A stretch of DNA of 64,000 nt from Asterochloris sp. CNOR1 (Eukaryota > Chlorophyta > Trebouxiophyceae > Trebouxiales > Trebouxiaceae): positions 682,001 to 746,000 of the forward strand of contig OZ017759.1 in assembly GCA_963969365.1 (NCBI GenBank), given 5' to 3'. Both the position numbers and the translations under genes were made by a program. Positions 1 through 64,000 of the stretch are shown here, one piece after another. How positions within the stretch are numbered: position 1 is the first letter of the stretch; every line of letters starts with the position of its first letter. Under the pieces are notes generated by a model. That model searched no databases and was not told the origin of the DNA. It saw only the letters and a program-made list of their open reading frames with translations.

Positions 1-540
1 CTGCTCTCCATGTTGCAAGATGAGCTCTGACAGAGCTTCCCAGCTGAGGACAGCATTAGGCACCAGCTCAAAGTCACAAAATTGCTTGGGTCGCACATGT
101 GCACATGGAAGAAGCATGGTCTCTTTGAGTTGATGCAGGCTGCGCAGGGAATGTAGCTGCATTCATGCAGGGGCGCGCCCCTGCTTGGCCAGCAGCATCG
201 CTCCTGTGTCACCTGTTGACAACAAGGGACCTGCAGCAAGGTCCTGGCCTGTGCCCCTACTGATTCTGTTGTCCAGGGCCCAGATGCATTGCCAGGGTTG
301 CTGCACCATGGTACACCCCCTTATGGCTCCATTGCTGAATGCGTATACCAGTGCACCTCTGGTAGGCACTTGAGCATCAGGCCATCAAGTTGTGTGTTGC
401 ATGTGTCTCAAGGAACATGCAGTCATGGTTGCAACATAGTTGAGGTTGCAGCTGCAGAGCAACTGAGCTTCTCTGCACGCAATCGTTTCACAAACCTGTG
501 CAGAAAACGGCCCATGCCAGAAGACTGCTTGTTCATGCGC
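1..540. other. No gene recognised
   Basis: Open frames exist on both strands but none shows a recognisable family motif or a consistent splice pattern. The region could be the untranslated end of a gene outside the window. Nothing repetitive is obvious except that it runs into the mobile-element fragment that follows. Confidence 0.4.
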
Positions 541-554
541 CTAGAGACCAAAGA

Positions 555-740
555 AGCAGTGTGCTGCAGTGTGTCCTCACTTTTCATCTCCTCTGCCACA
601 GGTACCAAGACCATCGCATTGTTGCTGCCCCTAGCATGCAGGGGAACCAGCCCATAGTGGGGAGACCCTCAAAGTATACCTTCGGCAGGCCTTTGATCTC
701 GCTGGTGAGCCAGTGTGCTGATGCTGCAGCTTTTTGACTA
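555..740 (+). mobile_element. Decayed fragment of the Crypton-like element
   Basis: This stretch matches about 18,775-19,030, an exon of the tyrosine-recombinase gene plus the end of its upstream intron. Shared blocks include the intron 3' end CTCTGCCACAGGTACC, then CCTAGCATGCAGGGGAACCA and CTGGTGAGCCAGTG. Compared with the long copy it lacks about 80 bp from the middle of the exon (about 18,841-18,920) and one base in CCCATAGTGG (CCCATGAGTGG in the long copy), so it cannot encode the protein. Because the matched segment includes an intron, it arose from DNA rather than from a spliced transcript. It shows that the recombinase gene belongs to a repeated family. Confidence 0.85.
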
Positions 741-1210
741 GCCAGGGGTTTGAAGAGTGAGCACAGGCCTTGAGACAGCCTGGACCACCCAGCAGTGAAA
801 GGTTTCAGCGTTTTAATGGAAGGATAGCTGCATGCTTGACTGCCTGGTGGTGGGCAATCCTCAAGGCTCTGTTGCAGATCCTTGTTCCTGCTTGAACGAT
901 ATGCATATCCTCTGGCCTCTAGGGGCCAGGCCTGTCTCTGAAACTCCCTGCAGACAGATATCCCCTTCCCCAATCAAATTTGGTGGCAACAGGCTTGAGC
1001 CCCCCAAAACTGCGCTGCCAGAGCTCTGACTGCAGGGAATGTACAATCACTCATGGGCACGACCGGTCCTTCGTTCCAGAAAAAGACCCTGCACAGCCAA
1101 GGTCGTGCAGCTGTGCGGCCACTCTGCCACAAAGATCATTTGAGATTCCGCTGCAGCAGCCCTGTCCTCAGTGTCACCAAAGAAATTCTTGTGTAGTGTC
1201 CACACCAGGC
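741..1210. other. No gene recognised; probable 5' region of the Fic gene
   Basis: The frame of Fic exon 1 stays open upstream of the first in-frame ATG at 1211, back to about 980, but with no ATG. I therefore treat this as leader or promoter DNA. An upstream coding exon cannot be excluded. Confidence 0.35.
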
Positions 1211-2411
1211 ATGGGTGGAGAGAGCGCTGGCCAAAGATGGGTGCCTGAGGCCAAGCAGGTAACATACTGTTTCATGTCTTCAGCGCCACTTTTGTTGTGG
1301 TGATGCTCAGCCAGTGTATGTGTCTGCTGCAGATCGAGCAGCTAGTGTCACTCACAGCGGCTGCTGGGGCTAGCAAGACAACCTGGCAGGATGAGGCCAC
1401 AAGCATGCAGGAAGACCTGCGCAGTGTCCTGGAGAGCTTCAGTGCCTTTTCCAGCAGCGATGCTCAGCAGGAGTATGCCCACGGCAGTCTGGCTGGGGCT
1501 GTGCTGATCTGCAATCTTCTGGAGGGCACCCTGCCCCAGGGGACAAACGAACTGCAGACCCTCAAGTACCTGCGGGGCATGGCTGCCAACCCCCCTGCAG
1601 ACCTGCGCACCCCGGCAGTGTCTCTATGGGATGCAGACGGGGGCAGGTCTGGTGCAGCCGGCAAGCAGCAGATGCAGCAAAGCATGAAGGCCGCTCTCTT
1701 TCTGCAGATGACTCTCTCTGCGTCTCTCAGCAGACAGCTGGTCTTAGAGGCACATCAGATCCTCATGCAAGGCAATTTCAAACTGCTCATGCGCTTGCGT
1801 CAGCACAACTGCATTGGTCTGAGGCTATAAATTTACCAGAGCGTGAAAGTGGTAGCTGAGTACCTGCCATTCTTGCAGGAGCTACAGATGACGATGGGCA
1901 TCACATCCAGCTGTACTGGCGCAGCGGGCCTGCTTGCTCGCAAACCGGCTACCAATATGCAGCCGCAGAACAGGTGCCTGAGCGCGTGGATGAACTATGT
2001 GCATGGTTCTATGAGGGTGTCGCAGAAGGGGCGGGTGCAGCTCAGCTTGCTGCCGGACTGTACTACAATCTAGTTGTGGTACATCCCTTTAGCGATGGCA
2101 ATGGCCGCCTGTGCCGCCTCCTGGCATTCCCTGCATTCCAGCGTGTAGGATTGCCCTTTGTTGTGCTGCCAATGAATGGGCACTCCACGAATGACAAACA
2201 TTTCAAACAAGCATGGCAGTGGGCAGACAGTCATTTGCATTATCCTCTGAAGCATCTAGAGCTAAACATGCTGCAGTGCCTGCTGCGAACATGTTTGAAT
2301 TTCAAGCGCATTCTGTTTCTGAGCTCACCATCGTGTAATGTCTGCTGCGCTGCATCGCAAAAGCAGGGCAGCCAATGCTTCCCCTGGAGCCAGACTGCTG
2401 TCGAGAAGTAA
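1211..2411 (+). CDS. Fic-domain protein (putative AMP-transferase)
   Basis: Three exons give one phase-consistent frame of 339 residues: 1211-1258, 1333-1771 and 1879-2411. The second intron starts with GC (CAAG|GCAATT), so it is a GC-AG intron. The last exon carries the complete Fic motif HPFSDGNGRLCR, with catalytic His, the acidic residue and GNGR anion-hole loop all present. Upstream are QILMQG and VPERVDELCAWF, which fit the helices before the Fic loop. Fic enzymes usually transfer AMP to hydroxyl side chains of target proteins. The N-terminal helix LLEGT resembles a class II inhibitory motif, but Cys replaces the usual Ser/Thr. No signal peptide or TPR repeats are seen. The start at 1211 is the first in-frame ATG. 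The target is unknown. Confidence 0.85.
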
Positions 2412-2619
2412 CACATGAATTGAGCTCCCACATGAGGCTGGATCCACCACACATCTGCCAGCAGTGGAAATGTGCACATTGCTGAGGTCATGGTAGCTTA
2501 GGGGCAGTTAGGATGGAGGTGCAGGTAGCTGGCTGCGAAGACGAGGTCTGGCCTTGACAGATTTACAGTAAGGGACACTAACTCAAACCCTTAATCAATT
2601 GCCTGATCAAAGCCGAAAT

Positions 2620-5600
2620 TCAAGCATTTGGACCTGCAGGATGCTTATGTCGCATGCTGTCAATACCACATGGGGACTGCAGCAGGCTGGCGTCTGCACA
2701 GCACTCCAGCAGGACCTGCTGAAAGGCTGCAAGCTGGCCAAGAGGGCTGTCAGCCCCAAGCAATGCAGATGCCAGCCACTGAAGGAGAACTTGGTCAATC
2801 TGAAAGTGAGCCTTCATGTCTGTACTTTGCACAGCTGGTTTGGAGACGCTCCGAGCCATCATGGCTGAGCCCTGATCTGGCTGAACTGAGGAAGTTTGCT
2901 GCGACTGGCCAAGCCCCTCAAGCCCTTGCAGGTCATTATTGACCACCATAAACGGCCTCAGAGCTAACACCAGGCAGCTCAACAGGTGCAGCTGCAGCCC
3001 AGGGAGCTGCTGCACGGCCTGCGCTGCTGCATCACGGCTGCTGGAGTGCTGCTGGTCGGGCTGACCATCTGCAGCTGCGCTGATTGCTGCCGTGCGGCAT
3101 GCAGTAGTCCACCCTGCCAAAGGGGCAGGGTGGAACTGCTGCAGCCACAGCCTCAACAGTTGGAGCAGGACGGCAGGGGCTGCAGCCTCCATGCCTGAGT
3201 AGTCCTCGTCGTTCACCTGCGCAGTCTATGTTGTCAGCGCCTTGCTGCTGGCTCCACACCAGACTCTCGTAAAGTATTGACCCAGACATGACTTGGCAGG
3301 CAGGTAGAACAATTTGGGTGCAGCACAATATACAACCACCAGGCTCGCAGTGCACAGCCCCTGCAGCAAGCAAGTTTCAGAGCCCACTCACCTGGCATGC
3401 AATGGCCTGCGCTGAGCCATAAGCCGCCTGGAGGGCTTTGTCGCTGTGGTCATCCGTGTGTGGCTGCAGCACCACTGAAGCCGCAGCTGCCACCTCTGGC
3501 ACGGGATGCTGCTGCAGGGCGGCCGTCAACAGCGCCAGCACCTGCCAGCACAGGGGTGCATGTGGTGCCCAACTGATACAGAGCAGCACTTCTGTTGGCT
3601 GTTGTCCTGGCTGCACGTGATAGCCTGCATGAACCCGCCAGCACAGCAGCAGGTGCTGTGCCTTGCCTCCCTCACATACATGCATGGGCAAACAGAACAG
3701 TCAGAGGGCAGTTGTGCCTTTGGGCTGGGGAGTGGGCCGCTCCACTGTGGCCTTGCACTGCCAAGCACCAGACCTTGGGGATTCCGCCAGGAGCCGCACC
3801 TCTCTGCGCCCTGTTGCCAACTCCCACTCTCACCTTGGGTACCTGCCAGAAGCGCCGCCCCTCTGCCCCGTGCAGCAGCCTGCGCTGGCGCTGCATGGCC
3901 TCCTCAAGTGTGGCAGGGGGCTTTGGTTGGAACAGCGGCACGGCATTGTGGCCACCGCTGCCAATGTGCAAAGGGCTGCCCCCCTGGGGTGCCAGGCGCC
4001 CTGCCTCTGTCCAGAGGGAGGCTGAGTCATGGGAAGCCTCTGCCGCCAGCTCCTCCCCAGCCTGCATGGGGAAGCAGTAGGACTGCATTGATGCTGTGGT
4101 GTGAAGTGAGCAGTGGCACGCCACCTGCTGCCAGCCTGCAGGTTGCGCTGCTGCACCAGCATGGGGGCTCTGAGAAAGGCTGCAGGACACAACCTGGGAT
4201 GAGTCAGACCTCTGCTGCCAGCCTGCAGGGAAGGCAGCAAAGTGAAACCCTGTATGTGACAGGTTGACAGTCCTGCCGGGAAGGTAGATTAGAATAAGCT
4301 GCAGGGCACACGTAGCTGGCAAATCCCCGAGTCGAACAGGTGGATATTGCAGAAGCAGATGGCGTGCTGAAGCTGGGCAGCAGCCGTACCTGGCCCCCAT
4401 CCCGTCCCATGCCATCACCAGTCTCTAGGAGAGCTCAAGGGAGACCATGATGTCCAGCGGACGCGGAGACAACTGCAGTGTGCCGCTTTGAAGGTGGGCC
4501 CTGCTGCCTTACAGGGGCAGCATGGGAATGACTGGAGGCTAGGACTCACTCCAGGGAGCTGGGCCATGCTCACCTGCTGGCGCACAGCTGTCTTGCTCAT
4601 CACTCCCACAACAGAGCTGCTCTGCAGGCGGAACACGCTGCTGAAGAATGACTCTGCCCGCTCCTCAGTGGGGCCGGCTGTACCGCTCAGCTCCAAATCA
4701 GAAGAGTGGAGGTGACTGCTGCCAGACGCCTCAGCTCCCAGAACCTCTGCTTCAGAAGGGGAGCTGAGCGGTTCGGCAGGGTGAGCCTCAGCCCTGCCAG
4801 AGCTGTCGATCGCGTCAGTGTCCATACTGGCGGCAGGGGCTGCTGCAGGAGGGTTCTTGCCAGAGCCACCAGCTCCTGTTGCGTCGGCATCATGCTCAGT
4901 AGACGCCAGAAGCCTCTGCTGGTCCACATAGGGCGCTGGCTGGGCAGCAGACGCTGCAAGACAGCTAGCGCCTGCCTTCTCTGGTGAAGTCGGCTGGTCT
5001 GGTGCACCCGGCGGCTGCCTGGCTGTGCGCCTGGGGCTGTTTCCAGGGTTGAGTCTCGAGCCGGGCCGAACCTGCTCTGTGCTCTGGCGGCCAGCAGGCT
5101 GTTGCAGACCACAGCCACTAGCAGACGCTGCACAGGGCTCCCTGGCTGTACTGTGGGCCCTGAACACACATCTGCAGGCAGGCAGGACATCGTGGTCCAA
5201 ATTGGTCAGAACTGCGGTTGTAAGCCTGCAGAGCGTCAACAAACCACTCCGCTGGCATGCCCCCTGCATGCTGCAACCGGCACACGCATTGCTCAAGGAC
5301 TCGGAGGCCCTGCCAGCGTCTGCTCAGACCGGGGCAGGCAGGCAGCAGCAATGTAGCTGCACAAAATCAGCCCATCGGACGCTTGCACAAGGAAAAACAG
5401 GCCGGCTGAGGGCACCTCTAGTGGAGCAGTGCTCCTGCAGCCCCATGTTAGGTGGCACATGTGTGGCATAAAAGCTGCAGCTTTCAAGCAGCAGTTCAGT
5501 GCCCTTAGCCAGATTGGTGCCTTGTGCAAGCAATTGTGCAGCTACATTGCAAGCAGCCACTGGGCACAAGGAAGCGTGCAGCAGAGCGTGCAAGGTAGCA

Positions 5601-8225
5601 CAGATGGTACATCAAGCAGCAGTTCAGTGCCCTCTGCCAGATAGCCCCTGATGCTTGACACTGCCACGCCAATCTGCGATGGCAGACAGAACCTGACTGA
5701 GGTGGCACCTGTGGTGCTCGTCAAGCTGGAAACCCCCAGCCCCCACCAGGCACCGTATGTACCTGAGGCTGCCAGAGTCTTCAGGGCCCCTCTCAAACTC
5801 GCAGGTTCTTGTTGGCAGCAGCACCATGTGTCTCACCTGAGGTGGCGCAGGTAATGCTCAAACACCTCCACAAAGCGAACCTGCTGGCGGGTCTGCAGGG
5901 CCCCAGGTCGCCCCTGTCTGACTCGCACCACTGCCTCAGGGCCGCTGCAGGCCCCCCGGAAGACAAGGAAGCAGGCGATGGCCAGCCTGCACAAGCCAGG
6001 CAGGGATGAGGTGCCTGCCCTGGCGCCAACAGCTGCTCATGACCACCCTGCACGGAGCCAGCTTGCATGAAGCAGGCAGGCACAGAATTCAGCCATGCAT
6101 TTGGGTTTACTGCCTTGCACCAGAAGGCATGCAGGCAAACTCACGCAACAGCCAGGCTCACCCTGTGCGGCCAAGGCCAGCGTGGCAGTGCACAGCGATC
6201 TTACGCCCCTCCACGTCTGTGACATGCGCCATCACCTGCACACAGGCGCTCATGCTGCAGCATGCTCTTTCAGATTTTGACTGCGCCATCCTTGTGCTGA
6301 CTGCTTTGTGACGCAGCTACAGTGGCGTCTGCAATTGTGGTGGCGGCATCCCATGCCTGGTGCCCCCGCCACCCACTGAGCGACTACGCGAAGAGGAACC
6401 CCCTTGGCAGATTCTGCCACAACTCTGCAGGCTGGCCTGAGACGACAAGGCTGCACGCTGTGGCTGCGCCTGCCTGTAAGCTGATAAAAACCTGACTGCG
6501 GCCGGACTGGAAAGGCAGCATATGTGATGTAAAGCAAAGCAAAGGTGGTATCCACGTGATGTCTGCCCCATGCGCACAACCATCACCGTGCAACATGAGA
6601 TTGGGCAGTGTGGCACTGGAGCTGCATTGTCCCCTGAGGTTCAGCAGGCCTGTCCATCACAACCCTTTAAGGTGTTGCCGGCTCCAGCAAACTTGCTTGA
6701 GCAAGCTGGAAGTCAACCCCCTGCACTGTGTCATGCAGCGGCCTGGGCCATAAGTGTACTGAGAAGAAGTATTGGTGCTCCCAACTTGACAACTGACTGG
6801 GCCACCCGGCTTAGCCTGAACTCACAGTAGCCTAGATGCACTGTGAACTGTGCAGTGTGAAAACTAGATCCACCTACCGACGTCTGTGATGCCATGGAAG
6901 CTGGGGCGCCTCATGTTGCACACACGACCCATGACCCCAGATCAGCAGCGCATCCCCAGAGTCCAGCTCTGAACCCTGCCACAGACCCCAAACTCCCACA
7001 ATAGACCCACCTGCACGATCTCCAAAATGCGGTGCAGGCTGGGGACGCCCATGTCTCGCCAGCTAAGGTTGTACACTCCAATGCCGGCCACCATGAAGGA
7101 CTGGGGGTCGTAGCTGAAGCCACTGGCTGCCACGTTACCCCTTCCGCAGTGGGCGTGCTCGCCCACTTCCTGCAGTAAGTGCAGGCTGTTCCATGACTCA
7201 TTGAATGGCGCTGCTTCCGGGTTGCCATAGGTGGTTGCTCGCCTCCTCCTGCAGCGAGGGCAGGCAGATGTGTTGAGGAGCGGCACAGCTCTGCTTCACT
7301 GCTCCTGTCATGGTGAGCATGCTCAACAACCTACTGTAAGAAATGCAGGCAGCTTGACGGCTAGCACAAGTGTTTCTACCATGTCGCCTGTGCTGCACTG
7401 TGAGTGCTTGCCAACCTCCTGCAGCGTATGCAGGCCGCTGAAGGGACTAGCTGATTCCTTCGGGCCATCCCACTGCTGAAGTAACAGTACTCCCCAGCCT
7501 CTTGCAAGCTGCTGAACCACGGGCGCAAGCTGCGAAATAAAAGGCGGAGCTCTCCTGCCTCGTGCCTCAGCTGCTTGTGTGCGCTTGACACCCTTCTGCG
7601 CAGGGCTCAGATGTTCTGATGGAGGCAGCATGTTTGCTGCTGCGCATGCATAGGCCATTAGAAAACCCAGGCTGCCCACCAAAAAAGCTTTGCTCGCAGC
7701 AGCACGCATTGCCCAATGCGTGTTTGTTAGGGCATGGGCAGCAGTTTGATGGAGCCGAGCACAAGGCAGGTCATGGCAGCCTGCTGACACTTGATGATTT
7801 GAGCAACACCAACATGACCTTTCAACGAAGGTCCTGCTGCTGCACGGCCGGGCTGCTGCAACTCGTGCAGGCTACCCAGTGTAGCTGAGAAAGCCTCACA
7901 CCTGAAGGTTGAGGACCATGCCAATGTCTGCTGCTTTGAACTGCTCTGGAATACGGTGCTGCTCCACATTGCACTGCCATGGACGCGCCATTGCCAGCAC
8001 CTGCAGGACAATTGACTGCATGGAGAGGCATGTGTGCAGATACACTTAAACGGTGAGCCACCTGTTTACCTGTTCAGTGACCCAACTGGCGTGCAGGCCA
8101 GCAAAGGGACTTGGGAATTTTTGAAAAGCTGGATCCTCTTTAGTGCACCTTCCACCGCCTGCAGCAGACTCTTTTGAGTCAGCAGGCGGAAGACAGCAAG
8201 CTGTGTATGATGTAAGCTTGTACAT
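2620..8225 (-). CDS. PTPDC1-like dual-specificity protein phosphatase
   Basis: Exons read on the minus strand are 8225-8070, 8000-7902, 7169-7011, 6235-6162 and 5986-5837; later exons to 2620 are placed only roughly. The first five join in phase. In order they give a GGGRCTKEDP region, FAGLHASWVTEQ, VLAMARPWQ, MVLNLQEVGEHAHC, a general-acid loop around YNLSWRDMGVPS, and the active site HCHAGLGRTG with catalytic Cys and Arg. QTRQQVRFVEVFEHYL closes the domain. The order and wording match animal PTPDC1, as does RQRRLLHGAEGRRFWQVPK near 3,850-3,930. Between lies a Ser/Ala/Pro-rich insert at 4.5-5.2 kb. In animals PTPDC1 is linked to centrosome and cilium control; its role here is inferred. It is convergent with the Fic gene, which ends 208 bp away. 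Confidence 0.85.
4055..4310 (-). repeat. Second acceptor-echo array in the phosphatase gene
   Basis: The exon that starts near 4064 (minus) reads QAGEELAAEA after its acceptor. Copies of the acceptor and exon start recur with CCTGCA at 4135 and 4222 (exon site 4061), spacing 74 and 87 bp, reading AGWQQVA and AGWQQRSD. A weaker one lies near 4302. Confidence 0.6.
7165..7510 (-). repeat. Array of decayed acceptor/exon-start copies in a phosphatase intron
   Basis: The exon starting at 7169 begins after CTGCAG with a sequence reading EVGEHAHC. In the 732-bp intron before it, similar acceptor-plus-exon starts recur with the site at 7249, 7334, 7419 and 7502 (exon site 7170), a spacing of 79-85 bp. 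The copies read roughly LQ-stop-VVEHAHHDR, LQEVGKHSQC and LQEAGEYCYF, so they are degenerate, and one carries a stop. Confidence 0.75.
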
Positions 8226-8902
8226 TGCAACTCTAGGCAGGCGCACCTTCACACATGCACTGTACACGTTCTTTGGCCAGAAATGTGGCTGAACCAGACA
8301 GTGAGTTCTCCTGCAAAAACATCTCGACTGTCTGTTGCATCAGATATGTCTTTGTGTGTTTCGTGAGCGAATCACTATGATGAACTCACCGTTGTTGCCC
8401 ATGGAAAATGGGGCAAGGGTGCTGAGATGGCATCAGTTCTGCTACTGCAAGCTCCCATGTTTGAGTATGGGCCCAGTGCTGGTCGTGACCTCATTTTGTA
8501 TTCATGCAGCTTAGGTCATTATATCACATGCTATGTGACACCCCGCAACATGTCATTATATCACATGCTATGTGACCTCCCGCAACATGTCATGATATCA
8601 CAGGCCATGTGACACCCCGCAATATGCTGCCTTGTTAGACCTGCAGGTCTTGTGACAACCCTCCCACGAGATCAGGCCCAGGCTGGAGATCGATGACATC
8701 TTTGCAGCATATGAAGACTATTACAGGCGCTGTCTGAAGTGCTGAGCAGGGTTCTGAGAGCCACCAAAACTTCAAGTCCCCATCCAAGTTGTTGCAATTG
8801 GCAGCCAGTAGGCTTAAGGTGAGCCCCTGTCTCAGAAGGGCAACATACATTTCCTGAATTGATGGGTGCCAAACACAGAGACATCCACACAAGATGCAGA
8901 TA
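8226..8902. other. Spacer between kinase-like and phosphatase genes
   Basis: No coding exon is recognised. It holds the presumed promoter of the phosphatase gene at its left end (that gene starts at 8225 on the minus strand), the presumed 3' end of the kinase-like gene at its right end, and a 37-bp tandem repeat. Confidence 0.5.
8515..8625. repeat. 37-bp tandem repeat, three copies
   Basis: The unit begins GTCATTATATCACATGCTAT and continues with GTGACACCCCGCAACAT. Copies start at 8515, 8552 and 8589; the third differs at several bases (GTCATGATATCACAGGCCAT). Each unit contains the imperfect dyad TCACATGCTATGTGA. Confidence 0.9.
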
Positions 8903-11659
8903 TCACTGAAGTGATGCAGGCTTGGTGTGCTTGTCCAACAGTTGCTTGAACTGCTTGCTTTCCCTACTCATCCTGTCAGCCTGAGCATCTTGTGCAAACC
9001 CAAAATCTATCAGTCGTACACAGGGGCGGGCGTCATCGGAAAGCAGCATCACGTTCTCAGGGCGGATGTCGCCATGCAGCACGCCAGCGGCATGCACAGC
9101 GCTCAGCGCAGCCAGGGCATCCTGCGCAGCTTCCTGGCTGATCAAACCGTGCTGCGCCAGCGAGGCGCCTGGCAGCAGTTCTGTGGCCAGCACCAACACG
9201 CTGCCATTGCAGGTCGTGCCCCAGTACCGCAACCTTGGCACATGCTGGCTCCAGAGGTGAACCAGCCGGATGTAGGCACGGATTTCATTCAGCAGTACCT
9301 GCATGCACATGTAGGCTGTCACAGGCTTGCTGAGCTCTGGTGCTTCTGTGATGGGCAAAGATAGAGAAGCACCATGCACTGCGTGTCAAGCAAGGCCTGA
9401 TGCACCGCAGCTGACAGTCCGGCGGCCCAGCAGATGGCAGGTACAATGCATGGCACCCAGGCTTTTAGCTGTGCACCTTTCCCTTAGCAGAGTTGATCAG
9501 AGCAAGCTTATAGACGACCTCCGCGCTGCCAATGTGCCCACGCCACAGGCGCCCGCTCCAGCCGTGGGCAAATGGCTGAGCCTGCATCTCCAGCACCTCA
9601 GCAGGGCAGTCTTGCAGCCTTGGAAGCAGCCCAGCCTGGCTGTGCGCCCTGTGGTCTGACTGCTGCTTCCGGGGTCTGGTGGAGCGGGCGCCCCCCTCAC
9701 GGTGGCTGCTTGAGCCGTGCCTGCAGGCAAGCACATGCCAGTGCGCCTGGGAAACTGCCAGGCAAGACTTGACTGAAGCAGAGTAGAATGCACCAAACTC
9801 ATACTCTGCTGGCTCCAACTGCACAGGCTGAGCAAGTCAGGCTGGCCGGGCAGCTTTCACTCAGGCGAGCATTTACCAGACAACAGCAGCTGAGCGATAA
9901 GCTACTGGGCGAACCGTGTGCTAGGACGTGCTTCTGATGGTGTGTCAGTTTGCTGTCCTCCTTGGTAGTCGCTGTCCATTTCATCTTCTGAACTGGTCTC
10001 CGCACGGTGGTCCGAGCTGCTGTAGCCATCCTGTGGCTTATCTCCTGCACTAGGGCTGGCAGGGTGGCTGGCAGGGGCTGCTTGCGACATGGCCTGCACA
10101 GGGGTCCCCTTGCCAGCGGCGGCATGATGCGCAATGAGGATGTTGATGCAGCCAAAGGCTGGTAAGAAGCTCGGCAGTCACCCTGAAGTGAGGCACATGC
10201 ACCTCAACAAAACACTGGGAGGCGTGGCTTCCCCCCTGACCTGTTGGGGAGTCTGAGATGGTATTGTCCTTGTCCTCCCACGCCTTGGTCATGATGTATG
10301 AAACAGCTGCCAGCAGTGGAGGGTTCGTGCTGTCCCAGGCAATGGGCAGCGAGATGTGCAGGGCTCCATTGTCCACCTTGCAAAAGTACCAAGTCCGCCC
10401 TGTGGTGATCACCCCATAGCGGGCAGTAAACCTGCGGAAGAGCACAGCCAGTCACCACTGGCCGATCAAGCAGCAAAAGTGTGCTGCAGGCTGCAGCCAG
10501 GCCAGTCAATTCTGGCCAGTGTAACGGCATGTGTGCTGCAGGCTGCAGCAAGGCCACGCTCGTGGGCATGCAGAACAGTGAGTTGCTGGCAGGAATGGTG
10601 CTCCAGATGCGCACAGTGTGCGCGGGCAGCTGAGGCACAAGCTGCGCAGCATGCATGCAACTTGCCTCGTCAGGTAGAGCCACAGCTGGCAGATGACCTC
10701 GACGATGTTGTCCACCACACCTGAGGCAATGCCTCCCAGGTCAATCTCCCTACCCTTGCCTGCATTTGATTCACTTCCTGTGAGCCAGGCGACGACTTGA
10801 AGGCTTGCCCTTGATGACTGCACCAGCAGCCACCAAAGGTACCCCATCGGTCAGGTATGCTAGCGCATGGCGGAGCATCACCTGAGCGGACGTCCCAGCA
10901 AGCGACTGCATCTGGTGCACGCTGCTGTGCCACTGGGATCACGCTGGGGCGCTTCAGCTCCCAGGCCATCAGCTTGCACTGCGACACTGCGTCCTGAAGC
11001 ACCGCGTCTGCAAAGCCTCTGCGCTGCTTCTTGCCACCAGAGGGCGTCGCTGCCGCTGCAAGACGCTTGGCTGCGTCACTGATTGCTGTTGGCCTGCTTG
11101 CAGCTGCCTGCATGAGTGGGCTGTCTGGCTGCGCCTCTGCGGCTGCAGCCTGCCCTTCGCTCACAGAAACTGTTGGCCCAGTTGCAGGCTGAGAGATGGA
11201 TGAAGTAGCCTCCAGCCAACTCCAGAGGTATCGTCCTTCGTCCCCAACACCAGCCGCTCTGTGGAGCGTGTTCATGACTCCTCTGCAGAGAGAGACACAT
11301 CTGAGCAAAAAGGCTGGCCTCAGCACGGTGACTGCATCAGAACACTGCTACCATCTGGCAAGCATCTGGCAGCTGCATAGGGAGATGAGGCACCTGGTGA
11401 TGGTCTGGACGAAGCTGGTCACAGTGCCCTCGTTTGTGCCAGCATCCAGCTTCCAGTCCTGGCTGAGCGGGGGGTGCAGGAGACGCACATCATCTGCATC
11501 CTGCACGTGCGCTTGTATGGAGCTTGTCGCATTCCAAGTTGCCACTGTCTTGGGCCCCTGAGAGTACTTGTCTCCCTCATTTTTACTGTCCATGCTGCTC
11601 GCCAGCTTGAGACCCCTAAGCTCCTGCTGGAGCCACTGCCTCGTGGACATCAGTGCCAT
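8903..11659 (-). CDS. PD-(D/E)XK-nuclease-like and kinase-like fusion protein
   Basis: Exons on the minus strand cover roughly 11,659-11,380, 11,290-10,880, 10,800-10,680, 10,440-10,210 and 9,300-8,903. The front half has TNEGTVTSFVQTI and then WELKRPS, an E-x-K pattern expected of a restriction-like nuclease fold, followed by YGVITTGRTWYFCK. The back half is kinase-like: a helix with LLNEIRAYIRL, VLHGDIRPENVMLL in place of the usual HRD loop (HGD), and LIDFGFAQ with intact DFG. The REase-like plus HGD-kinase order recalls the Crinkler/CR-effector-like fusions of fungi, oomycetes and algae. No signal peptide was found. The glycine-rich loop and the active-site Lys were not located, so kinase activity is unproven. 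The ATG at 11,659 is only the first Met of the recognised part. Confidence 0.6.
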
Positions 11660-11939
11660 AGTGCCTGCACCAGCAAGACCATAGCTGCGAGCAGAACTTG
11701 TTGAAGCGGAAGAAGCTGTGTGCTTGACAGCAGATGTTTGCCTCCACCAAGTGCTTCACTACGTGACATGACAAGGAAAGCAGGCCCCTTGACCAGACCA
11801 ACATGGCAAGCATGCTCAGCAATGGCTATCAGCGCGACATGTTGGTTGATGGATGCTGCAGCCCAATGCGAAGTGATGCTATGCAGGCTTCATTGTAGCC
11901 TTGATTAGCCCTTCACCTCACCTTCTAAGGCCACTCACC

Positions 11940-12548
11940 CGGACCAATGCCCAGTGGGTTTGCCATGTACTGTCGCACACCAAGCAGGACAACCCTTGCA
12001 GCCCTAGTGCATGTGTTCACCTCCAGAGGCTGCTCACTCAACCAGCAGCTCACTCCTCTTAGATGTGGTGTTACAGCAGAGCGCAGCAAAGCACCCGCAG
12101 ACCTCGCTCCAGCAGGGGCCAGCCCTCAGGTCAACCATAACCGTTGCACACAACATCATTGGGTGCAAGATTTACAGGCATGTCGAGCGCCTCCCACGCA
12201 GCACGCTCCCTGCCATCGCATGCATTCCTTTGGGCATGCGCTCAGACCACGTGCTGCCACATTGGCAAGCCACGCGCCAGAATGCTCCAGCACATCTCAG
12301 CATGACGCCGGCACTCAGCGAAATAGCTACACACCTGCTTGACGCTGAGACACAAAGGCCCTGACTGCTCCAGCCAGTGCAGCAGTGCTGCGAAGCTCCA
12401 ACACCAGCTGCTGCAGTTTAGCAGCCTGGCTTGTGTCTGTGTCATAGAGCATAGCCAGTGCATCATCCCTCCATGCTTCTCCTTCCAGCCCAAGAAGAGC
12501 ATCTATGGCCAGCTTTCTATCGTCCACCATCTCCACAGCACCCTTCAT
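11940..12548 (-). CDS. Possible 5' exons of the kinase-like gene or a separate small gene
   Basis: On the minus strand 12,548-12,327 reads a helical segment starting MKGAVEMVDDRKLAIDALLG and ending LAGAVRAFVSQRQ, before a plausible donor. A second coding-like block at about 12,015-11,945 reads TRAARVVLLGVRQYMANP before a GTGAGT donor. They lie in the right order and orientation to precede the nuclease/kinase gene. I could not join the second block to the exon at about 11,690 in a single frame, so membership is uncertain. No family recognised. Confidence 0.35.
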
Positions 12549-13400
12549 GTACAGGTGCAGATTTGCGCCCAGAGGTCAGCAAGAAACACATGAAAACAGC
12601 ACTTTGCAGTCAAAATGCTTACCGGCTTGCTGTGAGTAGCAACACAAGAGGCCTCGGCTGCTGAGCTCAACAATCACCAGAAGCTGGGTGGAATCAGGTC
12701 TTCCGACCTAGTTACCACAGAAGTCTCACATTTGATTGCAGGACGCACTTCATCAGCAGCACTCTACAGGCCATTTCAAGCTAGATTCAGGACGCACTCA
12801 CATGCACCACAATCTCAAGCATCATCTGGGCAAGACACACGGCCAAAATCCTCATCATGGCAACCGTTGACCCACACGACACACCCGATTGCCAGCAGAA
12901 GGCCTACACATATGCAGGTGCCCCTGACGCAGATGGGAATCACCTTCTGCTCCCCTAAGCACAACCTCAGCACACACTGCAAGCAAGGGGAGCTGCTGCT
13001 CAACATGCTCTGCACCACAATCAGGCCTGTCCCTGGCAAGCAACTGCCTCACTTTGCAGCAAGGGGGCCGCACCAGTACACACAACTGCTTCAAAACTGC
13101 AGAAAGGGGCAGCGCATGGCCCTTCACTCTACAGTCCGCCAGGGCAAGCTCTGCACGAGGGAAAGGGGTTTGAAGCAGTCAGGATCTCACCTGTAGGCCT
13201 GTGTACATTTGCTAAGCCCTCTCTGTAGAGATCTCCCGCGGTAAGCTTAAAGCCCTAGCTAGGTCGCCACAGCTGTGGGCTTACTAAAGGAAACCTATAG
13301 GAAGCAGTGGGACGCCCCGCAGGCACTTATAGAGCCACGAAGACGCAACTGCGAGGTTTGGGACCCCCAGTACAGGCTGAGAAAGGTGCTGTTTAAGGCA
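12549..13400. other. No firm gene
   Basis: A minus-strand frame at 13,040-12,815 contains a hydrophobic run, CICVGLLLAIGCVVWV, that could be one membrane helix, but no start, splice partner or family supports it. Around 13,200-13,275 there are small palindromes such as CACAGCTGTG. I see nothing else. Confidence 0.35.
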
Positions 13401-14320
13401 TTACCCGCTGGCACAGCTGCACACAAAACCGACTTGGTTTGCGTAGCTCTGGAGTTGTTCCTGACACCCACAAGAGGGCATGCTCTGGTGAGCAACTGCT
13501 AGCATCATGGCGAGTCGTGCATCATGGACAAAACGACATGCAGGTGTGGGTAGGCAGTCCCATTCCATCCCTGCTGACAAGCTTGACGTGTCTGTGAGCC
13601 AGCGAAGGTGGCGGACGCTCCCAGCATATAGCAGATTAGCGCCCACATCGTCCAGCCTGCACAAGACTCCACTGCAGCAGCACACTTCACCCCTGTGCAG
13701 CCGTCCACAGTAGACAGCAGGCCGCACGCCGGCAGTGCAGCTGGCGCAGCCATTGCTGCCTTGCTTAAACCAACTCTCCCTGCCTTCCATGAGGCACGGT
13801 GTCGGCAGGTCAGCAGTGGCCCGGACTGCGCATCGCATTGGCAATCCTCTACCAGTAGACTTTGTGCACAGCTTGCAGGATGCTTGCTGCTCCTTGTGTG
13901 GGCTGACGGGCTCACGGCTCTGGTTGTGCTCAAGCAACTTGCTCAGGGTCTGGCAGCCATGCCCTGTTGTGGTCTCCCAACCTGCTGGGCCTGTGGGTGC
14001 AGGCGCAGGTGGTCTTGCACACCTCACCAGGCAGTGTGGGGCAGCACATGCTCCAAGACGAAGCGCAGAGCCGCTAGTGCGCACTGCACTGTGCAGCACC
14101 TGTGGCATTATGTGGCAGAGCACTTCCCTACCAAACGGGTCAATTGGGCACAGATACTCTGCCACAGGAGCTGTGCACAGCCAACATTCTTCACCAGCTT
14201 CTGCAGAGACAATGACATTGATGACTTCCTGTAGCTGCTTAGGTCAGATCAACTGCTGCTGTCTGTCATACAAAACTACCCGCCTTCCAGGTCAGCTGCC
14301 AAGGATTCTATCATCTGCAT
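13400..14320 (-). CDS. Hypothetical protein, family not recognised
   Basis: A short first exon could start at the ATG at 14,320 (MQMIESLAADLEG) and splice to an exon beginning about 14,234 that reads LQEVINVIVSAEAGEECWL and then PIDPFGREVLCHIMPQVL. The second block looks like real coding sequence: helical, with a Cys pair. Downstream the frame stays open toward 13,400, but I cannot tell exon from intron. If this is right, its ATG lies only 83 bp from the ATG of the next, divergent gene. Function unknown. Confidence 0.35.
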
Positions 14321-14403
14321 CCTGGACCGGAATCCTGGGCATTGTCCCTCCACAGTCTTGGATCCACAGTCACTTCAACCCCAGGCTCAGCATCTGCCCC
14401 AGC

Positions 14404-16453
14404 ATGGCACCTACAGGCTCGACCTTGCTCCAGGCCAGCTGCTTTGTCCTCTTGGCAGCAGCAGCTGTCTCAGGAAGAAGACAGCTGCTGACCACTGACC
14501 ACACCTATGTCAACAACCAATCCTCAAGGCCAATCCGTGGGACAACCTTCTACCAGAACGGCAACTCCCAATTCGTCAACAGGCTCATCGAGCCAGGAGC
14601 CCAGGGTAAGGTCCTGACTGCTCCTTTGCTGCTTGCTGCAGCACTGCTGCTCACCACCTCCAGTCCCTGCCACATATTGGCGGAACCCCTGCTTGCCTGT
14701 GCTTTGTGGGCCTGTAGTGTTGCTCATGTGCCGTTGAAGCATGTGTCAAGGACAGTGCAGGCAGCTTCCATCAGCCTCTCAGCTGTGTCCGCTGCTCATC
14801 TAATTTTCCCAGTGGTACTGCAGATGGTGACGAGTACAGCTCTGGCTGGGGCAGCATCAAGCTGATGCTGGCCATCGATGGAGCCCCACGTGAATATGCT
14901 GCACGCGCATGCCCAGGCGCCTCTGATTAGGCAGCGTCGGCCCCACAGAATGAGAATCCTTTGATGCCATGTGGGCAGTATCTGACTGGACGGCCTTTCT
15001 CAGCCGCATGCGTGCATGACTGACTGCAGCGGCACCAACGATACAACTTGACCTGGACCGCTCTGTCATCCTGTTTGACAACGACAACACCGGCGGCATC
15101 GACGTGTTCTACAGCGTCTATGGGCAGATGGGCCAGAAAGATGGGGACACTCCTCTCCAGAGCATTGCTGCTCCGCCCCCACCCCCAGGTGTGGGGAAGC
15201 TGGGTGCAGCCCACATGGCAGCCTGAGTAGTGTGCTCCTGATCACACAGCCTGGTTTGATATTCGTACAGCAGTGCCTGGCAAGCACAACAGAAGCATGG
15301 CTGGCACCTACCACAGTGTCAATCAGCGCAGCCTCACACAAGCTGTCTCAGTCTGCTGCTGTGCCGCCCTGCAGACGTGGACTTTGCCCTCTATGTCCTG
15401 CCTGACTCTGACAACGATGACATCCAGATCATCACCGACCCCAGCGTCATCTCACAGTATCCAAACCTGAGCGACGAGGCAGCTTGCACCAGCAACTGCC
15501 TTTTCAAGCGCAGCAAGGATGATATCCTGAACGTTGCCACCACCTCCCAGCTCTTCTCAGACTCCACCAACATTGTTGCGCTGTGGGGCCAGGATAGTGT
15601 TGATACAGCTACTGGCGCTCAGTCAGTGAGTCGCTGGTCATCATCTGGCTGCTGGATGGACCAAATGTCAAGCTGGCTCGCCTTGCGCAGCTGCCAGTGA
15701 CTGGCCAGCATGCTGGAGGTCATGCAGTCAAGCCCTGTTGCTTGTGCAGCTGTCGCCTGTCGGTGACAGCCGTACTGAATCAGCGCTGTCGTTGCTCATC
15801 TGCGCACTGCCCTCACAGCCAAGGCACTCGACAAGATCAGCCTGGCACCATGGAGAAGCTGAGTGGCAATGTTTGGCATGCAGAACCTCGTCACGTTTTC
15901 AGGCCGGGCTGCAAACCTGCGCATTGACAGGTCAGTCTCTGATGTGCAGCTGCTGCGTCTGCCACTGTTGTGTGGAAAGGGATGATCAGCATCAAAACAT
16001 GTGTCTGACCCTGTTGTGCAGACAGGCAGTGAACGTCCAGATCACCCAGCATGGTACAGCCTACAACTACAACCTGTATGCTGTGCAAGTCGCGGGCGAG
16101 ACCCTGGCGTCTGTGCGCGTTCCCACAGGCAAGTCCTGCCATGCTGGCCCAACGCTGAGCATGCATATACATCACCGCTACCAGCAGCTCAAGTTTTACA
16201 ACCCCTTCAGCCTGCCAATGGCACCTGAGCCTAAGTGTCCTTGCCACACAACATTGCTTCTGTCTCAGGGTACAATGTCGGCACACGCCGCATCAGGAAT
16301 GCGTTCCTGGAGTCGCAAAGGCGTGGAGGCACAACAACTATAGCTGTCCCTGCCAATGCACCACCAGCAGGCACTCAAGGAATGGGCCCAAGCGTTCGTG
16401 GCCTGGGATGGCTGCTCATTGCAGCCATAGCTGTGGTTGGCTCAGGTCTTTAG
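14404..16453 (+). CDS. Secreted, probably GPI-anchored surface protein
   Basis: The start at 14,404 gives a signal peptide (residues 1-24: MAPTGSTLLQ then a hydrophobic ASCFVLLAAAAVSG). Exon 1 is 14,404-14,605, exon 2 14,824-14,889, exon 3 15,030-15,187, all phase-consistent. Later coding blocks lie near 15,376-15,625, 15,864-15,919, 16,022-16,129 and 16,269-16,453. The protein is rich in Asp/Asn/Gly strands such as VILFDNDNTGGIDVFYSVYG and DFALYVLPDSDNDDIQII, which suggests beta-sandwich modules. The C-terminus has a small-residue stretch and a hydrophobic tail, GLGWLLIAAIAVVGSGL, ending at the stop, typical of a GPI-anchor signal. It would act at the cell surface or wall. I do not recognise the family. 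Confidence 0.65.
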
Positions 16454-16989
16454 CATCACCATCAATTTCTCAGGCGGTATGCGCCTCCGTCTGCCTGTGT
16501 CTTGAGTCCGTGACCACTGCACACTGTTGTCAATGTCAATTTGGTGCCCATAAATAATGTGTGACTTGTGTCAGATTTGACATGCATGCCAAGCTTGGAT
16601 AAAATGTTAATGACCTCCCTTTGGGTAGCTATGTGCTGGATCTAACCTCAAGGATGGCATAGCAGCCTTCTTCTCTGCTGTGAAGGCAAGCCTCTCTGCA
16701 GATCCTGGCACATGAGCGGCAAGAACCTGTGACTGCCCTCAGGGGCAACTTGCTGCACCTTGTGCTCCATTGGATGATCAATCTTGATGCGTGGCACATA
16801 GTTGTGCAGCCTGAGTTGTGGGGGTTGTTTGAGCAGCAGTGCTGATCGACTCTCCTGGCGGCTGACCCCGGCGCGTGACATGATGGTACTGGGAGCCGCT
16901 GTGCAGCTCCGTATGGTTCCTGAATGGCAATGACAAGAGAGCAACACTGAGGGGGCCAATATGAAAGCTCTACGCTTGAGAGCTTTTAG

Positions 16990-17085
16990 GCTGACGGCTG
17001 CAATGAGGTAACATCTATATTAGCTCACGGCTGCATTGAGCTAACATCCATATTAGCTCAAGCTGCACTGAGCAAAAGACACACA
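16990..17085. repeat. Tandem repeat of about 45 bp, two and a half copies
   Basis: The unit runs GACGGCTGCAATGAGGTAAC then ATCTATATTAGCTC, with a second copy CACGGCTGCATTGAGCTAAC then ATCCATATTAGCTC and a partial third (AGCTGCACTGAGC). It lies about 200 bp upstream of the recombinase start and could be a recombinase binding region or element end (inference). Confidence 0.8.
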
Positions 17086-17216
17086 TTCTTGTCCAGTACC
17101 CACACTGCATACCAGGGAACATCTTTTGTTGATCAGAAAGTTGATTAACGCCTGCATTCATGGTGCAGTGTGAGTGCGTCCTGGGGGCGGTAAATATGAG
17201 TTTTGTGTGGTGACTC

Positions 17217-17253
17217 TTGACCTAAGTCTTAGGTCAAAAACCCTAGCGCGCTA
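17217..17253. promoter_or_regulatory. Perfect 21-bp and 10-bp palindromes before the recombinase gene
   Basis: TTGACCTAAG-T-CTTAGGTCAA (17,217-17,237) is a perfect inverted repeat with a one-base centre. Seven bases on, TAGCGCGCTA (17,244-17,253) is also perfect. They end 21 bp before the start codon at 17,275. They could be an operator for the element's own protein, a recombination core or an element boundary; the sequence alone does not decide. Confidence 0.7.
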
Positions 17254-17274
17254 AAGTGCCCTGGATCAACCTTC

Positions 17275-20200
17275 ATGCAGCACTACCAGGTGCCATCTGC
17301 TGAGCACAGCAGCTACACCAACCATGTCATCAACCTGGGGCTGGCTGAGGACTACATTGCACAATTGCGTGCCAGCTGCTCCCCAAACAGGCCCCCTCCC
17401 CTCAGAGCGGCCATTGATCAAGCCTGCAGACACCTGTCTGGAGTAGTGGATGATCTCCAGCCAGTGCCGATCTCTGGTACTGTTGTGCACACCTCAGAGA
17501 CTCTGTGCCAGCAGAATGGAGCACCAGTGTCAGACGCAGCAGTTGGCTTGGCAGCAGCCATGCCAAACACTCCTGAGGAGGAACCTCGTATCCTACAGCT
17601 CACCCAGCTCATCAATGCCCGTTATGGTGCGGCTAAGCCACAGAACACAGTCCAGGCTGAAAAATCAGCTGCCAAGCTCTGGAGGGTAGGCGCTGCATGG
17701 CCTTTGCTCCTGTTGTTATGGCGCCCTTGAGGCTTCACAGGCCATGTCACTTACACACATGTGGTCCTGCAGAGATACTGTGAGCAGGAGGCACACCGGT
17801 ACCCTGATGGTGATCTCATGTCTCAGGCCAAGATCTTGAGTTCTCGATGTGGCTGGCCGATGAGGCAGTGCAGCAGAATGGTGCTTGCTACTCATTCAGC
17901 AGCGTGGGGTGAGAGGCCACTCCACTGCTGTGTCTGAGCTGCGCTCATGTCTTGCTCTCACCAACCTGTGGCCTGGTGCATGCGGTGATTATCTATGCCA
18001 CCTCAAGGAAATTCGCAGAGAGCAGTACGCACAGGGCCGCATCACCTCAGATGTACCTGCACCCCTAGAGATCCAGGCAGTCAGGGACTTGGTCCGTGCA
18101 CGTGGCAGGGAGATGCAGGCTGAGAACCTCCATGCGCAAGTGGCAGCTGAGGTGGGTATGGACCTCAGAGGGGCTCCCTGTTCTGGGGTCAATGTCGGTG
18201 GACTGTGGTGGGCTGGCATCAGCCTGGATCAGAGAAGCTGGCGTCTTTGCCCTGACCATGGCTTCCAAGCTGCCATCGGCCAAGATGTCTCAGCGCTGGG
18301 TGTTCTCAGGGTTGGCTCAACAGATGACTGACATGCCTTCTAGCTCTGCTTTGTTCATCCACTTCTCTCCATCAGAGTCTTTGTCTTGAAACGTTCCATC
18401 AGCTGGGCTGGCACAAGTCCAGCCGCTACTTGTGACTTTCATGCGTCAAGTTGCTGTTTGAATGTGCAGGTGGATGCCGCACTGAGCGCAGGGCAGCTTC
18501 GCCAGTCCCTGCTAACAGCTTTCCAGCAGAAGCAGTGGCAGTGGGCCTATCTGCTGAGGATGGCAATGACTTTCATGCCAGCCACATTGGGCCGCTCTGA
18601 TGACCTGCGCAAGCTTCCCTGGAGCTGCCTGGCACTGCTGACGCAGGATAATGTGGGGCCAGTGCCCTCTGTGGCAATCCTGTTTGGTAGCATGCAGGGG
18701 AAGACCATGAAACCTGGGCAGGTGGATATTCCTGGTGTCGTCAGGTATGCGCATTCAAGCTGTCAGACGCAGTTGGGCAGTGTGCTGCAGTGTGTTCTCA
18801 TCATCATGCCTCCTCTGCCACAGGTACCGAGACCATGGCATCTGTCCTCAGGCAGCGCTTGCCGACCTGGCTGTCGCCACCTTCCACAGGGGCATCAAAC
18901 TTGAGGATCTGGCCAAGTTCATTGTTGCCGCCCCTAGCATGCAGGGGAACCAGCCCATGAGTGGGGAGACTCTCAAAGTTCACCTTCGGCAGCCTTGTGA
19001 ACTTGCTGGTGAGCCAGTGCGTTGATGCTGCAGCATTTGGACACAGCTATCGGTGACATCTGTGACTTGTTACACCTGCAGGCGTGCCCTGTGGCAGGCT
19101 TGATGGTCACTCAGCTAAAGGGGAGGTCAGCCACAAATATAAGAAGCACGGTGTGAAGGCGGCTAAGGGCGTGGGCATCAACAAAGCAGAGATCAAGATG
19201 GCGGCGAGATGGGCAATAAAGGCAATGCTTTGCATTCTGAACAGTATTGTCCCGCAGCTGACCAGTGTTTTGCCTTGCAGGCATGAGTCTGACACCACTG
19301 ACCTGTACTGCATCTTTGACCCCGACACAGCCCACAGGCTGGCTGGTTGGGGACGGGACTGGCACGAGAATCATCAATTGGGTCAGGCTGAGTTCAAGGT
19401 AAGACACTGCAGTGCCAGTGCTTCTTACGCAAATCACCAAAATTGGGGGAGGGGGGGACTGATCTGATTGTCTTCTGCAGGCTGAGGAGGATGTGCTGGA
19501 CCACATCATCCCAGGCTTGACAGTGCTCCTGCGCCAAGCTGGCATGCGATGCCACCCTGCACATCCTTTGCTGGCGCCCTTAAGGGCCATCGACCACCTG
19601 CGGCAAGTGTTTGTGCAGAATGCCAGCTTGAGAATTCAGTCATATGGGGACCAGAGGCTTCGCACCATCCCGCCAGCCGCCAATCGCCTTCTGCAGAGCG
19701 CTGTAGGCAAGCAGCTGCGGCAGGAGACGTGGGACAAACACATTGCCGCTGAGAGGATTTTCAAAGACAAAAATGAGTTTTTCACCAGCCCAACGGTGAG
19801 CGCTGTGGCCTTGAGGTGTCCAGATCAACCATGCTCTGACCCGTTCCCCTGCCATGTCGCAGGCTTTCTTCAAGACGCTGAGTGGAAAGGAGGCCACGCC
19901 TATGCCAGTTGCCCCTGTGGTGATGCTGCCCCAGGTGCCTCTTTCCAGTGTTCAGCCTCCAGCATCCGCCAACCCCATGCCGTGGGTGCCTCTGGCTTCA
20001 AAGGCCAGCTATGCCGTTACTCTGCCGCCTCAGGCCCTCAGTGCGCTGAGCCCTGGGGATGAGAGGGACTCCGTTTTGGTCGAGAAACAGGTGTGCAGTC
20101 AATTGCCTTTCAGCTTGAGCGCCTGTGTACTGGTCAGACCCTGTCGCCTTGTGAACGGCAGGTGTGGAAGCTCTCAGGTTTCCAGACGGTCCCAGAAGCA

Positions 20201-20494
20201 TTTGAGGCGTTCTCCAAGATCTCAGCGGTGCCATCAGACCTCCAAAGGTGGCATGGCAGCAAGAAGGAAGCAAGGGCCAGCAGCATGGCCTTCTCAAGAT
20301 TCAAAAATGGCCTTGCTGCTGAGGTCAGGAACCGCATGGATGCCCTAGGAAGCACCATAGCTGCTGTGGTCCAGGCTTTAGAAGTGGATCGTGAGCGATT
20401 TTCCGCCACCAGGACAGTCAGCTCACTGCAGCAGCTATGCAGCAGGTACAGCAGTGATTCCAAGCTGCTTGGCAAGCGTAAGCAGAGCAGCTGA
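17275..20494 (+). CDS. Crypton/Ndc10-type tyrosine recombinase
   Basis: At least nine exons with short introns (87, 79 and 73 bp among those resolved). Exon 1 is 17,275-17,685. The core exon (about 18,471-18,744) reads LGRSDDLRKLPW and SMQGKTMKPGQ, then across the intron YRDHGICPQAALADLA. This matches the Ndc10 domain II/Crypton pattern: an Arg in an RGES-like turn, GKT, a RH-D-like turn, CP.GALA. A later exon (from 19,082) has LKVHLRQP upstream and GHSAKGEVSHKY, a His box like the recombinase H-x-x-R, though Lys stands where Arg is usual. WGRDWHENHQ follows. The C-terminal exon (stop at 20,492-20,494) is helical and ends LLGKRKQSS. Cryptons are DNA transposons moved by such enzymes. The exon near 17,773 needs a frame change at 17,810-17,826. 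Confidence 0.75.
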
Positions 20495-21067
20495 GCAAGC
20501 CTTTGATTGTTTGCTGACCTGCATTCACAATTCCTACCGCCATCTACCTGAACAGGTCACATATCTCTGTTGAAAGTCATATTTTACTGAGTGGTGTAAC
20601 ATTTTACTCGTAAAGTGACTTTCACTCCACAAAAATTACATCTCACGCAGGGGGCAAGCCTTAAAAGGCTTGTCCCCCACAGGCTACACTTGAAACACTC
20701 TTCACTCTTGGTCTACATGAACTGAAGATCTGCATGTCCGCGTAACCCTTTTCTCTGGGCCAATCAACCACTTTTGGCTTGCCACCGTACAACAGAGGTT
20801 TCCACTACACTTGAACTACACTTGAAGGTATTACTCAGAGGGGAGCTGGCCTGACCAACACATGCGATGGCTTTTTGGACCTGGCATCGGCTACACTTGA
20901 ATCCCTGGTGGCACAAGAGGACCTCTTGGGGGCTTGAAAAGGGCTGCACTCGCGCAATCTGTGCATCTGTTACAAAGTCATACGGTGTGGTACGTGGATG
21001 CACCTTCCACACCTGTGCTGTGGCATGGTGATTCAGACAAGTTCATGATCTTGTAAACAAGCTTGCA
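20495..21067. other. Convergent spacer rich in inverted and direct repeats
   Basis: No gene. TGAAAGTCA at 20,571-20,579 pairs with TGACTTTCA at 20,616-20,624. GGGGGCAAGCCTT (20,650-20,662) pairs with AAGGCTTGTCCCCC (20,665-20,678) across a 2-base loop with one bulge, a strong hairpin that could terminate or process either convergent transcript. CTACACTTGAA occurs at 20,684, 20,805, 20,816 (back to back) and 20,891. Such dense signals suggest an element end or a replication/recombination site. Confidence 0.75.
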
Positions 21068-22149
21068 TCATCTGGCCTTCATCACATCAGCAATAAGTGC
21101 TGCTGGCAGCTTGTAACTGACAGATGCCCTTGCTGGCGCACGACCAGACGTCCATCCAGGAGGTGGGTAATCCTTGAACAGATCGACGAATGCCTCCTCA
21201 TAGAGCTGCTTCAACTTGGGAACTGTGAGCATCCTGTTAGACTGCAACTTCCTGATGGGCTCAAGGAGCCTGAATCTGTAAAATTCAGGAGGGTGTCCCT
21301 CTGGAAAATTTTGCTTGACCACCACCTCCTCCCTTAGGCTTAGCCCGTCTGGCCCCTGCATATACTTCATGGTGCGCTTCCGATTGCTGTTCTGCTCCTG
21401 TTTGGGGAGGGCCTTGTACTCTTTCTCATCATAGGCAGGGTTGGGGACGACACCCTCCGCGCGCGCTTGGGCACAGTACTAAAAAAGCCCGGTACCTTTG
21501 GCAAGGTATATATGGTGCAACCCACACTCTTTGCGGCGGCTTCCAGCAGACACTGGAACTGCATGGACTGTGGCAGATCCTCATAGTTTTTGCACTGCAA
21601 CTCTGGAGTCCCTGCCCTGATGGCCGCTATTGTCACTTGCACTGGCCCTTGTCGTCCAGCACAATTCCTGGCACCTCCATGTGAAATTTCCCAATCTCCA
21701 CCACACATGAACTCCACTGTCCTGTGCTCAGGATGCTTTGGGCGGTGATTCTCATGGTCGTTATTGTTCACGTACAGCGACCTGTAGTCGCCAAGCCCCT
21801 TCAGGCTGTGAGCTGGTCCAGCATCTGCTTTCAACTCATTGAACAACTTCACTTCCACAGAGTCAGTCTGTGTGCCAAAGATGAGTGCCATGGAGGCAGC
21901 AATACTGGCTTTGACAGCGCTCTTGGTCTTAGGAGCCTCAGACATCACAAGGAAATGTACATGGTGGTTGCCTGACTTGTGGTGAAGAGTGCCTGAGTAC
22001 TTCTTGATGTTGTGTCCAAAGACATCCTTCAGAGCCGCCATGCTCTGCCGCGAGACCTGAGGCAGCTGGTCTTCATTGGTGGTGATGTGGTTGACAACAA
22101 CCTCGAAGTTGCGGTCTTGCCTCTTGCCGCTGACTGGCTTAGACTTCAT
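21068..22149 (-). CDS. HUH-endonuclease-like protein (Replitron/Rep-like candidate)
   Basis: On the minus strand the ATG at 22,149 opens MKSKPVSGKRQDRNFEVVVN. The key segment is LHHKSGNHHVHFLVMSE: the HVHF pair fits the HUH metal-binding motif of rolling-circle Rep/relaxase enzymes, and NFEVVVNHITTNE upstream fits their first motif. A tyrosine candidate is in GLGDYRSLYVNNN; a Lys at the expected spacing is not obvious. The frame changes near 21,480: upstream it ends in LPKVPGFFSTVP, and the onward frame reads NPAYDEKEYKALPKQEQN to the stop at 21,068. A short intron ending TTTTTTAG would restore it; otherwise the gene is broken. HUH transposons (Helitrons, Replitrons) occur in green algae. Capsid or helicase genes are absent. 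Convergent with the recombinase gene. Confidence 0.5.
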
Positions 22150-22556
22150 CCTGGCCTGCCTTCCTATGGAGTGAGATTGAAAAGCTCTAAGTAGGCACAC
22201 AGGCCTAAGCTCATTGATATGACTTCAAACACTTTCAAGATGTCTTCCGGTGGCCATGAGCACCATGGCAGAGTTCTGCCGCGAAGCAGGCCTTTAAGTT
22301 TCACGCCATGTCGCAGGATGTTACATGGCTCATGTTAGGTCAGCTCCATAGTATCGGGGCTCTCGAGATGTCTGAACAGCTGTCCAGATCTTTTACAAAA
22401 GCATTTTCAGCAGTGCAGGTCAAAGGGACCACAGGTCCTGTGGTCACAGAGAGCGAGACTCTCCCTCAATTGTGCAAACTATATACACTAACAGGAAGGC
22501 AAGGGCTGCTGAGGGTGAGTCAGAGAAGGAGGGAGGTGGCAGCACTGTTGCAGTGC
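22150..22556. other. Spacer between the HUH-like gene and the next minus-strand gene
   Basis: No recognised gene. It carries the presumed promoter of the HUH-like gene (its left edge) and the 3' flank of the gene to the right. The plus-strand frame through here is not conserved-looking. Confidence 0.4.
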
Positions 22557-25500
22557 TCAGAGGTCAGAGGGCACCAGAGATGCGCGACCAGCGTGGGAAG
22601 CGTGAAAGACCCTGTTGACGCCAAAGCTGGACTTGTGGCTTCCCGCAGCGCCCTTCCCGGGCACGCTGCCGTTGATGCCATTGCCAGCCTTGCCTGCCGC
22701 AGCGCTCTTAACATGGAAAGCCTTGGCACCAGTGCCAGGCAGCCCTGGGCCGCCTTTGATCTTGCCCAGCCTGCTGAGCTTCTGCGCGACAGGGGCATTG
22801 GCAGGATGGGCGCCGGGAGCGGCAACACAAACTGAGGAGCTCTCCCGTTTGGCTATCAGGTGAGGGCTGCTGGTTGTGTCTGAGCTCTGGCCTGACTCCG
22901 TCTCTGCGGGCAAAAGGACAACGATCAAATCACCAGTCAACTGTGAAAGGGCGAGGGGTTGCAGGCAGACGACAAGACCTGACTATGTGGGCAGCCATAT
23001 CAACCCACCAGCTGCTGACTCGGCGCTCAGCTATTTACAATACCCAACCTGGCAGCTGGCTGCTCCTGACTAGCAGCCCTGATGAGTGTTGGCAGTGCGT
23101 GATGAGGCCACATCCTAGACATGCTTGGTGCTCAAAAGCAGGCTAGCCAGACAACTGCAGCAGCTGATTTGTAGGTGTGGTTGTGGGCAAGCTGCCCCTG
23201 CCTGCGGGGACTGCATGAGCACCAAGCTGGTATGTCAGGCACTGTGGCTGCCCTGCAGCATGTGCTGGAAAGGGCGCTGTGCAGACTGCCATGCCTGAAT
23301 CTGCTGGCAGTGTGAGCCCATCCCTGATGCCCGCTGGTCGTGCACTCAGGTGCCCGTAAAGATGACGAGCACTTTCGCAGCTGGATGCTGCAAGACGGCT
23401 GCTGTCAGGGGTGTGATGCATGCCCTCTGCAACATGTGCATCATGCAGACAGACATCTGCCCCTACTCTCACCTGTTGACAGGGGCTGCCACCAGCGCAC
23501 CCTGGATGCGCGCCCAAGGACCTGCTTGCAGCAAACAGCACATGGCTGCCAGCTGCAAGTCTGCCCACCTGTGGCGCCCTTGTCCAACTGTTTATGCGTG
23601 AGTGGCCTGCTCGCCCCTGCCTGCTTCCCGCCTGGCTTGGCGCTGTGTTCCAGACCAGCCTTGCCCTGACTGCCCTTGCGTGGCTGGCCTCCGCTGCAAT
23701 GCCCATTCTGTCTCAGAGCAGCATCAGCCTTGCCAGAGCTTGGTGTGGCAGGGTGAGTCTTGCCAGCAGTGCCCTTAGCCACAGCCCTGGAACTAGACTC
23801 AGGCACCGACTGGGCACGCCTGTCTGCCTTGTCAGCCACCTTGCTCGCTTTGCCACTGCCCTGCAGGGGTGGGCAGCAGCTCAGCAATGTGAGCTACCCA
23901 GAGGGTCGACATGTCTGCTCAAGACAACAGGGAAACGATCTGCAGGGTGGAGCCATAGACAGCTGATGCTACCAGAGGGAGCACAACAGTTTGAGCAGCA
24001 ATGCCCTGCCGGTGACCTCAAGTGGTCCCAATCTTGGCCCTCAAGCTGTGGTGCAGCACAGGGGCAAAGTGGCTGACCTTGTCAATCTCGACTGCTGTCG
24101 CGCCAACACTATGCGCCCGCAGGCCGCCCCTGCTGTCTGAGTTGGACTGAGCTTCGTGCCGCCGCTTCTCCTCCACATAGTAACAGTTCAAGCCCTGCAC
24201 AGAGACAGGCGTGCTTCATGCAGGCCCCAACCAGCCGATGGACAACCAAGCATGACTGCAGCGGCATAGCAGCTCTGGTTCTGCACAGGGGAGAGGCATG
24301 CCCACTGACAGGCTGGACAGCTGCTGCTGCTGCTGACAGCAATACACCCTATAGCTGTAGGTCAAAGCAGGGCAGGCCCTGCAGAAATTTGTGGCTGTTG
24401 TTCTACATGCAATGCTCCTCCAAATGCACTACGGAGCAGTGAGTTGGTAGGGCAGGTGCGCCAGGGCACATGCCCTACTGCATCCAAGCTCCTTCTGGGT
24501 GCTGACAGGACACCTAAACCAACATCAGAAGGCTCTGCAGTGTGCAGCAGACAAGACAGAGTGTGTCCAGCAGGCCATTACCAGGACCTCCTGCTGCGCA
24601 ACCCCCCTTGGAGAATCAACACCAGCAGCGCCTCAGGTGGTGCGTGCAGTTGGTACGGCAGAGCCAACAGCACTGCCTCACCATGACTTCTCGCAGCGCA
24701 GGCTCCCGCCGCCGCTTGGTGCCCTGAGCAGCGTCTGCAGCGTCATTCCCACTTGCAAGATCAGCCGGTGGAGCAGGCTCTGAGAGATCTGCCTTCTCAC
24801 AGGACTGTGCTGGCTCAGGGCGATCCTGCTTGCGCCGGCTGCCAACCTGCACCCAGCAGCAGGGCAGAGTGGGGTGCAGTGCAGAAGTTGGGGAGGGACT
24901 GCAGTGTGCTGGCTGAGACAGCTGCAAAGCGATGCATGTGACAGCTACACTGGCTTTGTGCTGTACGCTTGCATCTTTGCGGTGGCCTGGTGATTGTCGC
25001 CGCCCTCCAAGGATGCATACAGGAGTAGATTGGTGCCCCCATGCAGCAGGCAGACCCCACTAGCACTGATGTGTTGTCCTTCACAAACCCTTACAGGAAC
25101 TAGCCACTGGCAGGCGCCCTCATGATGCAGCTCAGCGGCAGCCCAGGCTGCTCACCAGCACATGGTCCATGGCACTGTCACCCCTCACAAGGCCCCTCTG
25201 CTGCACAAGCACCTGAGCGGCCGGCGGTGCAGGAGCGGCACTGGTCGCCTGCTCGAGGGAGGTGCAGCGCTGTGGACCTGCGTCCCCACTGCCCTGCTCG
25301 CTTCTGCTCTTGACTGCTGCCATGCGAGGAGGCACACAGTGGTGACCTGCTGGCAGGGACAGCCAACCTTGTGAGACTGCAGTGCAAAGTGCTGTTGGTT
25401 CCTTACAGCACAGGCAGCCAGGCTCAGCGCATGACAGCATGCAGGCGCATCAGCTCGCTGATTGCCAACCTCAGGAGAGGGGCCTGCGGCCTGCACAGTG

Positions 25501-28500
25501 CCATTGCGCTGCATGTGTTTCTTATGCAACAGATGCAAGAGATGCAGCCCAGCAGCACTCTCTCCCAGTGAGAGCCGCGGAGCAATTAATTCAACATCGG
25601 AGCTGGTGTTGTCCAGCATGTTTAAAGGCACTGATATTGTCTGGTGTTGCCGTGAGGGGGTGTGGTCAGCGCACCTGAGGTGGCATCATCTGCATGTGTT
25701 GCATCCTGCGCCTCAGGGCGCGACGCTGCCTCCCCATGCTGCCCTCGCAACACAAACAGCGCCAGCTCCACTGCGAACAGATCAGCTAGGCGCAGCGGCG
25801 GACGCAGCGTGGGGATGTCTATGTACTGCACTTCTGAGTGCAGCCGCTGGCCCTACAGGAGGACAGCACGTTGCTTGAGACACAGCAAGAGGCGACCAGG
25901 GTAGCTGCAGCATCAGGTGCCTCAGTGACTGCTGCGCCATCACCCTGAAGCCAGCTCACAGGTGCTGGTGGCCTGGCACATGCGGCCATAACCCGCTCTA
26001 TTCTGCAGGAATGCTTCTGCACCTGGCTGGCAACCACGCTGTGGCTGTCCCTAAATTCGAGCGGAGTCTCGAGTGTCAAGGACTGAGTGCGCACCTCAGG
26101 CTCTGGCTTGGTATCGGCTTCCTGCTTGGCCGGGGAGGGCAGCTCCTCCATGGAGCCTGCATCACTGCTGTCCGGCGCAGGCTGGGACACACATTCCTGC
26201 TTGACATGGGACTGCCTAGCACGGCCCGCGGCAGAGTGCCCCTTGGACGCTGCGCCAATGTTCACCTGCCCCGAGTGGCCGCGCGCACTGTCCCGGCCGG
26301 TGACTGCAGGACATGAGATCACGTCACAGGTCTGCTTACAGCAGCGCAGCATGCCAGCTGGGGCTGCATCCTCGCCTGCAGCCCCAGAGCTGCACACATA
26401 GGGCCGACTGAATGCCCGCAGACGACACGCAATGCCAGCAGGAGCCACACGCCAGCCCACCAACAAGCGGGGCTCTGCAGGATGCAAGCTATGCCTGCTG
26501 GCCCTCAAGGCGTGGCAGAGAAGGATCTGCAGGGTTTGGGGAAGCTGCTGCCCCTTTGGCAAGCGACCCAGTGTGTCTGCTGCTGCACCTGCCCAGCCAG
26601 CTTTGTGGGCTGCTGTCCACAGTGCAACCCTGGTTCTTGGCTGACCAACATGCCTGGCTGATGCTCAGCATAGGACACTTCTCACACCTGCTGCTGCTGT
26701 GCCTGCCCTGGTGCCAGCACGCTCCGGACTGCTTTCCGCGTCATGCTCCTGTTTGGCAGCTGGCTGCGGCTTGTGCTCCTCCCGACCCCGGTCCTGCTGC
26801 TGCGGGGCTGGCCTCTTCTTGCCGCCCTTGACTGATTTGGGCTTCCAGGCGCCCACAACCCCTTTCACCTGCAGCAGAGCCATGCCAGTGCAGGCATGCC
26901 ATGCTGCAAGTCAGGCCTGCCTCAGCATGACGCTGCTGCCAATGCACCCGCCAAGCAGCCATGCTGTGGCTGTCCCAGTGTTGTACACGCACGGCATGAG
27001 CCGCGCGGCCAGCCCAGAGCAGCCATCTTGAGACGCTACCATGGTAGTGCTGGCGCCTCTACCCACAACTTCCCTAGCACCAGACAGGACGCCTACCTGA
27101 GACCAGTACTTTGCCTCAAGCCTCCCCCGCCACAGTCTACTGCTCTTCCTGCTAAGCCAGACGTCCTGTGCAGGGTACTGCCTGTCGGGCACCTCTGCAG
27201 GGCATAAATAAAGGGGTTGGGTGACACCACCCCTTATCACAGCGATCCCATGTGCTCATGCTGACCTGCACCCTGGAGCAGGGTCCGCTGAAGCGCCCCT
27301 GAATCAGCCAGGCTCAGATGCAGTCCGGCACCGCCATACAACATGGCTGCCTCCCCACCACGCCTCGCCACTCATGGTCGCTGCTGACTTGTTGCTGATG
27401 GCTGCTGACTGTCAAGCGCTGCTGGCTGCCAGGAAGCAGAGGTGCATTACAACCTGTGCGGCAAAGGCTGTTGCCAGGTCCACGCAGAGCTCGGCAACCC
27501 TAGCAGCAGCCCTGCTGTCCGTTATGCCGCAGCGCCTTACCAGGTAAGGTGTACCAACTTTCATTCTGCTTAGCCTGACCTGACGAAAGGAGCTACCAGG
27601 TTCACACAGGGACCAGCAGGCCTGAAGAGCAGCCATGCTGCCCGTTGTACACTGGTCCTCCCCAAGGAAGCACCTAAGCAGTTCAACATTGCTCTGCCTG
27701 ACGACTCAAGCAACAGGTGCTGGCCAGTTCATACATGGCCCATCCACCAAGCTGTGATGGGTCAAGCCTTGGTCCTCACCAGGAAAGTGTACATGGATTT
27801 CAGTCTCGCTCAGCCCGTCCACAGTGGCCTGAAAGTACTCCCCGCTGCCAGGCACCATCTCAATCATGGGCCGCCTCCCCCGCTTGCGAGGGCAGTACTC
27901 AAAGGGGACCTGCTCCCAATCCTCCCTGGGGTCGCACTTGCTGTGCTTGGTGTCCCTCCCACAGTAGTCATACTTCAGAGTGGTGGAGGCGAGCTCAGCC
28001 TGCTTCCTGAAGGCAGGCAGTGGTGAAGGAGTGGGCAGCGGCCCAAGTGCCTGCAAAGCGCACATTGTACAGGCAGTGTGAATGGTCAGAAAGTTCCGTC
28101 AGGCAGCAAACATGCCAGCAGATGGCATGAGCCTGCCCCATGGTGCACCAACATGCCTCCATCAAGCTGAGGGCTGTGCACTGCCCACCGCTAGCTTGCG
28201 CCTGGGTCGCCTCACAGCTGCAGCACACCAGTGATTGAATGACGAGACAGGCGCACAGCCCAGCCCACACTGAAAGGGTGGTTGTGCATGCAGACTAGCC
28301 AGTGCTGACCTCTTGGCCCCAGCCTGAGCTTTGCTGCCCTTGGGCTGTGCTTCCCCATCGCCCTGCTCTCCCGAGTCATTGCTGTGGTCATCTGATGCCT
28401 CCTCAGAATTCTCGGCAGCCTGCTGCACAGCAAGGCTAACATCAAGCACTGGGCTGCACAAGTGGGTTCGTGCAATGCATGCTGCTTCAGGTCAAACATG

Positions 28501-29412
28501 CTGCCTGGCAGCCCGTGAGCAGTCAGAGCATCCTGCATGGGCTTTGCAGCACAGCAACAAGCACACCACAGTGCCACTCAGCTGAGCGGCAATGTGTCAT
28601 CACCAAGAATCAATGCTGCATATGGGACAGTTCTTGCTGCTGCAAGACGAAGCAGCCTATGAGGGCAGCAAGCCCAGGCAGCGCTGCACAGCCAGTGCAG
28701 CTCTGCACGGCAGGAAGATGCCCCTTGCTGACCTCATCATAGTCTGCATCTGAGTCCACAAGCTCCTCATGCCTATCACGGGGATCTCCCTTAAGAGACA
28801 GGTCGGGCCTCTTGCGCTGCTGCCCCTTGCCCTCATGTGATGCTGCCCTGGGGACTTTGCAGTCATGAGCAACGCGCTGCCTCTTGCGGCCTGTCACTGT
28901 CGCAGCTTTGCATGCCTGCAGCAGGAAGTGTGCGGGTCGGAGGGCAGTGGCTCCCAGGCGCCAGCTTGCAGGACACGCTTGTGCAGTTTAACAACCGGTG
29001 ACCCCCCTGTGAGGCGTCGTGCACAGCTTGTAACAGGTGGCGAATCAGCGCACCATCTGCTTGTTCATCTGACAAGGCTCATCAGGCGGCTTGGCCTGGT
29101 CCTTGGCCATGCCTAACAGCTTGCCCAGGCAGCCAGCGGAGCTCCATCTAGCCAACCATCCAGGGCTTTCTACCCCCCGACTCTTCTTGGCCAGCAGCTG
29201 GCACCACTGTGCAGGGAGAGATCTGCAAAGGAAGAGCCAGGCTCAGTCAGGTACGGTGCCAGCTGCGCGTAGCAAGCCAGTGCGGGATGACCAAGCGCGC
29301 AACGCATCTGGGATGCCCATCTCAAATGCTGCATGACCAGGGCCCTTAATGCTTCAAACAACCATGACAACATTTCTTGAATCAGGCTCCGAATGCGCTG
29401 GAGGCATGACAA
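22557..29412 (-). CDS. Large charged low-complexity (probably nuclear) protein, unrecognised
   Basis: Many minus-strand coding blocks share orientation and composition. From the 5' end: a helical start near 29,350 (ALACYAQLAPYLTEPGSSFA), then SLPAQWCQLLAKKSRGVE at about 29,200, a basic block with GRKRQRVAHDCK and KGQQRKRPDL (about 28,870-28,780), an acidic EELVDSDADYDEV, and at about 27,960-27,790 a block ending RRPMIEMVPGSGEYFQATVD and EIHVHFP, which resembles a Tudor/Agenet-like barrel. Further 3' come Lys/Pro/Gln-rich (26,880-26,690), LRPPLRLADLFAVELALFVL (25,800) and Ala/Gly/Lys-rich tails to the stop at 22,557. Multiple KR clusters suggest nuclear localisation. Exon borders are not resolved, and it may be two genes. 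A chromatin role is only inferred from the Tudor-like block and composition. Confidence 0.4.
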
Positions 29413-31089
29413 AATGCTGTCAAATTCTACTCACCAGGACTTGACAGACAAGGATCCCTGACCCTCAGGCTGGCCAGGCAGCGGAGGGGATGCTGCGGGT
29501 GGCAGGCGAATGTGCCTCGGGCAGCCACAGTGGATTAAGCCAGGCTCTTGCAGCCACCTCTACTGCCGCCCTCCTCTGCAGCTCTGGGCAGCCTCGACGT
29601 CAAGGGAAGCCGCTGGACAGGTGGCCTAAGAGATCCCTACCACACTAAGGCAGCCTGGCAGAGGTAAGTGCGAGAGCCCGAAGCTCCAGACCACAACCGC
29701 AGCCAGCGCAGTGGGTGCGTTCCAAAATTATTGGAAACCGTGCAGGATTTTTGTTTCATTACCCAACTGTTCCAGAAGTGGTGGCCTTAGCACCAGCATA
29801 AGCAGCTTTCCTGCCATGTGAAGGCCCATTCCATCCCTGAGCTTGGCCATATGGGCCTCGGCAGCCTCTTCGCCGGACAGCCAGACCAAAGGGGCCCTAG
29901 TGATCTTTCTGGCTGCAGACCAGTAGGGTATTGGCGGTGCACATTGGTGCAGTGAGCTTGCTGGCTATCCGCGCCAGCTTGTGCAAGCACTGCTATGTGC
30001 TGCAGGTCAGCCATGCCTGGCCTATGTGCCAGGCTGGGCTGGTTTTGAGGGCAACTGCCCATGACAGTGGCATGTAAAAGGAAGGCCAGGTGCCGCATGT
30101 TGGAGGAGTACGAACTCTGAATTGTGGCAATGGCGTGCTCCAGCTCCCAGCCTGGCAGCTCAGCAAGCTTCAGGCGCTGCACTTAAGTCAGCTACGCCTG
30201 CTAACCTTGACCGTACTGACTGCACTGGGTCTCCTTCTCATGTCCCCTTCCCAGAGTCTGGTGGGGGCATGTCCTTGTCTCATTGGCCTCATGGAGGCCC
30301 ATTCAGGGAGGGCCTGGTGCACCTGTCTGCCCTGCATGCTCAGTGCATGCATGTCAATCTGGTCCTGGGGAGATTGGACCTGATATGATAGCGCCAAATT
30401 GCTCAGTTGGCAGCTCGCCCAGCAGTCTGACGCAGCTGGGCGACGTTATCCTGACCCTGCGGGATCTCTGCTGCCACGGCTGCCGTACAAATGTCACCTA
30501 CCTCACTCTGCGTGCTCGAGGCCCTGGGAGCAGCTGACCCAAGCTGCAAGCAGAGCCAGAGCCTTGCCTGACAATGTCCAAGCACCTGCAAAGGGTGTAA
30601 CTCAGGAGCTTTCATGGTGAGCAGCAATGCTGCCCAAGCACACACCATCTGCAACTCTTGGGTGCAAGACAGAGGCTTCTGCCTGCCTCAACAAGCTTAA
30701 ACCTCCACAGTGGAGGTGCATTCAGTCTGCCTCCATGGCCACCATTGGAGAGCAACCAGATGTGCATTCCGCAGCTCCCAAAGTGTATTCGCACTGCTTG
30801 GCAGGGATGCCTGGGGCTTCGTAGCTGGAGCACATCCTACACAAATCTGTCAATCAACCTGCGGCTGCTGGCAGATACATTTAGTTTGCTGCAGCTGAAG
30901 CACATCCTGCACAATGTGCTGACTGCTTCCCCAGGCTGCTGCCAAGAATGCACCATCAGGCATTGACACAGTGTAGTGGGCATTGTGGCGAACAGATGCA
31001 ATAACATGCTGTCTGCCACAACACTGTTAAAAGGCTCAAGCACGCCCTCAAACCATTAGGTTTGCCACCCACAGATTTGAGATCCAGAA
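29413..31089 (+). other. Unresolved region; possible leucine-rich-repeat exons at 30,100-30,960
   Basis: On the plus strand 30,115-30,215 reads LQLPAWQLSKLQALHLSQLR, and 30,400-30,500 has a similar leucine pattern (LGDVILTLRDLC). These could be leucine-rich repeats of a gene ending before homoserine dehydrogenase. A minus-strand frame over the same bases (LAELPGWELEHAIATIQSSY) also looks coding, so the strand is uncertain. From 29,413 to 30,090 I see nothing. The 3' part may contain the homoserine dehydrogenase promoter or a transit-peptide exon. Confidence 0.25.
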
Positions 31090-34000
31090 ATGCGACGGAT
31101 TGCCATTGGATTGGTAGGGCCTGGCCTGGTGGGCAGATCTCTCCTGCAGCAAGTGTATCTGCAGGTGGGGCGGTGTTGCAGTGTTTGCCAAATTCGAGGT
31201 CTTGTGCACGAGTACCGATGTGTTCACATGCTACATAAGGTACTGTCCTCAGCCATGTGCTGCTTGAAGCTCTGTCATGATGTTTGACTAAGACTTCCAT
31301 GCTGCAGACTGCGGCGCTGCACAATGACAAGGGCATGGCCCTGGATGTCATTGCGGTCATCAGCAGCCGACGCATGAAGCTATTCCACGGCAGCTGCAGC
31401 CTGGAATCATGGCAGCTTGACCTGGCACTCAAGGCTTGTATATGGCCTTATCAATTGCCACTGCCTGATCGCAGTGCCACTGCCCCGGCTGCAGTGCCAC
31501 TGACTGGCCGCACAGCCTGCAGGGGGAGGACCCAGACCTGGCAAAGTTTACCTCGCACATGAAGAAGGCGAAGCACTGCCACCGTATGATTGTGGACTGC
31601 ACGGCCTCTGACAGCCCCGTGAAGCTGTACGCCCAGTGGCTGGCTGCAGGCAAGGATCCAGCTGTCTGATGTGCGCTTGTCTGCTGTGCTTCTGAGCAGC
31701 GGGTGCCAGAGCTTGATCTGTGTGCAGCTTCAGCATCGACATGGCCCAGTTGGAGCCTGAACTGCTTGCTCCACACACATATGGTCAGGCATGCAGCACT
31801 GCAGCTTAGATTAGATATGTTGCAGGGATTCATGTTGTGACTCCCAACAAGAGGCTCAGCTCAGGGCCCCTTCAGCAGTGGCAGGATGTGCGGCAGCTGC
31901 AGCAGCAGGGCGCCGCCCAGTACGCTTATGAGGCACGCAAGCACCAGCAAGCTGTTGCCCTGCATATGCTGGCTGCCTGATGCCTAAGCTGCAGACGCAG
32001 ACATGCGGTCTGCACCGCTGCAGCCATGGCACGGTATACCTGTGCGGCATGTAGGCACCAGCACATCGTCGCCCTGCATATGCTGGCTGCCTTGTGCCTG
32101 AGCTGCAGTATGCAGCCAGCAGCCTGCTGCCTGCACGCACCTGCACTGCAAGCAGGCAGTGTGCCACCGAGTGCCTTCCTGCAGCTGTCAGCCTGCTGCC
32201 TGCCTGCATGGTATGGGCACCTCAGGGCCCTGCCCACCAGCTGCTGCATGCCTCCTCACCCCCGCGCACGCCTGCAGAAAAGTGGCTGGCTGCGCATGCA
32301 GGCCACAGTAGGAGCTGGCCTGCCCATCATCTCCACTCTGCAGACGCTGCTGGAGACGGGGGACGACGTGCAGCAGATTGAAGGAGTGTTCTCTGGGACA
32401 CTGTCATACATCTTCAACAGGTCCAGACGTCGGCTCATCTCTCTGCTGCGCACTGTTGCATGCACTGCATGGCTGCTGTGCCCGTTGATCGCTGCAAGCC
32501 TGCTGCACACGGCAGGTGCACGGCAGGTGCAAGTCATCATTACAATTGATTGATAATTCCTGGCATGTCTCACCTCAGTAGGGCAGGTTGAAGGAGCCTC
32601 ACTCCCTGACATCGCCCTCTGCCTGCAGCTTTGGGACAGGCAAGGCATTTTCAGAAGTGGTGGCTGAGGCCAAACAGCAGGGCTATACAGAGCCTGACCC
32701 CAGGGACGACTTGTCGGGTGAGGGGTTGACTTTGCAGGGGCGGTGGCGTCCAAGCGCTTTCTGCGCTTGGCATTATAATGTGCCTCAGTGCTCAATGTGG
32801 TCGGCAGGGCTGTAAGCCAGCACAGCAGGCGCTTCTTGCACTTACAGACAGCAGCTCATTGGCCAGAGGTTCCTGGGCTTCAGGCGGGCCACTCGTCATG
32901 CCATGGTAGGTCACAGGCAGGCAGGCAGTCAGCATCCTACTGCTTGTGCTCTTTTTGTGGCCTCTGTGTGCAGCTGTGTTGTTCGTCATTGCACCTGCCA
33001 GCTGCTGGAGCTACGAGGTGAACCTACAGTCTGCTGTATGTTGCTGCAGACATGCACGCGTCACTTCACTGCTCGTCGTGCCACACACTGTCTGCTGTGG
33101 TATTTGGCCGGGCATGAACGTGGCTGGCATCACTTCTTGGTGTCCCTTGCGGCAGCAAAGTGGTGCACACTGCCTGTTGCATGCATTGGGGTCACACAAA
33201 CACCTCGAGTGTCCCAAGAGCAGCCAAACGGTGCCCACTGCCTGCCACAGGCATGGATGTTGCTCGCAAGGTGACCATCCTGGCCCGCGAGTGTGGCCTG
33301 CAGGTGGAGCTGGCGGAGGTGCCGGTGCAGAGCCTGGTGCCCATGGAGCTGCGGGGCAGCAGCACTGCAGACGAGTTCATGGAGGCCCTCCCGCAGGTGG
33401 GGACTGGCGAGGGCACAGCAGAGGGCTCATGCAGGCCCATCCTGAGATGGGGCAGGGGCAGCGGCACAACAGAGGGGTCTATACAAGCTCGCTCAAAACT
33501 TCCAGCACTTGCGCATGTGCCATCAAGAGTTTGGTGGGGAAATCTGAACTGACTACTACAGTGTGTTGGAGGTGCACATGCCCACTGTTGACCAGTCAGT
33601 GCTGAGTGCACATGCAGTCTCAGCATTCTGCTGGTGCTGTGCGCAAGCTCAACGGCATGCCCACTGGCTGCTGCTAGCCGGAGTCGCCACTTGGGTGCCC
33701 ACCTTACCTGCTGCAGCAACTGGTGTCTTGCCAGCGCCTGCCTGCATCTGTCACCACTTGCTACTTGTGCAGTTTGATGGGGAGATGCAGACCCGTGCCG
33801 AGAAAGCAGCCCGGGGTGACCAGGTTTTGAGATATGTGGGGAGCGTGGATGTGAGGCACATGAAGTGCAGCGTGGAGCTGAAGGTGCGGCTTCCAGAGCC
33901 TGCAGCTGTCTCTGCTGCACCAGCCCCTGTTCAATGCGTAGCCCTGTGCGGGAGAAGGGTGCATCACGCTTCACCGTTGAGTGGCCTTCACTGCACCGTC

Positions 34001-34521
34001 ACAAGTCACTGTCAGCATGCCCTGTGTGCCCTGCACATGCATGCAGTGTTCCCAATTTTCACCCTTGTGTAGTCTGCTGTGCAGTGTTGATCTCTGCCTG
34101 GCTCTTTACAAGGCAAGCAGGCATGTCCCTCTTGCACCCCCTTGCTGGACTGCTGGGCGGTGTTAGTCCTTCTCGGGATGCAGGCACTAACCCCTTCCGG
34201 TTGTATCTCGTTTGGCCCTGTGAACGCAGGCGTACCCCCTCTAGCAGAACCTTCGGCATATGCTCTCTGGCACCCCTGAAAGGACTGCTGAGCAGTAAAG
34301 GTCTCTTTCTGGACCTGTGGATGCAGGATTACCCCCTCTCGCACCCCTTTGCTGGGCTGTCAGGCAGCGACAACCTCATAACCTTCACAAGCTCTCGCTA
34401 CAACTCTCAGCCGCTGGTGGTGCGTGGGCCTGGCGCTGGGGCTGAAGTCACTGCTGCTGGCGTGTTTGGTGACATACTCACCATTGCCAAGCGGTTGCCG
34501 GCCCTGCGTCTGCCTATGTGA
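31090..34521 (+). CDS. Homoserine dehydrogenase (monofunctional)
   Basis: Nine exons join in phase into 364 residues: 31,090-31,164; 31,308-31,433; 31,523-31,649; 31,826-31,932; 32,302-32,420; 32,629-32,717; 33,251-33,396; 33,773-33,883; 34,327-34,521. The enzyme reduces aspartate semialdehyde to homoserine with NAD(P)H, on the way to threonine, methionine and isoleucine. Visible motifs are the dinucleotide fold GLVGPGLVGRSL, then MIVDCTASDSPVKLYAQW, GIHVVTPNKRLSSGPL with the catalytic-domain Lys, ATVGAGLPIISTLQTLLETG, IEGVFSGTLSYIFN, MDVARKVTILARECG and a Gly-rich C-terminal block ending GVFGDILTIAKRL. No aspartokinase or ACT domain precedes it, unlike the fused plant enzyme. Introns 2, 3 and 4 start with GC. 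No transit peptide is visible, though an upstream exon may exist. Convergent with SPEF1. Confidence 0.93.
31919..32110 (+). repeat. Donor-side tandem duplication in a homoserine dehydrogenase intron
   Basis: The exon 4 end and donor (GTACGCTTATGAG then GCACGCAAGCACCAGC, from 31,919) are echoed at 32,034 (GTATACCTGTGCGGCATG then TAGGCACCAGCAC). The copies share the downstream run CCCTGCATATGCTGGCTGCC, offset about 115 bp. Confidence 0.75.
33376..33475 (+). repeat. Donor-side duplication after exon 7 of homoserine dehydrogenase
   Basis: TTCATGGAGGCCCTCCCGCA (exon 7 end) is followed about 50 bp later by CTCATGCAGGCCCATCCTGA, and both are followed by matching GGGG-rich sequence ending CACA(G/A)CAGAGGG. 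The second copy has lost the GT donor. Confidence 0.65.
34125..34370 (+). repeat. Acceptor-side echoes before the last homoserine dehydrogenase exon
   Basis: The true site ATGCAG|GATTACCCCCTCTC (exon starts 34,327) is preceded by ATGCAGGCACTAACCCC (about 34,178) and ACGCAGGCGTACCCCCTCT (about 34,224). The following exon segment GCACCCCTTTGCTGGGCTG is echoed at 34,132 and 34,269. The copies are degenerate and spaced about 50-137 bp. Confidence 0.6.
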
Positions 34522-34749
34522 TAGACTGTGTGAGTCATCAGCAAAGCAAGAGTCCCTTCCCACTGAACTGGATACTGTCAGGATGTGACCAGGTGCGAAG
34601 ACAGCCTTCAATGGTCATGATCTCTTCCCCTCGTATGCCCCTTGTTGCCCATGCATGCAGTGTAGTGATGTCAGCACCATGACTGAGCATCTCCAGAGGA
34701 GCACTGAACCAAACATGAACACAATGAGTCGAGATCTGTACACACTCTC

Positions 34750-37291
34750 TTATGACAGCCCAGCAGCTTGCATCTTGGCCAACAGAGTCTGTATTTTGGC
34801 GTCCTTCAAGCGCACCAGCTGCTCCAGCTTGTTGATCTTGCTTTCCATGATCTGCGCAAGCAACATGAGAGCCATAACCATGGTGTAATGCGGCCCATTG
34901 TGTTCACCCATCTGGGCTTGGCACGCAGCAGAGACAGGAGTGCAGGTGCAGAGAGCTTAAAAAGTGGGAAGTCTGAATTGAGATTGCCACAAAGGCAATA
35001 CTGTCAGGCAGGGAGCCCCACCTCATTTGTCTCCCGCAGCTCCTGAATGGTCTCCTCCTTCTCAGCTAGAGCTCCTTTGCTGGTGGCTGTCGGCCTCAGG
35101 CTGACAGTTGCGTGGCCCTACAACGCGAGACAGCATAGCAGCATTGCGCAAATCAAGCGCTGCAGATGTGTTGGCCGTAGAGCCTGCTCTGTCTGATGGC
35201 CTCGGATGTGATGCAAAGTGCATCGGCCAGGGCAGGGTTGCTGTAGCTAAGTTCCAGGCAAGCAGTCGCATGGCCTTCTGGCACCGCTGCCTCCCAGACA
35301 TCACCCTTGCTGATACCTGGGGGCTGACAGTAGCTTGCCGCCCAGGCAGACAGCAGAGGTTTGTGTTGAGGTTCTGTAGACTTGCAGGACGCGCTGTAAA
35401 GACATCTGCCATCATTGCAGCCATGCTGATGCCTCTAAGGAAAGCACATGCTCTGCAGAGCACTCACGGTGGCGTGCCGGGAGGATGCAAAGGACGGCTT
35501 GCTGGCAGGCTGGCCATTGCTGTAGGGGCTGCCTGACGGCGACTCGCCTTCATCTGATGACCTGCAAATACAGCAGCATTGCTGTGGCAGCCCTGATTGC
35601 TGGTGCAGCAACATGTAACCGGCTAACAGACGGCAGGCCACGCACACCAAGCCTCTCAATGAAAGCATATGCAGAAGTCGCTTCCACCCCCTATGCAGAG
35701 CACAGCGTTGCTTCAGAGCACAGCATTGCTCCAGTGTTGCTTGCCAGGGGCATCAAGGCACAGCCCCCAATGCTTACTGATGCATCATCAACCACCTCAG
35801 GTTCCTGCATTCGTTACAGCTCTTACTGAGCGAGGCATGCATCAATGCGTCTCTATGAGCACACCTCCGCTGTTTGAGGCAGTCGGCCAGCCCCACAGCC
35901 CCCAATTGCATCGATGGATCCCTGAAACATCACCTCAGCTCTTCAGAGGCACTCTGATAGACTCCCCTGCAGCCACGCTTCGTACCTACCTCGGCCTCCT
36001 GGAGGTGTCCTGGTATTTGGCAATCTTGTCCTTCAGCAGCTTAAGCACGCGCTCGATGGCCCCTGGCTCGCAGGTGGCCACCGCCTCACACTCCGCCCTG
36101 GGCAGCGCAAACCCCAGACGCTTGAACACCTTCTGGTTCAGCGTGGTCCAGTTGTAGAGCTTCTGGGGGAGCCCATGTGCTGAGCTGCAGGCAGCAAGTC
36201 TCACATGCGGTCAGGGGCCCTGTGCGGCGCATTGACGTGACGCAATGTGGCTGCAGGGGGCCGGGCCAGGAATAGTCTGTCCCATGTGCTCAGCTGCAGG
36301 CATCAGGTCTAGGGGAAGCCAATGCCATCTGCTGCACTGCTGCAAGCTGAGCTGTTGCAGGCTGCAAGCCAGTGCAGCTGTACAGATCCTGGGATCCCTT
36401 TTGCTGAGCCCCAGGCAGTGACTGCAGGCAAAGCAGCGCCTGCTGTAGACCGGGGGGGCTGCACAGTTCATGCAGGAGCTGATGTGATGGAGTGCAGGCA
36501 GCAATCAAAGCAGTGTCGCTTTGCCAGCCACACCCAGGGGCTCACATGCAGGCTGTCAGTGAGACACATGAGTGATGCTGCTGTTCAAAAACCCATGTGC
36601 TGAGCCGCAGGCAATGAGTGCCGGAATGGTGCATGACCCTGCTGCAGCGGACCTGCTAGGCAGGCGCCACTGAGCAGCACAAGAGCCCTGAGCCTTTTGA
36701 GGGGTGGCTGCAGACTCTCACTCAGGCTGACTGAGGAGATGCTGGACATCGGCTGCTGGTGTTGCTCGCTCTGACAGCTGCTGAGGGTATGGCTGCAAGA
36801 GCATTAGGTGCGCCAGCTGCTGGAAACCCAGTCAGATGGCGCTGCCATGTTGCCAGTTTGCCGGGAATTGCACTCTTCGAGATGCGATGCTGGCAGTTGG
36901 ATTGATCGCACCTGTAGTTGTGCAGCTCCACCAGCTTTGGGTAGAAATGCGCCACCATCTCAGCGACCAGGACTGCAGCAGACATGATTGTTCACGGCTT
37001 GGGACTGGCGGGGGCAGCAGAAGTCTTGCAACTCCTTCAGGGTTCAATGTCCACTAGCAATCAGCGCACCCCCATCAGCAAAGTCGCGGCCAATGTTGCG
37101 CTTTGGCCTGGACAGGGGAATATCATCCACCTGCAGACAGCAGCGGTTCATGATCAGGGCTGTCACGAACATGCCATGCTTTGCAGACAGAGGGCTTCAA
37201 CACTGCTGCATTCTCAGGGACCACAGCGCATGCTCAGGCCCACCCAGGTGTACAGAGCCTGCAGCTCCTCCTCGCTCATGTTGGCTGCCAT
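34750..37291 (-). CDS. SPEF1: SPEF1/CLAMP (sperm flagellar protein 1-like, CH-domain microtubule binder)
   Basis: Minus-strand exons 37,291-37,244, 37,130-37,070, 36,972-36,912, 36,184-35,990 and 35,561-35,468 join in phase; later ones lie near 35,090-35,020 and 34,880-34,750. The N-terminus reads MAANMSEEELQALYTW, VDDIPLSRPKRNIGRDFADG, VLVAEMVAHFYPKLVELHNY, and LPQKLYNWTTLNQKVFKRLG, the calponin-homology-like domain of SPEF1 in order. A Ser/Pro linker follows. The C-terminal coiled coil contains EKEETIQELRE and INKLEQLVRLKDAKIQTLL, the family's conserved tail. In ciliates and animals SPEF1 bundles and stabilises microtubules and is needed for the axonemal central pair. The start is the first Met before the conserved EELQALY. 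It shares a 196-bp divergent promoter with the carboxypeptidase gene. Confidence 0.9.
36171..36625 (-). repeat. Acceptor-side echoes upstream of SPEF1 exon 4
   Basis: On the plus strand the exon 4 start and acceptor read GCCCATGTGCTGAGCTGCAG (36,171-36,190). Near-copies lie at 36,280 (CCCATGTGCTCAGCTGCAGG) and 36,591 (CCCATGTGCTGAGCCGCAGG), with weaker ones near 36,402. All lie inside the 727-bp intron 3. Confidence 0.75.
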
Positions 37292-37487
37292 TGCCCCGTT
37301 CAAGCCTTTAGGTGAGCCAGTGGGGGTGACCACTCGACGGGGGCAAGCGGGCGCCACAGGGCACAGTCCAGAACTCAGACATCTCGAGTGCCATCTCTGG
37401 CATGCTGAGTCACGGCTGCGCGTGTGGGACGGGCATCGATAGATGATGCATTTGCAGGCCGCACCGGACACAGCGTCACAGGAGGTC
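37292..37487. promoter_or_regulatory. Bidirectional promoter between SPEF1 and the carboxypeptidase gene
   Basis: Only 196 bp separate the two start codons, so this region must hold both core promoters and leaders. I see no clear TATA box. Both genes act on microtubules, so co-expression is plausible. Confidence 0.55.
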
Positions 37488-40400
37488 ATGGCAGCAGCAA
37501 TGGCAGCAGCTCAGCATGGCGCCCTGGTGGTGGCCTCTCCAAGACCAGCCGCAGCAGGCAGGCTCCTCTTACAACCTTTTGCCTGAGCCTTGGGCAGTTT
37601 CCAGGAATACGCCCCACAATCAGTGCAACAAATGCCACATGACATTTTGTGCGCATCACACACAACATGCTGATATGCTCCATACTGCCATCGTCAGTCT
37701 GCAAGCGGACCGGCACACCTCACACCCCATGGCGCAGGGTTTGCTGCAGCAGGCGTGTTTCGCAAGCAGCCCAACCTGGCGCCCCTGCTCCCTCCCCTGC
37801 AGCAGCAGCAGCAGCATGGTGCCTCTCAGCAGGGCCGCCAGCCATCCAAGCATCAGCCAGCACAGTCCCGTCCAGGGCCAGGGCTGAGCCCTCAGAGGCC
37901 AGTAGTAGTGCAGCAGTGGTCGGGCCGAAGGACTGGCACCCACAGCAGTGATGGGACAAGCCCCTGCCTGCCTCCTGGAGTACCCCTGGCGCCCTGTACA
38001 CCAGCAGCACCCCGCGCTGCTGGCGATGCTGCAGTGGTAGAGCAGCTCAGGCGGGACCTGAAGCGCCTCTTTCCTGGTGAGCAGGCAGGCATGGTCACCT
38101 GCTTGTCATGTCAGTGTCTGAACGCATCTGGGTGGCCGCATTTTGCCTGGTCGCAAACTTGATCTGAGCCAGAGGCAGTGATTGAGTAACTTTTGTGGGG
38201 CCTAAAGCGCCTCTCTTCTGGTGGGCAAGCAGGCATCGCCATGTTGTGTTTGCAGCTTTGCAATTAATGTAGGCAGGCATAGCCACCTGCTGGAACAGAT
38301 GGTCTTTGCATGTCACAGGGCAAGGTCATCCTATTGGACCACACACGGGCTAGCATTGGCTTGTTCCGTGTCCATACAGTGCCTGCCACGTGAACCAGGA
38401 GCAGCTCATGAGGCCAGGTACCTGTGGACAATGAACAAACGGGATTATGTCCACATTGTGCCTGACACCAGCCTGCCGCTGCCATGTGGTCTTGACATCG
38501 CCCATTCTCGTCACTGCAGATCGCACCCCCCAGCGGCAGGCACTGCCTCAGCATCGTGCCCTACAGCACTCACAGTCGGCGCCCTCCTCCACCACAACCG
38601 CAGCAGTCAGCGTTGCAGCAGCAGCAGCTGCAGCAGCCCCATCCGCTGTGTCGCTGATGCACAGCCTGCGACAGCCCACAGGAACACAGGCACTGGCAGT
38701 GCTCCCGCGGGGGCCGCCCAGGCAGGGCCTGCTGAACCCTGCAGACCTTGGCGCCGCCAGCCAGGGGAGTACTGTGGCAGAGGGCAGCATGGCCACAACC
38801 AGTGGCATCATTAGGTGGGGTGGCAGTATGTGCAGCCAGGTACCATTTGCTCCTGCTTGTGCGTGCCTGCAGAGCCTGGCTCGGCCTCTGTGTACAACAG
38901 CGCTGGTTCCTGATGCACTGCTGTCATCCAAACTGCCACCTACTTGAAGCCAGGCAGCCATATGCAGGCACCTAGACACTCAGACAAAGCTGGACTGTCT
39001 TTATGGTGCCCATGCCCTGGCTGCAGACCCCCGCAGCCGCCGCCACTACCACCTGCGCCGGTGGCCATGCCTCTCACCTTCAACTGTGAGTTTGAGGGTG
39101 GCAACTTTGCAGAGGCGCGCTGCCTGGTGGAGGGACAGGTGGGCTACTTGTGCTCACCCGCCCTGCAAGGACAGCCCATGATGTCTGGTTCAGACACCAC
39201 TCCAGGTTACGGCATGGCACCAAGCTGTGTGTGCACAGCCAGCTGGAAGACACCAGGACAGCCCTGCCAACCCGCGAGATCATGAAGTGGACCTACATTG
39301 AGGCAGTTTGCCATCGTCCCATGGGTGTTGACCCGCTGGCATGGCTGGCATGGCATGCCATGCCAGCAGGGCTGTCTGGATGGACAACCTGTTCAGCTGC
39401 GCGCCTCTGCCTGGCTGGCGGTTGTTTCCCTAAGGGAAAGGGTCGCGGCTGAACACAGCGTCTGTGCAGATGGCAAGGCAAGGCTCACAGCTGCCTTCCA
39501 TGTTCAGCCTGTACCGTGTCTTGCTGCCAACCCTCACTTGGTAGGCAATGGCTCCTTGCTGTCTTCATCGCCAATGCTGCCCTGGTGCAAGGTAACATGC
39601 ACATGTGCAGGCGGCCTTCTAGTGGCGTTTGCTCCAGGCAGTGCTGAAGTTGCCAGATCATGCCGTGCAGGAGTACGACATCCTGGTCAAGGAGGACACA
39701 CGTGCGCCCAGGCATCGCCTGTGGTTCCATTTCAACATGGCGGGGGGCGTGGCAGGTCATTGCAGCCCTGCCTGGGCTGCTCCACATCGTGACACCCTGC
39801 CAACACAAATGCCGCTAGTTTTGACTTGGATATGTTTGTAGCAACAGGCGGTTCCCCACAAGGAATGGAGCTCAGGGCAGCTGCCAGCCTTGGTAGACGC
39901 AGCACCTGAAGCCTGTCCCTGGCAACAAGCAGAAGGAATGCTGGCATTGCATCAGCCCCATGCTTAATCACAAGAATGTTGCTAGACATGATGAAGCCCT
40001 TGGTGCCTGACAGCTCCATGCCCAGCATGCCTGGTCAGCCCGGCACCACGGCCCAGATTGCTGCAGCAGCATCCTGCTGGGTGGCAGCCACAACATCCCA
40101 TCTCAGCATCCTTCTTGCAGCTGCTGGCTCGATGGGCATGACTCCCTACTCAATGTTTCTCCAACTCCCAGGGCAACTTCGCTGAGCTTGCAGCACTTGC
40201 TGCTGGCGACTTTGAGTAGGCTGCCCAGGCTGACCTGCCTGGCTGCCATGTTGCCTGCAGGCCAGCAAGTGATGCTGCAGGCTGTGCGCTGCAGCGAGGT
40301 GCTCATCACCTGCCGTGTGCTTTACCGGGCAAGCGATGGTTCCAGATACGGTAGCAAGGCTGGTCAGCCTGATTTCTCCCTGGCTGGGCAGGTGGTGTGC

Positions 40401-43400
40401 TTTCATAAGACTGAGCATGGTCCACTGTGGCACAGTAAAACTGTCTGCACTGCAGGCCAGAGGGTGGTGCTGGTCTGCCGATGTGTTGGACTGCAGTGCT
40501 GGCCCACTGTCTGTTGTGCTCCCTGTTCAGGCCAGAGAGTGGTGATGCACCTTGTCAACTTCAGCAAGGCACGGGCCCTTTACCGCCACGGGATGACTCC
40601 CCTGGTGCGCAGCCTGGCCAGGCCAGCGTGGGCTCGCTTGCCGCCTGGGGCCTGCTTCTACCACCGCAGCCCCAAGTGCAAGACGGCCTACGTGCTGAGC
40701 CTTTGCTTCACCATCGATAGGTGGGGATCAAGGGTACCACACTGCTTTGCCCAGACAGCTGTGGATCTGTCTGTGCCGCCGCAGCCCCATGTTTGTACAG
40801 CACAGCACAGTTACTTTACAGCATGCGCCCTCGCGCAATATATCATGATGGTGGGAGGGAGCAGACGTGCTCAGCTGGTGCTCAACGGTTGAGGGGGATG
40901 ATGAGGTGGATCTCAGCCTGAGTTGGACACCGGGAGGTGTGGCTCAAGCGCTGCCATCCTGCTCTTGCCAGGAGGAACATGGTGCAGAGCACCCCTTGCT
41001 GTAGAGTCAAGCATGCGCATGCAAGCTACAATCAGGCCTCGTGGCATCTCAAGCAGTCAGCGTGGTGGCTTGGCCAGGATGGCGTTTTGCACATGCCCCA
41101 ACTCAGCATCACCCATGCGCTGCTCCTGTGCCATAAGCCAACCAGCTGTTCCTCTGTTCAAGCGACCAAAAGACCAGCAGCCAGGTTGACTGATGCCCTG
41201 CACAGACTCTGCAGCCCTGTAGCTGCAGAGTGGCATGCTGAGGCCTCAAGGGATCAGGCTGCTTTGGGCCCAGCAGTTTGGCATAGAGGAACGCAGGCCG
41301 CAGCGAGTGGCTTGCACAGGACTTCTTGCAGCGGCCTGATTTGAGGTGATGCGGCCCTGCCTGCTGCACAGCGCCTTGCTCTCTGGGCCACACATGCCGC
41401 TGCCTCAGAGCTGTCTTCATGTCCCGCCTGCAGGCCCCACGAGACCTACCAGTTTGCCTACACTTACCCCTACACTTACACCCAGCTGCAGCGCTTCCTG
41501 GCTGGCCTGCCTTGCCGGTGCCCTGGGGTGGCCTGGCGGCGCCAGCTGCTGGGCAGGAGTGTGCAGGGGCGGCGGCATGACCTCTTGACGGTGGCAGACC
41601 CTGCGCCGACTGGTGGGTGGCCTTGGCGCTGAACATGTGCCCACATGCGCTGGCTGGCAGGCAACAAACCTGCCTCGTCACGCTTGCCTCACCCTGCCTC
41701 CAGGCTATCTGCCTGCTTACCCATGCATCACCCCACAAACAGCTTGGGTGCACATCATCACGCCTAACCACGCCTGCCCTGCCTGCAGGCTCCTTCGCCT
41801 CCCGCCCCACAGTTTTTGTGACAGCCCGTGTGCACCCAGGGGAGACGCCGGCGTCATTCATGATGCAAGGCCTGATCAGTTTCCTGCTCAGCAGCCATCC
41901 AGAGGCAGTTCTGTTGCGGCGCGAGGTCACCTGGGTCATCATGCCCATGCTGAACCCTGACGGGGTTTTCCTCGGGAATTACAGGTCTGGCACTCCCTGA
42001 TAAGCCTTTTCTTGTGCTTCTGCCACCCCCAGAGGTGGGCAGTGGTCTCCATCTGTGCCTCTAGCCAGGACTGTGCCCAAGACAAGCACGAGGGTCACCA
42101 GCATTGCTGTGCGTGCAGGACGGACTCGAGCGGTCTTGATATGAATCGGCTGTGGAACAGTGCCTCCCCCGAGATGGAGCCAGCCCTGCACAGCATGCTG
42201 CAGCAGCTGCAGCTGTATGAGGACGATCCTGCCCACAGCCTGGACATGTTTGTGGATCTGCATGGCCATTCTGCCAGCCGCAGCCACTTCCTGTTCTGCA
42301 ACCCGCCGGCGGAGGGGGTGACGCTGGGGCCGGAGGCCCATGAGCGGCTGACCAGGCAAGGGGCAGGCATGCACTGGGTGCAACTTCATCTGTCAGCATT
42401 GGTATGTCACGTGCCATGGCACACAGCCCAAGGCAGCAGGGCATCGTGCCTGGCTGGTGCAGGACTGCAGCATGTCTTCACAAGAGTGATGGACCAGCAC
42501 TTGCATTTGGCTGCTGGCCAAGGGCAGGCCCTGCAGCATGTCTTCAGGTGCTTGTTCGTGCCCATTGGAGGCAATCGTCACCAGCTGTGCAGCCGTTTAC
42601 GGCCGCAGGGATTTCCATAGACGCCACTTACCAGAAGACCCGTTGTTGTGTTGGTACAAGGCAGGCCTGATCAGGGCTGCCCTGCTGCAGATTGCCGCGC
42701 CTGCTCGACGGCAGCATGCCGGGCTTCCTGCTCTCCTCGTGCCGCTGGGACAAGGATACTCGCAAGCTGGGCTGTGCACGCCGTGTCATTGGTGAGCAGC
42801 ATGCTGTGCAGGCTTTGTGCCTGAGCGTGAAGGATACAGGTGTCTGCAGGCAAGACCGTTCTCACCATGTCTTGCGCGGCCAGAAGAGGCGCATGCATGA
42901 GCTGGGCGACATCTTCACTTGCAAGCTGGCACAAACCTGCTGTGCTTTCCCATGAGCAGCCCAACTGTTCTGACTGCCACCCTTGCTTTGTTTTGAAGGT
43001 GCCTGAGTTCTGACTGTTAGGCACTCTTCAGTATTGCACCTCAGCAATGTGCAGCTGTGCAACACATGTCCTGTGCGCATGTAGGGTCCAGGTTCCCTGA
43101 AGTGCTGTCCTTCACCTTCGAGATGTCAATGTTCACCAGCGGCGTGAGCCCAAAGCTTTCACTGTTCCCTTCTGGTGAGGCAACAGGACAGCCTCAATTA
43201 TGCCTGCTGGACACTGTGCTATGGCCTTCAAGTGAGGGAGCGCAGCTTGGTGTCTGCAGACCAATTCAAGGAGCTAGCAGGCCCAGTTGATCAGGCCCCT
43301 GCTGGCATTGAGCATGAAAACACCCCAGAAGGCTATCTGGACAACGGCCAGCAGTTGGCCAGAGCAATCCTGCACTTCTACCAGATGGAGGGACGATTCA

Positions 43401-43411
43401 ATGGTCCGTGA
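37488..43411 (+). CDS. Cytosolic carboxypeptidase (CCP/AGBL, M14B tubulin deglutamylase family)
   Basis: The ATG at 37,488 opens an Ala-rich start; a Gln/Pro-rich region follows (37,735-38,075). The CCP N-domain appears at 39,027-39,138 (LTFNCEFEGGNFAEAR) and from 39,671 (EYDILVKEDTRAPRHRLWFH), with 40,531-40,720 (VVMHLVNFSKARALYRHG). The zinc-peptidase domain follows: YQFAYTYPYTYTQLQRFL (41,434-41,612); ARVHPGETPASFMMQG with HxxE zinc ligands and MLNPDGV (41,789-41,984); DSSGLDMNRLWN and FVDLHGHS with the third zinc His (42,119-42,355); GFLLSSCRWDKDTRKLG (42,691-42,791); and a final exon ending EGRFNGP at 43,411. These enzymes trim glutamates from tubulin tails and other proteins. A GC donor ends the 42,355 exon. 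Middle exon borders are partly unresolved. Confidence 0.88.
38050..38295 (+). repeat. Donor-side echoes in a carboxypeptidase intron
   Basis: The exon end and donor CTTTCCTG|GTGAGCAGGCAG (38,068-38,087) are echoed as TTTGCCTG|GTCGC at 38,149 and CTCTTCTG|GTGGGCAAGCAG at 38,220, spacing 74 and 71 bp. AAGCGCCTCT precedes both the true and the last copy. The intron run GCAGGCATGGTCACCTGC recurs near 38,270. Confidence 0.75.
40255..40560 (+). repeat. Acceptor-side echo array before a carboxypeptidase exon
   Basis: The exon start TTCAG|GCCAGAGAGTGGTG (40,531) is preceded by TGCAG|GCCAGAGGGTGGTG (40,456), GGCAG|GTGGTGTGC (about 40,390), a weak copy near 40,328, and TGCAG|GCCAGCAAGTGATG (40,261). 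The copies read GQRVV, GQVVC and GQQVM in one continuous open frame, so a gene finder could wrongly fuse them to the exon. Confidence 0.7.
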
Positions 43412-43615
43412 AACCCCCCCCGCCCGCTTTTGTATCAGAAGCTGCAAGCCCCAGCCAATTGCTGCGCACCCTTCAGCTGTCTCCCCGGCCCCCAGCAGCA
43501 GGTCTCATGTACCGTTGATTTTATTTATTTCACGCCCACCGCCTTGTTTCCCAGTCATAACAACTATCTGTTTGGCTGTACTACATTGCTGCATATTGCT
43601 GCACATGCTGTGATG

Positions 43616-46600
43616 TCAGGCTTTCTGTGCCGGGGCAGCTGCAGTCCTGGCGCCAGGCGCTGCCCCGCCCGCTGACAGCTGCTTGGCACGTGCATCATGC
43701 TGCTTGGCCAGCTTCTGCGCACGGTGCTTGATGTAATCCCTGTCCACCACACCGTCCCACTCTGCACCAGGCTCGCCTGCAGCAGCACAGTCAAATCTCC
43801 CTGCATGCTGTCGTGGCCACATGGGACACATCAGCCAGGATTAAAGTGGTGTGTCCCACAGCTCCCTTCAGCAGCGCTGGGGCAGGCAATGACAGTGCCT
43901 GCCTGCAGCAGTCGCACCATGAGCAATGCCTGGCATGTCTGTGGTGCAATGGCTGGGGCAGTGCCGGCAGGCTAGCCAGCAACCGGCCTGTGAGTGGCCC
44001 ACTCAATGCCTGCAGGATGGCAGTGGCAGCCATGCATGCAAAGTCCCCGGCCCCAAGCAGGCATGAGGGACCCCATAACCCAGAGTGCAGGCTCTGAGGG
44101 CTCCCAGCTGTCATCTTGTGGTTCTTGTTGCTGTCAGTGTGGCAGCAAAGCCCCAGGAGCCAAGAGCAGGGCAATCGAGACCTATCTACCTCCATTGGAT
44201 TAGCAGGGAGAGCTGTCGCGAGCTTGCTATTTTGCATCGTCATTAGTGCTCAACCACTGAAAGCCAATGGCCCAAGGACAGTGTGGCCCTGGGACTACAC
44301 AGCCTTCACAACCCTCATGATGCCCCAGAAGTTTGTGCATCATAGACGAGGAGTAGTTGGAGCAGGCTGGGCTCATTCAGGCTTGCTTCACTTCAAACAA
44401 AAGCCTGTCGACCAACTGAAGCCAGTGACTCACCTGGCTTCTGCTCCTCCTTGTCGCTGTCACTGTCGTCCACAACACCCCCCACATCCCCATCTGCGCC
44501 CGTGTAGCCCAGCACCCGAGTGAGGTCAGGGCCCTTGGCAAGGGCATCCTTCTTCTTCCCCTTCTTTCGCCTCATAGCCAGCCCAGGCGCCATGATCTGC
44601 ACAGAGTAGCAAACCTATTGGTGAAGCCTGCAAGACAGCATGGAGCGCCACGCACAAGCCAAACATGCTCAGCTCTTGCATCTGAACAGGACAACGAGGA
44701 TTGTAGTCTTGAGTTCTTGCCCAAAGTGGTCCTATCTGGTCCCAAGCTGCAGCCAAATTGCCGGTTCCGCATAAGGACAGAGCTGCTAGCTACACAGCCA
44801 CCACCAGATTCATTCAGCAGTCTTGTGACCCTGAGACAGGGCAGCCGCAGTCTCAAAGCTGGGGCTTACATGGCCGGTGGGGGTGACGTTGTCCATCCAG
44901 GCTGGGCCAGTCCAAGTGCGACGGCGGAAACCCTTCTGCAGGGTCAGCCCGCTCTGGGGGTGCGCATCCTGCAGCTGGGCAGCTGCAGCCTCTGACTCCT
45001 CATCCACCTGCAGCATAGCAGGCAACGGTGTGTCTTTGCTCGCACATTTTTGTTCTCTGGTCTGAGAGACATGTAGGCTGGCCTCTTAACCCCTCCTCCA
45101 CCTGCGGCACAAGAGGCAGACCAGGGAGTTGTCTGCAAGAGCAGCACCCAGACAGGTGTGTCCACTTGTCTTGAGTGGCCACGTAGGACCACCCCAGCTT
45201 AGTAGAGGGCAGAGACTACCACGGCCCAGCAGACCACCCAAATCGCGTCTGCCAGGATGGCAGGCACACCTCGACGCTTTGCATGAGTCCAGGGCCAGTG
45301 CAGCCAATCAGGAAGCTGTGCCAGCTCCAAACCCCAAGCTTTGCTCAAGACCAGGGCAGATGCAGCCAGTCAGACACATGTGGCAGCTTCCCACTGCATG
45401 CAGCGCTGCAATCAGGAGCCTGTCCAAGTAGCAGCAGGGATGACTTGAGCTGTTCCACACCCATGTGCGAGTACGTGCCAGCTCCTGTTGCCCACCCTGT
45501 GCAGTGCTGCGATGAGGCGCCTGACCAGACCCAACCACGAGCGCGTGCCAGCTCCTGTTGCCCACCTTGTGCAGTGCTGCAATGAGGCGCCTGTCCAGGT
45601 CCAGCAGGCGGCGCAGGCGGTCGGCGCACTCGGCCAGCAGAGTGGGCAGGTCGGGGAAGAACTGGGCGTCCTCGATGGTGTTGCCCAGCCCATCGTTCAC
45701 CCTGGCCGTCACCACGCCCGACGGCTCTGCAGCACAGCCACTGTGTGCTCTCAGGCATCAAGCCTCAACTGCTGCCCTAGCAGGCTGGGGCAGCCTGCTG
45801 CTTGCCGTGGCCACTGCCAGACCCATAGCTCTGCAGCAGGGACGCTCTTGCTGCCACAGCTTGATGCCTGCCAGGTTGTGTGGCCTCTAAAGTCCCCAGT
45901 AGCTCTACATTCTACGACAGAGGCAGTCAGGCACGCGTACCCTGCCTAGAAACTGCATGGCAGCAGGGCCCAACACGAACTGCCAGTCCACAGCTCCGAC
46001 TGGACAGTGCATGCAGCCAACAGCTGATGCACAAAGTTCCCCGGCTAGCGGTCAAACTCCCAGCTCCTCCTTGGATCTTCTCAACACCCCAGCCAGCACA
46101 GCTCCCAACTGTCGGCAGGGCATTGTGCTCAGCAGCCTGTGTGTGATGTTAGACCTGCGAAGTCTCTGGTGCAGGCTGCTGCTGCCCCAGACAAACACTG
46201 TAGAGTGTCCCATGTAGCTCGGAACGATTGACCCCGGTAAAGTCCAATCTGCTAGCAGGAAGCTGTGCTCTCGCAGCAAAGCTGACCTCACAGCTGCTGT
46301 GAGCACTGTCCAGATGACCTTGGACAAGCCCCCACATCGCTGAAGACAACCTGCCAGCAGCGCTTTCAGACCAGCAGCCAGGCCTGACGCTTGAGCCACA
46401 CAGAGAAACACCACGCTGTAGCCTGCAAGGCGCTGCACTCTGCAGTCAGGCCTGACTGTGCAGCTGACCGCTCCCAGGCTGGAGTCACCCAAACTGACCC
46501 CACACAGGCCCCACCTGCCGGCAGGGCTCCGCGCTCAGCAGCCAGGTTGACCTCATAGCTGCGGCGGCTCTGGCGCAGGCTGCTGCTGCGGGACCCCAGG

Positions 46601-49600
46601 GAACGGCGCTCCTGCCCCGGGGCGGGGACTGCCCCGCGCCCGCTGTCGCCACGCGTCAGGCGGCGGCTGCTGCTGCGGGACAGCTGCGCCACCGCCCGCT
46701 GACTGGCCGCGTCCTGCAGCGCGCTCTGCAGGCGGACGCACAGCGAGCGCAGGCCCTGCAGGTGCACTGGGTGCTGTTGAAGAGGCGAGCGGCTTGCAGT
46801 GCGAGCTCGAGGCAGACAGACAGTGATTGCAGACCCTGCGGGACACCGGATGGCATTGGCACAGCGAGGGGTGCAGTGCGCCCTTTAGACGCACGCATAC
46901 CAAGCGCAGCCGCTGCAAAGGGAGACACAATCCTGCTTGACTTATTTGTCTGGGCTCTGCAGCACACTCTCCAAACACAGCGAGCGCAGACCCTGCAAAT
47001 GGAGATGAGTGTTGGCTTCCTTTGAGCAGCTTTGCTCGGCGCTCTGGAGAGCAGGCACAGCAGGCGCTGTGGCCCTGCAGGCACTTGAAGGGTCCGCATT
47101 GTTCAAGCAGATGGCCTGCAGCGCGCTCTTCAGGCGCATGCACAGCAAGTGCAGGCCCTGCACGGTGAGACAAAGAGTTGGCTGGGTTGGTGGCCTTGCT
47201 GTGCGCTCCAAAGAGCACCTGTACAGCAAGAGCGCTGCAGCCCTGCAGCAAGACAGAGAGCCGCATCTCTCTGGACGCCTCTCAGCAGCAGCTCTGCGGC
47301 CTACACAGCAGATGCAGGCCCTGTGTGCACATTGGGTGACCATGCATCAAGTAAGGGCCACACACTCTCCAGACGAACTCACAGAGAGCATCAGCCTTAA
47401 AAGGATGTCCTTTAGATGCAGCTGTACATACAGGAAGCGGCAACACCCACCTGCTGAGCGCTGATACACACAGTCCGCAGCTTGTTGAACTTCTCCTTAG
47501 CTGAGGCCATGCGCCGCCGGGCATCATCAATCTCGCGGTCATAGGTCGCGTAGTCGGGTTGGCCCTCCCCGGCTGCATTCTGAGCTTCAAACATGTTGGA
47601 CCGTGACTGCAGGAGGTGCACCAGCTCCTGCTTGGCCTGCGCCTCCCGCACCTCCGCAAGACGCACCAGCTCCCGCATGTTCTCCTCCTTGGTGCGCAGC
47701 CCTGCATGGGGGACGGGACGTGTTTCAAAGCCAGCAGTCTTGGCTGTGTGGTGCCCTTGGGAGACTACTGCAGGTACCTGACTGGCAAACAAGGACCTGC
47801 GCAACAGGACAGCAGCTGCTGAGAGTCTGTGCAGAGTTCTCATGCCCTCGTGCACAGCTCTGCAGGGGGGCAGAAACAAGGCGCTGGGGCCACCTCCTGC
47901 ATGTTCACCCCCTCAATGCACAGGCCTGCAGGACAGGATCAGGTCGCTGGGGGCTGCCTGATGGCAGCTTGAGCAGCTGAGAAGAGCACAGTGCCGATTT
48001 CAGCGTGCAGGCGTACAGGGTAGCAGACAGACATTGTACGGTGCAGCAATACAGACCTGCAAAAGTGTGGCAGACTGCAGGGCAGCGGCAGGGGGTGCAT
48101 CACGATACACTTGCTGCTCTGGGCTGCCCCTGCTTGTACACATCGACCCTTTCAGGCAAGCATAGGAGGCAGCCTGCATTGCCCAACATGAGTGTGCCCT
48201 GCACTGACTCGACTCACCCTCCCAGTATGATATCACCTCCTCAGGCGTATCTGCGCCGCTGATGCTGTGCAGGCGGTACCAGCTGGCCTCCATTGCCTCC
48301 AGCTTGGGCTGCAGCGCCTGCAATGTGCACTGCGAAGTGAGCACAGGCCTGCACAAGGCATCTTTGCTGCAATTCACAGCCTCATTGAGCTGCAAGGTGG
48401 AGAACACAGAGCGTGCAGCCAGCCAGCGGCTGCAGAGAGCTCCAGCCACAGCCCCCCTTTGGGAGAGTCTGGGGCTTGCAGTCGCGACTTTGCAGTATCC
48501 ACCACTCACACAGCAGGCTGAATCTTGATGCACAACCTCCCAGAGCGCTCCTCTTGATCTGGTTTGCAGACAGCCCTGTATTGTGTTGCCCAATCCTGTC
48601 ATCTACAGCTCAGCCTCCTACGCCTGCTCATCAAGAAGCCAGACTGGCCTGGCAGTACCGGCACAGCGATGTCCTCCCTACTGTCTGTGCACTGCAGGCT
48701 GAGCACTAAACACAGCTACGCCTCAATTTTCCGTATCTGCAGCTTGGGCTTTGCAGCTGGCCCATGTGCAGCGTGTAAAAGGGTCCCAACAGCTGCTCTA
48801 TTCCCCTCACTTGCAGCTTATCTTCATACGCCTGCTTTTCTGCATCCACATGAGCCTCACGGTCCCTGTCTCTGCATTCGTGTTCTGCAGATTGCAGACA
48901 GCTGTGCATCGCAGTGCGTCACACATTCACCTGCAGCTGGGCCTCATATGCCTGCTCCTCTGCAGCCACTCGAGCCTGACGGTCCTTGTCCGCACGCTCG
49001 CGCTCTGAGGTGCGGGCAGCTCTGGTGGCCTCCTTCTCTGCCTCCTTGCGCTGGCGGCGCTCCAGGTCGTGCACCTGCATATGCAGTTCGCTAATCTGAC
49101 AGCTGGGCTACCTTATATTGGAGGGTGAAAGCGAATGCACTGAAGCCAAAGGTGCTTCACACTGACAGCGCTTCAGGGCCTGCACTCACAAGCACACATC
49201 TGATCAACTCATGAGACAGCTGTCACAACAACCCACGTCCTTGTATTGGCTACATAGCTTGCAGCCCAGCTTGGCCATGCAGGACAAGAATGTTTCCCAA
49301 TCCTTAAACCACTCATAATGTAAATATCATTATGGGGCAGCCACAGGTTCCCAGGATGATCGCTAAGGTGATGCTGTTCTGAAACGCACCTTGCGTCAGT
49401 TCTTCAGCTTGGTGTGGTGTTTCTTAGCCTCCTCATGCATCCCTGCTGAAGCCAGCAAAACTCCAGCAACAACCCACCCAACTCATGACATATGCCAGAT
49501 CAGCAGCATCCAACCTCCTGGCACGACACCTTGCAGCTTGCAAACCTAGTCCTTCACAGCCTCCTTGCACCTCGCCATTCCCTTGCCCTCCCTCCCACGT

Positions 49601-52600
49601 AGATGCCTTTCGTCCATACCTTCCTTACATGCGGATGAGACAGATCACGCATGTAGACGATGCACCCGTCCGTCTCTCAAATACGCTGAAAGCATGGTTG
49701 CCCACCTCTTTGCGCCGGTCCTTCAGCTTGCGGTGCCAGTCCTTCTTGGCCTCCTCGCACATCTTGCGCGTGTGTGCCAGCTCACGCTCAGCGTCCTCCT
49801 TGGCTGCCCGCATGTCGTGCATGTGGCTGGTCAGCACTGCATGGTCCTCCCCATAGGCGTCCTGCATCTCCCTCGCGATGCGCACCTTGTTCTCCATCGT
49901 CATGTGCTCCCGCCTGCGCCAGAAGATTGAGCTTTTGAGCACAGTACAGCATAGAGCAGAACACTGCGGCATGACCCGCACTGCAGTTGCTTTGAGCTGA
50001 ATTGCGATGTGCTCAGGCCTGCACGGCAACCAAGTCGTTGAAGTCTTCCTTGCATGAGGCGCGCCTTCATCATGCGATTCCACCTGCTCACAGCGTGCTG
50101 CCGCAGGTCCAGCTCTTTGCATTACCACCTGGTTTGCTTTGTATGGTCACCTGCTTCGCGTTGCTACTATTGTTGTTGAGCCAGATGCCAGCTGCACCCA
50201 CCATCTGAATTGTCTGCAGCCCTGTAGGCCAATGTTATGCTCCATCTTGGACACCTTCCTGCTCTGCCTTGCGGATCCTGTTGACCAGCACAGTGCCACC
50301 TGCATCCCTGCCAGCGACACTGGCTGCTCCCAATCTTCACATTGCATCAAAATACCTGACCATCTTCAATCCCTCATGCACACCTGGTTCGCTCCCCCAG
50401 AAGACTGTACAGCCTGTTCTTAGCCTCAGCCTCCACCAACTCCTCCTCCAGCACCTTCTGCTCATCTTGTAAGGCCTCGACGCGAGCCTGCTCTGTGGGC
50501 TGCTCCCCCGGCATGAGCACCGCACAGTCGCGACTGGTGACACTCAGGCGTGATATCTGGTGCTCGAACCGGCGCGACTCCTGCAGTGCGCAGCACATTT
50601 GTAAGCCCACAGCAGCAACAAAAGCCATGGTGGGCTTCTTGCAGCGACGAGAACTCCGGCTGTGCAAACGATCAGCTGAGGGTGTCAGGGGTGTCATGAC
50701 AGCCCAATCTTGGCCCATGAAAGGTGCATGTGCAGGGCATAAGCAGTGGAGCTGCAGGTCTATTGCATGGATGCAATCTTGTTGTCTGATGAGCTTAAAG
50801 ATGTGAAGTGGTGGTCCCTGGGACCCACATGATGACGTGACAGTCGACTGCTGCTGTCACAGCAGGGCCCTTCCTGCAGTCTCATGCTCCATCAGGCGTA
50901 CCATAAATGAGATCATCCAAGTTCTGCAGCTTGACCTCTGCAGTACGGCCACCAGCTATGCCGGCTGCTGCGCTGCATGCTCGCACTACCTCTTGCGTGA
51001 TGTTGCGTCAGAATTGCACCCGGTGGGGCTTGAGCCGCTTGAGCAGCTGAAGCTCAAGCTCCTTGGCCAGACAGCATGCTCACCTGCTTAACCGCCGACC
51101 TTCAGCAGCTTATGATGCTCCTTACAGCCCACTCACCTCTCAGGCAATGTCACACCCCTACGCGCCGACTTGAGCTCGTTCAATTTTCAGCAGCCTGCCT
51201 GCTGCAGGTGCAGCGCTTGAGGCATTGAAGTCTGGCACCTGCTGCTGTTGAGCACAGCCTACCTGCTGCTGGGCTGTGGGCAAGGCAGGGGCTAAGCTGG
51301 TGCCCCTGCAGGCGCAGCAGCAACAGTTGTGCTGGACAGCGACCCTCCACTTGAGGCAACAGCGTACCCTCTTGAGCTCATTCAGCTTCTGCAGCTTCAG
51401 CTCGAGCTCCTTGCGCAGGCGGCGCACATCCTCGGCCTGCAGCTCACCCCCGGCCTTCCCTGAATCGGCCTTGATCTGGGCCAGGGAGGCCATCAACTGG
51501 GTGCGCTCCTTCTTGACTGCCTCCAGCTCCATGCGCTGCACGCAGGCAGTCGCAGTGAAGGGTGAAAACAGAAAGTTGCAGACACTCCTGACTACCTCCG
51601 TGTCCGTGTGCTGCAGGCAGCAGACTTCTAAGCATGTGGAAGGCTCTCCAGAATGGTTGGCGCCATCATAGAATTTGCTTCGGCTGGACTGCAACCGGCT
51701 TTGTGCGCCGCAGGCAGACTGCCGGTGCAGCTCAGGCAGCACTCATTGTGGAACAGGGGGATGCAGTCGTCCTCGGCGCCCGCCAGCTCTGCGCGCTGCA
51801 GGCAGACAGCTTGTGCAACACAGACAGCGCTGATTAGGACATCCCCAGGATTCTCCTTGTTCTCTGCAACCAACTCCAAGTGCTTCTGGCAGCAGGAGGG
51901 ATAGTGCTGTTCAACGTGAAGATGGGAGTTTGCTGCTCGCAGCAACTCTACCTCATCAGAGCTGCTGCACGTCAGAACTTCCTCTGACGAGCCCCTAAAC
52001 AGGCCAGCCTGCTTAGGGCAGAACATCTCCTGGGGGGCCTGCAATGGCATATCCACACAACTATCAGCACAGGCAAGCTGCCTCACCAGCTCGTCCTCTT
52101 CAGTGAGCTCGTCATCAAACCCCAGCGGGTTGTCCAGGCCCCCCTGCGCGCCAGCGCTTGCAGGACTGAAGCCTGGGCCCACCGCTGTGAGAGTCCCGCC
52201 ATCGCCAGCAGGATCAGGCAGCTCCTCTCCCATGAGCTTTGCCAGCTCAGGCGCTGACTGCAGGCAGATGGCAGGGGCCTCAACACTGAGCTCTGTGCTA
52301 TCGAGCCAAGCTCCTTTGTTCTGTCGACCTCCGCCCTAGACTGACTGTGAGCAGGGAACAGCTTGCTTGTCAATGGAGGCTCTCCCAGGCTACAGCACAG
52401 GCGATAGCCGTTCGCCCTCTTGCATGAGGTAGGGTAATTTGGGGCCGGCTGCAGGCAGGGAGCAGCGTTTTCAAGGGGGTGAGTCCCCCAAGCTGGCGTA
52501 TACGCCGCAGCTCTCTGCTGCAATGTGGACCAGCTCGGAGGCTGACTGCAGGCAGCTAAGGAAATGCCCAGCATGCTATATCAACAGACAGTGCAGTTAG

Positions 52601-52960
52601 CGCTGTCCCAGGGCCTGATGGCAGGCATGCTGGCTCTGCGGCAATCTGCTCTTGGCAAACCGCACTAAGGTCAGCGGGTGACTGCCACAGACTGGGGCAG
52701 GCTGGTCCTGCTGGAACATGCAGCATAAACCTTTTCTGTGCTGGAGGTGCTCCGCACGGGCTTGACAGATGCGATGCACATTGCCTCAACATGCTGCAAC
52801 AGCTTGGAGGTATTGGAAATGTCACCATCTCCCGTTTGGGGACCTCCTGCTGCATGGGGCCAGATGGCACATGCTCTGTGACCTCCAAACCAATGCTGAC
52901 CTTGAGCAGCTCCTCCTTCATTCGCAATCGCGGCAACTTGGGGGCTGCCTTGAGCACCAT
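43616..52960 (-). CDS. CCDC151/ODA10-like outer dynein arm docking coiled-coil protein
   Basis: Thirteen minus-strand exons join in phase into 707 residues: 52,960-52,901; 52,257-52,087; 51,535-51,368; 50,580-50,384; 49,913-49,706; 49,074-48,931; 48,317-48,218; 47,701-47,451; 46,755-46,552; 45,724-45,566; 45,007-44,870; 44,596-44,434; 43,776-43,616. It is coiled coil from about residue 80 to 470 (for example DMRAAKEDAERELAHTRKM and RQRKEAEKEATRAARTSERE). GADTPEEVISYWEGLRTKEE matches the conserved central block of CCDC151, and the tail GVVDRDYIKHRAQKLAKQHD matches its C-terminus. ODA10/CCDC151 is needed to dock outer dynein arms on ciliary doublets. A basic RRKKGKKK run and an acidic DDSDSDKEE run lie near the end. 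The related ODA1/CCDC114 family is the main alternative. Convergent with the carboxypeptidase gene (204 bp). Confidence 0.8.
45280..45600 (-). repeat. Donor-side echoes in intron 10 of the ODA10-like gene
   Basis: Plus strand: the exon end region GTGCAGTGCTGCAATGAGGC (45,569) is repeated as GTGCAGTGCTGCGATGAGGC (45,499), 70 bp away, including the flanking intron run CCAGCTCCTGTTGCCCACC. Weaker copies are CAGCGCTGCAATCAGGAGCC (45,401) and one near 45,300. Confidence 0.8.
46140..46560 (-). repeat. Donor-side echoes in intron 9 of the ODA10-like gene
   Basis: The exon 9 end reads on the plus strand AGGTTGACCTCATAGCTGC, followed after four bases by GGCTCTGGCGCAGGCTGCTG (46,544-46,586). A copy at about 46,148-46,185 reads TGTTAGACCTGCGAAG then TCTCTGGTGCAGGCTGCTG. 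A shorter one at about 46,281 reads AGCTGACCTCACAGCTGC. Confidence 0.65.
46752..47330 (-). repeat. Eight-unit echo array, period about 80 bp, in intron 8 of the ODA10-like gene
   Basis: Using the plus-strand CCCTGC at the exon 9 start as a marker, units sit at 46,754 (true exon), 46,834, 46,911, 46,991, 47,073, 47,156, 47,241 and 47,319, spacing 77-85 bp. Minus-strand translations keep a common core: LQGLRSLCVRLQSALQ (exon), PQGLQSLSVCLELALQ, LQGLRSLCLESVLQ, VQGLHLLCMRLKSALQ and TQGLHLLC. The 695-bp intron (47,450-46,756) is almost filled by the array. Confidence 0.85.
48600..48960 (-). repeat. Donor-side echoes in intron 6 of the ODA10-like gene
   Basis: Exon 6 ends ADKDRQARVAAEEQAYEAQL then a donor at 48,931. 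Downstream, 48,811 gives CRDRDREAHVDAEKQAYEDK and the donor region again, and about 48,603-48,650 gives DEQA-stop-EAEL. Offsets are 120 and about 328 bp. The second copy still has an open frame and a GTGAGG donor. Confidence 0.8.
50900..51430 (-). repeat. Donor-side echoes in intron 3 of the ODA10-like gene
   Basis: Exon 3 ends KELELKLQKLNELKR at 51,368. Copies of this end occur on the same strand at about 51,170-51,205 (plus strand CTTGAGCTCGTTCAATTTTC), about 51,030-51,075 (KELELQLLKRLK) and about 50,905-50,945 (EVKLQNLDDLIYG). The copies are diverged but keep the heptad-like pattern. Confidence 0.7.
51530..51900 (-). repeat. Acceptor-side echoes in intron 2 of the ODA10-like gene
   Basis: Exon 3 starts GTGCAG|CGCATGGAGCTGGA (51,535). 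Upstream on the minus strand are CTGCAG|CACACGGACACGGA (about 51,613, followed by GGTAGTC like the exon GGCAGTC), CTGCGG|CGCACAAAGCC (about 51,708), CTGCAG|CGCGCAGAGCTGG (about 51,800) and CCAG|AAGCACTTGGAGTTGG (about 51,885). Spacing is 71-95 bp. Confidence 0.7.
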
Positions 52961-53786
52961 GGCTGCTGGTTGCAGGAATGCCTAAACTGGGTGCTTTGAC
53001 AGGCAATGACAGGGCGTGCTTCACCGGCTGCTATTCAATCCAAAAGGAACCTCGCGCTGTCCCCTGGCCCTCGCTATTGCCTGAGAAACTGCAGAAGCGC
53101 GAAGTGTAAGAAAGGAAGGGGTAGTGCTTCCAACCAGAAACATCGGCCTCACCAGTGCTGGACTGCAGCTGCCTGCCGTGTAGGTGGCCAAGGTGCTGAC
53201 AATCTTCTGTTATGGCTGCGAGATCTGGTCTGGCCATTGTTGCCTAGACTCCACCGAGCAGCAGTGGACGGGAGGCAGGTGAAATGGTGCACATGGACCT
53301 CTTGCATGGCAATTGGGTATGTCTTGGCATGCACCTACTGTGGCAGTGCTTGCAGAAAGTGACGCATCCCCACTGGCTGTGCACTGGGCCAGGCTGACGC
53401 TTGTTTCCACCATGTACACCAGGCATGAAGGCTTACAGGCATGCGGCAGAGGTCCATTGTGCAATGGCACATTCCTGGTTTTGAGTTTCACTACCAGCAC
53501 CTGTGCCTATGCCTGCATGGGGTGCGCCTGAGCATTATGGACAGCTGTCTGCAGCATGTACCTCAGACAGAGGGGAGGCAAGTCGGTCACAGCGCCGCAG
53601 CGCGCTGCCTGCAAGCCTGTTTGGAGCAGCACTTTTGAGAAATCTCCAGCTTGACAGCATCCTCAGAGTTGCAATGCTCTGTGATGGCTGGCACCTTGAT
53701 GCTGCCGGACTCAGCTGTGCAATAACAAGCCATGCGCACCACCACAGCGACCGCCATTTCTGCAGGCGGAAGGGAGTCCTGTCCAG
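52961..53786. other. Divergent spacer between the ODA10-like and MRG genes
   Basis: No exon is recognised on either strand. It should contain both promoters. No repeats or strong palindromes were noticed. Confidence 0.5.
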
Positions 53787-56700
53787 ATGCCGCGGGAGCT
53801 GGGCCCATTCAAGATTCGAGAGAAAGTTTTGGTTCCTCATACAGACAAGTACTACGAAGCCAGAGTGAGCCAGCAGCATGGTCACTGTTGACGCTGTCAG
53901 CCGGCCTCACTCATACTCTATGCATAGACACACTCATGGTGTGTGCGTGCGGCTGCAGGCCCTGAAGTCAGACAAGCGGCCCGACGGGGAGTGGTACTAC
54001 TTCATCCACTATCCTGTGAGCCCGCATAGCAAGCACGATTGCCGTCGAGCACAGCTCTGCTGTCTGGGACCCAGCAAATGTTTTGTCTCAGTATCCAGCG
54101 GAGCTGCTTGCGCCACAGTGCAAGAGGCACCTGACTTCCGTGCACAGCCTCTGCTGCTCAACTTTGCTGTGCTCAACAAACCCCGGCTGCAGGGGTGGGA
54201 CAAGCAATATGACGAGTGGGTGGTGGCCCGCGACCTGGTCAAGTGGGATGAGAAGCTGCTCAAGGTGGACCTCACCAAGGAGTCCACTGGTTTGCCCCAG
54301 GCCATGGTGGAGGGAGAGGTAGATGAGGACGGCTCAGGCAAGTTCTGGAAGCCTTGGCTTGCTGTGAGTGAAACAGCAGGCTGGCTGCTACTGGAGGGCA
54401 CATCCAGCTGTGGCAAGTGCAGGTCATTCAGTGCTGAGCAGGCAGAGGATGGCTTGTGCGATCTATGACCTTCCAGCACCTCCCTGCATGGCTACCTCCT
54501 GGGAGCAGATCACTTTATGCTCATTTGCCTGTGGGCACTTTTGCCCCGGGGCGTTGGTGGAGGCAACGAATGGCGCAGCCAAGAACAGCCCTTGCCTGGC
54601 TGCTGCATGAGGGCAGCCTCATCCTGCAGGCTGTGTGCTTTCTGTCTGGAGTCCCTGAGCAGGGTTGCAAGGCTGAGGCATGCATCCCAGCAGCCTGGGG
54701 CCCAGCAGACTCAACAAACATGGCAGAAGCAGCAGCAGGTGCCCTGCCCAGCGCCTCTGCCCTGCGGGCCCTGCCCAGCCCCATGCGGCGCTACTGGATG
54801 TGGCTGGTGCCCAGGCTGAGGCATGATCGCCATCAGAGATCATCTTGAAGATCACAAGCGCCTTGCCCTGCAGGGCCCCCACATAGCCGCTGGAATCAGC
54901 TCAGCCTGGTGCACGCGTGACCAGCGTTTCTGCTGTGCAGGTCTTGCTCAGGCGTCCACAGTGCCACTGGACCAGGGCAGCGTCCAGGCTGAGGGCTTGA
55001 GCCCCTCAGAGGCTGTCAGGGAGATGGACTCGGCCTGCAAGCGCAGGGAGCGGGACAGGGAGCGCCGCAAGCGCAAGAGGGAGCAGGCTGCTGCAGTGGC
55101 CGTTGCAGATGGGACCGCACTGCACGTGAGTGAGGCTGGCTGCGTAAGCACAAAGTGGCTGCTGCAGGTGTCACAGATGGGACTGCACTGCATGGCAGTA
55201 GGTCTGTCGACTTTAGATCAGGACTGCATTGCATGAGTCAGGGACTGCCTGTTGTGGCCTGGCACAGACAAGACTTGGTGAGGCTGAACTGCAGTGCGAG
55301 TGCTGCATCCTGTTGCAGTGACTGCTGCAAACGTGACTGTGCTGCATGGCAATAGTATGGGCTGCACAAGTGGGAGCAGGCTGCTATGGCAGCGCAGGTG
55401 AAGGCGCAAAGCATGTGACTGGAATTGGTTGTGGCCTGCAACATGGCACCTGGCAGGAGGAGTGCACTCGCTGGGGAAGGCAGCAATGTGCTGCATAGGC
55501 GCTTCTGCATGAAGCCTGCTGAGCCGGTGTTTCGTCGGCATGAGCCTGTGTAAAGCAGGCTGCTCATCTGTGTATAGCAGGCTCCCCACTCCAAAACAGG
55601 CACCGGCTCTGGGCTGCCTGCTTGCCTGCCATAACATGTCACGTCAGGGCTGGCATTGGCCCTTGCATCAGCCTGCCTTCAGATTCTTTCGGCAGCTGTT
55701 CAGATCTCTGCTCCTGTCCCTTTAGCTGGTGCTGCTGATCCAGCATGAGGACTGCCTTGTTCCATACCCACCCCGCTGCCTCCCTGCAGCTGCCCTGGCT
55801 ATCAAGGCGGTGCTGTGAATGGACACATGGCTGTCGCACACAGCATGCAGTCGCCTCCTGTCCTGTTGACTTTCAGGGCGAGCTGGACCAGCCCCCACCC
55901 CTCAAGCTGGTGGTGCTGCTGAACAATCGCAATGCCATCACACTGCAGACTGGTTCCTTTAGTTCCTGCCCTTTTGCTTCTCAGGTGGAGCTGGATCTGC
56001 CCCCACCTCTCAAACTGGTGTTGCTGAACGACCACGACGCTGTCACCCAGCAGGGCAAGCTGGCGCCTGCGCCGCGGGAACCTTGTGTGGACCAAGTGCT
56101 CAGCCAGTATCTGGCGCAGTGCAGCGGCAGCGCAGACCAGCAGCATGAGGTGCGCTCAACAGGGTTGCATGTCAGCCACCAGCATACCCTCTGCTGACAA
56201 GGCCAAGGTCTCTGCAGGGCTGGTGAGATGAGTAAACCTTTGCAAGTTGACAAGCCAGCCCAGGCTGGTGAATTGCCAGGCATTCCCCAGGGCAGGGAGG
56301 CCCAAGAGCAGGATCATCAGCATGAGACAAGCTGAGCAGGGTTCTGCATGTCAACAAGCGGGCTTACGCTGCTGAATGTTGAGATGGGCTGACTCGCATG
56401 CAGGCTTGTGCCTGCTGCAGTGCCTGCCTTGGTCAGCAGCGTGACGTCCACTGACCGCCTTCACTGCTGCCATGGCTGCGTTGGTCAGCAGCAGGACCTC
56501 CACCATCTGCCGCCCTGTGGCTGCCAGGCACCCTGTGGCTGTCAGGCAGCCTGGGGCATCATCTTTAGGGCTTTTGCAGTGCCCCAACATCTGGCCTCAG
56601 CTCGCTGTCCTGGCTGCCCCTGTGGTGCTAAGCTGTGACAGTGTTGCCTGCAGGTTGTGTATGGTGTCCAGCAATACTTCAACAAGGCATTCCAGCACTA

Positions 56701-57216
56701 TCTGCTTTATGACGAGGAGGTGGAAGATGCTGCCAAGGTGGGCGTGCCTGTTCAGCTGCACATTTTCATGTGCTGTTGGGAGCAAGCCTCACAACTACAC
56801 GCCTTGGAGGCTGTCCTCTCCTGCAGAGCATGGTGCAACATGCTGTCCACCGGCATACTTCTTGCAGTTGTACAGCGTCACACGCTGGCGGGGCGAGCAC
56901 GCTGATGGCAGTCAGCCGTGTTTGGGGAAAGTTTGTGCTGGATCCAGCCCAGACACCAATCGTAGCAGTTGTACAGTGCAGCAACCCCTTATGTTGAGTG
57001 CAGAGGCTTCAGGATGGCGCAGAACCCAGCACAGTTTATGGGGGCGAGCACCTCCTGCGATTGTTGCTGAAGTTGCCATACTTCCTCAGCTTGACATCAC
57101 TGACAGCATTGCAGCGAGCCAATTTGGAGACCTGCATCATGGACTTGGTACAGTATCTGCAAGCCAACTCCTTCATGTTTTTCATAGATGCTGCACAATA
57201 CAGAAATCCCCCTTGA
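53787..57216 (+). CDS. MRG15-type chromatin protein (chromo barrel plus MRG domain)
   Basis: Exons recognised: 53,787-53,864 (MPRELGPFKIREKVLVPHTD), 53,959-54,015 (ALKSDKRPDGEWYYFIHYP), 54,193-54,363 (GWDKQYDEWVVARDLVKWDE), about 54,941-55,125 (basic, RRERDRERRKRKREQAA), 55,985-56,149 (VELDLPPPLKLVLLNDHDAV to DQQHE), 56,654-56,737 (VVYGVQQYFNKAFQHYLLYD) and 57,004-57,216 (VYGGEHLLRLLLKLPYFL). The first three form a chromo barrel with the aromatic WYYFIHY and GWDKQYDEW; the last three form the MRG domain. MRG proteins read H3K36 methylation and recruit NuA4/HDAC-type complexes in the nucleus. The join around 54,363-54,941 is not resolved; an extra exon may lie there. Start chosen at the ATG just before FKIREKVL. 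Confidence 0.9.
55080..55350 (+). repeat. Donor-side echoes in an MRG intron
   Basis: The exon end GCAGATGGGACCGCACTGCA then CGTGAG (55,125) recurs as CACAGATGGGACTGCACTGC at 55,172 and GCTGCAAACGTGACTGTGCT at about 55,324, with a shorter piece at 55,222. The first offset is 68 bp. Confidence 0.7.
55700..56035 (+). repeat. Acceptor-side echoes before the MRG-domain exon
   Basis: The exon start TCAG|GTGGAGCTGGATCTGC (55,985; VELDLPPPLKLVLLN) is preceded at 55,877 by TCAG|GGCGAGCTGGACCAGC, reading GELDQPPPLKLVVLLNN. A weaker copy with AGCTGGTGCTGCTGATCCAG lies at 55,724. The 55,877 copy is open and could be spliced as an extra exon. Confidence 0.75.
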
Positions 57217-57353
57217 AGCTCTCTGGCATATTCCTGTATGGCATGTGTGAACGGAGCCAGCCTAGCCACCCTCTCGGCCTATCAGAAGCACTTCCAAATT
57301 CCTGTAACCTTCAACTGGTTTAATGGGAGCGAAAGGGGTAGCCCCCCCCAGGC

Positions 57354-59510
57354 CTAATTAGAGGGTTGGGCTGGTCTACCAGCTTCAGGTGCAGGAGAGG
57401 GGGGGGCAGTAAACATGTTGCTTGTTAATAGGGGGGTTTGGCGGCGCTCCATGTCAGCAGCCCACAATGCTGCGCCAACTGAATTGCTCAGGGCGAAGCC
57501 CCAACTGATGACAGGCAGTGTCTGCAGAAGTGCCACCGTCATGCCAAACTGGCGATACCGCATCTTGTTGGAGTCTATCACAGCCGCCTGCGTGTGCACA
57601 AGAGGGGCTGAAGGTTGAATTGGTGTGCAGCACAGGCTGTTGTCGGCCTTAGAGCAATATTGTAGAAGGAGGGCATTATGGCCAAGCAGCAGGCTTCAGC
57701 TGCCAGTAGCACAGCAGGAAGCAGAGGCACATTGCAGCAGCATAGAGATGTCAGCAGCAGGCAGTAGCTGCTATGGCAGCCAGGCAGGCAACAGCATCAA
57801 CTCAGTCGCCTGCCTGCCTGTCTGTCTGTTGCTGCCTTCTCGTAGCAGCTTGAGGCACTATGTGCTTCTCCCCACACCACCAGGAGCAACCTCACCTGCT
57901 CGTCTGGGGAGGGCAGCCCCTTCATGAGGAAGTAGGGGGCCATGAAGGGAGCTGCCAGGTTGTGCCCGCCCCGCACTGAGAAGAGCAGGGGAGCGAAGGG
58001 CACCACGCTGGTCAGAGGAGATGACACCAGGTGGATGGCCCCCTTCCTGATGATGTAGCTGGCCAGGCTCTGCATACAGGGTGGGAGAGACACGCAATAA
58101 ACGGCAAGGCCAGCGTATCCAAGGTGTGGGACATGGTATGCCACGCCGGCCAGGCCCTGCATCAAAATGCAAAGCATGAGACGCAGAGCTGGCCAGGCCC
58201 TGCAAGGGCAGGATGAGAGGGACAAATGCAAAGCTGGCACTGACTTCTTGCAAGACTTAAGTGAGGATGAGTGCGGTGAGCCTGGCCACTTGACTTGGAA
58301 GCCAGCCTGGCCTGCAGAGATATGCATGAGTGTAAAGCAATGCCGTCACCAAGTCAGTCTCCAGCTTGAGCGATGCAGCACAAGCATGCAGCACGTAACA
58401 TGTGCAGGTTGCATGGCAGGTGCTATTGGAAGGGGCCTGGGGTTGAGCACAGAAGCAACAACAGCACCTGCGAAACCACAGTACGAATGGTGCTGTGCAT
58501 GGTAAAGCTGAGGCTGGCCCCTTCAGACAACCCGAGCTGCAACACTGTGCAGGAAGCCATGGCAGGCCACCCACCCCTGCAGACTGCCTCCTCTTGCGCC
58601 GCTCCTCTTCGATCCGGGCTGCCTGCGCGTTCAGGAAGGCATTGATCTGCTGCTTCTCTGTGGGGGTCACCTGCCTCACCGGGAGGACGCCCTGGTCTGC
58701 AGGCAGCATGGCAGCAGGGTGGTCAGCCATGCTCAAACAGGCTCTGACAGATGGCTGTCTGCAGGAGTTGCCTTGATGTAGTGGAGCCAAGTCTGCAGGC
58801 TCTCGTGTGGCGAAATGGCCGGTTCAGGCTTATATTGCTGCCCTGCACTCTCAAGCCTGCCCTGCATGCAGTGCACACCAAAAGCGTGTCTGTAGGAAGC
58901 AAGTGAGCGGCATGCTATGCTCCTGCTGCTGCGTTGGTGACAGTCAGGAGTTCCTGGCTATGTGATGGTTGCGCTGCTGTTGGACAGACTGATGTATCGC
59001 TCGGGGAGGAGCTCGACCTGAGACGGTCTTGGCGGAAAGGTACGGTGCTGGTCATCATGCTGCGTATTGGCCTGGCCTGTGGGGGTGGTGAGTGCTGCCC
59101 AAGCAGAGATGGCGTCAGCCTAACCTCAGCACCAACAACCCCCACCCAAGTCTTGGCACCTTGCATGACGTCCTGGAAGATTGATCGCTGCAGCACGCGC
59201 AGGGAGTGCTGCGCCATGAGGTAGATGGGGAGGGAGGCCTCTCCCAAGATGAGCAGGCAGGTTGTGATCTTGGCCAGTAGTCCCCTGCCCACCAATCCAC
59301 TCACTGCCAGCAGCTGCCTGTGCCATGTGAAGTGGGCAAGGCCCCCCATGCCTACCACTGAGGCAACAGTGATGCCTCCCAGAAAGCCTACAGGCAGGCA
59401 CAACAGACTGTGAAGACACGAGAATGTTGCTTGGTGAGCGGCCTTGAGGCTTGCAAGCCCTTGAGAGGTCTTGGAGCCAGGAGCACATTGCTCAGCAGGT
59501 GCAGAGCTCA
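57354..59510 (-). CDS. Multi-pass membrane protein (tentatively EI24/CysZ/RRT8-like)
   Basis: Minus-strand coding blocks in order: about 59,400-59,150 (GFLGGITVASVVGMGGLAH, then LLAKITTCLLILGEASLPIY and LRVLQRSIFQDVM), about 58,690-58,590 (PTEKQQINAFLNAQAARIEE then a basic run), 58,068-57,900 (SLASYIIRKGAIHLVSSPLT, FAPLLFSVRGGHNLAAPFMA) and 57,599-57,430 (MRYRQFGMTVALLQTLPVIS then WGFALSNSVGAALW), stop at 57,354. Four or more hydrophobic helices are visible. The final helix preceded by an Arg-rich turn resembles the C-terminal part of EI24/CysZ-type proteins, but the match is weak. The start codon and exon borders are not fixed. The gene is convergent with MRG (137 bp between stops). Confidence 0.5.
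58055..58315 (-). repeat. Acceptor-side echoes in the membrane-protein gene
   Basis: On the plus strand the exon start and acceptor GCTGGCCAGGCTCTGCATAC (58,059) recurs as GCCGGCCAGGCCCTGCATCA (58,144) and AGCTGGCCAGGCCCTGCAAG (58,188), with a weaker one near 58,300. Translations read QSLASYII (exon), QGLAGVAYHV and QGLASSASHAL. Confidence 0.75.
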
Positions 59511-60221
59511 TGGGACAGGCTGAGCACCTGCTACCCTGTTGCGCAGCTTTGGGCGTCGGCAGAGATGGACTGCCCCTCTGATTGGATAAATGCTGATTGG
59601 GGAGGCACTGGGTGGCACCAGGACCTGCATTTTCAGGGCCTGGCCATTTGATGCATGTCACAGGCTGGTGCCTTGCTCTGCCTTGGCACACACAAATGCT
59701 CACCATTGTTCAGAAGTTACAAAGATGGTCTCATGTGCTGACAGAAGTGACCATCTCAAACTGGCTGCAGTATCGAAGACTTAAGGCAAGTATGTGAAGT
59801 GGCATCCATCTTGACCTTGGAACAGGATGGAACCGATCGGCCATAACATGGCGTCTCTGATCTGCTGATCTGGCCCTGCACCTCCCCAGTGTTCCAGTGA
59901 GAGGGTCACGAGAGGCAGGTGGCCCTTCAGGTCACCCCAGGACTGGATCAGGGGGCTGGTCTACATATCCTCCTGTGGACTCCTAAATGTGCTCAGGATC
60001 AGCACTGAGCTGTGCGACATGTGATGCACATCAAGCACTGGTCTCTCCATGAGGCATCCATTCCAGTGGTTACATCTCTTGCAGACTAGGCTACTGAGAA
60101 CTGCTTTGGTGCAGTGTTGCTCTGCTGCTTCTGCACAATGTGACTTGTGACTACAACAGTGAAGCACATCAATTACGGCACTGTGCCATGGAGTTGCCTG
60201 GCCTGCACACCTGATGTAATC
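59511..60221. other. Divergent spacer, no gene recognised
   Basis: No motif-bearing frame. It lies between the divergent membrane-protein and helical-repeat genes and should hold both promoters. Confidence 0.35.
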
Positions 60222-63200
60222 ATGAGGTACTCCGACTGGTCTTCAGGAGAAGCCTTGCCATACGCAACTGCTGGGGTTCACAGGCGCGTTATTGCTTGGG
60301 ACAGGACCAGCCAGGGCCTTGTGTAAGTCTCAGTTGCCCCAGATGCATCTTGTCCCGCCGGGACATTGCCGACTGAATCATGTGTGCCTGCAGCCCTGGA
60401 ACTCATGTGGCAGGTGGCATCCTACAGCTGCCTCTTTGCAGGTGCTTTTGCTCTAGTTGCAGCCGATCTGCCTGGCCTGTCAGCATTTGTAAGTTGCCCT
60501 GACCGGTTGCATATCTGAGCATTTCACGAGCATATCTCTGGTGACTCTGAGGCCTTTCAGGGATCCACATGCAGCAATCTGGCAGACACAGATAGCATGA
60601 TCTGCAAACATGCTGCTGGACAACAGCAATTGGGCTGGCAGAAAAGCAGAGAGACCATCATCAGCCTGCTTAGTACACCCCTGTCATGTAGGCTGGCTGG
60701 GTTTGAATTAACAAATCAAGCAGTTACGCCATGTATGACGCTGCTGAATTTCTGGTCAGGGCTGGGATCGTGCAGACCAATGACCTGGATCAGGCAGCCC
60801 TGTTTCCCTCCCTACTTTGCAGCAGACCAGCACCGAAAGAATGGACTCCTAGACAACTCGAAGAGGTGGTCCAGGCTTTGGTGCAGGCTGGCAATGTCAG
60901 TCTGCGCTCTCTGCAAGATGACAGCAATGAGGGGCACAGCGATCATGCTATGGCAACGAGCACCCTTGATGAGGACCAGACAGCTCAGAGGATGCAGCAG
61001 GCAGTCTTCCTACTATGCCAGGCAGTGCTTGTATTCCAGGTAGATCTGGACTGGTCTCGCTCTTTGCTTTAGATGGCTGCACTTCAGTCTGCTGTCTGTC
61101 ATGTGCAGGCTGACAACAGCAAGACAGACCATGGCCCAAAGTCAGGCAAGAAGGCCAGAAAGCAGCAAAGGGAGCAAGCAGAGTTGGCATGGATGCAGCC
61201 AAAGCTTGTCGGCCTCAAGGTCCTGCAGCACTGGGCAACCGAGCTGGCTGCACATGAGCTGCCGGCTGCTTGCTGCAATATGCAGCAGGCAAGAGACCAG
61301 TGCTTGCCATAACCGGGAATGCCTCACAGCTTTGGCAACTGGATTCCTCCACCCCGCGGTGGTGTACTGTACAACCTGTTTATGAAGCAGAGACAGGTTC
61401 TGATCAACCCCTGCTTTGCAGATCATGCACAATACTGCAATGGATGTGGTTATCAAACTGCGCACGGCGCCAGGCAGAAGCAGCAAGGCCCTGTCTGAGA
61501 AGATCCAGGCAGCAGCAGCAGGTGTGCCCTGGCGCAGGTGGCGCAAGACCTGTCTGCCATGACCCTTCAAATTTGCTGTCTAGGCTTGGACATGGTGGCA
61601 GCCGCCTGAATAACCTGCCCTGGCAGAGGAGGGCACCTCTTATGGTGTCAGCCCTGTGCCATACAGGCACACTGGCTGCAGCTCTGCTGGCTGCAAAGGA
61701 GGGCAGCTGCCAGCCGGCAGAGAAGTGCATGACCCTGATGCTGGGCCTGCTCAGCTCAGAGTCTGCTGGCGCAGCAGCATCCATGCTTGCAGCAGTCCTG
61801 CATGCTGTGCAGCAGCAGGACGAGGCACGAAGCACCCTGGTGATGGCTGCTATGGTGCAGCATGCAGTTCACAAGGCTGGCATCAACAGCAGCCAGAGCG
61901 GCCAAGGCCCTGAAGCCAGGCCCAGGAAGGGCAGCTCCCCAAAGGAAGTTGATGCCGCCTCCACGGCAGCAGCTGAGGCCGTACTCAGCTCTCTGCTGCA
62001 GTTCAGTCAGAAGCACTCCATCCCTGCAGCTGTAATTCCTCAGCTCTTTGAGCAGGTGAGCTGGATCCTCATCACACTCGCAGGCCTGCTTAATACATCG
62101 GGCCTCTGAAGGAGGCCCCAGAAGTGCTCAGTGTTGCGGCTGGGATTTGCATGCTACCTGGCGACCCTGTCTGGGTGTCAGCCAACTGATACAGCGCGAT
62201 CTGTAGATGCCTCTGAACTGGGCTGAGATGCTGGAGGGTGTGCCTAGTTCATGTTACAGTTTCTATATGCATGCAGGAGCTCATGGAACTGGCTTCATGC
62301 ACACACCTGGGGATCAGGCGCCAGCTGCTGGACATTGTCAGCTTGACAGGCACAGTACTGTGCCCTGACCAAGCAGGCCTGACAGTGTGCCTGATTCTGC
62401 TGGGTGAGGCCGTGGCCCCTGTAGTTCACCTGACTGCACATGGACAGCATGCACAGCAGTGGCATGAGCAAGCAGGAAGCCCCAGGGGTTGCCACTGCAG
62501 GGATGCAGGACAGGCATGCGAGCTTCAGGGCCAAGGCTGTCGGCAAAGTCGTGCCAGGGCTGGTGCCTGCCTTTGATGCACAGGGGCTGCTGTCAGATCT
62601 GGTTGAGGCCTGTGCTGCCAGGTGAGCAGCCTGATGATGGTTTTGGGGACTGTACAGAGGACAGAAAAGGCGAGTCTTGTATATACCAGCTGCACTCAGT
62701 TCTCGATGTGAGGTAGTCAAGTGGGCTGTGCAGCTGCTGTCCGGGTAGCACAGAGTCAGCAAGCAGCAAGGTGCGACCTGGACCCTTGACCGCACTCACT
62801 ACACACAGAATGAACTGCTGCGCTGTCAACAGGGCGCCTGGCTGCTGACTGCAGGCTGCTGGACTCATCTCTTCTGGTCAGAAAGGCAGCCTTTGTGGCC
62901 TGCTCAGTCGTCATGCAGAATGCCCAGGAAGTGTCAGCAGGAGCTCTCACGGCAACGCCCATTCTGCAGGTGCTGACATCTCTAGCTCTTCCTCTTGCCA
63001 GCCTTTGCGCCTGGTGGCACCATCTTGAGCTTTTTGCTGCTATCTTGCGCCTTGTGTGCTTGAGTGAGCAGTCCAGGCACCCTGGCAGTGAGGGCTGCAA
63101 GCCCCAAGTGCCAGCCAAGACTGCTGTTGCTGCAGGCTCTTGCCGTCTTCTTGGAGGCTAAGCCAGACAGCGTGTTGGCAGCTGGAGGTCTGCAAGAGGT

Positions 63201-64000
63201 GAGCAAGATTGCGGCCTGCTGAGCGCTTTGTCACCATATCACTGATTCCTAGGAACACCTCTTGCAAAGATGAGTTCGTTACCATGCCTCTTGCGAAGGT
63301 GGACCATGCTCTGGACTGTTCAATCGGTGGCTGCGGGCAGCCTTATCTTGGCAAGCAGCTCCCTGGCAGCCCTCAACATGCCGCTGTGCAGGCCGCTCAA
63401 AAGCTTCTCACAAGCGTTCCAAAGCATATGCTGCATGAGGACCCTCGGGCAGCGCCCATGATCCTTGAGGAATGTAGACTCAGCCTGGCAAGCAAGGCGG
63501 AGCTGCTCCTTCTGAGGCTGCCGTTGGAGGAGCCTGCTGTAGTGCTGCTGCAGTTGTCAAGCTGGACACAGGCCCAGGTACATAGGCCCCACTCTGCAGC
63601 ATGAATGGTGTTGGCCAGATTTGAGGCTGCCCTTAAAAAGTCTGAGACGGCACCGATGCAGCCATTGAGCTGGAGACAGGCTCAGGTGCAGAAACCTCCT
63701 TGAGCTGCATGAGTGTGCAACATTGGGAGTCAAAATCTGCTTGTGGGCAGGCCAGATACGCTTAGCTGTTGCCAAACCTCTGCTGCCTCTGAATTAGCAG
63801 AGCTGCTGGCTGCTGCTGAAGTCGTACACTCACCTGCAGGTAGGCCAGGCAGCTGCAGCTGCCAAGCTGGCATCTGCCGTCGGCCAAGCCCAGGGTGCCC
63901 AGCGGCTGCTGCAGCATGTCATGCAAACCCTTGTCGACATCTCATTCTATACCAACGCAGCTCGCACAGGAGGGCAGAGCGAACTGATGAGCACACTGGC
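60222..64000 (+). CDS. Helical-repeat (HEAT/ARM-like) protein, partial at the window end
   Basis: Plus-strand coding blocks include 60,222-60,310 (MRYSDWSSGEALPYATAGVH), 60,730-61,035 (YDAAEFLVRAGIVQTNDLDQ and RQLEEVVQALVQAG), 61,110-61,285 (basic SGKKARKQQREQAEL, then LVGLKVLQHWATELAAHEL), 61,645-62,055 (Ala/Leu-rich helices, TLAAALLAAKEGSCQPAEKC to AAVIPQLFEQ), 62,277-62,345, 62,970-63,200 and 63,840-64,000. Repeating amphipathic helices suggest an ARM/HEAT solenoid scaffold. No catalytic motif is visible. The ATG at 60,222 is the first plausible Met; the true start may be upstream. The gene continues past 64,000. Family not identified. Confidence 0.45.

Follow-up and report, generated by a model that had tools for sequence, protein, structure and literature searches.

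Why do introns in this region carry copies of the exon edge beside which they lie? The initial annotation of the window, the whole 64,000-nucleotide stretch analyzed here, described introns filled with decayed copies of the adjoining splice junction and suggested that introns lengthen by repeated tandem duplication across it. We surveyed 344 kb and 619 introns of one eukaryotic genome, the 56.4-Mb genome of the green lichen alga Asterochloris, comprising the window, 200 kb of contig C1 and eight 10-kb stretches on eight contigs, one of them adjoining the window. Junctions were mostly predicted by a home-made gene finder, and the survey count used exon-only queries which left out the splice motif. 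This count yielded 77 exon-edge echoes inside the adjoining intron, belonging to 58 exon edges and 55 of the 619 introns, compared to a mean of 1.3 echoes for permuted exons on the same introns (20 shuffles). Exon-edge echoes in adjoining introns are real and occur in a minority of introns. The word "filled" does not suit introns in general.

The echoes are specific to the neighbouring exon and to its side. Exon starts were echoed upstream and exon ends downstream, with 29 of 636 on their own side and one of 636 on the opposite side, and exon middles used as queries were echoed in one of 356 cases. A score of 16 was reached in 3.2-3.7% of trials with adjacent exons, in 0.08-0.16% with non-adjacent exons of the same gene and in 0.01-0.05% with unrelated exons. 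Moreover, the adjacent edge exceeded all 20 controls at the acceptor in 8.9% and at the donor in 10.2% of 403 introns (4.8% expected); these percentages and this ranking stem from earlier gene models without a minimum exon. Accordingly, the claim that an echo matches the exon beside its own intron held, and the permutation showed the echoes to be far more numerous than under random exon pairing. They are not peculiar to the window, since introns with an echo were found in contig C1 (20/381) and the eight 10-kb stretches (23/135) as well as in the window (12/103). The farthest echoes cover 10.4 kb of 198.5 kb of intron.

Local repeats of any origin were profiled around the junctions of the 221 of 633 introns kept by a high-confidence filter. 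At a score of at least 16 they were present at the acceptor in 10% of the 221 introns, against 0.6% for a matched acceptor null and 0.5-2.2% inside the exon at a distance of 50-100 bp. In the earlier gene models, positions labelled intergenic (2,687) were at null level and were set aside, as the models call almost everything genic. Besides, local repeats abound in the window as a whole: a copy scoring at least 16 was present within 600 bp of 11% of random positions (null 1.0%). Single echo sites are therefore less remarkable than they appear.

With this background, 16 of the 17 junctions listed in the initial annotation have a local copy above chance (p 0 to 0.0038, uncorrected for the choice of sites; null of 1828 60-mers at unrelated places of the window), the exception being 4,061 (p 0.13). 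In the ODA10-like gene on the minus strand, 12 introns are fixed by a transcript-like protein. Eight of these 12 carry echoes (p<0.01). Among the junctions named for this gene 51535, 51368, 48931, 46755 and 45566 are real, while 46,552 lies within the exon 46755-46515. Both ends of this exon (acceptor 46755, donor 46515), which is defined by spliced alignment, are echoed in the flanking introns. The intron 46756-47450, fixed by the exact spliced alignment of P0163, is a decayed tandem array with a period of about 80 bp, in which the acceptor and the start of the exon are present in seven copies. These lie at 46835, 46912, 46992, 47074, 47157, 47320 and 47396 (scores 12-34), i.e. 80, 157, 237, 319, 402, 565 and 641 bp from the real acceptor, and six of the seven keep the AG; two more matches, scoring 10, do not share this register and were left out of the count. 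Downstream of donor 45566 the exon end and donor are copied at 45468-45523 (lag 70 bp) in a full-length tandem with 85% identity over 79 bp, and a further copy lies at 171 bp. The exon end at donor 48931 has a copy at 48599-48632 (lag 328) and another at 120 bp. The copy of the acceptor region 51511-51545 at 51586-51620 (lag 75) holds an acceptor at 51610 which is skipped by the transcript-like protein and was nevertheless chosen by the JGI model P0162 and by our gene finder. Exon-like decoys, as predicted by the initial annotation, do exist. In this gene, the one tested in this respect, the copies sit within single introns and a new RNA-supported intron was not seen.

Similar copies were located at the remaining loci of the window. 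On the plus strand these are three in the homoserine dehydrogenase gene, namely of the exon end near 31935 (JGI exon 31822-31935) at 32029-32075 (lag 114), of the donor 33396 region at 33427-33476 (lag 50) and of acceptor 34327 at 34206-34246 (lag 96). In the carboxypeptidase gene, also on the plus strand, the exon end and donor 38076 are copied at 38197-38241 (lag 144), and the acceptor region near 40531 has its copy at 40239-40279 (lag 268), which overlaps the predicted exon 40261-40362 and may be either intron or exon. In the MRG gene (plus strand) the exon end next to donor 55125 recurs at 55174-55206 (lag 68) and the acceptor region 55964-56013 at 55856-55905 (lag 108); the latter copy is open in frame and coding in both JGI P0121 and the home-made model. 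On the minus strand the phosphatase acceptor region 7170 is copied at 7395-7435 (lag 249), SPEF1 acceptor 36184 at 36281-36310 (lag 109, with more copies at 224, 307 and 420 bp) and the membrane protein acceptor region 58068 at 58187-58224 (lag 130).

The initial annotation had reported a spacing of 70-85 bp. The lags of 10-mers do peak at 70-80 bp (15x background in the window, 8x in C1), but lags at the listed sites ranged from 50 to 466, and echoes lay 60 to 641 bp from their junction, with one at 31. Regular spacing of about 80 bp is clear in the single intron 46756-47450 and mostly irregular elsewhere. The distances have a lower limit of about 60 bp: among pairs with lags up to 200, one of 79 exon-intron pairs had a lag below 60, in contrast to 25 of 84 intron-intron pairs (p 1.5e-7, for overlapping pairs that are not independent). 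Exceptions are the 31-bp case and the 50 bp at donor 33396, whose copy has an exon-only score of 14, just under the threshold of the survey count. In the youngest cases the whole or nearly whole unit is present in tandem (79 bp at 93%, 110 bp at 87% and 70 bp at 85% identity). Moreover, TRF found six arrays of period at least 60 in the 344 kb, all of which include exon bases according to the predicted models (exon/intron bases 64/104, 60/223, 90/125, 5/206, 17/172 and 143/7). Three or more copies at a score of at least 12 were present at 11 of 58 edges, compared to one such copy for an unrelated edge in 30 of 770 trials. The frequency of echoes per edge climbed with intron length from 0.5% to 15.8%. 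With a target of at most 250 bp the difference remained, with echoes at 12.5% in introns of at least 500 bp and at 5.0% in those of 320-500 bp (Fisher p 0.007).

Taken together, the echoes are probably remnants of direct tandem duplications across a splice junction, mostly of 60-200 bp. Such a duplication would leave two copies of the junction in the gene, and the outer copy, closest to the intact exon, would stay in use, as it does in the ODA10-like gene. The inner exon edge and splice site would thereby turn into intron, so that the intron gains one unit, and repeated events could build arrays. In the inner copy, the part that stems from the exon should be recognizable for longer because coding selection holds its twin, whereas the part from the intron may diverge on both sides. 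Duplications inside exons would mostly be purged by selection, and crossings below about 60 bp would rarely be tolerated, probably since a complete splice signal has to fit into the interval. The lengthening suggested by the initial annotation is well supported by the side-specificity, the whole or nearly whole units of the young cases and the rise with intron length, albeit for a minority of introns.

Most copies are old. The identity profile of 24 acceptor echoes (0.34 at -20, 0.43 at -10, 0.71 at 0, 0.76 at +10 and 0.57 at +30) was reproduced by a neutral simulation, in which 0.3 substitutions per site fitted best among six ages (0.34, 0.43, 0.68, 0.75 and 0.56). The copied exon part was shorter than simulated, with a median of 42 bp compared to 54 bp. 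The simulations of identity profile, copied exon length and young-copy share modelled acceptors only. The intron flank and the mismatches were analyzed in those 39 of 63 echoes with an intron part of 15-150 bp. The intron-derived flank is still visible in eight of the 39, which fits an old age but other models too. Every codon position had mismatches (163/141/195); the copies are therefore not maintained as coding sequence. A constant-rate neutral model was rejected by age, as it produced an excess of young copies (36% scoring at least 40, observed at three of 58 edges), and by the shape of the profile, with repeats inside introns and far inside exons more frequent, compared to the junction, than was observed. 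Given this scarcity of young copies, the notion that cryptic sites are made continually is not supported.

Whether the junctions themselves attract duplication is a separate question. They might be hot spots, either by a mechanistic bias towards exon-intron borders or through a past burst, in place of duplication that is uniform in time and place with selective survival; we consider this rather unlikely. An old-burst simulation with uniform breakpoints restored the dip and second rise of the profile, while the real junction peak was narrower and about twice as high. The inclusion of exon bases in all six TRF arrays and the scarcity of young copies point the same way. However, exon conservation by itself makes crossing copies easier to see, young events are very few, and we know of no duplication mechanism specific to borders. 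We propose only tentatively that in a past episode tandem duplications of about 60-200 bp occurred at borders far above their level elsewhere, made many of the longer introns and have since nearly stopped, with the conserved exon edges as a record by which intron growth could be counted and dated.

Local template-switch or end-joining repair that pastes short exon pieces into nearby introns in a non-tandem way is a quite improbable source of the echoes. Nine of 13 echoes with an exon identity of at least 0.8 show no clear similarity in the flanking intron (z <=2), as such pasting would predict. Loss of the flank is expected neutrally, however, as 35% of high-identity simulated echoes keep it at t=0.3, and the side rule with one exception in 30 as well as the near absence of exon middles argue against such pasting. 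It is highly improbable, too, that the echoes are functional as alternative exons, recursive splice sites or selected decoys. The AG in six copies of the ODA10-like array and the open MRG copy would suit this, but the changes at all codon positions and the skipping of copies by the transcript-like protein do not. Selection on splice dinucleotides was likewise rejected: copies had been said usually to keep a splice-like AG or GT, yet in the 60 of 77 echoes used for this analysis retention within three bases of the junction was no higher than neutrally expected (AG 15/21, 13.0 expected; GT 18/39, 22.9 expected). Chance resemblance from a CTGCAG-rich composition (481 CTGCAG in 159 kb of intron, where base composition predicts about 50) can practically be dismissed given the permuted exons and the queries devoid of the splice motif. 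The richness in CTGCAG was also considered as echo debris and rejected, as the sense strand is not enriched (TGCAGG 283, CCTGCA 378).

Tandem duplication across junctions, our preferred reading, bears on the study of intron growth. As intron sequence decays, the lengthening of an intron normally leaves no visible trace. In Asterochloris one side of each event is retained by the exon twin; this allows events to be counted, placed and roughly dated without the genome of a relative, and many cases together help to show the lengthening. The floor of about 60 bp offers a natural measure of what the splicing machinery tolerates. Besides, the copies act as decoys that mislead gene prediction, as seen at 51610.

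Introns are reportedly gained via tandem duplication of an AGGT-containing exon segment, a model attributed to Rogers in 1989 and Hellsten in 2011. The echoes share with it a short direct tandem duplication and the reuse of copied splice signals. However, in such a gain the intron length equals the unit and the donor and acceptor flanks match, which was the case in none of 616 Asterochloris introns at score 14 (0-1 for random pairing).

A closer parallel is potato RdRp. The report on this gene describes a direct tandem duplication of an intron's 3' portion together with the 5' portion of the exon, whose copy inherited branch site, pyrimidine tract and AG, and also mentions an 83-bp tandem duplication within an intron (Ma, Lan and Niu 2016, PMC4974935). 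As in potato, a direct copy with exon edge and splice site lies beside the original, the intron side being visible in the eight of 39 echoes mentioned above. In contrast to the potato gene as described there, in which a new intron arose and the upstream exon copy stays exon, the inner copy in Asterochloris lies inside an old, grown intron, and the single event stands against 58 exon edges. Passages on novel introns by sliding or tandem duplication in Drosophila (PMC2891723) and on internal tandem repeats at exon-intron boundaries of human genes (PMC2812944) likewise report exon-intron structures altered by tandem duplications, there with new intron positions or alternative splicing and not with decayed copies that lengthen introns. 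Introners change introns genome-wide, with green algae among their hosts (PMC9860276, in the sections consulted). They are described as dispersed copies of one element, whereas an Asterochloris echo matches its own neighbouring exon, and in the comparison of exon edges with introns, unrelated edges hardly match these introns. In the titles and abstracts searched we found no genome-wide account of intron growth by junction-crossing duplication, and the words "tandem" and "exon" are absent from the main text of the Asterochloris genome paper (PMC6652019). Single cases such as potato RdRp have already made this kind of event known; Asterochloris adds many of them together in one genome.

Echoes, that is decayed copies of an exon edge inside the adjacent intron, were searched for with 40-bp exon-only queries from which the splice motif was excluded. 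In the 344 kb sampled, 30 acceptor-side and 47 donor-side echoes were found in 55 of 619 introns, whereas 20 permutations of the exons gave means of 0.5 and 0.8, respectively. The copies follow an orientation. Among exons of 60-200 bp the exon start was echoed in the upstream intron in 12 of 318 cases and never in the downstream intron (0/318), while the exon end was echoed downstream in 17 and upstream in 1 (of 318 each); exon middles were echoed once in 356. Since starts recur upstream and ends downstream, the pattern points to duplication across the splice junction, unlike random local copying. Against a position-matched null the acceptor-side local similarity peaked at the junction and was low deep in exons; it dipped 20-30 bp upstream and had a second rise at 90-100 bp, the distance at which the copies lie. 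The donor-side profile was similar but flatter. Introns with echoes numbered 20 of 381 on contig C1 (stretches L002-L021) compared with 23 of 135 in eight other 10-kb stretches (L022-L029).

Tandem duplications crossing junctions, with the outer splice site remaining in use, would lengthen introns. Echoes per edge rose from 0.5% (1/208) in introns of 90-150 bp to 1.4% (5/362) at 150-250 bp, 4.9% (17/348) at 250-400 bp, 8.9% (16/180) at 400-600 bp and 15.8% (19/120) above 600 bp, with a null of 0-0.3% across the length classes. When the target was capped at 250 bp next to the junction, the rates were 3.5% for introns of 200-320 bp, in which this target was partly shorter, 5.0% for 320-500 bp and 12.5% for at least 500 bp (p 8e-5 and p 0.007 for the two shorter classes against the longest). 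The median length was 500 bp for introns with echoes and 262 bp for all introns.

Echo identity was 70-76% across the first ~20 exon bases and reached background by 10-20 bp into the intron. We simulated a contiguous tandem duplication over the acceptor followed by neutral decay with a near-fixed exon (0.3 substitutions per site, the best among six ages, and 0.12 indels per substitution), and the resulting identity profile almost equalled the observed one. On this model the intron flank would have been copied as well and then have decayed in both copies; a visible flank accompanied a fraction of 0.29 of simulated echoes and a similar share, 8 of 39, of the observed ones, and it is directly visible in the youngest cases (79-bp unit, 93%). 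Simulated events were detected in ~38% of cases at t=0.3 and ~8% at t=0.45 substitutions per site. Because old events often escape detection in these simulations, the 9% of introns with echoes is, under this model, a lower bound for the affected share.

Exact 10-mers at lags of 70-80 bp exceeded the background 15-fold in the window and 8-fold in C1, a peak atop a broad 20-200 bp excess in both. The window contained 34 ungapped repeats (score at least 20, lag below 400 bp), against zero at 300 randomly chosen distant lags; a similar excess was seen in a separate 200 kb of C1, where 150 distant lags yielded none. The initial annotation had listed 17 echo sites, and at 16 of them a local copy above the null was indeed found within 600 bp. 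A 37-bp tandem repeat (window 8515-8626, three copies, 89%) lies in a predicted intron, and young repeats were more numerous among periods below 60 bp than among longer units.

The ODA10-like gene spans 9.3 kb, and therefore we infer that P0163, a 720-aa protein from a contig of 2,679 bases, derives from spliced RNA. Its alignment to the gene is exact across 13 exons separated by GT-AG introns and confirms five of the six coordinates proposed for this gene as real junctions. With exons fixed by P0163, echoes were present at 9 of 24 exon edges and in 8 of 12 introns (p<0.01, with 400 other exon edges as the null). Nearly all of the 695 bp of the intron 46756-47450 are covered by a decayed array of ~80-bp units, in which the acceptor and exon start recur seven times, at 80, 157, 237, 319, 402, 565 and 641 bp (scores 12-34). 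The 402-bp copy is the best preserved, and therefore age does not simply rise with distance. Echo acceptors misguide gene prediction, as at 51610, which is used in the JGI model P0162 and in the gene-finder model and is skipped by the transcript-like P0163 in favour of 51535. In the MRG gene, the JGI model P0121 and the gene-finder model start an exon at 55877, within an echo, whereas the initial annotation had placed the acceptor at 55985; the Pfam MRG match starts in the downstream copy. The reading frame stays open through this echo (window 55877-56149, lag 108, 36 codons), which could be an in-frame exon extension rather than intron.

Only 1 of 79 exon-intron pairs had a lag below 60 bp, compared with 25 of 84 intron-intron pairs (p 1.5e-7). 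In simulation, the detection rate of 45-60 bp crossings was still roughly one half to four fifths of that for longer crossings, and for 30-45 bp crossings it ranged from one fifth to slightly more than one half, so low detection alone is insufficient to explain the gap. Splicing probably sets a lower size limit on crossings. Exceptions are a 31-bp case in stretch L022 and the previously annotated site 33396 at 50 bp, whose echo scores 14 and lies outside the echo count.

Counting against the tandem-duplication model, a constant rate did not fit. Only 3 of 58 edges scored at least 40, compared with 36% under constant-rate simulation, and a uniform constant-rate simulation placed repeats more often in intron interiors than at junctions, while real repeats were more frequent at acceptor junctions than in the intron interior and about equal at donor junctions. 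In simulation, an old burst recovered the shape, although its junction peak remained lower and less sharp than the real one. Given these misfits, it seems that the duplication rate fell, that junctions were favoured, or that young copies at first diverge fast.

The small gene finder, trained on 304 kb and afterwards run on 40 kb more, gave the consensus CAG/GTGAGc for donors and CTGCAG/G for acceptors, and within those first 304 kb it predicted 633 introns with a median length of 232 bp. CTGCAG was ~10-fold over the base-composition expectation in the introns of the 344 kb sampled (481 compared with about 50); TGCAGG had no sense-strand excess over CCTGCA in introns, and the CTGCAG richness was apparently unrelated to echoes. 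Pfam confirmed homoserine dehydrogenase, a CH-like domain in the SPEF1 gene, MRG and zinc carboxypeptidase. In the protein predicted at window 636-2557, HPFSDGNGRL resembles the Fic motif. On contig C19 (G000:C19:10167-10916), a protein kinase match lies uninterrupted within a 713-aa open frame (E 1.5e-68); the other kinase matches among those listed in the genome were mostly fragments. C19 might be the intron-poor region with virus-like genes described in PMC6652019.

Exons of the window, which is G000:C14:682001-746000, were matched by JGI proteins labelled Astpho2. Identity was ~100% or 100% in most exons for the MRG protein P0121 and the ODA10-like P0162; for P0001, six of the eight blocks aligned on the homoserine dehydrogenase gene were 97-100% identical. 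Astpho2 is Asterochloris sp. Cgr/DA1pho, and the window thus derives from this alga or a closely similar strain. Its genome paper reports an intron-poor region with virus-like genes, nine introns per gene and a genome of 56 Mb (PMC6652019); the genome analyzed here comprises 56.4 Mb in 21 contigs.
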